DNA from: Capitulum mitella
Taxonomy: Eukaryota > Arthropoda > Thecostraca > Pollicipedomorpha > Pollicipedidae
DNA: 64,000 nucleotides
NCBI GenBank assembly: GCA_030062745.1
Contig: CP099846.1
Location: 20,328,621 to 20,392,620, forward strand
Direction: 5' to 3'
Shown here one piece after another: positions 1 through 64,000 of this stretch (position 1 is its first letter; each line of letters opens with the position of its first letter). Both the position numbers and the translations under genes were made by a program. The notes under the pieces are model-generated. The model saw only the letters and a list, made by a program, of their open reading frames with translations. It made no database searches and had not been told where the DNA came from.

Positions 1-1247
1 TTTTAACGCCAGCCCAGTGCCAAGTTAGAGCCAGGACCAGAGTCTTCGACAGCTTGCTGTTTGTCGTGGAATGAGCAAACGTGACCGAGTGTTGGGATTA
101 GTTACGTCGGTGAGATGACTGTATTTTTCCGTTCCATGCATCATGCCCCAGTTTTACTGGACGTAGTGCTGTGTGCCATGCCGACCCGTTTATATGTCTG
201 ACAGCTTGGAATATGAGAGTAAATGCTGTATATACATACTGAGATGATGAGGTAAGAGTACTTAGAACGCCGTTCGCCATAGTCTCATTTATCTGTTGAC
301 AAGGATCCCACGTTAATTGAATGACTTTACCGTCTGTCCAAAACCTTCATAGCATCTGTTTCGTCTTTGACTAAGGACAGGTGCCCTGCAGTTTGGTCCC
401 GGTCAGATTATTTCCCATATTTATGTCATGTCGTCCAGCTGTTGAGTATTTAGCCAGTGTTGTAATTCAGTTGGCGGATGATGCTTAGGCGGTATATTTT
501 ACGTTTTCAAAATACCGGGAGAAGTGTGTGCATTTTTGAACGAAACGAATAAATTGTAAAGAACACCTAAGTGGGTTTTCTTTGGCGCGTGAGCTGTGAA
601 GGAGGAAGCAAAACGTAGGACAAAAGTCCGCGTCAGACAAGACAAATAGCCGTTACTCCTAGCCATCGTCAAGCCTTTTTGAGTTCAATGAATGCTGTGC
701 ACAATAAACTGTCATAGGCGGGCTATGTCTCCCGAACGGCGTGTCGTGGTACGGACACAGCCGGTCGCCGCACGAGCCTGAGATACCGACGCTGCCACGT
801 AAGACCTAAGGACATTAGACACGGAGCCATCTATTCTGGGTGCCCGACCCGGCCTGTGATGTCACTGTCAAGAAATGGTGGTGTTGGGTGTCTCGTGCGC
901 AATCGAAGAACACTGCATGATTTGCACGGTCGATCAGCTGCGGGCGCACGCTGGAAGAGTCAGGTATGGGAGCAGGTAACGAAGATGCTGTGAGAGTTAA
1001 CGCCGATCAAAGTTACTATAATGTGAAAGACCTAGAATAACTGCGACATACATCTTGAGTGAGGATGATACCGATACTGACTGCCCTTTTGATCACCGAA
1101 ATCCGTCGATCGGTTCTGGAGTTGAACATGGGATCTGATCGGATTTAACTGCTATTTGAATCCCAAAAGCTGCCGATTGCCTCTCGAGGTAGAAACGGGA
1201 CCATCCAGTCCAGGATTTTGTCCAAGCCTGTGACGTCATCAGGAGGG
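1..1247. other. Intergenic DNA, nothing recognised
   Basis: No coding exon, RNA gene or clear repeat structure is visible here. Base composition is mixed and open frames are short and without recognisable motifs. The stretch ends where the first piggyBac-like copy begins, at roughly position 1248. Confidence 0.4.
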
Positions 1248-1853
1248 TCTAGCCCACGCCCGACTGGCAGTGAGCGCCGACCATGCTCGGATTTGCTCGA
1301 CTGGGGGAGGGCTGACCGCCCCCCTCTAACTCACGAGCCACTGGTTCCACGGTGAAGATAAGCAAGATAAGCGTTGGGAAGCTCGTGACAAGTAGAGCTG
1401 GAAACTGGTCTCATGTCCAGTTCTGGATAATATGCAAGGCATACACGCCCTATTTGTTTTCTTACAGCCGACAGCATGGAACCGACAAGCGGCCTGGATC
1501 TCAAGGGCTATGATTAATATGACCTAGGTAAAGGCACCAATGAGCAGGTAAAAGTCTGCAGATGCCGACACGCGCTTAATTTCTCTGATTTGTTTAATAT
1601 ATACGCTGAAACGTTAAGTTAAAGGCACGGCGATTTCCGCGCCGACTGCCGGCGGGCGCCGTAGCCAAACGCAGTATGAAATTAACGAAAACTTGTAGCG
1701 TGTCTTAATTTTCGCGGTATAAACCTTTCCATGCACCATTTCCTTATCCTCGTGGTTCCTGTGATGGTTTCTCATGCTGAAAATCTGGAAAAATTCAGCA
1801 GTTATCGATCTATGCCCTTGCCGACGCTTTATTCCCGAGAACCTGCTTATATC

Positions 1854-3847
1854 TAGGGATGCACCGGATCGGGATTTTTGTAATCCGGCCGGATACCGGA
1901 TATGCCGGATCGCGTGCTGGATATCCGGCCGGATATCCGGCCGGATACCGGATATTATGAATAACTATTTTTATTTGATATTTGTTGCTGGAAAATGAGA
2001 CGAAAAATGACTGCGCTGGAAAAGAAAGGCCTGAAAAACTGGAAAACAACCTAACAATAACTCTGTATCCTTCAGAGTTATTGCGAGGTTTCCGCATGTT
2101 TCATTCTAAAAAAAAGAACAACTAAAGAACACAGCGATCATAGCATAGATCACCGATCACCATCTCTGTCTGAAGGCAAAGGGCAAAGGCTCCAAAATGC
2201 GCAGAATGCCATTACAGCGCCTTGGTAGACCTCAGATATCTGGCTTGATAAGCATTCTGTACAAATACTAAGGTGCGTCCACTGAAGTATATTGTCCTTT
2301 AACCAGGGGCGCAGCCAGGGATTTTTTTGAGGAGGGGGCCCGGAGCCCAGTGTGAGCTGAAATCACACGAAAACCGCCTGCTGGGAAGACGATGTGTAAT
2401 GTTTTTCACAAAAAATGTGTGTCTAAGGAGGAAGCCCGGGCCCCCGGGCCCGTCTTTGGCTGCGCCAATGCCCTTAACACTTGCCGGTATGGGACCTTCT
2501 GCATAAGGCGGACGTATAGGGGAGAGGGAAGTTGGTACGAGCTCCCCAGCCATTTCAACACCTTGCGTCCTAGAGCGTCGCGGAAAAAAACAGCGTGTTG
2601 CACGTGACGAGATCTCACGACTGGCACCCCTTCTTAAGGTCTCAGGTTAACGGATGATTTTCCACATCGGGTCAAATGTCAAAAATTGGCAGAAAGTGGT
2701 GCTTTCTGAGTTAAGTGCAAATGAACGCTAAAGAATAAATGATGATGAAACGGAACGGATACCATAATGTTCGTCAATCAATTATGAGTCTCTCTGTACA
2801 CCACATGATTGTATTTAACTCCTGGAGTCCGATCCAGGCCATGCTAGGCCAATCCTTGTCAAGCGGGGTCGTCAGCTTCAATGCGTTCTCGGAGCTGTAG
2901 AAACATTTTTTGTACACAGTTAAAGATGCTTAAGTCAAATGTAGTATCTCAGTGAACAAACACTATTGTCAAATAACATATAAGGGTCACCTTAGGTTAC
3001 CCAAGGTCATCGGAATCCAATGACCTACGGTGACCTCGATTTAACTGAAAATCGTAACATAGATACCTTAAAAGCGTTTTTCGAGTTCAGATCCAAATCA
3101 AAGTCGAATTTTAGGCATGTCCTCATATTATTCCGCGGCCGACGCCGCTCTGCCCGTCGTAGCAAAAGTCAGGCGTCCGTTGCATTGCGCCCTCTTTAGA
3201 TGAAATAAAGGATAAACTGCACCAAATTTATACCATTCGATTCCTTTCAACTTCAGAAATCCGAATATATAGGTTGTTTTGCAATACCTATTTCCTATCG
3301 CATTCCCAAAGATAAAAAATAACGTGTTTCTCGTCGTACCTTATGACCACACGACATGAGCTCATGACCCTCGGAAAACCTCAGCGGGGTTGCACCATTC
3401 CGCCCCCCTCCCCCCCTCACCACCAAACCCCTAAGAGGGTTCATGAATTTGTACAAGATTATCTGAGACAAATAAAAATGTTTGGAAAATAGGAGGGGGA
3501 TGCGCCACGAAATGGTCGGCTGAGCATATGCTGGCTGTTATTACACATTGAACATGAGTCCAATCCTTGCAAATAATGCCTCAAGCGTTTTGAACTAAGA
3601 TGAAAAAGTAGTGCTCCAGACAGACCCTGGAACTGTCAGACACATCGACAGTGTAATATAGCAAGACATGTTGCTCCTGAAACGGTTTTATAGACAGACG
3701 TAAGAACGTCTCGATTGTACACCGCAAGGCCAAATATCCGGCAGTATCCGGCCGGATCATGGAAATATCCGGCCGGATACCGGATACCGGATAATCTCAA
3801 ATATCCGGCCGGATATCCGGCCGGACCGGATATCCGGTGCATCCCTA
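1854..3847. mobile_element. Non-autonomous hAT element with 8-bp target duplication
   Basis: The ends are inverted repeats, TAGGGATGCACCGGAT at the left and its complement at the right (ATATCCGGTGCATCCCTA). They are flanked by an identical 8-bp duplication CTTATATC at 1846-1853 and 3848-3855, the hAT signature. Just inside both ends lie many degenerate copies of TATCCGGCCGGA, which look like subterminal transposase-binding repeats. The 1994-bp interior has no transposase frame, so it would have been moved in trans. A smaller hAT MITE is nested at 2304-2470. The host sequence around it is piggyBac-like copy A. Confidence 0.85.
2304..2470. mobile_element. Short hAT-type MITE nested in the larger hAT element
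   Basis: The ends are imperfect inverted repeats (CAGGGGCGCAGCCAGG at the left; the complement of the right end is CATTGGCGCAGCCAAAG). Flanks are CCTTTAAC (2296-2303) and CCCTTAAC (2471-2478), seven of eight bases identical. The interior, including GAAAACCGCCTGCTGGGAAG, recurs at 37197-37359 in inverse orientation and at about 57822-57930. It is non-coding. Confidence 0.7.
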
Positions 3848-4451
3848 CTTATATCCAAAGTAAGTATTTTTTAAAGCTTTTGAGCTTCTTGATATTACTC
3901 GCTACTGCGCAAGCCAGTTCTGCCACTTTCTACGCGTCCTGAGTATCCATCGTCAGTTTTGACAGCGGTGCATTTTGGCTCATAACAATTATTCGTCCTC
4001 AGGTCAGTAGCTGAAAGTTACTGATACTTTGTTCATCGGCGCTAAAGGGATTTCTGCATCACCTCACACTAAAAATGCTGTATAAAATTCCAAAAAATGA
4101 CATGTCTTGAAAATGGGGTTGATCTTAGGCCAATCACTAAGAGAATTCCAAAAAATCTGAGACAGAATATTTCTTACATTCATCAAAATTTCCAAGCCCG
4201 ACATTTTTTTCTGTGATATCGTTTTCCGAAAAAGTTACAAGGCGCTTAACTTTTTTTGTACATAGGTCTACTTGACCTGACCTAAGCATGACACCCGACT
4301 TGAACTGAGGTCAAAACTTCGACACAATGTGTACAAAATGATCAAGCAAAAGGAACACATAGTTTCGTGGCGCTGCTTTCGTTCGCTCGCTCTCTCGCAA
4401 TCTTGGAAAAACCTCAGGGGGAACGGTCAACCCCCAATCAGGGCGGGTTAA

Positions 4452-5200
4452 ACAAGAAAAAGCTGGGTGTTGTGCACGAGGCTTTTGTTTTTTGTTTGGT
4501 CAATCCAGCGGATTACGCGTTCTTCTTTTGTAAGTTGTCCTACAGCGAGGAAGTGCATGGCAAGGACTTGGAGGCTAAATGATGCTTACGTTGCAGACCC
4601 TTCCAAACCGCACGAGTGCGAGACAAGTCAGTTTCAAACTTATACTGTTATCCGAAAATAGGCGATACTTTATTTTTTCGCCTTTTCACAGACCACTTTT
4701 GCTACACATGCGATACAGAAGAGTTCATCAACTTTCCTATGAATACAAGAAATGGCAACACTACCGGTATGGTTTCCGAAGGAAATGGAGTTATATTTCA
4801 CCGTAAGCAAACGCGAACGGAATGGGCGCCGCCATCTTGTTAACATTGCCTTCGCTCCAAGGATGCCCTATTTACTGCGTACCGTTCGCTGACGCATCAG
4901 TAAATGATACTAGAGGCCGTAGCCCGATAAACGGATATTCACGGGGTGTAATGTTGCGAAAGCGTAACCCCGCGCCGGAGGCGCGGTATAGGATACTGGA
5001 GACCGTAGACCGATAAAGGGCGCGACCGGACTTGGGTCCGTCCAACAGAGGTTAGGTCGTGAGATTAAACAGGTTAGGTTTGGTTGGGTTAGGTTAGGTA
5101 AGATGAAGTCAGGAATAGGATTAGGGTGAGGGTTAGGCTAGGTTAGGGGCGAGTTAGTTATCTTGTTCATTATTCATTATGTTATACTGATGACGTCATT
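4452..5200. other. Intergenic DNA with degenerate TTAGG-like stretch
   Basis: No gene is supported. From about 5046 to 5165 the sequence is a loose run of GGTTAG/GGTTAGG motifs, a decayed telomere-like tract. A short repeated phrase around CCGTAG.CCGATAAA occurs at about 4917-4933 and 5003-5017. Confidence 0.4.
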
Positions 5201-5460
5201 AAACCCAAAATGCCTCCACCTTGGGAATTGCCCTTTTTGACTTTGTTACTGTAGAATCGCAGCAGAAGTCACAACTGGCACATCGGTCAGTGACGAATGG
5301 AGTGGCGATATGATTTGGCAATTTTTTCACTTTAGTCATCTTGGAACGATATGCAGCAGCCGAATCACAAGCATTGGCTAATGGTAAGTTTCTGCCCGAC
5401 GAAATCGCAAACAACCTTTTGTATGATTGCCACCAATGTAAAGAATGTACTATCCTGTTT

Positions 5461-6411
5461 CTAATCATCTTTTGGGATCTTTCTGAGCTCCGTCGTCGCG
5501 GCCGTTTTGATGGAATCAGTATGAAGAAAATGGGTTCCCTTCAGAACAGATTTGATCTTGAGGAAGAGGAAAAAGTCACAGGGGGCCAGGTCGGGGGAAT
5601 ATGGACGTTGTTCCAAAGTTGCAATGTTCCTTTCTTCCAGAAACTGGCTAATACTCAGGGCTGTGTGAGCAGGAGCGTTGTCGTGATGGAGCACCCATGC
5701 GTTGGTTTCCCAAAGGCTCCGCCTATTGCCCCGCACTGATCTCACGAGGCGCCGAAGAATCTCCTTGTAGACGGTTTGGTTCACTGTTTGGTCTTGGAGT
5801 AAGAATTCGAAGTGAACGATGCCTTGAATATCGAAAAACACAATGAGCATCACTTTCACTTTCGACTTCGACTTCCTTGCTTTCTTTGGCCTTGGGGATC
5901 CAGAACTTTTCCATTCACGACTCTGTCTCTTCGCTTCCGGATCGTATTCGAATACCCATGTTTCATCACCAGTTATGACACTGGTGAGCAAGTCTAGTTC
6001 CTCCTCCAGACGCTCGGTAATGTCTTGGCAAACAATGAATCTTCGTTGTTTTTGGTCTTCGGAGAGCATCTTTGGAACCATTTTTGCACAGAGCTTGCGC
6101 ATTGCCAAGTTTTCAGTAAGGATGTTCCACACTGTGTCTTCGCCAATGGAAAGCTTCTCAGAAATCATTCTCACAGTCAGTCGACGATCTGCACGCATCA
6201 GTTGCTTCACCCGATCGATGTTGCCGACAGTCCTGCTTGTCACCGGCCTGCCAGATCGTCTTCACATTCCTCTCGTCCTCGGAACCGTTTGTGCCATTCA
6301 AAAGCACGAGCTCTTGACATTGTTTCCTCTTTGCAAACTTGCTATAGCAACGCAAAAGATCCAGAAGGTGTCTTGACAAGCTTGACTAAAAATTTCAAAT
6401 TAATTTTTTGC
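5461..6411 (-). pseudogene. mariner (Tc1/mariner, DD34D) transposase relic
   Basis: Reading the minus strand, the long frame at 6243-5461 contains the DNA-binding region with the mariner motif LTVRMI, then the catalytic motifs GDETW, HHDNAPAH and YSPDLAPCDFF. There are exactly 34 residues between the second and third Asp, as in mariner. The N-terminal part lies upstream: an ATG at about 6411 begins MEQKINLKFLVKL, is stopped by TAG after about 24 codons, resumes with FEWHKRF, and needs a frameshift near 6245-6250 to join the main frame. The main frame also stops early after KIPKDD; a C-terminal piece follows in another frame (about 5460-5370). With at least one stop and two frameshifts the gene is dead, although all three catalytic Asp remain. 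Confidence 0.85.
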
Positions 6412-7001
6412 TCCATACTCATCTTTGCAGGGAGTTCTTATTGACATTTCCAATGCTAAAAAATGAAAAATCCGGCGCTTTCAAGCAGTACGACGAAACC
6501 GAAGAAACACAATGCAAACCAAGAGGTCCTTCAATCAGAATGCGCGTCAAATGAACACTTCTCACCGTGCTACCGTGCCGACGTTTGGGGCAATGCTGTG
6601 ACGCAAGAAATTTACCAAAATTCTCGAAAGCAAGCAAGCAGCAGTCGCAGTTTCGTTACTTTTCGGACAGACCTCGTACTTTCCACTATTTGAATTTCTT
6701 AAAAAATAACAACGAAATCGTAACGATAACGTACTATACAGTAATACCGTGCTGGAGTCCGCTGACGGAGAACATTCCGAGGCGGAAAATGTCATGCCAC
6801 CAAGGTTAAGATTATTGATATCAGGGATGTGTAGACCCTGTATACATCTTCAAGCGATTAATGACGTCATATATATGAAAATTCTATTCTGTTGCCACAG
6901 ATTGAACTTGGAGGAACTGCTGAATTATTACGTCCTTATGTTATTGTATAAGATAGTTGTTGGGATATCTGATATCAGTATTATTACATTATGACATTTA
7001 A

Positions 7002-7145
7002 TACTCGTTAGATTACATTAGGTTGCTAGGTTGGGTTATGCTGGGCTTGGTTAGGTTAGGTTAGATTAGGTTAGGTTAGGTTAAGTTAGGCTAGGTTAGA
7101 TTAGTTTTGGTTAGATTAGGTTAGGTTACTATGTTAGGTTAGGGT
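7002..7145 (+). repeat. Interstitial telomere-like TTAGG tract, degenerate
   Basis: About 140 bases consist of GGTTAGGTTA units with interspersed substitutions such as GATTA and AAGTTA. TTAGG is the ancestral arthropod telomere repeat. The interruptions show that this is an old interstitial tract, not a chromosome end. Confidence 0.7.
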
Positions 7146-7317
7146 AAATTTTTATTTATTGTTTTATTTTGCTTGCTAATATTTTCCTGTTTTGTTTCGT
7201 GTTTAGCTTTTCAGATATTTTATTTCACTGCTTTTGAATTATTTTCTTATGCATTTTTCAAATTGCAACTGCACTTTTCCATATTTGTAATGTTTTGAAT
7301 TGTACTATTATTGTCAC

Positions 7318-7355
7318 TATAATTATTATTATTATTATTATTATTGTTATTATTA

Positions 7356-7435
<80 letters not shown>
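7318..7435. repeat. (ATT)n microsatellite
   Basis: A nearly pure trinucleotide repeat of about 38 ATT units with two interruptions near its start. It produces long isoleucine or tyrosine runs in translation that are not genes. Confidence 0.95.
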
Positions 7436-7436
<1 letters not shown>

Positions 7437-8879
7437 AATGACTAACTTTTTTACTTTAAAGATAATTTATATCGCATATTAGTTATTTCCGAACCTTTTT
7501 TATTATTCTTCACCTAAGCTTGAGTCCGAACGACGACCAATCAGCGTCGAGATCTCACGTAAACAAACTTTTTAACGCAGAAACGTCAAAAATCCCTACG
7601 CGAACGTCTGTCGGCTGTCATAGCAGTGACGGCGCAGTCTGTGTCAGGGGGAATAATGTGTGTTTCGGGTTTTGCCAACTGAAATCGTAAGTAGTACGTA
7701 TCACTGTTGCATTTCAAGAGCCATGCAACCACTACTACGATTATTTTCCCTCGAAGTAAGCGCTCGGCTTAAGTCACTGTTGACCCAAGCATTTGGTTTA
7801 GAACCGTTTTTTATAAGATTTTTATGATGTTTATGCTGTTTATCACTGCTTAGTGAACATGTCATGTATGGCCCAAAAATAGCTGGTATCCGGTCGTGGT
7901 GCAGGCACAAACAAAAAGACTGTGGTGGTGGAAGGATATGAAAAGTGGTTGATGCCTGGGGATCCAAAATTGATGGTTTAAGTCGAAGCAGTCCCAGGGA
8001 TATGTCCAATAGGCCTCCCACTTTTTAAGTCCTGAAGTACATACAGTTGCTAAGGCCATGGTTGTAACCATGGGGGACTTGGGGGCACATCCCCTCCAAA
8101 TTGGGCAAAGTGGGCTTTTGTCCACCTCCAGTTTTGGTTGGAAAGTAGACATTTTTTGCAGTCCCACTGAAAGGTAGGATTTTATGTCAGTAACATTGTC
8201 CTCCCCCAATCCTGATCTGTTCTTTACCCATTTCTGGGACATGGCTTCACCCATGGCTACACATTACCAAAAGGCCACATATGTATTGTTCATTGTGCAT
8301 AGTTTATAGTGTGAGGTTGTAAAGGATTATGGTATAATGGAAGGCATTTGGTTATTCAGTGCTGATGAGGCATGAAGTACACTCTTAAAGGCTTCTTTCC
8401 CTTTCATTGCTGATCTCTTGGGTACCAATGTAGCTTGTCAGCTGTGTATTTCCAGAGTTATGGGAAGTGGAAGGCCTACTGGGCTTCTCTTTTCATCCAC
8501 ACCTTGACTTTCCCTAAATCACATCTTGAATTGATGGGATTTTGCACAATGCCACTCTTATCAATGGACTGGGCCCTTGGATGCAAATTTGTCTTAGATC
8601 AGCATTGCCATTGATGCTGATCATTTGGCTGTCTTGTCAGGCAGTCTTCATTGGTTTCTTGGAACATCTTCATGCAAATGTCAAATTCTACAAAAGTGCT
8701 CCTGAAGTGCAGGTTGTGTGTTTTTTGAGGTGAAGACATTTGTGGAAATCAAGCTGCAGCATGATATACATCCATAAAGCAACTCCACTACCACAGACTG
8801 CCAGGTGCAGATGTGCAGGGCAATGGGTGTGATGACCCCCCAGGCTTGAGAAGTAGCCCCTTTTGGACTGGCTGCGGTG
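7436..8879. other. Intergenic DNA, nothing recognised
   Basis: No coding exon or named repeat is supported. Frames of about 130 codons on the minus strand (7862-8254) and shorter ones show no conserved motif. Confidence 0.35.
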
Positions 8880-11090
8880 GGGTCACTCTTAGACTCAAAA
8901 GAGGCCCTGAGGGGCCCAGTATGAACTTTACAGGATCTCAGTGAAAATGTGATGGGTTCTTGATGCAGTCAGAGGGCCTCTGGGAGGGTTAGATGACCCC
9001 TGAGATGTGTATAAGGGCTCCTTAAGCTCCCAAATGCCCCCTGAGACCACAGCAGGGCCCCAACACAGCACATTGCCCCTGAGACTGCCAGAAGGGTCAT
9101 GGGGCCTCTGAGATGGCCAAGATGAGGACTGAGTCCCTAGTATGGCATAGGGGCCCCTGGAATGGCATTGGGGCCCTGAATGGGTCTCACAGGCCTGAGT
9201 GCAAAGCTTGAGGTTCCTAAGGTAGTCAGAGGGCCTCTTGTAGGACTAATGAAACCCTGAGGTGGCAAGATGGCCCCTAAGATGGATAAAAGGGCCCTGG
9301 AACTCTGCATGGGTCCCTGGGACCACAAAAGGGGCCCCACCAGGGCAAAGCTTTAAGAGACCCAAGCACATAGAGAGACCCATATTAGCCTGAAGGGGAT
9401 GCCTTGCCAGTCTGTAGTGCCCCCCACCAGCCTCTGCAGGCCTCTTGCCAGCCTGTAGGGGCCCGCTGCTGGCCTGTAGTGGCCCTGCTGGCCATAGGGC
9501 TCCTTCCCAATCTGTAGGGCTCATGCTGGCCTGCAGGGGGCCCCCTGCCAACCTGCAGGGGTCCCTGCCAGCCTGCAGGAGTCCCCTGCTGGCCTGCAGG
9601 GGGCCTCCTGCTGGCCTTTTGACCCCTTCCAGTCTGTAGGGACCACTTGCCAGCCTTCAGGGTCCCTGCCAGCCTGTTGAGGGCTCCCCATCCTATGGGG
9701 CCCTGGTGGATTGCAAGGGTCACCTGCCTATCGGAAAGGGCACCCTGCTGCCATTTAGTTGGTCTGTCAGCATGAAGGAGCCCCTTCTGACATGTATGGG
9801 CCCTTGCTGCCACCTGTAGGGACCCATGCTGACCCGTAAAGGGACCCCTATGGCTCAGTGGGGCCCTGCTGGCCTCTAAAGACCCCTACCGGTCAGAAGG
9901 GGCCCCTGCTTGCCTGTAGCTGACCCCCTGTTGGCATGAAGCGGTCCCTGCCAATATGCAGGGGCTCTAGCCACTGTCTGTAGGGCCCCTGCTAGTCTGT
10001 GGATGGGCTCTCTTACAGCCTGTGGAGAGGCCCCCTGGTGCGTAGAGGAGCCCCCGACGTTCTGGAGAGGGGCCTCCTGACATATGTAGAGGCCCCTGGG
10101 GTCTGGCAGGGTCAGGGTCCACACAACTAACTCTGCTAAGCAAGGACTCTGACCCCAACGCCGTCCGCTTCGGAAAGTTTCGGGTCAAATTGAAAAAAGC
10201 AAAACAAAACAAAACTAATTGAGTTAAGCAGCAGCAGCTGTCCATTGCCATAACATTTTCACTGGCTGTTTTTATTCAGGGGACCCGCTCATGGGATACG
10301 GCTCACTGTTGGCTGTGCATGCCCCCCCCCCAAAAAAAATGGGCTGGCTGTATTTCTTTGGGAACTGCTTTTGAAATGTTATGGTAACATTTTTGTCCAG
10401 GGGACCCACATGAAGCAAGGGGGCCCACTGCTGGGCGAGGACCCCCCTGCCCCCGAGATTCTTGGCCGGCTGCACCGCTGCCCCCCAATTGTGTTAGGCG
10501 AGCCTCTGGCACAGAAAAGGTCCCCCTGAGACTGCCAACGAGGCCGCTGAAGCGCTAACGAAGGCCCCTGATGCGGCTAAAGGGGCCCATGGAGACTACC
10601 GGAGACGTTCATTAGGGCCCATGACACTGCACAGGGGCCCTGAAAACGCCAAAAGGTCTAACTTCCAGAGGGCTCCTGAGACGGCAAAAATGTTCTTTAG
10701 AGATGACAAGAAGGGTCCTAAGACAGCAGGGGGTCCATTGAGACGACCATATGGGCCCCGAAACTACTAAGCTTTGAGACGTCCAGACAGTCCTTGAAAC
10801 GGCCAAAGAATCTAGAGCATTGCCAGATGCGCCTCTGTCACGGCAGAGAGGGACTTATAGTGGGGCCTTGTAACAGCCTGAGGGGTTTCTTAGACGGCAA
10901 AAAATCCCCAAGGACGACAGGAGGGAACCCGAGACGGCTTAAGTGTCCCTGAAGCTGCCATATGGGTCCATGACACTGCCCGAGGCGTTCCTGGAACTGC
11001 CAAAGGAGTGCCTGAGATGTCCCCGGGGACACGTGAAACTGTAAAGGGAACCTGAAACCTCTAGAGGGCCATGAGACGGCAGACAGCCCG
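8880..11090. repeat. Degenerate GC-rich tandem repeat domain, A-B-A arrangement
   Basis: Three successive blocks of roughly 25-30 bp units are visible. Block A (about 8880-9370) has units like GGGGCCCCTGAGATGGCCAA. Block B (about 9385-10110) has units like GCCTGTAGGGGCCCCTGCTG. After an unrelated interval (10120-10500) with poly-C and poly-A runs, block A resumes (about 10505-11090) with GAGACGGCAAAA-type variation. Units are too diverged for exact counting. Open frames across the region on both strands come from the repeat, not from conserved genes. Confidence 0.75.
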
Positions 11091-13079
11091 AGACCACCAA
11101 AAAATTAGCAAAAAAGTCTCCAGAAGCTACGAGGGGGGCAGAGAGACTTCTGGACCAGATACAAACACGACATGTGAAGAAGAGGGGGAGGGACGCATTC
11201 TTCTAAAATTCCGCCATTGTTGTCATATTTTGGTCACCTTGTAGGGGAACAAAACGCAGAATTTCTGAAATAAAATGACGCGCTTAAAATTTTTAATTTT
11301 TTTATTACTTTATACGGCAAAAAAGCAAAATGTGATCAAATATTCTGGCCTGGACCCGAGCATACCACCTTTTTCATGTCTGAAAAACCAAAAAATGTGG
11401 GAGAGGCCGGCTGGCAGGGGGCCCCGCGCTGACCATTCGCCCCCCATGGCGAAATCTTGGATCCGCCCCTGCAGACTGCTATGTGCGTTTTTACATGATA
11501 TTTTTATTTGCAGAGATTCCTTGTAAATATCAATCTGTAGCCACTGGTGGCTCACAACCCCTACTGTGTACCTCTGAGGATTTCCAGTTCAGAATGATGT
11601 GCTTTGCCATGACTCGTTCTTGGTCTTACATGCAGGTGGTGGCAAACAGTGAAGTTTCATCTGCTTACTGGAACACTGTATTAGCAGTAAGGGGTGGAAT
11701 ATGAAAATACCTAAGCCAGGAAATACTCCGCAGAATTTAAGGGTGATTTCACACTCTCAGGCTTACAGATGTTCAGTGTCCGTTAGTCCTGTTCCTGGCA
11801 TAGGAGGTTGAATCTGCCCCCTTTGGGTTTTTGCTTGTCAGTCCTAGGGTCTGTGGCACAGCTTCACAAAACCTGGTCGTTTTTCCTACCTGTTTTTTCT
11901 ACATACTATGCCAAACTTTTGTGAATTTCTGGGAGGCACCTCAGACCGTTTTTGGCCCTGTTGGAGATAAAAGCAAGAAGTCCTGCCAGAAATGAGGCTT
12001 TTTAAAATGAACCCAAAACTTTACTTGAGTCTATAGGTTAATTGGTGCACAAGCATGGAAAAATAATCCTTGTTAATCTCAGCTCAGTTCATGAAGTCAG
12101 GTCAAGGTCAAAAGTCAAAATTGGGTTTTATGTTAATAATTTTGGCACCGATTTTCCAAATGCAGAATCCGGAATATGCATGGCTTTAAAGAGCATCTTC
12201 TGCTTCTGCTTGTGTACCAAGTTTCAGGTTGCTATCAGGCTGAGTCCCGGAGCTATGACCTAAAATGTCAGTGCTCATGCCCTATATCGCAAGAGCCGTA
12301 AGCTGGAATTTAGAAATAGAGTCAATTCATATGTTTAGAAACATTTTCAAACACATGCAAATGAAATGCACTGAAGATCATTCCATGTGACTGAGGTCAT
12401 TGAAGGACCATTCAAGGTCAAAGGCCATGAGGTGTCCTGATAACTCTATGACCATGACACATCCCCCTTTTCGTTTCACTGGCGCCGACTTTGCAAATAT
12501 TTTACAAACATTGTGATACGATTTGTACTTCGTCAGTGTAATATAACTAGTAAAAGCCAAAAGGCACATTTTTGGCTTTTTTGTTAATTCGGTTAAAGAA
12601 ATAGCCCTCCCTTTTCAAAAGCCTGTGGACGCCCATGAATTTATTCAAAATTTCAAAAGTACGCAGCTGTGGCAAAAGTGCCATCCGTAAGCTCTCGATT
12701 CATGCCAGTTGCATCAAAATCGGTCCATTAACGGCTGAGTTATAGCAAGTTAAAAGATCCCTGATTTGCCTTTTTTCTCCGGTATCCAACTTTTGATTCA
12801 AGATTTTGAAAACGGCTCTGTTTAAGCGTGGCTTACATCATGGCTGATCGATTCCAATTTGTTGCTATGAAATCGGATGTGTAGTTCCCGAGATCTCGGG
12901 AAGGGGGCCGAATGCGTCCCCCCCCCTACCGGCAATCGGCTATACCGTTTAGCCCTCCGGGAATAGGGTTAGGACGTATTACACTACACGTCGTTCCGGC
13001 CATCTGGATATCTGAGATAAGATTTGAGAAAGGTGAACGATGAACAGTTAGTATCGCCCAGAGACGGCCCCCGTCCCGA
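11091..13079. other. Intergenic DNA with AGGTCA-rich old repeat
   Basis: No gene is supported. Around 12040-12440 there are repeated AGGTCA/AAGGTCA phrases in prose similar to sequence near 3000-3060 and 46960-47310, suggesting an old dispersed repeat family that I cannot classify. Confidence 0.35.
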
Positions 13080-13766
13080 AATACGGACCAGAGGACGAGA
13101 GCCTTGCTCCCGTCTCTGGCCTGTTCGACCTACAGGGTCGTAGCTGGAGAGCAGGTGGGTGCCCTGGGACTCTTGGCGCGGCTCAGGCACCGGCTGTCAC
13201 TGTCCCCGCCACCGTCGCCGGATTGTTCCTCCTGTGTCCCCGGACTTCCTCCGAGCTCCGAGCTTGGACTGCGCGGTCTTTTTATGCCGCAAAAGTTGAA
13301 TTGTCCTTCGCAGCCCGCCTGCGCGTCGTCTGGCGTGCCGGCATCGGATGACAGGTGTGGCGGCATTCGGTTTGGTCGCACTCTGGCCGCACCAGGCGTG
13401 TTTTCTGTCGCCGCTGCTGAACTGTTGTAAGGTGGTCACAGTCGAGCGGCGCCGTCCGTGACAGTTTTACAGCCTTTCCTCGGCCGCGCCCGGCGAGCAC
13501 CGGCGAACGCTCGGTGAACGCCCGGCGGAGACTGACTTCACCACTGTGCTGTGTTCACAAGCACGTGAGGGCATCATGGCTTGTTTCGTTTCGGCATGCT
13601 CGAATCAGTATCATTTTGGCTGGAAATTCCAAGATACAAATGGTTGAGCGTTTGTGCAGCGGAAAAGCAACATGAAAGGCAGCTCAAAACAGGAGTGTCA
13701 TTTGGTGTAAATGATTGGGAGGACCGAGCCGAGGGTCCGACACGCGAACCTACTCCGGGAGTGTAG
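13080..13766 (+). promoter_or_regulatory. CpG-rich stretch, possible promoter or 5' exon upstream of ZCRB1
   Basis: Between about 13080 and 13560 CpG density rises sharply against AT-rich surroundings. A donor-like TAG|GTAAAA occurs at 13764-13772 and an acceptor CCTTTTTACAG lies just before 15561, so a non-coding first exon spliced to the ZCRB1 exon is possible. This is inference: no core promoter element is diagnostic, and no conserved protein is encoded. Confidence 0.25.
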
Positions 13767-14280
13767 GTAAAAATGTGTGTCCAGTTGGTGTTACTCCATT
13801 GTTAGTCATTCAAACTCCACTTTAGCCATTAATCTTGAGTCCACGGAAGGGTACGTGCCTGTGCTATGTGCCTTCTGTGGCTGCACTAGTGTTTGTTTTG
13901 ATAATTCATTAGCTTGTTGGGAAGATTATGAGATTTAACCCTATTCCGTCCGGGGGAGACAGACTCTGTCTCGCTCCTCCGGTTTTTTGCTTGCCGTTCC
14001 TGGGCTTTTTGGAGCTGCTTTACGAGACTTGGCGACTTTTCTTAAACGTTGTTCACATGTTGTGACAAAATGTCAAGAACTTTCTTTCTCCAGCGGCGGT
14101 TTTAAGAAAAACGTTTGCCAGTTGCGGATCCAGGGCATATAAAAGGGGCATTTACATTTTCTTATTTCTAAGAATTTGTTATTCATTGTATGAATAAAAC
14201 AAAGCCAACATGTGATCTAAACATCTTTATCCTGGTTTACGCATATAATGCACTAATACACATACACACACAAACGCATA

Positions 14281-14338
<58 letters not shown>

Positions 14339-15540
14339 CGGGGGCGTCTCCAGACGTCGGATTCAGCTGCATGTTTCGTCTTATGACATGTTCAGTGGGT
14401 CTAAGAGACATCTAGATCTGCGTGATCGGTTTTGTTAGTTCCACATATATTGCGATCAAATACCATATGTTTCATTTAATACAAAAATCAGAGGCGGCTC
14501 CAAGGTAATGCAAAAGGGGTATTTTTTTTGTCCATATTCCCTGAGAAATTATGACTAGGTTTACTGAATAGCAGTATGCTGTTCTTGACTCCTCTTTTCC
14601 TGGTACCTGGTTCCGCCTATGAGCACGTGCAATGTTTACGTAATACGGCTGTGAAACATATGGAAATGTTTTCTTGACACGCGTTAACTCACAGGATCTA
14701 AAATATATGACGTACAACGTTGCATTTTCCGAAAAAATGCCCCCTTTATGTTCCCTGGTTATGGCTATGACTGTTGGTTTAAAATGTGATTTGCTTATGA
14801 TCTCAAAATGGGAACTTCAAGCACAATGCAGAATATTGTTAACAATACGTTCGAATGCCAGTTATCAGTGGTTCATCATGCAGACAATTTTCCCACTTTT
14901 CGGTAACTGGAGCCGCTTGTGGTCATTTGTCATAGGCTTGTAATATGCCATATAACTTATAGAGAAATATTTTTGGAACAGCAATATGCTCAAAATATGT
15001 TAGACTCAAAATATGCCATTAAATGAATGGACATTTCCTAAAAACGTGTACCCGTTTTATACGCCCTGGATACGCCTATGAACTTAAAAATCGACCTCTT
15101 TCTAGCATATTTCACAGACCTATCAATTGTCGGTAGGATGACACGAAATAGAACAAAATCGGAAGTAAAATGTTGTCGGAAACCTCGTAGAAGTGAATGC
15201 CTTTTGATATCCGCATTTTGGCCCCCGTCCCCTCTTTTCAAAATTTGCGATATTTTTTAAGGAACCTCGGTACAAGCTGTCGAACACCGCTTTCCGCTAA
15301 AAAATCGGACCAGTACTTTTTGAGATCACGGGGGGAGGGGACAAAATCTGCCCTCCAGCACAGGATCGTACGTACCGGGCAAGAGCACGGAGTAGCGTTA
15401 ATTTGTCTGTGGATCCGGGTACATATATCTCTCCTTCTCTCCGTAATAGTGTAGTTTGTTGAATTTAATTATGTCAGGTTATATGTACTGCTATTTCATT
15501 GTATGATGTGTTTTAAGATTTTACTATTTAAAGACTCACA
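13767..15540. other. Gene-free stretch with (TA)n microsatellite
   Basis: Contains a (TA)n tract at about 14286-14335 in otherwise featureless AT-rich DNA. No exon is recognised. It would be an intron if the CpG-rich block at 13.1-13.8 kb belongs to the ZCRB1 gene. Confidence 0.4.
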
Positions 15541-15640
15541 TCTGCTCCCCTTTTTACAGACATGATATGATTCTCAGGCTTCCACTGTCAGTGCCTGGAT
15601 AATGACATCACCCTGAATTGTCTCCAACACAGCAGCAGTC

Positions 15641-16279
15641 ATGAGTGGCAAGCTTGCGCCAAGCAAGAGCACCGTGTACATCAGCAACCTTCCATTCGCG
15701 CTGACCAACAACGACCTGCACAAATTGCTGGAGAAGTTCGGCCGGGTGGTGCGCGTCACCATCATGAAGGACCGCGAAACGCGGCGCAGCAAGGGCGTGG
15801 CGTTCGCACTGTTCCTGCGGCGCGAGGAGGCGGTCTCGTGCTCGGCGGCGCTGGACGGCCGCGCCGTGTTCGGCCGCACGCTGCGCGCCTCGCTGGCGCG
15901 CGACAACGGCCGCGCGGCCGAGTTCGTGCGTCGCCGCGAGTACCCGGACAAGTCGCGCTGCTACGAGTGCGGCGACGGCGGCCACCTGTCGTACGCCTGC
16001 CCGCGTAACGCGCTCGGCGAACGGCCGCCGCCGCCCAGGCGGCCCCGCAAGAAACGGCGGAAGGCGGCGGCCGACAGCGGCCCGCCGGAGGACGAGGAGG
16101 AGGACGAGGGCGAGGACCCGCGCGAAGAGTCGCTCGCCGCCGCCATCCGGCACGAGCAGGAGCTCCGGGAGAGGGAGGGGGGCAGTGCAGGTGGCTCACG
16201 TCAGGCGGGCCCGGTACCGGCAGGTCGGACGGTCTTCACGGACGGCTACTCCAGCGACGAGCTGGAGCTGGCAGATTGA
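15641..16279 (+). CDS. ZCRB1: Zinc finger CCHC-type and RNA-binding motif protein 1 (U11/U12 snRNP 31K)
   Basis: A 212-residue protein. An RRM occupies about residues 10-88, with RNP2 VYISNL (12-17) and RNP1 KGVAFALF (51-58). A single zinc knuckle follows with C107, C110, H115 and C120 in the CX2CX4HX4C spacing. Then come a proline/basic stretch, an acidic stretch and an acidic tail (SSDELELAD). Order, spacing and the phrases [12 protein letters not shown] and DNGRAAEF are those of ZCRB1, known as the 31K subunit of the U11/U12 di-snRNP that recognises minor-class introns in the nucleus; length is near the usual 217. The ATG in GCAGTCATGAGTGG is the first in a clean frame. An acceptor-like CCTTTTTACAG ends at 15560, so a 5' UTR intron is likely. 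The coding part is uninterrupted, unlike the multi-exon vertebrate gene, and about 70% GC. No poly-A tract follows, so recent retroposition is not evident. Confidence 0.92.
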
Positions 16280-16701
16280 ACGCGGGCTTGAGAACGGGAA
16301 GTGCCGGGCGGTGAACTTCCATGTTGTGATAGGCTCCCTTGCGTCTCGTTGCGAGAGGTTTTTTGTTTCTTCATTGAGTTTTGAAGAGCGGCTGGTCCCA
16401 TTTTCATGCCACATGTGTAATGCCGTCATTGAAATGCGTGCGCAGTCCATTTTCCATGCCGTTTTGTGGACAGGAATGCTACGCCTTGGTCGACTTTTCG
16501 TGAATAGACGGATGGTTAGCGCGAGAAACGTCTCAGTGAAGAGGCTCATGCATATCACAATATATTTTTGTTTTCAAAATTTAGGTTGAAAAAGCTCACG
16601 GACGAACGATGTGCGAACATTTGTAAACTTTTTAAGGCCAGTCTTATTTAGGTAGCCAGTTTCATTCCACTCAGTACTGTAGTAGTCGTGTTAAAATTAA
16701 C

Positions 16702-17927
16702 CCGTCCCCGACTGGGGAGGGCAGTTGACCGCCCCCCCCCCTCCTGAGGTTTTTCTAGGATTGCGAGAGAACGAACAAACAGAGAGCCACGAAACCCGGT
16801 GTACCTTTTTGCTTGATCATTTTTACACCTTGTGTCAAAGTTTTGGCCTCAGTTCAAGTCAGATGTTTGACCTAGGTCAGGTCAAACAGACCTATGTCCA
16901 AAAAAATTTAGCGCCCTGTAACTGTCTCGGAAAACAAGATATCACAATAACACTTTCCAGGGTTTAGTGATCTTGATAGATGCAACAAATATGCTATCTC
17001 AGATTTTTCGGAATTTTTCGGGTCTTTGACCTAAGATGGCAAAGCCCATTTTTAAGACATGTCGTCGTTTTTTTTGGAAATTGGAGGAATTTTTCGTAAC
17101 ATTTTCAGTGTGGAGTGAAGCAGACATCTAGTTACCGTCATTGGGCAAGGTATCAATGACTTCCAGCCATTGACTTGAGGTCAGGTCACGAATAACTGTG
17201 GTGGGCCCAAACGTATCACCGTCAAAATCAGTGATGAATTACTCAGAATGGGTAGAAAATGGCAAAACTGGCTTGCACAGACCTAAGTAATACCAAGAAC
17301 CTCAAAAAGTTCTAAAAAATTGCGTATTTTCGGAATAAAGCTCTTGTGAATAAAACACCGCCAATTGTGTAGATTGGTACCTAATGAATTTTGCTAAAGT
17401 TTAAGCATGAGAAACCATCACAAGAACGACTAAGATCAATACAGTTTACATGGATAGGCTTATGTCGCAAAAATAAAGGAACGCTAAAATTAGTTTCCAT
17501 TAATTTCTTACTGCCTACGGCTGCGGCGCCCGCCAACAGCCGGCGTGAAAATTGTCGTGTCTTTAACTCAACGTTTCGGCGTATATATTGAACAAATCTG
17601 GGAAATTAGACGTTTATCGGCATCTGCTGACCTTTACTGTGCGTTGGTGCCTTTACCTATGCGTTATTAGTCACAGCCCTTGAGATTCAGGTGGTTTATC
17701 GGTCTACTAATGCAGTCGGCCATGAGAAAACATATATGGGACGTAAATTGCTCACGTATTACCTAAAACTAAAAAATGAGACCGGTTTCGAGCTTTACTC
17801 GTCACAAGCTTTCCAACGGCGTGCCTATTTTTTTTGCGCGACCAACGGTTCGTGAGTTTGAGGGGGCGGCCACCCCCCCCCGCCCTCAGTCGGGTGTGGT
17901 CGTCACCGACCGACGGTCGTGCGGGGG
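16702..17927 (-). mobile_element. piggyBac-like non-autonomous element, copy B
   Basis: The element is flanked by TTAA at 16698-16701 and 17928-17931, with ends CCCGTCCCC at the left and GTGCGGGGG at the right. Its 1226-bp body is the reverse complement of copy C (59091-60302) and matches copy A. Near both ends are poly-C/poly-G stretches. Inside are AGGTCA-like phrases such as CCTAGGTCAGGTCAAACAG. It encodes nothing recognisable, so it would be a non-autonomous derivative. Confidence 0.7.
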
Positions 17928-17931
17928 TTAA

Positions 17932-19285
17932 GATAAGATAAGTATCGTAAGATGAGATAATTATGGGAAGGGCTGCCACTCTACGTGGCCCATGCTCCGC
18001 TTTTACCTCCAGAACATCCCACAACGTATCGACGCGTTCGTATTTGAAATCAGCGCAGCTGTGTTTTTTCTTCAGGAGAGAAAAGTAGGCCGTTTTCACC
18101 TGTTGCAGAGTAAGGAAAGTTGCAGAATCAGGCAGAGAATACTGACAGCTACTGTACTGTAGACGCCTGCAGGTCACTCGGCTGCGGCCAGAGCCGGTAC
18201 TAGGCACCCTGAGGTCGCTCGGCCAGGACGCGCGACCTCTGCTAAAGGTCGCTTGACTGTCCTCTGGTTCGGTCCTGTCGACCGGGCACGTGGAGGTGCC
18301 CCAGGGTACCTACCCAACCACGCCACCCGATCCACACGAAGCGTATTATTCACGAATACCGTATTTGTGAATAAAAGAAATGGATGTTGCCTGATTACGG
18401 CAACATCCGTTTCTGAAGCACCGTGTTAGGGTGACAAAACTATTAGGGTGGTAAACTTTGGTATGTATATATATATATATATCAAAATGACTACAAAATG
18501 GACCGAGCAGAAAACAAAGTAGTCACTGAATCGCAAAACATTCTTGTCATGCCAAACATGAACGTTAGAAACGCGAAGGCTAGGTACACATGTCAACCTG
18601 ACGAATAGAAGCCCTTCGTTTCTTTCATAATTTATAACGTAGAACAAAGTTCTTTTCATGTGTGTAACGTTGCACCAATGTTCTGCAGTGTTTAAACTAA
18701 CGCTAAAAAGGCTCGCGCATATCTGAAATTCCAAAAGAGAAGTTTTGCCTGTACATGCCAACTGCAATGGGGCAGTATTCGATCTGTTAAAAAGTGATAG
18801 GAGATGCCAAGTAACCGTTATCAAATTATCCTGACATCATATGATGTCAAGTATGCATCATTTTCCACTGGAACTTTGAAAGCAGTTCACCTGAAGTCAC
18901 ATATGCGACATCTAACAACTTTTCACATTCGCTATTGACTTCAGTAGATGGTTTGGTGCACCTGATAACATGCCTATTTAACTAAGGGTTGTAATGCCCA
19001 GGGCGCGACGCATGCGACATTCGTGTTAAATGCGTTCGCTTCGTTGCAAATCAGCGCAGTAGTTTGGTGGGTGAGTGGGTGCGGCTTTTAAACCGCGGGC
19101 GGCGGGACCATTCAGGTCACTGGGTCACTGCGCTCCGCCTTTGAAAACGAAAATTGAACAGCTCTGATGATGGCTAAAAATAAATGACAAACTGGCCTGC
19201 GTCCCTCCCCTTAATATGGACGTTCCACCACGCATGCTTTAAAACCAACATTAAACGACACAATGATCTGAATCCCGAAATCCTC
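17932..19285. other. Intergenic DNA, nothing recognised
   Basis: No conserved coding sequence is visible. A short (TA)n run occurs at about 18465-18482. The stretch ends at the minisatellite at the 3' end of the CEMIP-like gene. Confidence 0.35.
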
Positions 19286-19301
19286 TGAATAGTGACTGTG
19301 G

Positions 19302-19893
19302 TTTGTTCAGGCAGTGACCGGCAAGTCCGACTCTGTTCAGGCAGTGGCTGGCAGGTCCGGCTCTGTTCAGGCAGTGAACGGTAGGTCCGACTCTGTTCAG
19401 GCAGTGGCTGGCAGGTCCGGCTCTGTTCAGGCAGTGAACGGTAGGTCCGACTCTGTTCAGGCAGTGGCTGGCAGGTCCGACTCTGTTCAGGCAGTGACCG
19501 GCAGATCCGGCTCTGTTCAGGCAGTGACCGGCAGGTCCGGCTCTGGTCAGGCAGTGACTGGCAGGTCCAGCTCTGTTCAGGCAGTGACCGGCAGGTCCGG
19601 CTCTGTTCAGGCAGTGACCGGCAGATCCGGCTCTGTTCAGGCAGTGACCGGCAGGTCCGGCTCTGTTCAGGCAGTGACCGGTAGGTCCGGCTCTGTTCAG
19701 GCAGTGACCGGCAGGTCCAGCTCTGTTCAGGCAGTGACCGGTAGGTCCGGCTCTGTTCAGGCAGTGACCGGCGGGTCCAGCTCTGTTCAGGCAGTGACCG
19801 GTAGGTCCGGGTCTGGTCAGGCAGTGGCCGGCAGGTCCGGCTCTGTTCAGGCAGTGACTGGCAGGTCCGGCTCTGTTCAGGCAGTGGCTGGGA
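19302..19893 (-). repeat. 30-bp minisatellite starting at the CEMIP-like stop codon, 20 copies
   Basis: About twenty 30-bp units (plus-strand core CTCTGTTCAGGCAGTG) run without gaps. On the minus strand each unit contains ACTGCCTGA, and the first is the end of the CEMIP-like frame (CCA GCC ACT GCC TGA). The unit length is a multiple of three, so other frames stay open on both strands and simulate repetitive proteins. These are not taken as genes. Units differ mainly by A/G and C/T changes (GACCGG, GAACGG, GGCTGG). Confidence 0.9.
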
Positions 19894-22800
19894 GATGCGG
19901 GGTGCTCAGTCCTCCAGCGGCGTCCAGGGGCGCTGTCCTGTAGGTGGGGTAGGCGCGCTCTGAACAGTCGCCGTCCTCGTTGCTGGCCGGCAGCAGGACT
20001 CGGACCGTCAGGCAGCCGGCCGGCTGGCCCTCCATGCCCGGACACTCGTCCATTGTGTCGGCCTTGCGGACGTACGGCGAGCTGAAGCGGAAGAAGAGCA
20101 CGCCTACTTCCGAGTCGTAGAAGTAGCGCACGTCAGTCCCGGCTTTCTGCAGTGCAGACAACGACGGCACCGGCACGGCGTTCAGCTGCAGAGGTCGGCT
20201 TGACGCGGCGTCCGATGCAGATGCCAACCGTCTGCGCCGCTTGCGCCTCCACGCCGGCCATGCGGATCTTGAAGTGGCGCGGCACGGTCGTGTTGAAGTG
20301 CAGGATATAGGACTCCTGCGAGTTGAGGGCGTAGCTGATCTGGTAGTTGTCACGGCCGAACTGGGCGCTACCATCGTCCCGTGTCAGGAACGTGTGGAGC
20401 GGCCGCGTGGCCGCCGACTCCCACGAAAGGAAGAATAGCTTGGTGAACAGCGCCGGGCACACGTACAGGTTCCACTGCGGGATGGGCGCGCAGCGCGCGT
20501 TCAGGTGGATCGGGTACGGCTTGACAACGGTGGAGCCGGGATAGGTGGTGATCGAGCCGTCGTGATCACGGATCACGTTCTGGATGCTGCCTGGTAGGTC
20601 TTCGAAGCCGCGTCCCTCGCTCGCGTCGAACAGCCGATTGCCCTCCGCTGGGTCGTCGAAGCGGAACTTGGCTGCCGTCACGCCGTTCGCCGGCGAACTG
20701 TAGTCCCGGTTGCGTCGTTTCAGGCCGATGGCGCCGGCCGGCCGCACGACGTTGCTGGCGAACCCGTCGAAGGTGACGTTCTCCACCGAGACGGTAGCGT
20801 CGTAGAAGATGAAGCCGATGATGGGCAGAGCGTTGTTGATGCCGTCCATGCGGATCTGTCGGTCCCACCAGATGCGCGTGCCGTTTAGCAGCGTGATCCA
20901 GCCCTCCGGCGCGCCCTTGTTGGCAGTTTCGCCGACGATTGTCGAGTCCTGGAGCCGTTTGACGCCCGTGCCGGCCCGCGCGAAGGTCATGCCATCAACG
21001 CTCTCGGCGATCCCGAAGTTTTTCGCGACGACGCTGGTGCCGCTAATCCACGCCGACCTCGCGTTCTTGAAGCCAGTGAAGCTGTCAAAGGTGACGGTGA
21101 CCTGCTTGCTGGTCTCGTCCAGAGGGTCCTCGCGCGGGTTGTAGTTGAAGCCGCCTCGGACTCGGCCCTCCGGTGTGAGGATGCCCTCGAAGAGCAGGCC
21201 GGTCCGGGCGTTCGAGTGCGCCACGTTGCTGACGAACGGGCCGAGCGGCGTGCGCAGCGCCTCGTTCTCGGTCATGAGCTCCAGCGCCGCCGACGGCCCG
21301 ATCGGTCGCCGCGGGAACACGTACCAGAAGCCGTGCCCCTCCGAGCCGCCGGCCACGTTGCCCTGGACGGCGGTGTCCGGGTTGGTGATCCAGAAGGTGG
21401 ACGGGTCCAGCCGGTCGGTGGGCGTGAGTCCCGTGCGGCGCGTGCTGAAGCCCAGGTTGCCCCGGAGCACGGTGCGCTTCTCACCGCCGTCCTCCAGGAA
21501 GAAGCAGTGGCCGAAGTGGTCGAAGGCCATGTTGTCCTCGACCAGTAGGCCGCTGGTGCCGTGGATGGTCACGCAGCGCGCGAACGTGTGATGGATGGCG
21601 TTCGAGACCACGTAGGCCTGCTCAGCGAGAGAGTCCACGTCGCCACACATGTGGAAATGGACCGGGTACGAGCCGAGCACCGAGTTCTGCCCCATGTGGA
21701 AGATCTCGGCATTGGCGATCCGCGCCGTCTGGAAACCAGCCAGCACCTTGATCTGGCCGCCGAATGTGTCGAAGCTGTGGACGTCGCAGTTGTTGTCGCC
21801 GTAGCAGTCAGCCTCCATGCGGCCGTGGATGCGGACGTTGCGGTCCAGCAGGCCGACTTCGGCGGCCATGTTGACGCCATCGGTGGTCTCGCCCCAGTGC
21901 GTGTGCCGGACCGGCCCGGCCACGCGCAGCTGATCGGCGGTGCACGCGGCGCACTCGAGCACCGTCAGCTCCTCAGCCTGCTTCCAGTCGTAGTCGGTGG
22001 ACGCCACCACCACTTTGTCTCCGGCGCGCCAGCCGCTCACGTCGCCCGTCACGGAGAGCACCGCGTTCAGGTCGGGTGCGCCCCCGGCCGGGTACGACAT
22101 CATGTCCACCTCGTACGGCCAGTGGTGGGCCAGCTGCGTCACCGACTGCACCGCGAACTCGGCGCCGCCGATCCGCCGCACCAGGCGTGACGTCATCGAC
22201 TTGTCGCCGACGACGTGGCCCAGCTCCTCGACGCTGTCCCGTGGGCGTCCGACGTGGCATATGGCCGCCCAGGCCACCGTCCGGCCGGCGGTCAGCTCGC
22301 GCAGGCGGCTGCGCCGGGCGCCGCCGTGGCAGGCCAGCTCGAACGCCAGCGCTACGAGCTCTGGCTGCTGGCCGTCGTCCAGCTGGAAGTCCCGCTGCAG
22401 GACGAGCAGCAGCACGCTGCCGCGCAAGCGGGCTAGCTCGGCGAACTGGCCGGCGCGTCGCAACGGGCCGAGGAAGCGCACCATCTGGCCGTCGGCCGAG
22501 AACTGGTAGCCGATGACGCCGCGGTGCGAGTCTTGCGCGTGCCGCGACTGCCGATGGTCGTAGATGGCGTTGGCAGTCACCTGCTGGCGCGGCGTGAGCG
22601 GCAGGGTGGCGGTGAGTCGGGCCCAGGCGCGCCGCGGCTCGCCGTGCACCTCGAGCCGGCCCTGGTCGACCACCAGTGCCTTCAGCAGGGTGGCACCGCC
22701 GGCCTCACCGCCGGCCGTCTCGCCCTTCCTGCCGAGCAGCTCCAGCTCGGCGCGGCCGGCGAACGGGCAGTCCTCGGCGCCGATCCACAGCTCGCCGTTG

Positions 22801-22955
22801 ACCAGCACGAACTCGGCGGCCAGCTTGGCCAGCGCAGCGGCCGGGTCGAACACCAGCCGGCCGCCGGCGGCGACCGTCACCGACGCCAGGTCCGGCGTGG
22901 CCACGTCCAGCAGGATCGCGTCGCTGATCACCACGGCCTCCCCCGGCGCGGGCAC
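19877..22955 (-). CDS. CEMIP/TMEM2-like protein (G8, GG and beta-helix domains), large 3' exon with frame break
   Basis: The minus-strand frame from 22955 to about 20200 codes for a G8 domain at the N-terminus (PAPGEAVVI, VTVAAGGRLVF, LVNGELWIG), then GRLEVHG, a FAM3-like GG module (FAELARLRGSVLL to RTVAWAAICHVGRP), and a long parallel beta-helix region with CYGDNNCDVHSFDTFGGQ, NAEIFHMGQNS and YPVHFHMCGDV. This order is that of CEMIP and TMEM2 (CEMIP2), extracellular proteins that bind or degrade hyaluronan. The exon probably begins after the acceptor GGCTTCAG (22963-22956), so upstream exons with signal or anchor sequence are not identified. The first frame stops at 20133. The family's C-terminal end (DVRYFYDSEVGVLFFRF) continues in a second frame from about 20210 to a stop at 19877, so one indel near 20195-20235 is needed. 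It is either an assembly error or a damaged gene. Enzyme activity cannot be asserted. Confidence 0.85.
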
Positions 22956-22960
22956 CTGAA

Positions 22961-23226
22961 GCCAGCGCGCCACGGTCAGTGTCCAGACAGGGCAGGGAGC
23001 CAGCGCGCCACGGTCAGTGTCCAGACAGGGCAGGGAGCCAGCGCGCCACGGTCAGTGTCCAGACAGGGCAGGGAGCCAGCGCGCGACGGTCAGTGTCCAG
23101 ACAGGGCAGGGAGCCAGCGCGCGACGGTCAGTGTCCAGACAGGGCAGGGAGCCAGCGCGCCGCGGTCAGTGTCCAGACAGGGCAGGGAGCCAGCGCGCCA
23201 CGGTCAGTGTCCAGACAGGGCAGGGA
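22961..23226 (-). repeat. 38-bp minisatellite abutting the CEMIP-like exon acceptor
   Basis: Nearly seven 38-bp units start at about 22971 and end at 23226. On the minus strand each carries CACTGACCGTGGCGCGCTGG. The exon-proximal unit is the very end of the intron, continuing to TTCAG at 22956. Each unit therefore repeats a CTGAC branch-point-like phrase. Variants differ by one base (CCACGG, CGACGG, CCGCGG). Confidence 0.85.
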
Positions 23227-26200
23227 AAAAGAATCGAGGCCATTCAAGTGGGAAATTAGCTGGAATGGGACGCCGGAGCTCAGCTGCGTCCGAAGAGGGT
23301 GGCGGATGTAAAAATCTACATCAATGGGGGTCAGATTTATGCTAATGGGCCCTTAGGCTAAAAAGTATAATCGACGCCTCGGTTTGGTGGCTGATGGTTG
23401 AATGCTCACCTCATTTATTTATTGCTTTTTGCCTGAGAAGACAGCGAATCATCTTTGCATTTCCGTTATACTGAGAGCGATTCTGCCGGTAAACCACTTG
23501 CCTTCCACATTAAACTGATGAGTTGGTTACCGTTTTCTTACCGCGGCTGACAACCTCTTCGCCTTCTCCTTGCTGCATTTGACAGTTTGCGCACCGTTTC
23601 CTTACTACACATGAAGACTGACATGTTGCACGCCGTCTCATTACCTGTCTGACAGGCTGTACAGTGTGCACCGTCCCTTCCTGGTTCTGACAGGTTGTAC
23701 ACTGTTCCCTCACAGGAACATAACGCCAGAACGCCATCTCCTTAGGACGTCTGACATGCTTCAAGCCGTCTCCTTGCTGCGTCTGAGAGGTTATTCACCG
23801 CTCCATTAGCACGTTTGGCGAGTTGTAAACCGTCTCCAAACAACGTCAGACTATCCGACTCTACGTCATCTCCCTACTGTCGCTGACTGGAACTCGGAAC
23901 TCAGAACAGCGTCTCCCTACACCATCGCACTGACAGAATGTCGCCTTACCAATCGTGTGGTCCAGGAAGAAGGTCTGCTCCACCTTTTCAACGCGGCATC
24001 TTCGTGCGGGCAGACCGCCAGACATCGCACCGCCACCGCCGCCAGTGCCAGACAACGCAAAACCGCGTACCGCATACTTCTTCGCGCCCAGCTCGTATCT
24101 CTCCAGCGCCCTACGCGGGACTCTATTTATATGGCCGGGGTGTTGAGGGGTTGCGCCAGCCGTCGCGGCTGTGGCCGAGGTGAGGACACCTGTCCGATTT
24201 GCGCCCGTCACGGCGGGCGGTGTCGGTCCGGCCGTCCAGGTGGCTGCCGGTGCCGGGCCTCGCGCGCAGACGGCCGTCATCAAAACACGCCGGCACGGCT
24301 ATTGTTCTCTGCCGCCGCCGCGATTGTTGCTTTCTGTCCAGCTTGCGTTACACGGTGTTGCAGAATCCTGCGCGCGACAAGTGTCGCAGGCGATCGGTTT
24401 TTGCGTGGCCTTCCGCGTTGTATTTCCTAGTGAGTGTTCTCAGTTATGCGTCATCGATTTTTTTCTCGCCGGGAAACATCTCTACTGCTACCAGAACCGT
24501 TCGTGTGACCTTCAGGTTTGCTGGTCTCAGCAGCTGACAGACACACTGGGGAGACTGGCGTGTGTCGCGAGGCTATTTGCTGCTCCGAGAGGGCTGTTCT
24601 TGCGCTGCCACCTAGTCCCGCGCAGGACGCAGCCGCTGTTCACGAGAGATTCCTTTGGTGAGTGGTTTCCTAGTGATAACGGAACAATTATACACTACTC
24701 TTGCGACTGGCATCTTGTCAACGGCGGTCAGCCATCACAAACCCATCGGCACATGCATACGGCACACACAGCGCTGACTTGAGTCGATTACTGCTCACAC
24801 TACCCGTGGCGAGCGCGGTCAAAGAGGCCACAAAAGGCTTTGTGAACAACTTGCTGAGTGACGTCACCGTCCGGCATGCCGGCCACAGGGTCGCAGCCAG
24901 CCCACACGAGTTTGCTCACTGACGTCACGTCACGCTGTATGTCACACCGGACGTCGTGGTGCGTGCGCACACTTCCTCATGGGCACGGGTCCAACGCACA
25001 CGCTGTGATCTAAGCGTTCTACGCCGGTATCAGTCAAATTTTGTTACTCACGTGACGCATGGTGCGATAAGGGAGCATCCACAGACTACGTAACGGTCGA
25101 AGAGAGGACAGTTGCTGCCCAAGTGCTCAACCATTGCGTAACCACGGCGTCACGCAGTGGTTGAGAAAGAGTAATGAAGCCCCTGTCAGCCATATTCAGC
25201 TTCATGCCATACATTCTTCGGACACATCACGCAAAATGATACTGGATTTTAAAACACTCAGCGACCACGATGGGATACGGAATCATTTACACACCACTAC
25301 GTAGTGACCACTAAAACCGGCTGACTAGTGCACACCCTTTCGTAACAGCGCTATTGCGGTAAATGTTTTTGTTTTTCAACGCGAGGCCAAAGTACACCGC
25401 CGCACACTCCGTCGGAAGCCCTGACGGAGCCTGTGGCGTCGTACTTGAAACGTCCGCTGCCCCGCCCAGGTACAACATCGGGAAGCTGCAGACATTCAGA
25501 CGTGGCGGGCTCAGCATGGCCCGACTGTGCGGTTCGAACAAGCCGACCTGCCGGACTTCCAGACTTTCTGTATGCTCATTTTTGTGCTATACGGCGGGAA
25601 TGGAAAATGTGAATATACCGGCCGGAATGCAGAAAGCCAGGGAACGCCTCGAGTAAAGGAAAGGTCACCAGTCTGCCCCGAACCTTCGTTTAAACAAGAA
25701 ATTAGATGCTTTTCCGACCAATGTGTTGTAAACTAAAATGATATGTGAGAGGGAAGGGAATAAGCGGAGAATTTACGGGTTTTAGGTCACAGACATACGA
25801 GTACCTTTCCTTAGTTGTGCATCTTACCCAGTTCATTGACGCAGGGGTGTTAATAGTCCCGGTCCTCCGTGGATGCCCCTTAGCATATGTATGAATAAAA
25901 AAGAGGTAAGCATATAGAGTGCAAAGTGGGTGCGACTAGACTATCAGCATATACACCCGCCTCGTTGGCAAACTGATGCCAGTTTTCAAAGTGTCGTTAG
26001 GAGCGACGAGAATGACAGAGAATGAATGTTTCAGGAGGGACGTAAGAGGAGTTACGGAGATTACAACTTAGAAATAGAACATGAAAGCATGTGATGCGTG
26101 TTGCCTAGACGTTCCGTGCCTTTTTTCTTCAGCTTGTTTTGTTGGAGGGCAATGCGGGTATCTAGAAGTGCTCCAGGTTCGCTAATTTCATGTCATCGTC

Positions 26201-28006
26201 ATATGTGTTGGTACCAGAGGCGGCGACACTGACGTGGGGACGCGCTGGCCACAACCTTCAGAGTGTGAGGAACTGTTCACCACAACCTTGGAGAGAGCTT
26301 ATTTTTGGTACGAAGGCGCATTCTGGCGAGGAGGGTAAATGCTCGAAATCGCTTACAAATAGCGTTTGCTACCAAAACTGAGAAAAGGCAAGTGTGCCGA
26401 AGACCAGATTCACTTCATATTTTGTCATGCCGCGGTGCCTGGCGCAGCAGGCGTGCTTATCGTGCAGACAGCTGTTTCCGCTGTTCTGATTTGTTGCACA
26501 GCGCAAATCCCCACAAACGGAAGCGCCTATCGCAGGAACCGACGAACATCATGTGCGTGCGTCGCGTCCATTGTTTGCCGCCTTTCCCTCGGTTCTCAGC
26601 TGCACATATCCGAGCAAGTTGCAGGCGCGCCAGCCCACGGTTGTATACAAAGATAACAGTAAGGACTTGCTTAATATTCTGTATTAATATCATTACAACA
26701 TAAAATGATATTAATATTAATTCCAATAACTAGCTTCATATGGAGCGGTTTTGAGGTTCATATGGTCCATCTGTTCAGTGTCAAGGGATTAGATTATATT
26801 CGCTTATCTATTATATCGATACTTAAGCGATTATATCGATTAGATTCGCTGGCCTGGTGCGCCAAACCCGAGCCGACAGGACCACCACAGAGTGCCTGTT
26901 CTCAAGCGACCGAGGAAACGTTGCGAAATTAGCTACCGTCGATTCCAGAGTAACTGATAGTTTAGTTTATTCCAATCATGATTTGTGGTGATGAGTGGAA
27001 GATGAGTCGGTTTACCCCAACTAAAGCTGTACCAGCTTTGTATGCATGAAAATATGAGTACACTGCCACGAGATGGGCGACCCAGCACATCTTTAGACGT
27101 CAAATCCGACTCTTCATACGAAAAAAGAGAACAACGGCACCTTTGGTCATGCCGACAGTATCAATGTGGACAAGTGAAAATACTTCATCATCTTGTACTG
27201 AAGATAAACACATCGAATGCTCCTGGCTTAAAAAAGAGAATAACCACATTTAGCTAATATACTAAAAGAAGCTAGTGAAATAAAGAGGCACATATAGCTA
27301 ATATCGTAAAGGAACATTCAAAACAGTAACAGACCAGCACTCCATCACGTCATCACCTATGAGGATCACATAGTCTACGTATGGGCATCCCGACAAACAG
27401 TTTAAAAATGATGGCAATAATTGGCAAAATTAACGAATTAATGGGCCATCTGCTTTCGCGCGTAATTGAAACAAAAATCCCTTCAAGCTAAAAATCGGGT
27501 GGTCGAAATCTGGCGAGTTTTTTTATTCCGGGGAGAGGACTGGCCATGCCTGACCCATCTCCCGTCCCCCACGACCAAAGCTGTGGGTCGCTGCCGCTGG
27601 TTGGCATTCACTGTGATGATACGGTGAACGTATATGTCGTCCTCAACCAACCATGTCAGCCTAGGCATCGTCTTGCGGCTACTTTAATGAAGAAAAAACA
27701 TTTTCTTCGGCACGGAAACATCAAGATCGCGACCACGATCATCATCGCATGCTATTTACTTTTTTAATCTTTCGAGTTACAGATGACGTTCGAAAGATTC
27801 TTTTGAGCTGCCGGGCAATAAAATCGAACTGGTGTCTAGTTTTGACTCTTGGTATTGTCTGGGAGATGCTGACTTCCCCTCGGGGATGTGCTCAACAATC
27901 GATCCAACTTCCAGTTCTGAGCAAACAACTAGTCATTGCGAACAAAGAGCTGTTATATTTTTTTACATTTCCCTGAGGCAAAACGCGTTGAAGAAAACGT
28001 TCTAGG
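23227..28006. other. Gene-free stretch: degenerate 50-bp-class repeats and a CpG-rich block
   Basis: From about 23515 to 23850 phrases such as CTGACAGGTTGTACAC and CGTCTCCTTA recur at loose intervals, a decayed tandem array. From about 23990 to 24660 CpG density is high, and TGACGTCA (CRE palindrome) occurs near 24919. This could be the promoter side of the minus-strand CEMIP-like gene, but no upstream exon could be supported. From 25000 to 28006 nothing is recognised. Confidence 0.35.
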
Positions 28007-28208
28007 CAAGGGTGTCGATTTATATTCTTTTGAAAGAAAAAGAACCCTGGCCCACCGAATGTTGATTTGGGCCCCCATATTTTCTGAAGATTTTTTAAAG
28101 GAAAACGAGTAATGAACGACAAGAACGGCCTCGACAGATAAGAAGATAGGCAGAAGGTAAAAAATAAAGTCTAAAACGACGTGTCTGTCTTTTTACTTGC
28201 TATATATG

Positions 28209-28279
<71 letters not shown>

Positions 28280-28955
28280 TTTAAGACTTCAGCGACACAA
28301 CCTCGTAAGCAGCATTTCTGTTGTGAAACACTGTACAGAAACCAGAAGACTCGTGATTTTTGGGGCCATGTTCATTGGGGACCAAAACCCAGATCTAAAT
28401 GGGCAGAATTCTGTGACCGTTTTGGACCTATCTTGTTTAGCTACATTTCATATTCATCCTTGAAACGGAGAGTTACAACTCTTCACTAATCACTTGTGTG
28501 TATCGCGTGATATTCTTTTTTTCCAATGCATGCTTGCTTGCGCTTGCTTGTACTTGTGACATTTTTATTCTGCCGATGGATTATGATATCCGAAACGTTT
28601 AACACTTACTTATGTCTATAGACCGATTAATTTACCCTTTACCTGATGATGTAAGAAAGATCATCCGCGAACTCGAACAATATTCCAAGAAGCTGGTGAA
28701 AACGAAATACTCCTTGGTCTTTAACAAAGCATTTCTTAATGAAAAGGCATTGCCAAAGTACACACACACACACACACGCGCATGTATACTGGAAGAAATG
28801 CAATTTTTTATTTCGTTAGAAGTAACAAAAAAAATTCGCAATTGCCGTCAGTCAAAATAAAGTGGGCTAAATCCGTTCAGAAACCCACATTTGGGGGGAG
28901 ATTAGGCTGTCGGGCTCTCGCTCCCCCCCGTCATTTACAGAAATCGGCAAAGCTG
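28007..28955. mobile_element. hAT-type non-autonomous element (GTGTCGATTT family), old copy
   Basis: The left end CAAGGGTGTCGATTT matches the family starts at 36517 and 37506. The right part (GTGGGCTAAATCCGTTCAG to AAATCGGCAAAGCTG) matches the right parts of those copies. Flanks GTTCTAGG and GTACCAGG agree in six of eight bases. The interior has expanded through a (TA)n microsatellite (about 28207-28277) and unrelated sequence. It is non-coding. Confidence 0.55.
28207..28277. repeat. (TA)n microsatellite
   Basis: About 35 uninterrupted TA units inside the hAT-type element. Confidence 0.95.
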
Positions 28956-29454
28956 GTACCAGGTACAGTTTTACCGAGACCTGGCTCGAACCTGGGCCAT
29001 TTTTGCCACGCTGGGGGCTTCAGTCGGCCGCCGAGCCCTGCTGATCCCTGGACCATGGGTCAGGGCGACCGACACCGTCCGGTTGTCCGGACCGGAGCTA
29101 TCTCCAGTCTCCGCGGCCGCCTGCCGCCAGCTTCTCTGGCGAGACGTCCAGAGGTCACTGGAAAGGTGCCTCGTTATGGGGCCAGCCGTGTTACCTTTCT
29201 CCGCGCTTTAACGAACTTCAGCGGGGTCTACTCCTTACGCCACAGGTGTCTCCTGAATACCATCGTTACGAGGAGGGCGGGTGTGTGACCTCGAAACCTT
29301 CAAGAAATCCAGAATCCAGGGAACGTTCCATCTCCCTACATAGGGACCGTGATCAGCATCCAAAGTCGGCTACCCGACCTTGACAAGCTAAATGGCAAGC
29401 GATTGGAGTAGGCAATGGGTTTAGCTTCTCTCGTGGAAACATAAAATTCTTGAT

Positions 29455-29575
29455 TTTGTAGCATATATGCATATGATCACTACTCCGTATTCCTGCGGAG
29501 CCGCTAAATGTCTAGTAAAGATCGCTTGACTCAGGTCGGGGACATGGCCCCCATGCCCCCCCCCCCCCCCCGGCT
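29455..29575. mobile_element. Fragment of hAT-type MITE (TAGCATATAT..CATGCCCCCC family)
   Basis: The phrases TAGCATATATGCATATGATC, CGTATTCCTG, GCTTGACTCAGG and GGCCCCCATG are shared in order with the complete MITE at 58153-58418, and the tail phrases with 37732-37885. The left end is missing. Confidence 0.6.
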
Positions 29576-29869
29576 AAGTGTCCGGGTTTTGGACATGGTT
29601 ACTGCATCCACGAAATACAACTGTAGCTCTAGGGTTTGTCCATTCATTTTATTGATCTCTATCGTGTGATTTTTAATCAGAAACGGCCAAATACACATCG
29701 TGGAGAAATGAAAATTGGTAGCATGCGTTATGCCCAAAAGCTTTTTTGTTGCGGATGTGTCTATTTTTAAAAGATTGCTGATGTGGCTCAGCAGAGTTTT
29801 TCGCCATTTCTTTCTCCTCAACACCCATAGGACTCGTGTCAGGCTTTCGAAACACGAGTCGGGATGGGT

Positions 29870-30540
29870 TGTTTGTTGGTGAATTGTTTCCGTGTGATGC
29901 TGGTCGTTCGGGATCTGTTTCTGTGTAATGCCGATGTTCTTGATTTGTCTTTGTGGATCACGCTCTTTGTCAGTGTGATGATGGTGGCTGATGGCCTGCA
30001 CCCGTGCGATGACGGCGGTTCCTTGTTTGTCTCTGCGAGATGCTGATGGCTCGTGATCTGTCTCTGTGATTCCGTGGTTCGTGACCAGATTTTGTGTGAC
30101 GCCGATAGTTTGTGACCTATCTCCGTGTGATGCCGGTGGCTCATGCTTTTTCTGTGTAATGCCGTGGTTCGTTACCAGTGTTCGTGCGATGCCGATAATT
30201 TGTAACCTGTCTCTGCGTAATGCCGGTGGTTCGTGATTTGTCTCTGTGTGATGACAGTGGACTGTGATGTGTCTCCGTGTGGTGGCGGCGATTCGTGACC
30301 TGTCTCTGCTCATTATTTTTCTCCGTGTGATGCTGGCAGTACGTGATTTATCTCCGCGTAATGACGGCGGTTCACGATTTGTCTGCGTGTGATGACGTGG
30401 GTCTGCGACCTGTCTCCGTTTGGTGACGGTGGTCCGTGACTTGCCTCCGTGACATGGCGGTAGTTTATGATTTGTCTCCGTGTGACGTCGGCGGTTCGTG
30501 ATTTGTCTCCGGGTAACGGCGTCGGTTCGTGATCAGGCGG
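29870..30540. repeat. Degenerate tandem array of about 30-bp units
   Basis: The plus strand repeats variants of GTGTGATGCCGGTGGTTCGTG and TTTGTCTCCG at intervals near 30 bp. Frames on both strands stay partly open and give low-complexity proteins rich in Thr, His and Arg. These are treated as repeat products. Confidence 0.7.
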
Positions 30541-30675
30541 CGGTTGGCGGAGACCACTGTCCGCAGTATTTTTGGCTCGGCGTCGCGCTATTTCGGCCCC
30601 CGCCGTCGTCGGTCGTCGAGTCAGATGCTCCGAGCAGACGCTCGGGGACACAGCGCCGGGGCCTACACAGCTGAG

Positions 30676-30835
30676 CTGACGTCAGCAGACTCTGCTGCCA
30701 CAGCTGATCTGGCCTTAACGGACTCTGCCGCCACAGCTGAGGGAGCCTCAGCAGACTCTGCCGTCGCAGCTGAGCCGATCTCAGCAGACTCTGCCGCCAC
30801 AGCTGAGGATGTCTCAACAGGCTACCACGAGAGGT
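30676..30835 (+). repeat. 33-bp tandem repeat, about 4-5 units
   Basis: Units contain GCAGACTCTGCCGCCACAGC and are 33 bp long, translating to an 11-residue repeat (SADSAATAE plus two variable residues) in one frame. Weaker copies continue to about 31260 as GACTGTGGTACCACAGCTGAG-like phrases. No start context or conserved domain supports a gene. Confidence 0.65.
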
Positions 30836-30939
30836 GAGAGAATCTCGGCAGACTCTGCCATCCGAGCTGGTCTTGCGCCAGCAAACTTTGCCGTGGCAGA
30901 TAATAATCTTGGCAGACCGCCGTCCAGACTTGTCCCTGC

Positions 30940-31060
30940 TTTTGAATCGAATCGAATCAACACTAAATCGATTCAGAAATTCGCCACTTTTGTCGTGAAT
31001 TAGAGTCTGAATCGATTCCGTTCAAACCTGCAGTGAATGATAATCAGTGAATGATTTTGC
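30940..31060. repeat. Dispersed repeat with GAATCGATTC motifs, copy 1
   Basis: The sequence from TTGAATCGAATCGAATCAAC to CCTGCAGTGAAT closely follows that at about 58470-58575, including CGCC(A)CTTTTGTCGT and AGAATC/GAGTC variants. The GATTC/GAATC half-sites are repeated many times. The class is unknown. Confidence 0.55.
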
Positions 31061-34000
31061 GTCAGCCCCTGACGCCACAGATAAACTGGCCTTTGTTAAC
31101 TCTTCAGCAATAATGGAGCTATTGTCGGCAGATTGCCATCATAGATAAGCTGATATCAACAGACTGTGGTACCACAGCTGAGCTGACGCCAGCGGATTCG
31201 GTTTCCACACCTACGCTGACACCAGAAGTCCTTGTCGTCACCGGTGAACCGATCGCCACAGATCCAGACGTGGCAATGGTGCATTCGTTGATCTTTGCAC
31301 TGAGTAGAATAGGAACACTAGACTGCTATGGTGCATAGTAACAGCTTAATTAATTTTGCCCCAATGAAGTGATTCGATTGGTGACGCCTACGAAGATGCA
31401 GTGAATGAAAGGCATCGGCCATTTACCTGTACGCAAATTCATCAGTTCCACGATAACAGCACTGCGTACATTAATTTTAGGGAAACTTGCAAACGAAAAT
31501 AGAAACGTAATTCCTCTTAAAAACGTCGTTTCCACTTATGTTTCAGCATTGCTCACATCATTCCATTTTCACTGTTGGAACTGAATTCTCCATAGGGAGC
31601 CGGTCAAATTTTTCAATTATGATAAACGAATACACTGTAATGTAACACTACAATGTAATTTGTATCTGCCGACTTAACTGCTCCGCTTTTATTTTGAGTT
31701 CACCACTACATTTAATAATGCATTGCATGATATATGACTTCTGCATGCTCATGCTCATACATCGTGCTTGGCATATACGGGCATATATGGGAGCTCACAC
31801 ATATACATCGTGTCTTTGCATGCTGTTTGTGTGCCTCGGACATTGTCTATGTAAGCCCTATGTTGGAATGTTCTTGTCCTCAAATTAAAAAGAACTATTC
31901 GAGAAACTGAGCATTGGCTACCCAAGCATTTCAGATGTATCCATTCAAATGCCTCCGTTTGGCCTCTGAGCAGCTGTCAAGCACTTCGCCACCGCCGTGC
32001 GGTGTCTGGATTGTGACTACGGACCCCATGTCTAGCTAGCTGCGGCCGCGGCTGGCGTGCTGGCAGCCCTGATTTTGGCGCTCCGCCTCCGCCATCTTGG
32101 CTCGGCACAAGACGCATTAAACGATACCGTGCGCCTCTGAAGGCTTCATCAATTCCCGATGGGCCACTCGACCTCGTGACGTCCACCTCTGAAATGGCAG
32201 CAGTCTTGGAGCAGCGACGCTGGGTGAAAAGGTCTGGAGAGCTTCGTGTGTATTTATTTACAGGACAATTGGAACAGTTCCACTTCGACGCGTAGTGATG
32301 CTGGCCTAGTTGCCGATGGATCGGGCTGGTCAAAATTTCGCCCACTTCTCGGATTTTTGCCATTTTATTTTCAAATTACGGAGATTTCTGTTTACTGCCA
32401 TTTTTCGTACGCAAAGGAAGACCAAATTGCCAACACCCAAGGGGGGGCATAACCTCCTTTCCTCACTTGGCTTCGACCCTATGATAGAAGCGGCACCTCT
32501 GGCATCCTGCGTAAAGCAGCCCGGGGCATCAGCCTACTCTCTGAGCATCTGAGAGTCAGCTGATTTCACTGGAAAGGCATGCGGGACACAATCGTTTGTT
32601 AGAGAAGAGCTTGGGAGCCACTGGCCCTGCATCTCGGCTGTCCCGCCACCGCCCACTTTTCCTGGCGCCTGGCCAACGCCGGGCGTCGACAGCCAAAGCC
32701 AACGGCGAACGGTGCCGCGGTGCGACCACACGGCATTCTCTGGCGCGTGAACACATGACTGTCGTATTACGTGGGAAGTTGGCTTTGAATTAATGTTCAT
32801 CAGTTAAATTTTTATTTTCACTGGCAAATAAGCAACAGCCACATAACATATTCCAATTTCCAAACATATACAAAGACCTGCGAAAATGCAACGAATTCAT
32901 TCAAAGCAACCCATGTGAGTCATGGACTGGATGATGGACAATGGATGACAACGAAAAGAATGCTGCTTGTCCGTCACGTGATAGCTCGGAACAATGCGTA
33001 GGCAAATGAAATCGTGATGAATATTTTAAACTCCTTATTCGTATTTCCACGTAGTGCTCCATAACCTGGAAACTCCGACCGTATTGCGGGAACGTTCAGG
33101 TGCAGGAATGCGGTTGAGGCCGATTAAACGACACCTAATTAGAATTCAGTGATGGGCAGGTGATGAGTGAAAACCCTTGGGTTCCGACGCTTTCTGAACT
33201 GGCTCCTCTTCTTTAACGATATCCATGACAATATACCTGACGGCTAGTGACGCGATGAAACCGAAAATAAGCATTGCACCTAACGTAGCGAGGAAATTAA
33301 AAAAAATACAAATTGAAATATTTGCCCCAAACCGTTCCCTTCCATCATTTTTTGCCCTACATTCCAGGACTTTCCGTGTATCCTTCGGTCTCCATTAACT
33401 CTGATCTGTGAAAACGTCAGGTTTCCTAAAAGCCAGAGTAACTATAGTTATCTATAGTCCATAGACTTCCTAAAAACGGCGGTGTTGCGCAACGGGAGGT
33501 GCCCAGAACACGTGGTCTTACGGTGCGCGAGCTCCGATAAGGCTGCGGCAGCTGGTGGCAGAAGAATAGTGGGCGGCAGTACGAGGGTGTGCTGACAATT
33601 TCGGCGCGAAACATTTAGCAGTGCCTTTTGCTTGCACCGTGTTAACCATAGTTGGACCCTGGTGTACATCATGTGCTATTTTTTTTAGCGAGGGCCAGCA
33701 AAGTGGTCAGGAAATGCGGGAGGAGCAAGAAGTTCGGTAACATTGTCAAACGAAGAGGAAATGCGAGTACTGGCTACTGCATGAAATGGGTTGGTAATGC
33801 AGGCAGTTTCGGAACTTTTCAATGTAACATCTCTGGTGCGCTGGAAGGAACCTGATGGGAAATGAAACAAGCTTTTCGCAATGGGGTTGGTTTCCTCGTC
33901 AGGCACGTCAAGAAAATCGATAAGTGAGTAGAGATTCGTATGGAATAACCCGGAATGATATGCATTTGTGCACAGATATAGATTCATATGGATCCAGTTG

Positions 34001-34172
34001 GTTATTTTGGAAAAAGCTAGAAAATCAAAGCTTGCCCAGCCATAGTCAACCTGGGTTGAGGCAGCCGCTCCTTGCAACCCCTCGTGATCATCTTTTCGTA
34101 CATGAATCGTGACCATTTCTTGGGGAATTCCTTGAGAGCTCTGAAAAAGGAGGGGAGCAACCCGCCAAACTT
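31061..34172. other. Gene-free stretch, nothing recognised
   Basis: No conserved protein motif or clear transposon end is seen. All frames are short. GC-rich patches occur near 32020-32110 and 32600-32760 without diagnostic content. Confidence 0.35.
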
Positions 34173-34527
34173 CGGCAATCCTTTACAAGCGCACGCCATA
34201 AACCAAGCACACTGGATGACACGTATACGGCGCGCGTTGCAAAAGGAGACGTCAGCTGTTGCAAGAAACAACAACATTATGCACTGGAGCTCCAGGTCGT
34301 AGATCACCTACTATTCGCTCTTGTTTTACACAGTAGGTTAGGTTAGGTTAGGTTAGGTTAGGTTAGGTTAGGTTAGATTAGGTTAGCGAATAGTAGGTGA
34401 TCCACGACCTGGAGCTCCGGTGCATAATGTTGTTGTTTCTTGCAACAGCTGACGTCTCCTTTTGCCACGCGCGCCGTATATGTGCCATCCAGTGTGCTTG
34501 GTTTATGGCGCACGCTTCTAAAGGATT
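34173..34527. repeat. Inverted repeat (foldback) with a telomere-like core
   Basis: The left arm (about 34173-34318) and right arm (34386-34527, resuming for about 20 bp after the Tigger element at 36366) are near-perfect reverse complements. Both include CCTGGAGCTCC, TGTTGTTTCTTGCAACAGC and GGTTTATGGCG. The 67-bp spacer is mostly (TTAGG)n. The arms translate to similar 40-residue peptides on opposite strands, a by-product of the palindrome. Confidence 0.85.
34333..34385 (+). repeat. (TTAGG)n tract, about 10 units
   Basis: Almost perfect TTAGG units with one GATTA variant, placed exactly in the loop between the two inverted arms. The motif matches the arthropod telomere repeat. Confidence 0.9.
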
Positions 34528-34528
34528 A

Positions 34529-36363
34529 CAGTCAAATCTCGTTACTATGCCACCTCGCTACTATGCCACTCTCGCTATTATACCACTTTTGCTCGGGCCC
34601 GACAAAATTCAATACAAAATAAATTTACTATGCCACCCCCTAATCTCGCTACTATGCCACGATTGTGTGTGTTGTATTTTCGAATTCAATTTTTTTTTTC
34701 AAATTCAGCCCACAATGTCAGCTCAGAAGCGCAAGCGAACCGACTTTACGCTGAAGGAGAAAAAGGAGATCATCGATGCCGCGAAAAAGGAGCCGAATCA
34801 GTCCAAGCTGGCCAGGGAGATGAGCAAGAAATGGGGCGTCGAAGTTAAGAGAACCACCGTGAAGGGCATTCTCAGTAAGAAGGATGCAATCGAGGCGGCC
34901 ATCAAAGCTGGAGTTCCATCGAAGCGCATGAAGCTGACGCAGGCTCACGACCCGAAGCTCGATGAGGGTGTGCTCATGTGGCTGAAGCAAGCAAGAGGAC
35001 AGAATCTGCCAGTCAGCGGCGACCTGATCAAGGAGAAGGCGATGAAACTGGCTGAGCTGATGCACATCCCGGACTTCATGGCGAGCGACGGTTGGCTGGA
35101 CAATTTCAAGAAGCGCCACGGCATCACGTTCAAGACAGTGCAGGGCGAAGCTGGAGCGGTGGATTCGCAGTCCCTTCTTGAGTGGCAACAACAGGTTCTC
35201 CGGCCCTTGCTCGGGCAGTTCTCCGCAGACGACGTCTTCAACCTGGACGAGACTGGACTCTTCTGGCAGCTGCTTCCGAACAAGACCATGGCTTTCAGGG
35301 GAGAGCGGTGCACTGGAGGAAAGAGAAGCAAGCAAAGGATCACTCTTCTGGTGGGGGCAAACATGAGCGGCAGCGAGAAGTTCCCTCTTCTGGCGATCGG
35401 CAATCCCAAGAGACCCCGTGCCTTCAAGAACAAGGAGATACCGGCCAAGTACAAGGCGAACTCGAAGGCGTGGATGACGGCGGAGCTTTTCGAGGAGGTG
35501 TTGCGTGCGTGGGACGGACGACTCGGCCAGCAGGGACGCAGAGTGCTGCTCTGTCTCGATAACTTCTCTGGCCACCCTCCCGAGCTCCAGCTGGACAACA
35601 TCCAACTGGTCTTCTTCCCACCCAACACGACAGCCAATTCTCAACCAATGGATCAGGGAATCATAGAGAACCTCAAGCGCCACTACAAGAAGTTCCTGCT
35701 GTGCCGCCGGCTCGAGGCCATGGACGAGGGAAAGGAGTTCAAGTTCACATTGCTCGACGCTCTACACGTCGCCCGGCGTGCTTGGGAGCAGGTCAGCGAG
35801 TCGACGATCAGGAACTGTTTCGCGAAGGCCAAGTTCATCGAAGAAGAGATCCAAACTGAGCCAGAGGATGCTGAGTTGCTCGAGATCTGGGAAGCTCTGC
35901 CTGCCGAGGAAACGATGCACGAGAACGAGGAGATCGAGCTGTCTGACTTTCTCGAAGCCGACGAGCGCCTCGCGACTGGCGGGTCTTTCACGCTGGAGGA
36001 GATTGCGGAGGAGATGCTGCGCAGCGAGGAGCCGGTGGAAAGCGAAGACGACGAGTTAACTGTCGAGGAGGAAATCGTTCCGTTCGAGGAAGCCCAGCGC
36101 GCATGGAGCACCGTCCGGAACTTCATGCAGCAGAGAAGCGGGAAGCCCGATGTGATGCAAGCGTGCGATCGGCTAGACAACGAGATGCACGAGATCCGCC
36201 GAAAGAAGATGCTCCAGCCGACGATTCTTGAGAGCTTTGGGTTGAGCTGATGGGTAACTTGAGAGAATAAAGTCGTTTTACAAACCCTCGTTACTATGCC
36301 ACTCTCACTACTATGCCACTTTCGCTCGGTCCCCACGGGTGGCATAGTAACGAGATTTGACTG
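34529..36363 (+). mobile_element. Complete pogo/Tigger-type transposon
   Basis: An 1835-bp element with terminal inverted repeats CAGTCAAATCTCGTTACTAT at the left and the exact complement at the right; the TIRs match for at least 26 bp. It is flanked by the TA duplication (34527-34528, 36364-36365) expected of the Tc1/mariner/pogo superfamily. Inside both ends the phrase CTACTATGCCAC recurs several times, probably as subterminal transposase sites. It carries an uninterrupted transposase gene. It sits in the right arm of a foldback repeat, so it is younger than the foldback. Matching ends and an intact gene suggest recent movement. Confidence 0.93.
34715..36250 (+). CDS. Tigger/pogo (CENP-B-like) DDE transposase, intact
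   Basis: A 511-residue protein from ATG at 34715, 186 bp inside the left end. The frame is open further upstream through the TIR, but this ATG begins the family-like N-terminus (MSAQKRKRTDFTLKEK). Residues about 11-60 form a CENP-B/pogo helix-turn-helix. About 80-145 form a second CENP-B-type DNA-binding module (SDGWLDNFKKRHG). The catalytic DDE_1 core follows with NLDETGLFW (Asp near 177), CLDNFSGHP (Asp near 281) and SQPMDQGII (Asp near 313), a DDD triad with about 31 residues between the last two. The C-terminal 130 residues are acidic. It would cut and paste the element at TA sites in the nucleus. No stop, frameshift or missing catalytic residue is visible. A simple AATAAA follows the stop (36266-36271). 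Confidence 0.93.
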   Translation: MSAQKRKRTDFTLKEKKEIIDAAKKEPNQSKLAREMSKKWGVEVKRTTVKGILSKKDAIEAAIKAGVPSKRMKLTQAHDPKLDEGVLMWLKQARGQNLPVSGDLIKEKAMKLAELMHIPDFMASDGWLDNFKKRHGITFKTVQGEAGAVDSQSLLEWQQQVLRPLLGQFSADDVFNLDETGLFWQLLPNKTMAFRGERCTGGKRSKQRITLLVGANMSGSEKFPLLAIGNPKRPRAFKNKEIPAKYKANSKAWMTAELFEEVLRAWDGRLGQQGRRVLLCLDNFSGHPPELQLDNIQLVFFPPNTTANSQPMDQGIIENLKRHYKKFLLCRRLEAMDEGKEFKFTLLDALHVARRAWEQVSESTIRNCFAKAKFIEEEIQTEPEDAELLEIWEALPAEETMHENEEIELSDFLEADERLATGGSFTLEEIAEEMLRSEEPVESEDDELTVEEEIVPFEEAQRAWSTVRNFMQQRSGKPDVMQACDRLDNEMHEIRRKKMLQPTILESFGLS

Positions 36364-36516
36364 TACCCCAAACTTCTGGGTGATTTTTTTCGATGCAGCG
36401 TCATGGAGGTGACGCTGCAAGTTTGAGGAGAGCAGTGTGTCACGCCTCACAGTCTCCGGAGGCTTGCGTTTTTACACCATAGTCGCAATATATCCAGAAT
36501 GGCGCAGCCAGCCAGG

Positions 36517-36930
36517 CAGGGGTGTCGATTTGTATTCTTTCGAGAGGTTCCTGGCCCACCCAGTGTTGGTTTGCCCCCCCCCCATTTGGGTTTGGGGCCC
36601 CCAATATTTTCCGCCGGTTTTGAAGGTAAATTAGTTACGACGGAAAGAAGGGCCGAAATAGCTAAGAGATAGGCAGAAGATAAAAAATAAAGTCTAAGTC
36701 GTGTAAAGGTTATATCGATCTATCCTTTTATCTTCTATCTATCTATACATGTCTATATACATAGGATAAATGTGAATTATTATTTGGTAAATAGTGGCAA
36801 AAAGCTTTAAAACTTCCATGGTTCAAAACAATGTGAGCTAAATTCGTTGAGAAACCCTACATTTCGGGGGAGATTAGGCTGTCGGCTCTCGGTTAGGCCC
36901 CCCAGTCATTTACAGGAGTTGACACGCCTG
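36517..36930. mobile_element. hAT-type non-autonomous element (GTGTCGATTT family), copy 2
   Basis: The left end is CAGGGGTGTCGATTTG and the complement of the right end is CAGGCGTGTCAACTCC. The interior shares GTTCCTGGCCCACCCAGTG, CAATATTTTC and GGGAGATTAGGCTGTCGG with the copies at 37506-38074 and 28007-28955. Flanks are only weakly alike (five of eight), so the copy is old. It is non-coding. Confidence 0.6.
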
Positions 36931-37196
36931 GACCCGGGATATGGAAATTGGTAATTACGTGTCAACCAGGCGTTTCCTGAGCATTGATCAGGTCCGCGGA
37001 AAATGGGACTTCGCAATATTCCGTCTGACTGGAGGAACCCAACCGATTTGGGAGTCAGTGATGGGATGGGTATTGAGTATGGGCGTAGGGACAGTGGGGC
37101 TGGGGCCCATGACGCCCACTTCTTTGAAATTTTACATTAACCTTATGGGGAAAAGCTTCTGGCCCCAGCACTTTCCGGATGTTCCTACGTTCCTGG

Positions 37197-37359
37197 TATA
37201 GACGCAGCCGGGGGGGGGAGGGACGGTCCCCCAGAGGCCCACATTTTGTGTGAAAGCCATTGCACATCGTCTTCCCGGCAGGCGGTTTTCGTATGGTTTC
37301 AGTTCAGAATGAGCTTCGCCCCCTCCCCCCTTCTTAAGAAAGTCTTGGCTACGCTCCTG
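37197..37359. mobile_element. hAT-type MITE, same family as 2304-2470
   Basis: In inverse orientation to the 2304 copy. It shares CATCGTCTTCCCGGCAGG and flanking poly-G/C runs. Ends are TATAGACGCAGCC and GGCTACGCTCCTG. Flanks GTTCCTGG (37189-37196) and GTTCCTAG (37360-37367) agree in seven of eight bases. Confidence 0.65.
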
Positions 37360-37505
37360 GTTCCTAGTACTGAGCAAAATTTCCGAATAGTATGAAAGAC
37401 GTATAATAGGAGTTCATTTCATGTCTTTCCAGTTAACGTAAACGGTTTCAGTGGAGCCGTTGAAAAAATGGGGAAGTGGTCCTGACCATCCCAAACGCCT
37501 CGGGG

Positions 37506-38074
37506 CAGAAGTGTCGATTTTTATTTTTGTAAGGGGGTCCTGGCCCACCCAGTGTTGGTTTAGGCCTCCTCACGGTTGGTTTGGGCCCCCCAATATTTTC
37601 TGCCGGTTTTAAAATGGAAATGAGCAATAATAACGATAAGAACGACGGCAACAAAAAAGAGATAACCAGAAAGTAAGGAATAAACTCTAAAACGATGTAT
37701 CTTTCTTTCTACCTTCTGTCCATATATATATCAGGGACGTAGCCAAGGGGGCATGGGGGCCATGCCCCCCCCCCCTGAGCCAAGCGGTCTACACTAGACA
37801 CATGGCCTGTGGCATATGCCTGTAGCATATGACAAAATTTGGCATTTGGTCCCCCTCCCTGAGGAAAATCCTGGCTACGTGCCTGATATATATACCTATA
37901 TACATGGGGATAAATGTAATTTTTTATTCGATAAATAATAACAGGAAACTTTAATTTTCCGTTGGCCAAAATGAAGTGGGCTAAATCCGTTGAGAAACAC
38001 ACATTCGAGGGGAGGTTAGGTCGTCGGGCTCTTGGCTCGGCCCACCTAATCATTTGCAGAAATCGACGCTCCTG
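37506..38074. mobile_element. hAT-type non-autonomous element (GTGTCGATTT family), copy 3, with nested MITE
   Basis: Ends are CAGAAGTGTCGATTT and AAATCGACGCTCCTG. Flanks CCTCGGGG (37498-37505) and TCTCGGGG (38075-38082) agree in seven of eight bases, supporting hAT. A shorter MITE is inserted at 37732-37885 with its own target duplication. Confidence 0.75.
37732..37885. mobile_element. 154-bp hAT-type MITE
   Basis: Inverted ends CAGGGACGTAGCC and GGCTACGTGCCTG enclose 154 bp. Both sides carry ATATATAT (37724-37731, 37886-37893); because the host is AT-repeat this duplication alone is weak, but the related element at 58153-58418 has an unambiguous 8-bp duplication. It contains GGGGGCCATGCCCCCC and GTAGCATATGAC shared with that copy. 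Confidence 0.8.
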
Positions 38075-38082
38075 TCTCGGGG

Positions 38083-40520
38083 TCACCAGCCAGAAACGGC
38101 GCCAGGTAGTCTGTACTTTGTGTTCAGACCAGATGCAAAAATAGTGCAAGCGGGGGCAGAGGAAGTTTCCAAGCTGTTCTGCCTATGCATCGTCATGTGG
38201 AAAAAGTTAAACTAAATCGAGTTCGGGGCCAATCTAACTCCCCCGCCCGCTCAGGGCTGGGATGACGCCACTTCTCCAACCATGCGGGAAAGGGTGGCAG
38301 CTACCCCCTAATTTTTTTGAATTTTAACATTGACTGTGTGGGCGTTGACTGAGAAGAATCTACCCGAAGCGTTTCTTTGCCCCAAACAAGGTTTAGTTTC
38401 CAAATCATTGTGTATATATACGACTAAATACTTATGAAATGCCATTTCGCTACATCAAATATTTGTCTCTCGAAATGGTAAGGAAAAATGTCTACCTTGG
38501 GCACCTTTAGAGGATGCAGGACACCGTGACATGACACCAGTGGATCCGCCATTGGTTAGGCTGTGCCGTCTTTGAACCGGTTATCGTTGCCATCTTGTTA
38601 AACCAAGTCTGAACTACGCTTATAAACGGAAGACCTGGCGGAAAGCCATGCAGACGTACCACATTTCCTAACTCCCACCACGTGCTGACGCGGTCATCTT
38701 TGGACCAGACGGCATCGTGCTCGGCCGTCTATAGGTGGACGAGCTGTTTCAGGGCCGGTACCGGTCAGCAGCTCCCGTCCCTTCCTGGCCGGATTCGATC
38801 CTGCTCCTTCGACGCCGATGCTCCGACGCCAGAGATTCCGGCTTGGCTGGCGGACGGGGAGCTCCGGCCCAGGGTTCCACTCGACGACGGTGAGACAGCG
38901 AGCAGCTGACCGTCTGCAACACGACCGTGCTTCACATTTTGGGGAACTCTAACGGTACGACGCTTTTAAACGTCGGTACATGTTGATCATGTCATGAATT
39001 CCGTTATTATGGACTTTAAATTGATATCATTCATTACATATGCTTATTAGTTTGTTATCGGTATACCGTTTTTTCCAGCATTGTCACAGACCTGATGTCA
39101 AATCCTCTCAGTGTTGGGGGTTTAGTCCTTGTCATCCCCCGAGGATATCCATCCATGGCTGCAAGCCTAGCGGTACTTTGCGAAATTACGCTGACGTAAC
39201 ACGATACCAGAAACATAAGACACATGTGTCTGAAATAAGCATAGTGATCACCGAGATAGGCCAGAAACACGTTCAGTTTGCGGTCTCCGTCGACTACAAA
39301 TGACATTAAAGACGTGGTATTTTTCTCGAAAGATGGAACGCTTGACAAAACAAGGATGGAGATAAAATGATGTTAATCGGCTCGGTAGGAAAACGCAAAT
39401 CGCACCCCACTCGTGCAGCGATGTGCCTGTCTCCGCCCCCTTCAGCACCGGTCAGACCGGGGCCGTCTTCTCCCCTGACGTCATGTCGCCTGCCGAGGGG
39501 CAAGGACCGCCGCCGGGCCGCAGCAAACTCAGTCGACTGCAGCCGAGACCTGAGGTGGCAGAGCCAGCCGCCGGCGACTGCGGCCAATCAGTGGCGTCAT
39601 GGGCCGGATTACCCTTGCATCCTCTCCTGGCAATGAATAAAAACCGGTGTCTCAGGATAGTTTCTTGTATAGTATCTTTAGAAGCAATCAGATGCAAGGA
39701 ACTCTGATTTTATGGGTTCACGATGATGATGACGATACCATCATTCCGGCCTCTTACTTCAGTTCGAAACGGTGCCCATTTTCGCCATTTGAGGACGACA
39801 CCCCTGTCAGTGTAAATCTGGAAGTAGCCGCTGTACATTCCGTCAGACTCCTGCTTTCTCCTTGTCTCACGCAGGCGGAGAGGGCAGAGTCGTAACGGAA
39901 CAGCGACGTAACGCCTGCTGCAAACCGGTCTGGCCCTGCCGGTGCGGTTAGCTGGATCCGCCCCTGACCTGGGCCAACAGACAGTGCCGCCCACACCGCC
40001 GTTCGCTGTTGTACCGCCCCCCTGGCCTTGGCGGCGAACGCGTGGTACTCAGAGGGGTGGTGCCGTCAGGGGCAGAGCGCTACGTTGAACGCGGCTGTGC
40101 AAGATATTCCTGTCTGAAAAGGCGGGCAACGTTAGCAGTCGCTGAAAGTGCCCAGAGCATTTGCAGTCATGTTCCCCTTGAACGAGGTGGATGAGCGTGA
40201 AGGTACCTACTTACTACTCAGCTATAAGAGCCAGGGGTGCTTTAAAGTTGGAGCTGTCATGTTTCATACAGGTGGCAGAAACAGGGGGCATGATGCGTAA
40301 GAAAGTTGTATGTTGTACGTTACATGCCAATGTCCATCATGTATAACACAAAATGGATATGAGGATAAAGGATAAATTACTTATGGTTGAAGTGATGCAA
40401 ATATGCCCATTTTGAATAACTACAAACCAATGATGCATTGTAGTTTTGTCTGCTGTCATGTATGTATATATGTATATATACATATATTAATGCACCAAAA
40501 GTATACCCATCATGCTGAGG
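38083..40520. other. Gene-free stretch, nothing recognised
   Basis: Some GC-rich patches with open frames (about 38680-38910, 39360-39600) show no conserved motif. No transposon ends are recognised. Confidence 0.35.
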
Positions 40521-40527
40521 TTATTAT

Positions 40528-41110
40528 GTGAGTTAAGCATTTCAGGTTTCCTTAGTTATCTATTTTAGGGTAGAAAATTGCTACCAGGCAGTTTTCAGAA
40601 TATGTCTAGTTTCTAGTTCTGTGTTTCAGGTCAAGGCAAGGTAACTGCATCATGAGTCATTTCATATTGAGACAAGATGACAAAACACTCATTCCCTTGG
40701 CTGCATATAACATGTGATATGATGTGAGTTAAACATTTCCACTTTTCAGGGTTGCCATTTTTAGGGGAGAAAATTGCTATCAGACAATTTTCAAAATATG
40801 TCTGCAGTTTCTTGTTCCTTGTTTCAGGTTTAGAGAAGGTAACCACTTCATAAGTCATTTCATATTTCATCAACATAACAAAACATTCATTCCCTAGGCT
40901 GCTGATAAAAATTGGTATGATGGTATGAGATTAGTATGTGAAGGTTCTCAGTTATGTTTTTATGGTAATATATTGCTACCTAGGAGTTTGGAAGATATTT
41001 CTTTAGTTTCCAGTTCCTTGTAGGCTAAGGCAAGGTAACCACATAATAAGTCATTTCAGGTATAAGCAAGATAAAGCATTCATTTCCCTGGGCTGCTGAG
41101 AAAAACTATA
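40528..41110. repeat. About 200-bp tandem repeat, three diverged units
   Basis: Units start near 40528, 40724 and 40928. They share in order GTGAGTTAA.CATTTC, GAAAATTGCTA.CAG, AATATGTCT, TTCC/TTGT and CTAGGCTGCTG-like phrases, each followed by AGTCATTTCA. Divergence is substantial. The array is in the DNA just upstream of the ANO10 start exon. Confidence 0.7.
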
Positions 41111-41833
41111 CAGGCACTTACTACATTTATTAGACTGCCTGGTAGTGTCTCTGACATCAGTTGAAATTTAGGAATCCAGCTCTGTAGGTACACATTGTTT
41201 TTGATGTTACAGGATGGTTTTTTTGTATCTGCCTGTCCACTGCATATACTGTAATGAACAGGCATGCTTTCTTTGTTCACATGAGTCATTGATACCTGCA
41301 GTGATTTACCAGAAAATATGGACACCTATGCTTGAAGCACTCTATTATGTATAGTGTTACTGTGACAGTTGTGGTAATTTTGAACATTGTTGTATGTCAG
41401 TGCAGATCTGGTAACATGACTTAGGATGGACACAAATTTATGACTGGGAGAGGCTTGAAGACAATGTGCTGTGCCTGAAAATTTCACAGTTGGAATAATT
41501 TGGTGGCCAGGGATAATTATGTGCCTTTGTTCAGAAGATAGGCATAATAGAATGACAGAAATGTGTTTGCTCTTGAGAGATTGTGCACCATTTGCCTTTT
41601 TATTGGGATCCCTGAATCTGCCCCTAGCTATGAAAGTATTAACCTCAAATGTTATGCCATTTTTCTTGAAGACAGGCTTCAGAATCTGGCAATACTGCCA
41701 TACCTTTTCCCAGAGTTTCCTTGCCCATCATAAGATTATCATTAAGGAATGGCCACCATCCTGGAGAATGGCTCAGCATTGTGCATGGAAGGCATGGTGA
41801 AGGGAATGATGTGACTACAATCACTTCTCAGAG

Positions 41834-44800
41834 ATGGAGCCGACGGACACGGATGATGATATCGACATCCGCGGCGATCCTTCGTCTCTGCCGCCGACGC
41901 TGTACGTGCTGGAGTTTGCTGCAGGCGTGCCGGCCGCCACTGTCGACTGGTACATCAGCCGCGTGCAGGGCCGCCGGCGCACGGGCGGCGCCGAGCTGCT
42001 GGTCAGCGCCCAGCCCCAGCTCCAGGGCAAGGTGTGTCTGAAGTCAGCAGCTCCAGACCAGGGTAAAACATATCTAGGACAGTCACTCCAGGCCATCGTG
42101 TGTCTAGGTCTGCAGCTCTGGGTAAGCTATGTGCCAGTGGATTCATGGCAGTATATAATTCAGCAGCTGCCATTTTGAGGTGAGGGTCATTGGTACCAGG
42201 ATAGTGGGCATCTACATAGGCTGACAGCTGCAGGGCAAGCATAGATCAGCAGCCACAGGACAGTTTGTAGGTAAGCAACTGCATGCAAGTTGCCTCTGTA
42301 GCTCAGCAGCTCTGCTACAAGATCTATGGCTGATGATGCAGCTTCAAAATGTACCACATATTCTGACCTGTGCACTCCATGTGTAACATGAGCAGGTATG
42401 TCAGGTATCATGCAGGAGTCTAGAAGTGTTCCTCCAGTAATATCTGACTGTAGAGCATTAGAGCATAAAGCACAAAACATTACCATGTGTTGGTTCTGAA
42501 CTGCCCATTTTGGCATCGATGTTAGGGAATGTAAACGCGTCATGTAATGCCACTTCCCTGGTCACATGCTTGTTTCTCGATGCACAAGTCCGGGCCTCGA
42601 TGGAATTGCATGCACTGTAGTGCCGACCAGCACGGTTCATTCTCTGAACATGGCCGACCCGGTGGTGTCGGCAGGGCCTGGTGCTGCACTTGACCGCCTC
42701 GCGGATCAAGCTGCTCGAGACGGCCGAGCGCATGGAGCTGCGCAAGAAGGACCGCGACGGCTTCCTCCGGGACTTCACCTGCGCCGAGCTGGACGAGTTC
42801 CTGGGCGAGGCCGGCGTCGACGGCCTGCTGACCATGTGCGAGAAGCAGCGGATCGTGCTGCACGAGCTGGAGCACATTCGCGCGCGCAGCAGCGAGGACC
42901 GCCTGCCCGGCTACCCGTCCGTGCGGCTGTACCCCGGCCAGAGCGTCAGTGAGTGCCGAGCGACGCTGAGGGGCCGGCCACAAAACGCTTCGGCCCGGTT
43001 GTTGTTGAATGCAGTTAGGCGAAGTTACGAGGTCTCGGGGGCTTTTTCAGCTCGTGCTAATAGTGCGCTAGTGATGGGGACGCGCTCATATTGCGTATGA
43101 AATTTGCGTATGGAAGGCCATGGCAATGGCAGTTCATGAACACACAGGTCTTTTTGTAGCTGAATGAGCCCACAACTGTTTCTTGTATTTCGGAGGTCTT
43201 GATTTGCACGCTCATTTAACTGATGGCTCGAAATATTTCCGCGAGCCTGTGTCAGGTAAACGTCCGATGAATCCGCAGAACTTGACACTTTGTCTACCGT
43301 TCAGCGTCAGACCGGAACAGTTGTCTGTTCCGGGTCAGGCATCAACTGTTGATCATGTGTTTCTGCGTCCAGCTCGCCTGCTGCTGCAGGAGAAGATGAT
43401 TGTCCAGTTGTTCCCCACGCACGACCCTGAGGAGCTGGACCGGCTGGGCAAGTCGTGGTACGCCGCGCCTGTTTCAGCGACAGCCTTTCGGTGAGCGGCA
43501 CCGGACGACGGAGCCGGCTCCGTCGTCCGGGGTCTCTGCGCGGAGTTACTGCTTTTGAATGTCATAACTGTTTTTATTACGCTTGTCATGGCCATTACAC
43601 TACCGAAACGCTGTTGAGAGAAAGAAAATCAGCTCATCAAAATCAGAAATAAAAAAAGAAGTAAGGAACATGACATGTTCCTTAATGCGAAATTTCATTC
43701 TAGCACCGGCTGAAGGGACGGGAAATGACCGTGTCGGGAAGGTTGGACGACTGCAGTCACGATGTCCGCTCCGCCGCAGTATTCGCCGGCTTTGGTCCCC
43801 CTGACCTGGCGCTCCGCTGTTGCAGAGGACATCCGCGCCTACTTCGGTGAGTCGGTGGCGCTCTACTTCTCGTTCCTGGGCTTCTACACGGCGGCGCTGT
43901 GCGGTCCTGCGGCGCTCGGCCTCCTCCAGCTCATCTTCTCCGTGGACACGCTGCACGAGTACGCCCTGTACTCGCTCTTCAACATGCTCTGGGTCACCGT
44001 GTTCCTGGAGGTACGTGACTTACGTCTGTCCCTGTCGCCCGCACGTTGTAGTCTGTGCAGTGTCGTACAGTCTGCCGCCCAGCAGTGTTGGCCCGACCGT
44101 TGTGCGCGTTGAAATCGCGAGTGGTATTGAATGCAGTTGTGACGTCTTTTAAGGCTTGGTGGTTATGCCCATCCATTGTCCAAAATTTCCCATCCAGATT
44201 ATATTGGCGGATTGCATGTTGATTCGAAACCTTTGTCTCTGAAGTTTTTTTCTCACACCGAATGGCACTGCGACTATGCCGCGTGCGTGTTTCCTCTGTA
44301 CGCTGCTCAGGTGGTGTGACCCCCAGCTGGTGACCCATTGTCATCACGCGGACATCATCGACATGATCGCGACATGTGCGTTTCACGTGACGTGTGACAT
44401 CGTCGTCATCATGTGCCCTCCTGACGCACCCCGCCCCCCGCCGCAGGCCTGGAAACGCAAATGCAACGAGCTGGCGTATGTGTGGGGCGTGATGGACAAG
44501 ACGCAGATGTCGTTCCTCGAGCCACGCGCCAACCACCGCGGCGAGATGGTGCGAGACGAAATCACGGGCCGCTACATGCCCTACTACCCGCGCTGGAAGA
44601 CTCTGCTCAAGGTGGGTCGCAGGGACGTCTCCGGGATCGGGGGTCACGGGACTGGTGGAGACTGGGCTCAGGGGAGGGTAGTGGTGCTCTGCCTGCGCTG
44701 GAAGACTATTTAAGGTGGGGTTTGAGTGACCTCTCCGGCGTTCGGTTCCTTCGGGGGAGATAAGGTTAAGGATTGGGCCATCGAATTGCCGTGTTCCTGC

Positions 44801-47800
44801 TGAGCCCCCCATAACGAATGCTTTGTAAGTATCTGGGCCGTTTGTCGAGTTATGTGCTCGCTACAGCGTATCATGTACATTCTGGCCTCAGGGCGCAGCG
44901 CCATCTGTGCTTGTGAACGCGCCGCTGTGTGTCGCTGTTGTTCGCCGCGGCCGCCGCCTCTGACGCGGCTGTTCGTTTGCAGCTGTACACGGTGTCGATC
45001 CCGACGGTGGTGGTCTGCCTGTTCGGCTCCTTCTACCTGATGCTGGTGTCGTTCTGGGTGGAGGAGTACCTCACCCTGCACCGGGACCAGTACGGCGGAA
45101 ACCTGGCCGCGCTGCTCATCATGGTGCCCTCGGTCGTGTACTCGGTGGCTGTGCTCGTCATGAACAAGTACTACAACAAGATGACCACCTTCCTCACCGA
45201 GTGGGGTCAGTCGTGGGCCGTGGCCGGGCTCGTCCTATGCACGGGCGTTGCGGGTGAAGGAAGGCATTTGTTTGAGATGTGGTGAATAGCTCGGTGCAAA
45301 AGTAACGTTATGTTTTGGCAGTCCGTCACGGAGCGTTATCGCATTAACGGGGTAGAAAATGTGCGGGGAAATCCAGATGGTCAGCTGTCTTTGGAGCACT
45401 GAGAAAAAGTCGTATTTGTGTCATGATGGTGCATAAATAGGGTGATAGGTGGGATTGCTGTGATTGCATTGCCATTTACCAGGGCATTCTTTCGCAGTCG
45501 ATTTGTTTATGCACCATTTGTTACCTGTTGACAGATGAATCACCGCACCCAGAAACAGTTCGACTATTATCGTGTGATTAAGCTGGCGCTGTTTGAGTTC
45601 GTCAACAGCTTCATGTCACTTCTACACTTAAGCAGTCGATTTGTTTATGCACCATTTGTTCCCTATTGACAGAGAATCACCGCACCCAGAAACAGTTCGA
45701 CTATTATCGTGTGATTAAGCTGGCGCTGTTTGAGTTCGTCAACAGCTTCATGTCTCTCTTCTACATCGCGTTCTACGTCCAGGACTTGGAAATGCTGCGA
45801 GGCGTAAGTAGGATGTGTAAAGAGGGAAAATGCTCTGCACTGCGCGTAAAAAAACCATTTCATTGGGCTTTCTTATTGGAAATTGTGGGCAGTTGTGCGA
45901 GCCGTTTTCGAAAACGTGGCCTTTTGCCCGAAGTTTACTCATTTATACGTAGTTACAGTTTTGATGCATTCTCTCGTGTTGTGGACGCGGTGAGCGCCAC
46001 AGAACAGATTATTTAATGGACGGTCGGAATTACGGGGAATCGAAAAGTTCTCTGTGTAATGGACTCCGGTAATCTTGTGAACGTTTATTTTGCTAAGTTC
46101 ACGGTCTCCGCATATGCCAGATAGTGACTGAATTGGTCGCTTGGTCTTTCCCGGCCACTTGACACTAATCACCACCTGCTGTTTAGTCTTAGGCCACCAC
46201 ATTGTATTGTAAAGGTTCGGTTAAATTGTATCATTTTTCATTTGCAAGCCATGTAGGCATGGTGGCTGTTAATGACATGAGCTGGTGAACTCCATTAAAG
46301 GCAACAGGCATGTCGGTGACCCTAAATCATGGTGTTTCAGCAACTGGCCGTTATGCTGATCATCCAGCAGCTGATCAACAACTTCCAGGAGGCCCTGCTG
46401 CCCATCGTTATTCGCCGGACCTACACGAAGGCAAGTTCTGGTTACAGGCGCTCCGTCGGAGACGACTTGACCATGACCTTGATGATCGTGGTGCTCTTTC
46501 GAGACCGACATGAGGTCGGAGGGCGCATTTTGTTTGGGCCAGCCTTGGAGAGCAGCGTGCTGTTGATGTGTCTGATGGGTTGTTTCCCTTCTGCTGCTGT
46601 CTCAGAGAGGCCTGATAATGAGTTGCGTCTGTGTTTTGTGCGCTGGTTACCGTGCATCTTTTGTTTCGTGCGTAATATTATGTCATGATGTGCTGTAACT
46701 TGACAACATAGTTAGGTGCTAATTGTGGTCGGGAGGATGTTTCTTTTTTTTGTAATTAACACTCGCTGGACGGGATGGATTTTCACTCGCACCGACGACG
46801 AGGGGGGAGGTAGGCACCCTTCTTGCCATTTAGCCCTTAATTGAACTGGCGCTGGTCAAAAAACAATCGGTAACTGTGTGTCCAAGGAATCCAACGGTAC
46901 CCCGATCGATCTAGCCACATCAACCAGAGACGTTTCAGGCCAGGTTAGACTTTATGTTTGGAAACTATAAGTCGATTTTTCGGAGTTAAAAGTGACACGT
47001 TTGGGGCCGTAGGCATAAAATCGCATCCTTTATCGTACCCAGTGCCAACCATTAACATAGGAACGTTCTCAGGTCAAAAGGGGTCATCTTAGGCCATTGA
47101 CCTCATTTGGCTTTGAAAAGATCATGCATCTATGCAGACTGACCTGTGCGCATGTGGACTACCACGCTGAATCGATTTCGTGGCCATCATATGCCGTTTA
47201 TGCATACCTGTTGCCCTAAAACAGTAAAAGAAACTGACACTTGGCATAAAAATCCTTCTGCAAGCCTTCAGCAGTGACCTCGTAATTCGCTGACCTGAGA
47301 TCACCTGGCATCATTCTTTTTCAAAGCATGCGCTATTAACGTGTCGTCAACTATGCTGAATTTCACGGCGCTGTCGTGCTCCGTATTACCGTGGTCCCGG
47401 AATCTGCTTGGGGGAGGGGTGGCATCCCCCTCGTCTGGCGATGGCTCATTTTTGATACAGCCGGGATTGGGAACCATCAGCTTTACGATATTGCTCAGAC
47501 TACACGTCAGCTGGTTTGTGTTGGCCAGGTCCAGGAGAAGGTGGTCACCAAGCTGATGGAGCACAAGCTGACCCGGCAGCTGTTCGAGAGCCGCGGCCTG
47601 GACGCCGTGGACGCCGACGACGCCCGAGTCCGCGTCAAGACGCTGGAGCCGGACGACCCGCGCGTCCAGCAGGTCAACGAACAGCTGCAGCTCGAGCCCT
47701 ACCCGGTACGTGTTAGCAGCTGCAGCTGGAGTCGTACTCGGTAGGTGTCGAGCAGCTGCGGTCGGAGCCGTACCCGGCACGTGTTGGGTAGCAGCAGCTC

Positions 47801-50800
47801 GACCTGTACCCGATACGTGTTAAGCAACGACAGCCGGAGCCCTACTCGGTAGGTGCCTGGCAGCTGCAGCTGGAGCCGTGTCCGGTACGTGCCTGGCAGT
47901 TACAGCCGGAGCCCTACTCGGTAGGTGCCTGGCAGCTGCAGCTGGAGCCGTGTCCGGTACGTGCCTGGCAGCTACAGCCGGAGCCCTACTCGGTAGGTGC
48001 CTGGCAGCTGCAGCTGGAGCCGTGTCCGGTACGTGCCTGGCAGCTACAGCTGGGGCCGTATCCGGTACGTGCCGGGCAGCCGGCAGTGAGGAGGTCTGCT
48101 GCTGCTCGACCACCGTCAGCACTTGTGCTGGCCAGGGGCCCATCGATAGACGTCGCTCGTTATGACAATAAACAACCTTCTTCATGCCAGGAGAAGTTTG
48201 TGTGTACCCACAAAGCATACATATTAACATCAGACTCGGCGTTTCAGCCATGGGCCATCTTCAGGAGATGGCTATGGCTCACTCCTAAAGATGGCGTATG
48301 TTTGAAACGTCAGGTTAATGTTAATATATATGTTTTGCGTGTAAACCAAGCTTGTCCTGACATACAAGAAGGTTGTTCATTGCTTCAGTTCCATCCAAGG
48401 CCCAGGGATCCATAAAGACCGTTTTATTAAGTTGCGTCACTCGTGAGCTTTGTGATGTAGATCCTGCGACAATGGCTGGCCACTAGGGACGTGCTAAGGT
48501 CCTTACATCTTGTAAAGGTGGTTGGTGTGCGGCACGCGAGGGGTTTCCACAGGGATGACCTTTCCCATGTAGCGGTGCTACGCTGTATGTCGATGCGTGC
48601 TCTGAATCGGTAAGCTGAGCGTTGGCCATGGCGTCGTGGTCCTGACGTAGCGTTGACCGGCATATTCGTTGCACAAGGCTACGAGAGACTCAACGCACGC
48701 ATTGATAGGGCGTGGGGCAAAATTTCCCTCTCCTAGTTTTTTCCGCTTACCTTTCGCTGTAATAAAGTGAGAGCGCCGAAATTCTGTCATCTTCTGATGA
48801 ACTCTCACTGTATCTTTCGCCGCTTAGAATTGCAAAATTGGTTTGTAACTTTTGTCACTGCAGTCCGGCAAAATCGGGAGGCCGGTCGCGCGGCTGATCT
48901 TTTGTCAGCGGGGACGGCCGCAGGCGTGACGGGCTGGAGGACAGACACTGTATTGCATATGCAATAGGTGCTGCCGGGCAGCCATCTGCAAGACGTGAAG
49001 TGTTGCCTGTGCGGTAAATTCACAGTCCAAAGGTTCAGGCAGTCTGGATCAGGTCTGTTGAGATATTCATCGGATCTCAGCGAAACGTTGTGGGGAGCTA
49101 ATCTATTGGATTAATTTATCCACCCTGAAGCGCAAGTTAATCAGGCCAGGCTAATCGAGGTCATCCGAGATCAGGTACTATAAATGCAGCAAATGTAGTA
49201 AATAGCTCATACGGGAATGTTGTTGGGACTGACAGCATGACGAACACAGGTGCCATAAAGCAAAACATAACAGGTACGCTATGTTAGGTCCATTGAGGTC
49301 ACCTGAGGCCAATTAGTGACGATGCAACATTCTTTCCTGTACTTCTGCCCTATGATCTGGAGAACACTTCTGTGCGACTGCATTTTGTTGGCGTCGGCTG
49401 ATCTCTTATGAGCTCAGATGACCTGTGTACTTCACTAGACTGACAAGGGCCATTTCGTTACCAGTGAAATGCCTTGGACGCATTACTAGCGAGGCCTTCT
49501 TTGTTGCCGTTTGCATCATTATTTTCCCTTTGTGCATTCGCAGTGCAGTAGCATAGTTATCGATCTGTTCCAGTATTTTACATCCGAAGAATTGCAAGCC
49601 TGAACACCACACGCACCCTTGATGTTGTTCGCTGTAGGCACTGAACTGTGCAAAAACGCGTGGAAAATAGGTCTAAAAATGAAAACATTGCTCCCGGAAT
49701 AGTCACTTGGAGGAAGGAATTGTAGGTTGACGCATTTCAAATGCAATTATATAAAATTGAAGAATGAGCCAATTTGTGGCGAAAATGTCATGGTGTATTG
49801 TGTAGTGGTTGCGAAGCTATTAGCCTCCAGAAAACGTCACGGCCGGGCTGGGTCGGTCCGCTCAGTTTGATTTTTTTCTGGTAGTTGAAATAAGACTCGC
49901 CCGGCCTTCGGCCTCGCTCGTAGTAGGGGTATCGGACCAACTAACAGTCTAACGGACTAACTAACTAAAATTCGTACTGACAACTCGCCAGATTGTTTTA
50001 TGCTTGATTTTTGACAGAATACAGCGTTTTGAAATATTGACCTAGGCTGACTTCGTTTTACCGGACCGGACACACTCTTTGCGATATGGACGTTCGTCAT
50101 ACGAAACACGTTTGAACAAAATTTGTTTGCAATCGATTCAGAAGGTCTGGAGGAAGAAAAGGGTGCTACTGATTCTTGTACGGTTGAGCTCGTGTGACCT
50201 CGATGGACTTGATATAGGTGATAAAGTGTCTGAGAGTTGTCGGATCAAGACTTCCTACGAAATTTCGATTTTGACGGTTGCTGACGACGGTTTTGCTGTT
50301 TTTTTTTTTCGCGTTTTCTTGATATCCATGGATATACCTGTCTTGGGAGATGGCCGATAGTGCGCACTGTGTGTTACTGTGTCATCAGAGGTACGTATAG
50401 ACCATAGTTTCACACAAGGTCATCAGAGGTCAAACTGATAAAAGTACGATGATTAAATGTGTTGTCATTGTACGTCGTTTTACCAGTTGGGACAGCATTT
50501 GAATATTTGCTGGTGCAAACACGAATTTTAGAGGCATGTGATGACATATTATCGTGTTTATTGTATGGGCCCCATTAGGCGTACCCAAAACTAGCATGTA
50601 ATTGAATCTGCGTTATTTGACTTAGCTCGACGTTTACCACCATCTTCCTCACGTATATGTGTATTGGGGTCCTACCTTACTTTTTGCGTATCGTGGGTGT
50701 TCAGTGATTTGTAGTCTCATTTTTCACGCAAAGAAAAAATAGGCCACAATTGGTGAAATCTTGACCTTGTATGCACCCTGTGACCTAAGGTGCGATGTCA

Positions 50801-53800
50801 ACGTTCAGAAATGGGACATGCCCAGGGTGGCATCTTTGCGGGTAGTCGTTTGCAGTTTGAATCAGGCGAATGGGTTCGTTGGATACGCAGTTGCTGAGTG
50901 GAGCGTCCAACGCCCCACAGGGTGGCAAATTACCACAGGAGCCGCCGGGTTAAGGCACGCCCAGAGTGGCAAGAGTCGTGTTTGGCAGAAATGTCACCAT
51001 TATATGTGGGACCAAGAATGTGCAGGAAGGTATTTTGACCCTCCGGCAGCAACTGACCCAATTTTCTGTGAGTCGTGTAGGACAGATACGGGAGCACCCC
51101 TGTGGACCTGATCCTGGGTGGCGGCTAGGGAAAAGGTTTTGAGAAATAAACAGCAGCAACGTCGAAACGATCGTCACATTTCAGCTGCGCGTCGCTCGTA
51201 AGTGGAGGATCGTATGTAGGCGCGGTCGCCGCTGTTACTGTATGTACTGGGTTTTCCCAGGCCCCAGTAGGCGGGCTCTGGGCCATGCCGTCCCGGTCGC
51301 AGCTGGGGGAGGACTCTTCACCTGCTGTGCACTCAGCCATCACCATACCATACTTGTGCTTATCACTCAGACTAGCCTCACCTCTGTAACTCACACCGGC
51401 CCCATCAGTCATCACTCAGACCAGCCTCATCGTTCACCAGTCAAAACAGCCTCATCACTCGTCACTCGGACCCGCCTCAGTAACAGTCACTCAGACTGGG
51501 CTCATCATTTGTCATTAAGACCAGTATCGGAGGCCGGCCGGCCCGGTGTCGGCTCTGGTGCTGGCCTACAGTGTTGCTCGGGTCCACGCGCCGGGTGCGT
51601 GGCTCGGACCGGAAATTGGCTCTGTCTTCACGCCCGGGGTTCTTTGAGAGGCTCAGACCGGGGCCAGATTGCATGCGGCGGTCCGTGAAGGCAGAGATTT
51701 CATCGGTGCTCTGGGCTGTCTGCCCTCCCCATTCCCCTGGCGCCATAGTCACCAGACAGCTCCGTCTGGAGGTCGTGGCGATTTTTCCATTCGGCGTAGT
51801 GGGGTGCGATTGCCAAATATGGCCACGGGTGGAACGGTGGACGTTTTTGCGCCTTGTAGCATGTTGAAAAAGGACGAGCGTGTCTTTTACGGGCGCCGTT
51901 TGAAGGAAAGTTCGTCGTTGCATGCGGCTTTTTGCGCTGATACATGCTGTCGATCATTGGACGAGAGCCGGCCGCCGGGCCGGTGAAGCGGTGGAGTTAC
52001 CGACCGGTACTGGCCATTAGACCGGCCGGCTCTGGCCAAACGGGCTTATCGCCGGACGGCGTGTTTGTCATGTTTCAGGGCGTTTTTGAGGATATGGCAG
52101 TTAACGATGTCACTGCCTTCGGTCCGGCAGATGTAAATTATTGAGTTACTTCGAAACTTTATTTGTTTTGTGTTAGAAAAACAACGGCTGTCCGTCGCGA
52201 TTGCCTTTTATGCAGTTTAAAAAAGATGCTCCATTTTTTTAGTGAAGTGCGACTTGCTATGCGCAAAAAACAGTCATATAAAATGCGACCGTTACGCCAT
52301 TGTCACGCAACATCGAGCGACGTGATTGCCATGTGCACACTGTTGTTTGGCTTGATCTGCTGGTGGTGGCACTTGCCGTAACTACATACTTCAAATGCTC
52401 TCTAAACGCAGATCATTTCCTGCCTTTTTTAATGAAGTCAGAAAACATTGTTAAGTTTGTTGACACATAAAACCATAACACTGGTGCGAACTACGAACGG
52501 GGTTTTGAAGACGGTCAGATTTAAATTTAAACGGCTCATTGCTCCAGATGTTCATAAGATAATGCTGTCTTTTGCGCACTAGCTGTCAGACAGTGTCGTC
52601 TATGTGTTTCATACTATCTGCATGATATTGGCAATGAAGAATTATTTATATGCATGTACGCACGCTACACACGCACATGCATATGTATTCAATCCCAGGG
52701 AAACATGGTCCTGATGTTGATTTCGCGCATCTGATTCGGTTGGTTATTGGGGCTTAGGGGCGCACCGACTGCACAAGGTCATTCGGCGCCCACACGCATC
52801 TGATTCACACGCTACTGATCTCTCAGTATACGTAGTTGTCCAGGTTCTCAAGCGGGCTAATCTCAGCTTACCACGATGTCCTCACCAAGCCAATATTCCC
52901 GATGTCCCGTGCCACAGACCGAATGTTATCAGCGATTGGTATTTCTAAAGTGACGCAGGTCGTTCCCATTCCTTTCCGTATCCCATAGCGGTCAGCAGGA
53001 ACTAGAGATGTGCCTTTTTGGCCCGCACACGGTGTGGGGCGCCGTCAGCTGCTGGAGTCGGCATCAGTCGAGTGTGTCGAGAACTGAGGCAAGAACGAGG
53101 CAATAAACTGTGCTTCTGGGACCGGCATGTGCCTTTTCCTTCACGGTTGTCTGTTTGTCGGGTGATTTGTGGATTACCGTTTGGCTGTTTTGGAGTTTTT
53201 ATTACGTCTAGGGTCTGAAAATCGTGGCGAAGTGTTTGTATCATATTGAACGAGAATTTGAATTACGATGGCGAAGTGCAGCATTGGTAATGACGCTCCA
53301 GCCTAATGGCACCAGAACATGCGAATAATTCAGAAGTGCTATGCTTTGGGCACCGAAAAGCAACAAATGGGCTATGCGCATTCGTTGCCATTTTCGCACC
53401 CGTAAACGTGATTGGCCCGTTCTTGCGTGCCACTAGCCGGCGTATCGCCGTTTCAGGACACTTCGGACGACTATCTGGAGATGTTCGTCCAGTTCGGATA
53501 CGTGTTCCTGTTCTCGTCCGTGTTCCCGATGGCGGCATTCTGGGCCGTCTTCAACAACCTGCTCGAGATCCGCGCCGACGCCTTCAAGCTCTGCAAGGTG
53601 TACCAGCGGCCGCCGGCCAAGAGCGTGCGCAACATCGGGGCCTGGATGGTGAGTGGGCGGCGACCGAGCTGCAGCCTGGACTGGACCGTGGACTTGCCGG
53701 TGACGAGTTTGCACAAGTCTGTTTTGGGATCCTCACTGAGCGCCGTGCCTGTCCCGTTTGAGTTGTGAGCTCGGCAGTCAGCGCCTTGTCCGTCCTGTTT

Positions 53801-55366
53801 GAGTTGTGAGCCTCCCATTCAGCGCCGTGCATGTCCGGTTTGAGCTGTGAGCCCTCCCGTCAGCGTCGCACCTGTGCTGTTCGAGTCATGAGCTCGCCAG
53901 TCAGCGTCGTGCCTGTCCTGTTTCAGCCGGCGTTCGAGGTGCTCGGCTTCGTGGCCGTGTTCACCAACTGCGCGCTGCTCTGCATGTCGCCCACCCTGCG
54001 CTCCTTGGCGCCTGGCCTCAGCGCCGTCGAGTGGGTGGTGGTGTTCGTGCTGCTGGAGCACACCCTGCTGGCGCTCAAGCTGACCCTCACCCAGGTGGTG
54101 CCCAACGTGCCCTACTGGATCCGCAAGGCGGTGGCCCAGCACGAGTACCGCGTCCGGCAGGAGCTGCACAGGAAGGTGGGTCTGCCCGGACGCCGCGGCC
54201 CCCGGGGTACGGACCTGACGTGCGCTGGACGCAGTGGAAAAAGAAATCGCCTCGGATCCGCGCGTTGTGCTTTTTTGCACTGGTTTGCTGGTTGTGCTAA
54301 GACTAAGATTTTCTGGTCTACGTCTGTGATAGGATATGCCCAGTCTGGTGCGCATTTCGTGACGAAATAATATGGTGCAGTTATGCCGATTTGCCGTTGA
54401 ACCTGTGTAGTCACCTTGTTTGTTTTGGTAGGTTTTGTTCAGGCTTACTCCCTTTCAGAAACCTGTGTAGTGATGTGCGAGTTTGTATTGCCGTATTAGC
54501 ACTGCCCCCGGCTAGTCTACAGCCGTCGCAATACGTGCCCAGTCATTCTGACATCGGTCGATGCGCCTGGGCTAACAGACAGGCTGCGGCTGCTAATGGG
54601 CCTGATGGGACGATAGTGGTGATGGTTTCCGAACTAGTGCGTGGCGTTAGGCTGGTCTGATAGGATGACGCTGGTGCTGTGGGCATCGTGGGGCGCTGCC
54701 TAATGGGCTGTAAAGTGCTGGCGTGCAGAGCGGCTGATGATGTGCTTTCTCGTCTCATGCGTTTTATATTTGTGTGAGGAAAGGATGCTGACTTCCAGTT
54801 GTAACCACAAGATCACTGCAGCGCTCGCAGCCAGGGCATCGAGGCGTCTTGTTGGGTTATAGATGAGCCCTGGCCTCGTGCTGTGGTTCTCCAGGCTGGT
54901 GGTCTCGGACCTTGTCCAGTGTCCATGTGGCGGCCTCTGAGTACCATTCGGCAGTCCACCCAGTCGGTTCCGGCGACGGCGGCACGTGCTGCGGCCGTCG
55001 GACAGGCCGATGGGAGGGGGGACATTACTGACGCTGGCCAGCTCTGTGTTGTTGGAGTCGGACAGTCCGTCCGACGACCTAACGCCGCTGCATGGTCGCC
55101 GAGGTAGGCGCGGTGGAAGCCGTCACCTGTCCTGTGTGGTCCGCAGACGTTCCGGTCCGCGCGGCCCGCGCGGTGCCGCCGTCGCGCGCACGTCCGCTGT
55201 TGAGCCGGTTGTGTGGGTCGCGGGGTGTGGTGACCGGCGCGGTTTGTCGTTGCAGCGCCGGCGGGAGACGCGCCACCGGCTGTCGCGCCGCTTCTCGTCC
55301 AAGGTGCCCGCCCAGCGGCCGGCCAGCTTCCAGCCGGAGACGACGGTCCGCTTCCGGAACCATTAG
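41834..55366 (+). CDS. ANO10: Anoctamin-10 (TMEM16K), 12 coding exons
   Basis: Exons: 41834-42031, 42675-42948, 43373-43490, 43826-44010, 44447-44611, 44983-45205, 45673-45803, 46341-46430, 47535-47705, 53457-53648, 53927-54175, 55256-55366. They total about 701 codons (mammalian ANO10 is 660). All introns are GT-AG except intron 8 (GC-AG), and phases agree at every junction except 3/4. Exon 2 matches the cytosolic N-domain (KQRIVLHELEHIRA, LPGYPSVRLYPG). Exon 4 starts EDIRAYFGES and holds the first two membrane helices; exons 6-8, 10 and 11 hold the rest. Exon 10 has the anoctamin signature NNLLEIRADAFKLC, whose acidic residues bind calcium in the family; exon 11 adds LEHTLLALK. ANO10 is an endoplasmic-reticulum lipid scramblase. 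Start: first ATG of exon 1, though an acceptor-like CTTCTCAG at 41830 allows an upstream 5' UTR exon. Exon 3 needs a one-base correction near 43462-43465, otherwise the frame ends at 43492. Confidence 0.93.
42012..42330 (+). repeat. Degenerate copies of the ANO10 exon 1 donor region
   Basis: The exon end and donor, CAGCTCCAGGGCAAG|GTGTG, is followed by weaker echoes: CAGCTCCAGACCAGGGTAAA, CACTCCAGGCCATCGTGTG, CAGCTCTGGGTAAGC and CAGCTGCAGGGCAAGC. Spacing is irregular (about 35-120 bp), so this is a decayed array at best. Confidence 0.4.
43501..43530. other. Perfect 30-bp palindrome just after the exon 3 donor
   Basis: The half-site CCGGACGACGGAGCC is followed directly by its exact reverse complement, with no spacer. 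It begins 10 bp after the exon 3 donor (GT at 43491-43492). In RNA it could form a very stable 15-bp stem at the 5' end of intron 3, limited only by the loop. Confidence 0.9.
44694..44745 (+). repeat. Duplicate of ANO10 exon 5 donor junction, 104 bp downstream
   Basis: The sequence GCGCTGGAAGACT..T..AAGGTGGGT followed by G..G.CCTCTCCGG repeats the end of exon 5 and its donor (about 44590-44640). It is a single tandem copy with several substitutions. Confidence 0.65.
45494..45629 (+). pseudogene. Tandem partial duplicate of ANO10 exon 7 with its acceptor
   Basis: This 136-bp copy is repeated at 45632-45767 (period 138). It includes the intron end (GCAGTCGATTTGTTTATGCA to TTGACAG) and the first about 90 bp of exon 7. 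An extra T right after the acceptor (ATGAATCAC versus AGAATCAC) shifts the frame: if spliced to exon 6 it reads into a TAA within 16 codons. The exon body ends before the donor. It is a decoy or poison exon by sequence, with no evidence of use. Confidence 0.85.
47682..48076 (+). repeat. 36-bp minisatellite made from the ANO10 exon 9 donor junction, 11 units
   Basis: The last 24 bp of exon 9 plus its donor (CAGCTGCAGCTC, then GAGCCCTACCCG|GTACGTG) form the first unit. Ten more units follow at 47717, 47753, 47792, 47825, 47861, 47897, 47933, 47969, 48005 and 48041, of length 33-39 bp, mostly 36. Nearly all keep a donor-like CGGTACGTG or CGGTAGGTG. From 47825 they alternate between two types, giving a 72-bp higher-order period. 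Confidence 0.9.
48165..48383. repeat. Foldback element in ANO10 intron 9
   Basis: The left arm (about 48165-48272) and right arm (about 48283-48383) are about 100-bp imperfect reverse complements. Paired phrases include AACAACCTTCTT/AAGAAGGTTGTT, ATATTAACAT/ATGTTAATAT and GCCATCTTCAGGAG/CTCCTAAAGATGGC. The loop is about 10 bp. No protein is encoded. Confidence 0.8.
48384..53456. other. Remainder of ANO10 intron 9
   Basis: About 5 kb without a recognised exon. It contains a loose about 25-bp tandem of CAGCCTCATCACTCGTCAC type at 51370-51530 and palindromic CCGGCCGG-type patches near 51540 and 51970-52030. Some frames exceed 100 codons but show no motif, and their phases would not suit insertion between exons 9 and 10. 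Confidence 0.45.
53734..53926 (+). repeat. About 41-bp minisatellite ending in the ANO10 exon 11 acceptor, 5 units
   Basis: Units start near 53734, 53775, 53816, 53858 and 53898. Each has GTCAGCG.CGTGCCTGTCC and TGTTTGAG or a variant. The last unit carries the true acceptor CCTGTCCTGTTTCAG at 53912-53926. Earlier units have TTTGAG or TTCGAG at the same place, so they are near-acceptors in tandem. Confidence 0.8.
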
Positions 55367-57821
55367 GGCGGCGCTTAGGCCGGGCCGGTGGCGGCGGCGG
55401 CCGAGCGACGGGCCCGAGCGCCGGCCGCGGTGGCAGCTACTTAACTTTCTCTCAGAGTGGGAAGCGACGTCAGGAATTTGGGTGATTGTTTGGATGCTGG
55501 GTGATTGACGGCGACGGGCGCTCAGTAGGGAATCTTCAGCTTTAACGCGCCGTGTGCCGCGACGTATTCTTTTCTCAGGACGCTGCGGTCATGAGAGGCA
55601 GGTGCAGATTTCACGGCTTGCCCGGTGCCCAAGGGAGGGAGCAGAGCTAGTTACGCAGCCGGCGGCGAAGCGTGTAGCGTCCTTGTTACGCGAGCGCTTG
55701 GTGTGCCGTCAACATTGAGCCTCCGTCTCCGCCGAGTGTGACTTGTGAACGGCCCAGGAGGCTGACCGGTCATTGTACGTCGGAGGGCCCAGTGGCCCGG
55801 GCGGGACCCCGTCGGCAGATCGCGAAACACTTCACGTGCCGACCAGTCTTGACGACATGTGTGGCCAGCGTGCTGCCCTTGTATGACGTGGACGTCTTGT
55901 TCGATGCAGTTGGTCCATTAGCCCACCGCGTGGTAGCCTGGGAACGCCAGCGTCCGCAAGAAATGAGGACAATAAGACAATATGCGGTAAATGAAAGCTT
56001 TATTTCTCTCCCCTGTTCTCGCTTATCGACGGTCTTTTCAAGTGCCTCCACCACCGGCCTAATATCCGTAGTGACTTGAGCCGTACTTATCGGTAACTGA
56101 ACATGCGATGAACGTGCCATGGAGCGATGCCGTGTTGGGAGTGGGGCCCGGCCCACTTGAAGCTCATCTGGGAGTCCAAACAACAGCTCTGTACCAAACG
56201 CCAGGGGATGGGGCGTGCGATATCTGCTCCATCCCCCGATGCCGTTGCACTTGTCTTGTTGGCGTTCGATAGGGCTCGGCGGATTATTCTGATTATTATT
56301 GGCGGATTATCGGCGGCCCACAGTGGCCAGACGGCCACTGTGGGCCGTCTGGCGGTCCACAGTGGCCGTGGTGGAGTCTCGCGCTATGTGAGCGGCTGCA
56401 CGACTGTCCCTATTCCTGTCCAGACCACCAGAACTGTTGCGTTTCCCACAGAACGGAACGCACAACGGCCTCCGACATGATTTCGGTTGGTGGGATGCAG
56501 GGGAATCGTTCTGTAGTCCGTTAAACGGGCCATCTTGCGTCAGTGTGTCGTATTTACGCACCTCTACTGCCATTTGCATTTTTTCTGCTTTTTACATGGA
56601 ACATCGTTGAACCACGGCATTGTGCTCGTGAAACGGTAGACCATCCTTGATTCCGTGGCGATCAGCAAATTACTTTTCATGTGTTCATGGAGCAGTAGGT
56701 CGTCTTTGACCCTCTTGTTGGGAAGATCATTTGTGACACGGTGGTAAGTCACCTTATCATGTTTGACTTTCATTTTGGGCAGCATGTCATACTCGACCCT
56801 CCCACGGGGCAGCAGATCTTATTTGGGCGGTAGTAAACCTTGTTTGGCCCATTCGTGGGCATATCATACGTCCACGACGAGGCACCCGTTGGTACTGCCT
56901 CTTTGAAGCAAATCTTTACGTCTTCACCATATGGTTTAAACTGGACGATAGATGTATTTTTCCCATTTTGGGGAAGAAACATACGTGTGCGCTCCTTACG
57001 ATCGTGAAGCGCTCCGAGCCGTCTGGTAAACATTCGATGGGGCTGCAAGATTTGGAGAACGGGTGCGGCGTGTTCAACCTATCATCTGTTGCACGGTTTA
57101 GCTCTGCTATGGCCACCAGTAAAAGCGGGGAAATGTGCTCTCGTAAATTTTCTTTCCTTCATTGAAAAAGAAGATTGTTCTGTATGCATCCCACGTTTTG
57201 CAAAGACTGGATTACGTCGATTATCGTGCGAACGTCTTCCATTCCCGCACACGAAACTTACGGTCTCGCATTCTGGACGTGATGTCGCCGTACCGGCGTC
57301 TTCCACAACGTCGCCAGCGAAACAGGGAGCGACTAGGCGGACGGTTCGGTTTTGCGCGCGTGCGGTGCCGCGCCGTGCGTCACGCCAGGTCTGTGAGGCT
57401 CCGGACGGGTCTGAAGGCACAGGGCACCGGGCCACGGACCCGCTCGACAGACGGGTGACCTGGTGGCCCTCTCCGGGCCTGGCTGGTGAGGTGGTGCTGA
57501 CAACGAGACAACGTCATACTGAGTGGTGTCGGCGTACACAGTGTTGACTGCGCAGCGGCCTCTGTGGCGTCCTGTGCCGACCACAGGACGGCGGCGTCTG
57601 AATTCTGACAGCTACTGGCGTAGGTTGGTGTGCTTCGTTAGATCGTGCGAAACATTTACAATAAATACACGCTGCTGCAATGGCTTTCTGCGCACCTCGG
57701 TCCGGAGGATTGTGGAGTTCTGTACGTGACGATGGCGGTTCGTCGCCTCAGGGCAGCATGTCGACGTCCTCGTCATCATTCCGCATTTCCGGTCTCGGCT
57801 GTGCGTTGAGGACTAGAGACA
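55367..57821. other. ANO10 3' flank, GC-rich, no further gene recognised
   Basis: The 3' UTR extent is not clear; no canonical polyadenylation signal follows the stop within the first kilobase, and an AATAAA occurs only at about 57660. A perfect local inverted phrase, CCACAGTGGCC/GGCCACTGTGG, lies at about 56318-56370. No conserved coding sequence is visible. Confidence 0.35.
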
Positions 57822-57935
57822 CAGCCAGGACTTTCTTAAGGGGGGGGGGGGAGCTCAGTGAAAATTGAAAACATGTGAAAACCGCCTGCTGGGAAGATGA
57901 TGTGCGATGAGTTTCACTAAAAATGCTCCTACTGA
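57822..57935 (+). mobile_element. Fragment of the 2304-type hAT MITE
   Basis: Starts with ACACAGCCAGGACTTTCTTAAG and a poly-G run, then GAAAACCGCCTGCTGGGAAG and GATGTGCGATGAGTTTCAC, following 2304-2420 and the inverse of 37197-37359. The other end is lost. Confidence 0.6.
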
Positions 57936-58152
57936 TCACGCAGTCCCGTAAATGGAGTATTGCAAGACATTTCACTCGCTGCATCCGTGCTACCAGACAA
58001 AAAAAATACGTCAAGGGGGAGGGGCGCCCCCCCTGTGGTTGGGACGGTGCTAATTGGAAACATCGCATATTGGTTTTCGCCAGACCGGCAAACTCAACTC
58101 TCTGAACGCTGGACACGGTCGCAGGCCCACTGGCGATGGACATAGTCCTAAT

Positions 58153-58418
58153 CAGGCACGTTGCCAGGATTTCCCTCAAGGGGGGCGGGTACATGCCAAA
58201 TTTAGTGTGATGACGCTGGCGTATGACAAAACTTATACGAAAAGGCAACAGTTTTACGCAGAACCTCGTTTAACGAACAGGAAAACATGCAATGTATGCT
58301 TTTGTAGCATATATATGATCACTATTTCGTATTCCTGTGAAATCGCTTAATATCTAGTGTGGACCGCTTGGCTCAGGGGAGCCATGGCCCCCATGGCCCC
58401 CCTTTGGTTACATGCCTG
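58153..58418. mobile_element. 266-bp hAT-type MITE with perfect 8-bp target duplication
   Basis: Ends are CAGGCACGTTGCCAGG and GGTTACATGCCTG. The identical duplication GTCCTAAT lies at 58145-58152 and 58419-58426. The interior includes TAGCATATATATGATCACTA, CGTATTCCTG and GGCCCCCATGG shared with 29455-29575 and, in part, 37732-37885. Confidence 0.88.
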
Positions 58419-58439
58419 GTCCTAATCCAAAGCCAGATG

Positions 58440-58734
58440 TATGGGACCACACGAGGCTCGTGCCGTGCCTTATTCTGAATCGAATCAAATCAACACAAAT
58501 CGAATCGTTTCAGGAGTTTGCGCCTTTTGTCGTAAATTAGAATCTCAATCGATTCAGCTAGAACCTGTATTGAATCGGAATCATAAATGCATTGCATGCG
58601 TATTGGAAGAATCAACCTTGAATCGATTCACCAAAAAGTTCACAGGGCGTAATAATGAATCTCACAAGTTACATTTTTCATTTTCGGGTTATTTACATTT
58701 CCCTATTCAATAACAATGTATATTTATTGTTACA

Positions 58735-58735
<1 letters not shown>
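58440..58735. repeat. Dispersed repeat with GAATCGATTC motifs, copy 2
   Basis: It matches the sequence at 30940-31060 over about 110 bp and continues with further ATCGATTC phrases. Similar motifs recur at about 61850-61995 beyond the other (TA)n tract. Unclassified, non-coding. Confidence 0.5.

Positions 58736-58737
<2 letters not shown>

Positions 58738-58820
<83 letters not shown>
58738..58820. repeat. (TA)n microsatellite
   Basis: About 40 uninterrupted AT units at the outer edge of the left arm of the 59-62 kb inverted structure. Confidence 0.95.
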
Positions 58821-58822
<2 letters not shown>

Positions 58823-59090
58823 TTTCGTTAAGAACAACTTAAAAAAAGAACTTTCGTTAAAAACAACAACTATACATAGGTTATGCTACTGGTAACTATA
58901 CATTCGTTAGGTACAAGTTCCGTTAAAAACAACAGCTTATTCGGTGTTGGTTATGTTTTTTTTTTGGGTGCGTTCAGGTTTTCGGATTATATTCTTCGCT
59001 TCATTGGTGTGCTTGCTCAGGACGGTGCCTAGGGTCATAAATAAGAAGCGCGCAGTTTTGTCGCTTATTCTATATCTTTATTCGTATTAA

Positions 59091-60302
59091 CCCGCGCACG
59101 ACCGTCGGTCGGTTTCGAACATGCGCGACTGGGGGAGCAGTTGGCCGCCCCCTCTAACTCGCGAACGGTTGTTCGCACAATAAAAATAAACATACCGTTG
59201 GAAAGCTTGTGACGAGTAGAACTCAAAACTGGTCCCATTTTTAGTTTTAGATAATATGTAAGCAATTTACGTCCTATATATGTTTTCTCATAGCCGACTG
59301 CATGAGACCGAGAAATGGCCTGAATCTCAAGGGCTGTGATTAATAACGGATAGGTAAAGGCACCAGTGCACAAGTAAAGGTCCGCGGATGCCGATATACG
59401 TCTAATTTCCCAGATTTGTTCAATATGTACGCCGAAACGTTGAGTTAAAGACATGGCGATTCTCACGCCAGCTGTCGGCGTGCGCCGCAGCCGTACGCAG
59501 TAACAAATTGACGGGAACTAATTTGAGCGTGCCTTTATTTTCGCGAAAAAGCCTATGTATGCAGATTTTATTGATCTTAGTGGTTCTTGTGATGGTTTTT
59601 CATGCTTAAATTTTGGAAAAATTATTTGGTTACCAATCTACACAATTGGCGGAGCTTTATTCGCGAGGGCCTGTTTATTTCCAAAATATGCTAATTTTTC
59701 ACACTTTTTGAGGTTCCTGGTATTGCTTACGTCAGTGCGAGCTAGTTCTGCCATTTTCTACCCATTCTGAGTAATTCATCGTCGATTTTGATGGTGTCCA
59801 TTTTGGCTCACTACAGTTCTGCAGTGACCTGACCTCAGGTCAATGTCTGGAAGTCATTGATACTTTTCCCAATGAGGGTAACTAGATGTCTGCTTCACTC
59901 CAAACTAAAAATGTTATGAAATATTTCGTCAATTTCCGAAAAAAACGACGACGTGTGAAAAATGGGCTTGACCTTATGTCAATGATTCGGAAAATCCCGA
60001 AAAATCTGAGAGGGGAGATTTGTTGCATCTATCATGATCACTGAATCCCTGAAAGTATTATTGAGATATCTTGTTTTCCGACAAAGCTACTGGGCGCTAA
60101 ACTTTTTTTTGACATAGGTCTGTTTGACCTGACCCAGGTCAGGCACCTGACGTGACCTGAGGTCAAAATTTTGACACGAGATGTAAAATTGATGAAACAA
60201 AAGGTACACAAAGTTTCGCGGCTCTGTGTTTGTTGGTTCTCTTGCAATCCCAGAAAAACCTCAGGGGGGCGGTCAACTGCCCCCCCCCCAGTCAGGGACG
60301 GG
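59091..60302 (+). mobile_element. piggyBac-like non-autonomous element, copy C
   Basis: Flanked by TTAA at 59087-59090 and 60303-60306, with CCCGCGCACG at the left end and CAGGGACGGG at the right end. It is inserted in the left arm of an inverted repeat. The right arm keeps the uninterrupted site, ATATTAATATCG when read in the same direction (near 61580), with a single TTAA. The 1212-bp body matches copies A and B. Two open frames inside have no recognisable motif. Confidence 0.82.
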
Positions 60303-60306
60303 TTAA

Positions 60307-61080
60307 TATCGACTTTTCGTCTTATCCCAAGACGTTTTCAAGAAATAAATAGTTGTATCCAAGTCTTTCTAACATTGTTCAGCCTCACTCTGGAGCTATA
60401 TATACAATACATTTTCCACTATTTGGACGCTTTTCTGTGTACCGTATTCTGTAAATGCAGACGCAACAATACATGCATTCTGCACACATCACTCATGGGT
60501 TCCAGTTATCATCGCCTGTTTAGGCTATGACCCAGCGGCGGACCATTATACTGGGATAACGTTCCGCGTGCGTTGATTTGCCTGTTGATAACGGGGTCAT
60601 ACTCCCTGATGTAGATTGCTTTGAGGGCGTCGAGACGTCGCTTGTTTTGCGTTTTAGCCAGGATCTGTGTTATCTACTGGTGTTGTCCTGGTAATTGGTG
60701 TGTCGTAGTGCTTCTCAGTGTGTGTGAGTGGGCCACCGTTCTGAGGTGCATGGTGAGTCGTCTGTTGAATTTCGTGGTTGTGAGGCCAGTGTAACGCACT
60801 ATTGGGTAGGAGCGCACAGTCTCCTATGGTGTATTTATAGTGGCAGATGGCGTTGGTCTGTTTCAGTGTTCCTGGGTCGTTAGTAGTGTTGTTCTTGGTG
60901 ACCAGTGATGCTGTGGTGGGACTTTGTCAGTAGAAATTTAGGTTCAGTCGGTTTGATGGTTGTGTTGTCTTGCAGTCTTGCAGTTTGGTGATGTTTTGCA
61001 GTGCTTGTTCGTCGATTTACTTGTTCGTGTGCTCTGTACACTGTTGACATGGTGTTTTTGTAATATATGTGAAAGGTAGT
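60307..61080 (-). pseudogene. Penelope-like element fragment, minus-strand copy
   Basis: On the minus strand a decayed sequence resembles the end of a Penelope-like protein: remnants of the GIY-YIG region (TGLTTTKFNRRLTMHL) and a following NDPG..KQTNAICHYKYTIGDC phrase upstream of it, all in broken frames. Its downstream part (60307-60540) is about 90% identical in reverse to 61340-61600. Confidence 0.7.
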
Positions 61081-61600
61081 AATATCTATAGTGTGTACAT
61101 TGGCCTCACAACTACAGCACTCAGCAGGCAACTCACCATGCACCTACAGAACGGCGGCCCACTCACACGTGCTGAGAAGCACCATGACACACCACTTACC
61201 AGGAAAACACCAGTAGACAACACAAAGATCCTGGCCAAAATACAAAACAAGCGACGCCTTGACGCCCTGGAAGCAATCTAAATCAGGGGGTATGACCCCG
61301 TTACCAACAGGCAAATCAACGCACGCGGAACACTGTATGATGGTCCGCTGCTGGGTCATAGCCTAAACAGGCGGTGATAACCGGAACCCCTGAGTGATGT
61401 GTGCAGAACGTATGTATTGTTGCGTCTGCATTTACAGAATACGGTACACAGAAAAACGTCCCAATAATGGAAAATGTATTGTATATATAGCTCGAGAGTG
61501 AGGCTGAACAATGTTAGAAAGACTTGGACACAGCTACTTTTTTCTTGAAAATGTCTTAGTATAAGACAAAACGTCGATATTAATATGAATAAAGACATAG
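61075..61600 (+). pseudogene. Penelope-like element fragment with GIY-YIG endonuclease part, plus-strand copy
   Basis: The plus-strand frame 61069-61281 contains SVYIGLTTTALSRQLTMHL, HHDTPLTRKT, NTKILAKIQNKRRLDALEAI, the layout of the C-terminal GIY-YIG nuclease of Penelope-like retroelements (YIG, conserved Arg, then the RRL..LEA helix). A TAA follows LEAI, then YDPVTNRQINARG continues in the same frame, as in the family. The reverse transcriptase part is absent. It is head-to-head with the minus-strand copy; arms extend beyond the coding part to about 61760. Confidence 0.75.
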
Positions 61601-61781
61601 AATGAGCGACATATTTGCACATTTCTTGATTATAATGACCCTAGGCACCGTCCAAAACGAGCACACCAATGAAGTGAAGAATATGATCCGGAAACTTCAA
61701 CGCACCAAAAAAGATAACCAACGGCGAATATGCTGTTGTTTCTAACGAAACTTGCATATCCAACAACACACTGCCTAAGTC

Positions 61782-61785
<4 letters not shown>

Positions 61786-61839
<54 letters not shown>
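61786..61839. repeat. (TA)n microsatellite
   Basis: About 27 AT units at the outer edge of the right arm, mirroring the tract at 58738-58820. Confidence 0.95.
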
Positions 61840-61842
<3 letters not shown>

Positions 61843-62035
61843 AGGGTTCTCAACTGAATCGAAATTGAACTGCTTCACTTATGACTTCTGAGTATGGGCT
61901 CGAATTGAATCAATTCACTTAAAAAAAAACGCTAAATCCGAATCAGAATCGATTCTCCACACTGAAAGTCTTTAAGAGAACTGATTCAGTTCAAGTGAAT
62001 CAGGCACAAACCTTAACCGCACCGGGTCCCAGGCG

Positions 62036-62143
62036 ACGGACCCAGTCTCGGCCCCAGGTGTGACGGACCCAGTCCCGGCACCAGGTGAGACGGACCCAGT
62101 CCCGGCACCAGGTGTGACGGACCCAGTCCCGGCGCCAGGTGTG
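62036..62143 (+). repeat. 27-bp minisatellite, four units
   Basis: Four units of ACGGACCCAGTCCCGGCACC plus seven bases (AGGTGTG or AGGTGAG), nearly identical. Each contains CAGGTGTG or CAGGTGAG, a donor-like phrase. A 9-residue repeat results in one frame (VPAPGVTDP). No host exon is identified beside it. Confidence 0.85.
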
Positions 62144-64000
62144 ACGGAGCCGCCAGCTGACGGCTCCGGCCGGCCGCCGTTGGCTCCAGCGGGCGCCACA
62201 GGCCGGGCGGGCGCGATCGATATGGGACGACTTGGCAGCGGTCCCACGGTGAGGACCGGCCGGCCGGCCGCGCACAGTGCGTAACACCGGGCCGGCCCGT
62301 CGGGCAGACAGCGCGCGGCATTCAGCCGGACCGGCCGGCCAGACAGCGTCCAGACTTCCGTTCAGACTGTCGGACCGCCCGGTGTTCGCGGCATTCAGCC
62401 AGGCTTGTCGCCCAGACAGCGCGCGAGGCGGTGGGACTCGCCTGCCTGGCTGCGCCTCCAGACCCCACCTGCAGCCGTCCGAGCCTGCGCGGTTTTGAGC
62501 GAGCGCCGCGGCCGCGTCGGTCGATTCAAATCAGCGACGCGTGGGGCTGCCGCGTGACGGAGCCGGCCGTGTTGTTGTTTGCTGCAGTCAGGCCGCTGTT
62601 ACGGCCGGCCCCGGGCTAGGCCATCGGAAGCCCGCCACTTCCGGCCTCGGGTCGCTGTTGTGGCGGCGGCGTTCGGCAGCGACTCGATCCGCCCGACGCT
62701 TCGCGTCGATGGGTTCCGGCGGGTGTTCGTGACGTCAATCTGAGGTCCTGCCGGCGAGTCGCTCGGAAGGGTGGTTTCTGCCAGTTCTGCTGATCGCGGG
62801 CGTGGCGTCCTCGCGCTCTGTCAGAGGTGGCCTGGGTGACAGGCGGCGGAGCGGGCGCTGGTCCCTGTTTTGCTGTGTGGTTATCCTCATGTGCAGTCCC
62901 GGTACAATCTCCTTCGTTTTAAAATACATGTCTTTAATGTTTCCTCCAATCTATCTTATTTTTCCGCGAGCATAACAGCGTCTGTTTAACGCTAATGCAA
63001 ATGTGTAATAGGTGCATGTCACGTTTCGTCGTCAGTTTTCCTCTGACGGCATAAGAACAACGGAAAAAGGGGAGTTTCCCGCGCTTCAAATATATCCACT
63101 ATCTGCTCGGTGGAAAACACTGTGACTTTGAAACAGCTATTGCCTCATGTGCTTCCTCGCCCCAGGCCTGCAGGAACGGTGTATTTGAAGAAGCGAAAAG
63201 TCGATTTTTTTCCTTGTAGATATAAAAGCATCGGTCGCTTCCATGCCGCAGAAGTCGCAGAAACCGTCGAGCAGGGTGGAAGACAAAGCATTGTCTTCCG
63301 GATAAGAAAGTAATTTGTTCCCTGGCATATAAGCAAACTTTCTCTTCCTGACGAAGCAGTGCACTGCAGCTGTTCTGGATCTGTCATGTTGTTCTCTAAC
63401 TTGGTGAGTGTGACTGGACCATCGCTGTGCAGACCCACAGCCGGCCCGTGCTGTCCCCTGGCTTTCTTTTGTCGCGTGATAGCCCGCTACCAATAGCGTG
63501 AGTCATTCTGACCGAGCTTCTGTGTGCATCGCTTCTGGCACTGAGGTGCGGCTCCTTTTGTTTTTCAGCCTTGAGACGTGTAGGTCATTTTCCTGTGACT
63601 GAGTCACGCGATGGCCAGAGGTGAACGGGGCTTTGCCGGTGTTTGGCACGCCACGGTCGCGCTCAGTGCCTGTGGTGTCCCTCGTCGTGCGATGCAGGGC
63701 TAGTCCGCGGATGTTTCAGGCAGACTTATATTACGTCATATTGCAGGTCTAAACGTGCCAGCACGTGTGGCACCCGCTCCACAGTTTTACCAACAAACGG
63801 ACGTGGGACATTTCTGGTATCACTGAGACATGGGTGGAAACATGGGTGGAATTCACGAGGGCCAGATCCCTTCAAGATGCGCTTGCTCCCCCACAGTTAT
63901 TCAGTACTTAATACTAGAGTTTTTAATATAAGCCGATTCACACGTAATAACTAGCGACAACCCCTTTCCGGCCTCTCCTGCGTTTGATACGGCCTTTCCA
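62144..64000. promoter_or_regulatory. CpG-rich block (62.0-62.75 kb) and featureless end of window
   Basis: From about 62000 to 62750 the sequence is very GC-rich with dense CpG and repeated GGCCGGCC, in sharp contrast to the AT-rich DNA before it. It could be a promoter or first exon of a gene beyond the window; no protein is recognised. From 62750 to 64000 nothing is supported. Confidence 0.25.

Follow-up and report, generated by a model that had tools for sequence, protein, structure and literature searches.

Tandem arrays at exon–intron boundaries of an anoctamin-10 gene and of other genes in the arthropod Capitulum mitella

Tandem arrays that multiply exon–intron boundaries recur in the genome of Capitulum mitella, since structures similar to those of the ANO10 gene are found in control genes chosen blind to repeats. 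They match the mirages of amphioxus, and thus represent a known structure with new members in an arthropod. The reading that we favor, with a probability of about 0.7, is that the arrays are ordinary local minisatellites that took in a boundary by chance and were tolerated because the copy on the exon side stays intact. The two genes from which the analysis starts lie in a window of 64,000 nucleotides (contig CP099846.1, positions 20,328,621 to 20,392,620); their features, numbered from the first nucleotide of the window, are collected in Table 1.

Table 1. Genes, exons and tandem arrays in the 64-kb window
Feature	Position	Strand	Remarks
ANO10 gene	41834..55366	+	12 exons; modeled by hand on splice sites and reading frames
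ANO10 exons 1–4	41834–42031, 42675–42948, 43373–43490, 43826–44010	+	hand model
ANO10 exons 5–8	44447–44611, 44983–45205, 45673–45803, 46341–46430	+	hand model; exon 8 has a GC donor
ANO10 exons 9–12	47529–47705, 53457–53648, 53927–54175, 55256–55366	+	hand model
Weak degenerate repeats after exon 1 donor	42020..42130	+
Degenerate copy of exon 5 donor region	44695..44755	+	downstream of authentic donor (after 44611)
Exon 7 acceptor tandem duplication	45494..45757	+	137 bp × 1.9, ~97% matching
Exon 9 donor array	47678..48080	+	36/72-bp unit, ~11 copies
Exon 11 acceptor array	53721..53927	+	41 bp × 4.5, in intron 10; ends at acceptor
Stop-codon array	19300..19901	-	30 bp × ~19–20; covers end of CEMIP-like ORF
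Large exon of CEMIP-like gene	20229..22955	-	exon finder, Pfam, PDB
CEMIP-like array near acceptor	22960..23226	-	38 bp × 7, 98% matches

Arrays in the ANO10 and CEMIP-like genes

The ANO10 gene contains Anoctamin Pfam matches, and the top PDB match of exons 4–11 is Anoctamin-10 (5oc9, E 1.1e-99), so that the name given to the gene in the original prediction stands. Exon 3 displays an apparent frame change, which may be a residual assembly error.

Arrays or duplicates had been predicted over the donors of exons 1, 5 and 9 and the acceptors of exons 7 and 11. The exon 7 duplication and the exon 9 array were confirmed. The exon 7 unit joins the end of intron 6 (~40 bp) to the start of exon 7 (~90 bp). 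One additional base follows the AG in the upstream copy, where no donor was seen. Each unit of the exon 9 array comprises the end of exon 9 and the initial ~12 bp of intron 9. The junction reads CCG/GTACG in 5 of the 11 copies, the authentic one among them, and TCG/GTAGG in 4, while GT is lost in the remaining 2. Splice-site scoring finds copies as strong as the authentic donor. The copies are diverged, ordered variants, in which 36-bp types alternate in a 72-bp higher order.

The exon 11 array was likewise confirmed and reaches the acceptor, but it stops at the AG and contains no exon sequence. Its copies carry GAG versus CAG at the functional site and are weaker acceptors, the best scoring 4.1 versus 8.2 for the authentic one. 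The duplicates at the donors of exons 5 and 1 proved degenerate and weak. The exon 5 copy gives a gapped alignment of ~59 columns with a score of 26.5, equaled by 6.9% of random window positions, and a donor score of 5.1 versus 6.1 for the authentic site; the exon 1 copy is a 34-column match with a score of 20.5, equaled by 10.4% of random positions. The arrays at exons 7, 9 and 11 and at the CEMIP-like stop codon score far above the shuffled window (best 14, from one block-wise shuffle; array threshold 18).

The CEMIP-like gene matches cell surface hyaluronidase in the PDB (8c6i, E 1e-112), and its name stands on the Pfam G8 and CEMIP_beta-hel domains. An apparent frame change near 20186–20228 may again be a residual assembly error. 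The predicted array over the stop codon was borne out: in the rows of the array that were displayed, the TGA (19879–19877) is repeated in frame and keeps its position within each 30-bp unit. The other array of this gene had been described as lying across an exon acceptor. It only adjoins the acceptor, ending 4 bp upstream of the exon (exon start 22955), and the functional AG at 22956–22957 is outside it. The statement that the repeated unit is always boundary sequence fails for this array, because scanning it for acceptors gave no further site above the cut-off.

Recurrence in control loci and frequency at junctions

The control consists of 21 loci fetched without regard to repeats, where 41 arrays cover 6,900 of 209,000 bases. 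Boundary-copy structures are also present in these genes, the clearest being at a donor of L024 and an acceptor of L029. The L024 gene, which we take to be SLC25A33/36-like, has a 35-bp donor array of about 14 units, next to a splice point that we take as authentic by family comparison. GT is kept in 13 of its units, and five copies score 7.4–7.9 versus 7.4 for the first. The L029 array, with a unit of about 131 bp, offers four acceptors including the authentic one, and its copies score 8.2–8.5 versus 8.2. Acceptor copies are visible in L022, which is presumably SLC25A11-like, with only a single copy above 2, at 2.7 versus 5.3 for the authentic site; donor copies are visible in L030 at an exon that has no family support. 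The expectation that boundary sequence is multiplied beside the functional site therefore holds at several junctions, where some copies keep splice sites of full strength, but the copies in L022 and at ANO10 exon 11 are weak sites and the CEMIP-like acceptor array has none.

The strength of the copies at ANO10 exon 9, L024 and L029, equal to that of the authentic sites, might suggest that the multiplied sites are functional, serving as alternative donors or acceptors or as decoys that tune splicing. This is very improbable. By simple arithmetic, use of a single inner copy would shift the frame with the 35-bp unit of L024 and the 131-bp unit of L029; reading beyond ANO10 exon 9 runs into a stop at 47742–47744, in the second unit; and splicing at amphioxus mirages is reported to be undisturbed (PMC3087553).

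The original prediction regarded the position of the arrays on boundaries as non-random. In the window, 5 of 15 arrays touch a boundary versus 1.54 expected (P = 0.009, 3-bp tolerance), a count that placed the CEMIP-like exon edge at 22959 and becomes 4 of 15 with the edge at 22955 and the same tolerance. Within the ANO10 span, 3 of 5 arrays do so versus 1.80 expected (P = 0.23). With corrected junctions, 4 of 24 are touched in the window versus 1.47 expected (P = 0.075; slightly different set of 16 arrays, 5-bp tolerance). Arrays in the 21 control loci touch 8 of 169 predicted junctions versus 6.1 expected (P 0.27–0.30). The ratio of observed to expected is ~1.3, with a 95% interval of 0.57–2.62 fold, and this small control, in which exons are predicted rather than annotated, excludes only enrichment above ~2.6-fold. 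Homology-supported exons alone give 4 of 94 versus 3.30 (P = 0.41), and pooling the control with the window yields 12 of 193 versus 7.53 (P = 0.087). Array coverage in the control is 2.3–3.1% in exon bins and 4.6–6.8% in intron bins, and no coverage peak is present at the junctions of the 21 loci. The proposed comparison of array and junction overlap, as run on these loci, thus came out at about chance, and the claim of non-random seeding finds no support there.

All eight touched control junctions were retained in the count. Those at L019 1449 and L027 3126 belong to predicted exons with a repeat-like look and no family support; the arrays at L023 7846 and L029 3271 reach or adjoin the junction and show no exon copies. 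The exon finder placed 6 of the 12 ANO10 exons exactly at both ends, the others being misplaced, split or missing an end. Of the 54 carrier hits, which were also its training set, 52 were overlapped by its exons. At a cut-off of 12 it called 90 exons; on reversed sequence it made 47 calls, of which 4 fell outside the called exons.

Sequence similarity around junctions was compared as well. Gapped similarity with composition unmatched is found at 20.2% of junctions versus 9.3% of random non-coding positions at a score of 15, 11.0% versus 5.4% at 18, 4.3% versus 3.3% at 25, and 3.1% (5 of 163) versus 1.6% at 40. Against composition-matched shuffled flanks, strong self-similarity (an excess of 5 or more) occurs at 15 of 163 junctions and at 46 of 514 random non-coding positions (Fisher P = 0.51), and the whole distribution shows a small shift (Mann–Whitney P = 0.017, medians 0.89 for junctions and 0.39).

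Tandem duplication might start modestly more often at boundaries, owing for instance to R-loops or to a change in base composition at splice sites. The excess in the window and in the pooled count, the unmatched similarity excess and the small matched shift are consistent with such a preference. The control ratio, the homology-supported count, the flat coverage at junctions and the lack of excess strong similarity with matched flanks argue against it, and we consider it unlikely.

Intron age and likeness to known systems

Tandem duplication of AGGT-containing segments had been invoked as possible intron gain in progress (the Rogers model). Some units do combine exon sequence with a donor, or an AG with exon sequence, and such gains are documented in potato RdRp, ATP2A1 and fission yeast genes (PMC4974935). 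The arrays share with those cases the tandem duplication of splice-site-containing sequence; unlike them, no array runs from donor to acceptor, and two of the three array-bearing ANO10 introns are shared with paralogs. None of 68 inferred introns (neighboring predicted exons on one strand, 60–6000 bp apart) has an array joining both its ends, and the two flanks of an intron, donor and acceptor, resemble each other no more than mismatched flanks do (P = 0.37). ANO10 introns 6 and 10 appear to be old rather than newly made, because their position and phase are common to introns of paralogous anoctamins; intron 9 and a paralog intron of the same phase are two codons apart. On these grounds intron gain was rejected, and there is little chance that it explains the arrays.

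A dispersed element was rejected as well, since the exon 7 array (window 45480–45820), the exon 9 array and the CEMIP-like acceptor array (window 22950–23240) each have one genomic match, namely themselves. Introner-like insertion of similar sequence at many loci was likewise not seen for these three in the 477-Mb genome. As far as that search sees, the three arrays are apparently local and not inserted elements, because each matches a single place.

False duplication from noisy reads would make the arrays an assembly artefact, and the frame changes in ANO10 exon 3 and at 20186–20228 of the CEMIP-like gene, if residual errors, would fit it. However, the diverged variants in ordered 72-bp repeats go beyond simple false duplication, and the structure recurs at separate loci; an artefact is extremely improbable.

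Mirages were reportedly first described in Nucl Acids Res 2002;30:2871. They are minisatellite-like duplications of intron–exon boundaries in amphioxus Adh3, the globins BflGb6 and BflGb9 and lancelet PGBD5 (PMC3087553, PMC3902484). As in those cases, the present arrays have tandem units of 10–160 bp over a donor or acceptor, place extra copies beside the authentic exon in several genes of one genome, and retain AG or GT in many, not all, copies. The boundary of a coding gene is included at ANO10 exons 7 and 9, L024, L029 and L022, whereas the exon 11 array extends only up to the AG and the CEMIP-like array at 22960–23226 adjoins its boundary. The unit is local in the three arrays searched, and AG or GT is kept in ANO10 exon 9, L024 and L029. 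The differences from amphioxus are that the host is an arthropod, that some arrays merely adjoin a boundary, and that they are known here from the sequence of one assembly. The idea that the window comes from amphioxus was discounted because the genome has a large family of cuticle proteins (627 Chitin_bind_4 candidates, of which 150 were scored and all 150 matched) as well as TTAGG arrays, both of which point to arthropods; the opening 2 kb of 4 contigs, one of which starts with N, showed no telomere repeats. Among open papers within search reach, the name mirage is applied to amphioxus only.

Internal tandem repeats at exon–intron boundaries are also described in human segmental duplications (PMC2812944). 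These too are minisatellites, with units of ~30 bp on average; they differ from one recent paralog to another and can give rise to new introns. By contrast, three of the arrays here are single-locus and two of the introns are old.

Origin and meaning of the boundary arrays

If the arrays are chance minisatellites, their history may be pictured as follows. Local minisatellites or tandem duplications would arise at the density usual for this arthropod genome, which is fairly high, and by chance some of them would take in an exon–intron boundary. A duplication running from the exon into the neighboring intron would spare the exon-side copy. The protein would be unchanged and the event close to neutral, because the extra copies would turn into intron sequence. 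Later unequal exchange or slippage could expand two copies into a splice-site array. We infer the near-neutrality, the growth mechanism and the confinement of splicing to the exon-side site.

Boundary repeats alone are not evidence of intron gain. The presence of the structure at several arthropod control genes suggests that it is a by-product of minisatellite-rich genomes in general rather than a cephalochordate oddity. The arrays of equal strength, with 13 donors in L024 and four acceptors in L029, offer a natural test of which site the spliceosome favors: the one on the exon side, the first or the strongest. Tentatively, and at odds well below even, the genome may be a natural library of equally strong competing splice sites in many genes, with boundary seeding perhaps up to 2–3 times chance and the exon-side copy still picked. 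If that is true, one could measure directly by what rules splice sites are chosen and how new isoforms begin.

Gene models and tandem arrays of the window

The genome examined comprises 477 Mb in 16 contigs, and the window lies on C8 (20328621–20392620). Both gene identities of the original prediction held. The best PDB match of ANO10 exons 4–11 is anoctamin-10 (5oc9, 1.1e-99). The model of this gene has 12 exons, with consensus ends at all but exon 8, whose donor at 46430 is apparently GC (AAG/GCAAGT). The frame mismatch between exons 3 and 4 is a polymorphism or an assembly error. The minus-strand CEMIP-like gene carries Pfam G8 and CEMIP beta-helix domains and a weak CEMIP_X match slightly under the cut-off, and its product resembles cell surface hyaluronidase (8c6i, PDB match). 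The frame change in its open reading frame is either an intron of about 43 bp or an assembly indel. For Chitin_bind_4, which has 627 candidates in the genome, 150 of the 150 scored match. Together with the TTAGG arrays of the window, this family indicates an arthropod.

Features of the window and arrays at control loci
Feature	Position	Description
ANO10 exon 3	43373-43490	out of frame with exon 4; exon end in other frame (LFQRQPF)
CEMIP-like ORF frame change	20186-20228	
Inverted repeat	60303-61583	long; arms of 249, 110, 78 and 50 nt with 82-92% complementarity; may be a hairpin mobile element
ORF	34397-36250	617 aa; DDE_1 and Tc5-type DNA-binding domains; presumably a Tigger/pogo-like transposase
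ORF	5461-6261	transposase (Transposase_1), which we take to be mariner-like
Interstitial TTAGG arrays	7066-7080, 34338-34372	telomere-type repeat of arthropods
L024 donor array	L024:4697-5192	35-bp unit of carrier exon end and CAG/GTGAGG donor; about 14 units, GT kept in 13
L029 acceptor array		unit of about 131 bp carrying the acceptor and the start of the exon; acceptor present four times, the authentic one counted
L022 acceptor array		sites in copies weak
L030 donor array		2.3 copies; predicted exon without family support

A mechanical self-scan at a score of 18 or more identified 15 arrays in the window; the top score in one block-wise shuffle was 14. Four are located at boundaries, namely the exon 7 acceptor, exon 9 donor and exon 11 acceptor of ANO10 and the CEMIP-like stop codon, and ten make no contact with any listed boundary. 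These four had been predicted. The predicted arrays at the ANO10 exon 5 and exon 1 donors are gapped copies downstream of the donor, the latter weaker. The array at 22960–23226 ends 4 bp away from the CEMIP-like exon and does not multiply its acceptor, so the claim that the repeat unit is always boundary sequence fails here.

The exon 9 array has a 36-bp unit composed of the exon end and the initial intron bases. Its 11 copies read CCG/GTACG in five (the authentic site included) and TCG/GTAGG in four, and have lost the GT in two; read-through from exon 9 meets a stop codon in unit 2. The exon 7 duplication of 137 bp, about 40 bp of intron and about 90 bp of exon, is recent, with copies about 97% matching, and its upstream copy has one additional base 3' of the AG. 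At exon 11 the repeats are confined to the intron side, and the copies are weaker than the authentic acceptor. The stop-codon array has a 30-bp unit with TGA at a constant place. The exon 9, exon 7 and CEMIP-like acceptor arrays were searched against the genome, and each had its own locus as the single match visible to a DNA search that passes over very common words.

Array frequency at splice junctions

In the window alone, 5 of the 15 arrays touch a boundary (1.54 expected, P=0.009). Within the ANO10 span the count is 3/5 against 1.80 (P=0.23), and with corrected junctions 4 of 24 are touched against 1.47 (P=0.075). Because the window had been picked for its striking look, a control set was made from 20 segments, each of 10 kb, surrounding mitochondrial carrier hits, and one 9-kb anoctamin segment, picked without regard to repeats. 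A codon-bias exon finder predicted 90 exons with 169 splice junctions in it, and 41 arrays cover 6,900 of its 209,000 bases.

Arrays touch 8 of the 169 control junctions against 6.1 expected (P=0.30). A repeat run gave 8 against 6.02 (P=0.27; 95% interval 0.57–2.62 fold). Zero tolerance left 6 against 5.70, family-supported exons gave 4/94 against 3.30, and stricter array cut-offs gave P values of 0.24 to 0.76. Control array coverage has no junction peak (exon bins 2.3–3.1%, intron bins 4.6–6.8%). Thus, within the power of this control, boundary arrays occur at chance frequency, and the proposed non-random seeding is not borne out.

Pooling window and control counts against the chance reading, with 12/193 junctions touched and 7.53 expected (P=0.087). 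If composition is left unmatched, gapped self-similarity at junctions exceeds that at random non-coding positions, at 20.2% vs 9.3% for score 15, 4.3% vs 3.3% for score 25 and 3.1% (5/163) vs 1.6% for score 40. When composition is matched by shuffled flanks, junctions and random non-coding positions give similar counts, 15/163 and 46/514 at an excess of 5 (Fisher P=0.51), and 8/163 and 32/514 at an excess of 8 (P=0.79); a slight overall shift of the distribution persists (Mann-Whitney P=0.017). Owing to the pooled, similarity and distribution-shift results, arrays may have a mild boundary preference.

Intron gain and intron age

Intron gain through tandem duplication is described in PMC4974935, and AGGT duplication had been suggested here. 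Introns made by duplication are expected to have repeats connecting donor with acceptor. Such bridging arrays were found in 0 of 68 inferred introns. The two flanks of an intron resemble each other no more closely than flanks taken from different introns (P=0.37). ANO10 intron 6 follows TGG G in EW(G)ENHRTQ, and an intron of the anoctamin L034 follows TGG G in VW(G)EMHRTQ in identical phase. Intron 10 (NIGAWM/PAFEV) corresponds to NIGTWQ/DAMEV in the third anoctamin, L035, both in phase 0; intron 9 lies two codons from an L035 intron in the same phase. Since introns 6 and 10 match introns of paralogs in this genome, parsimony would place a minimum of two of the three ANO10 introns with arrays before the paralog split. 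The boundary arrays are no sign of intron gain.

Precedents and recurrence

Such boundary arrays have already been named in other organisms. PMC3087553 describes tandem duplications across intron-exon boundaries of amphioxus globin and Adh3 genes as mirages, which leave splicing undisturbed and are unstable in length; PMC3902484 describes a mirage in lancelet PGBD5. In the reachable literature the term occurs with minisatellites only in these two papers. Other articles describe repeats at exon boundaries in human segmental duplications (PMC2812944), and duplicated exon copies with intron minisatellites in earthworm metallothionein genes (PMC12783039). No arthropod boundary array was noticed in the literature within reach, chiefly open papers; an earlier arthropod report is possible.

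Boundary arrays are real and recurrent in this genome. Arrays of the same make are present in the control loci L024, L029, L022 and L030. L024 and L029 contain copies whose splice sites are as strong as the authentic one or marginally stronger. Several L024 donor copies are no weaker than the first, and no other locus here is as well suited to testing how splice sites are chosen.
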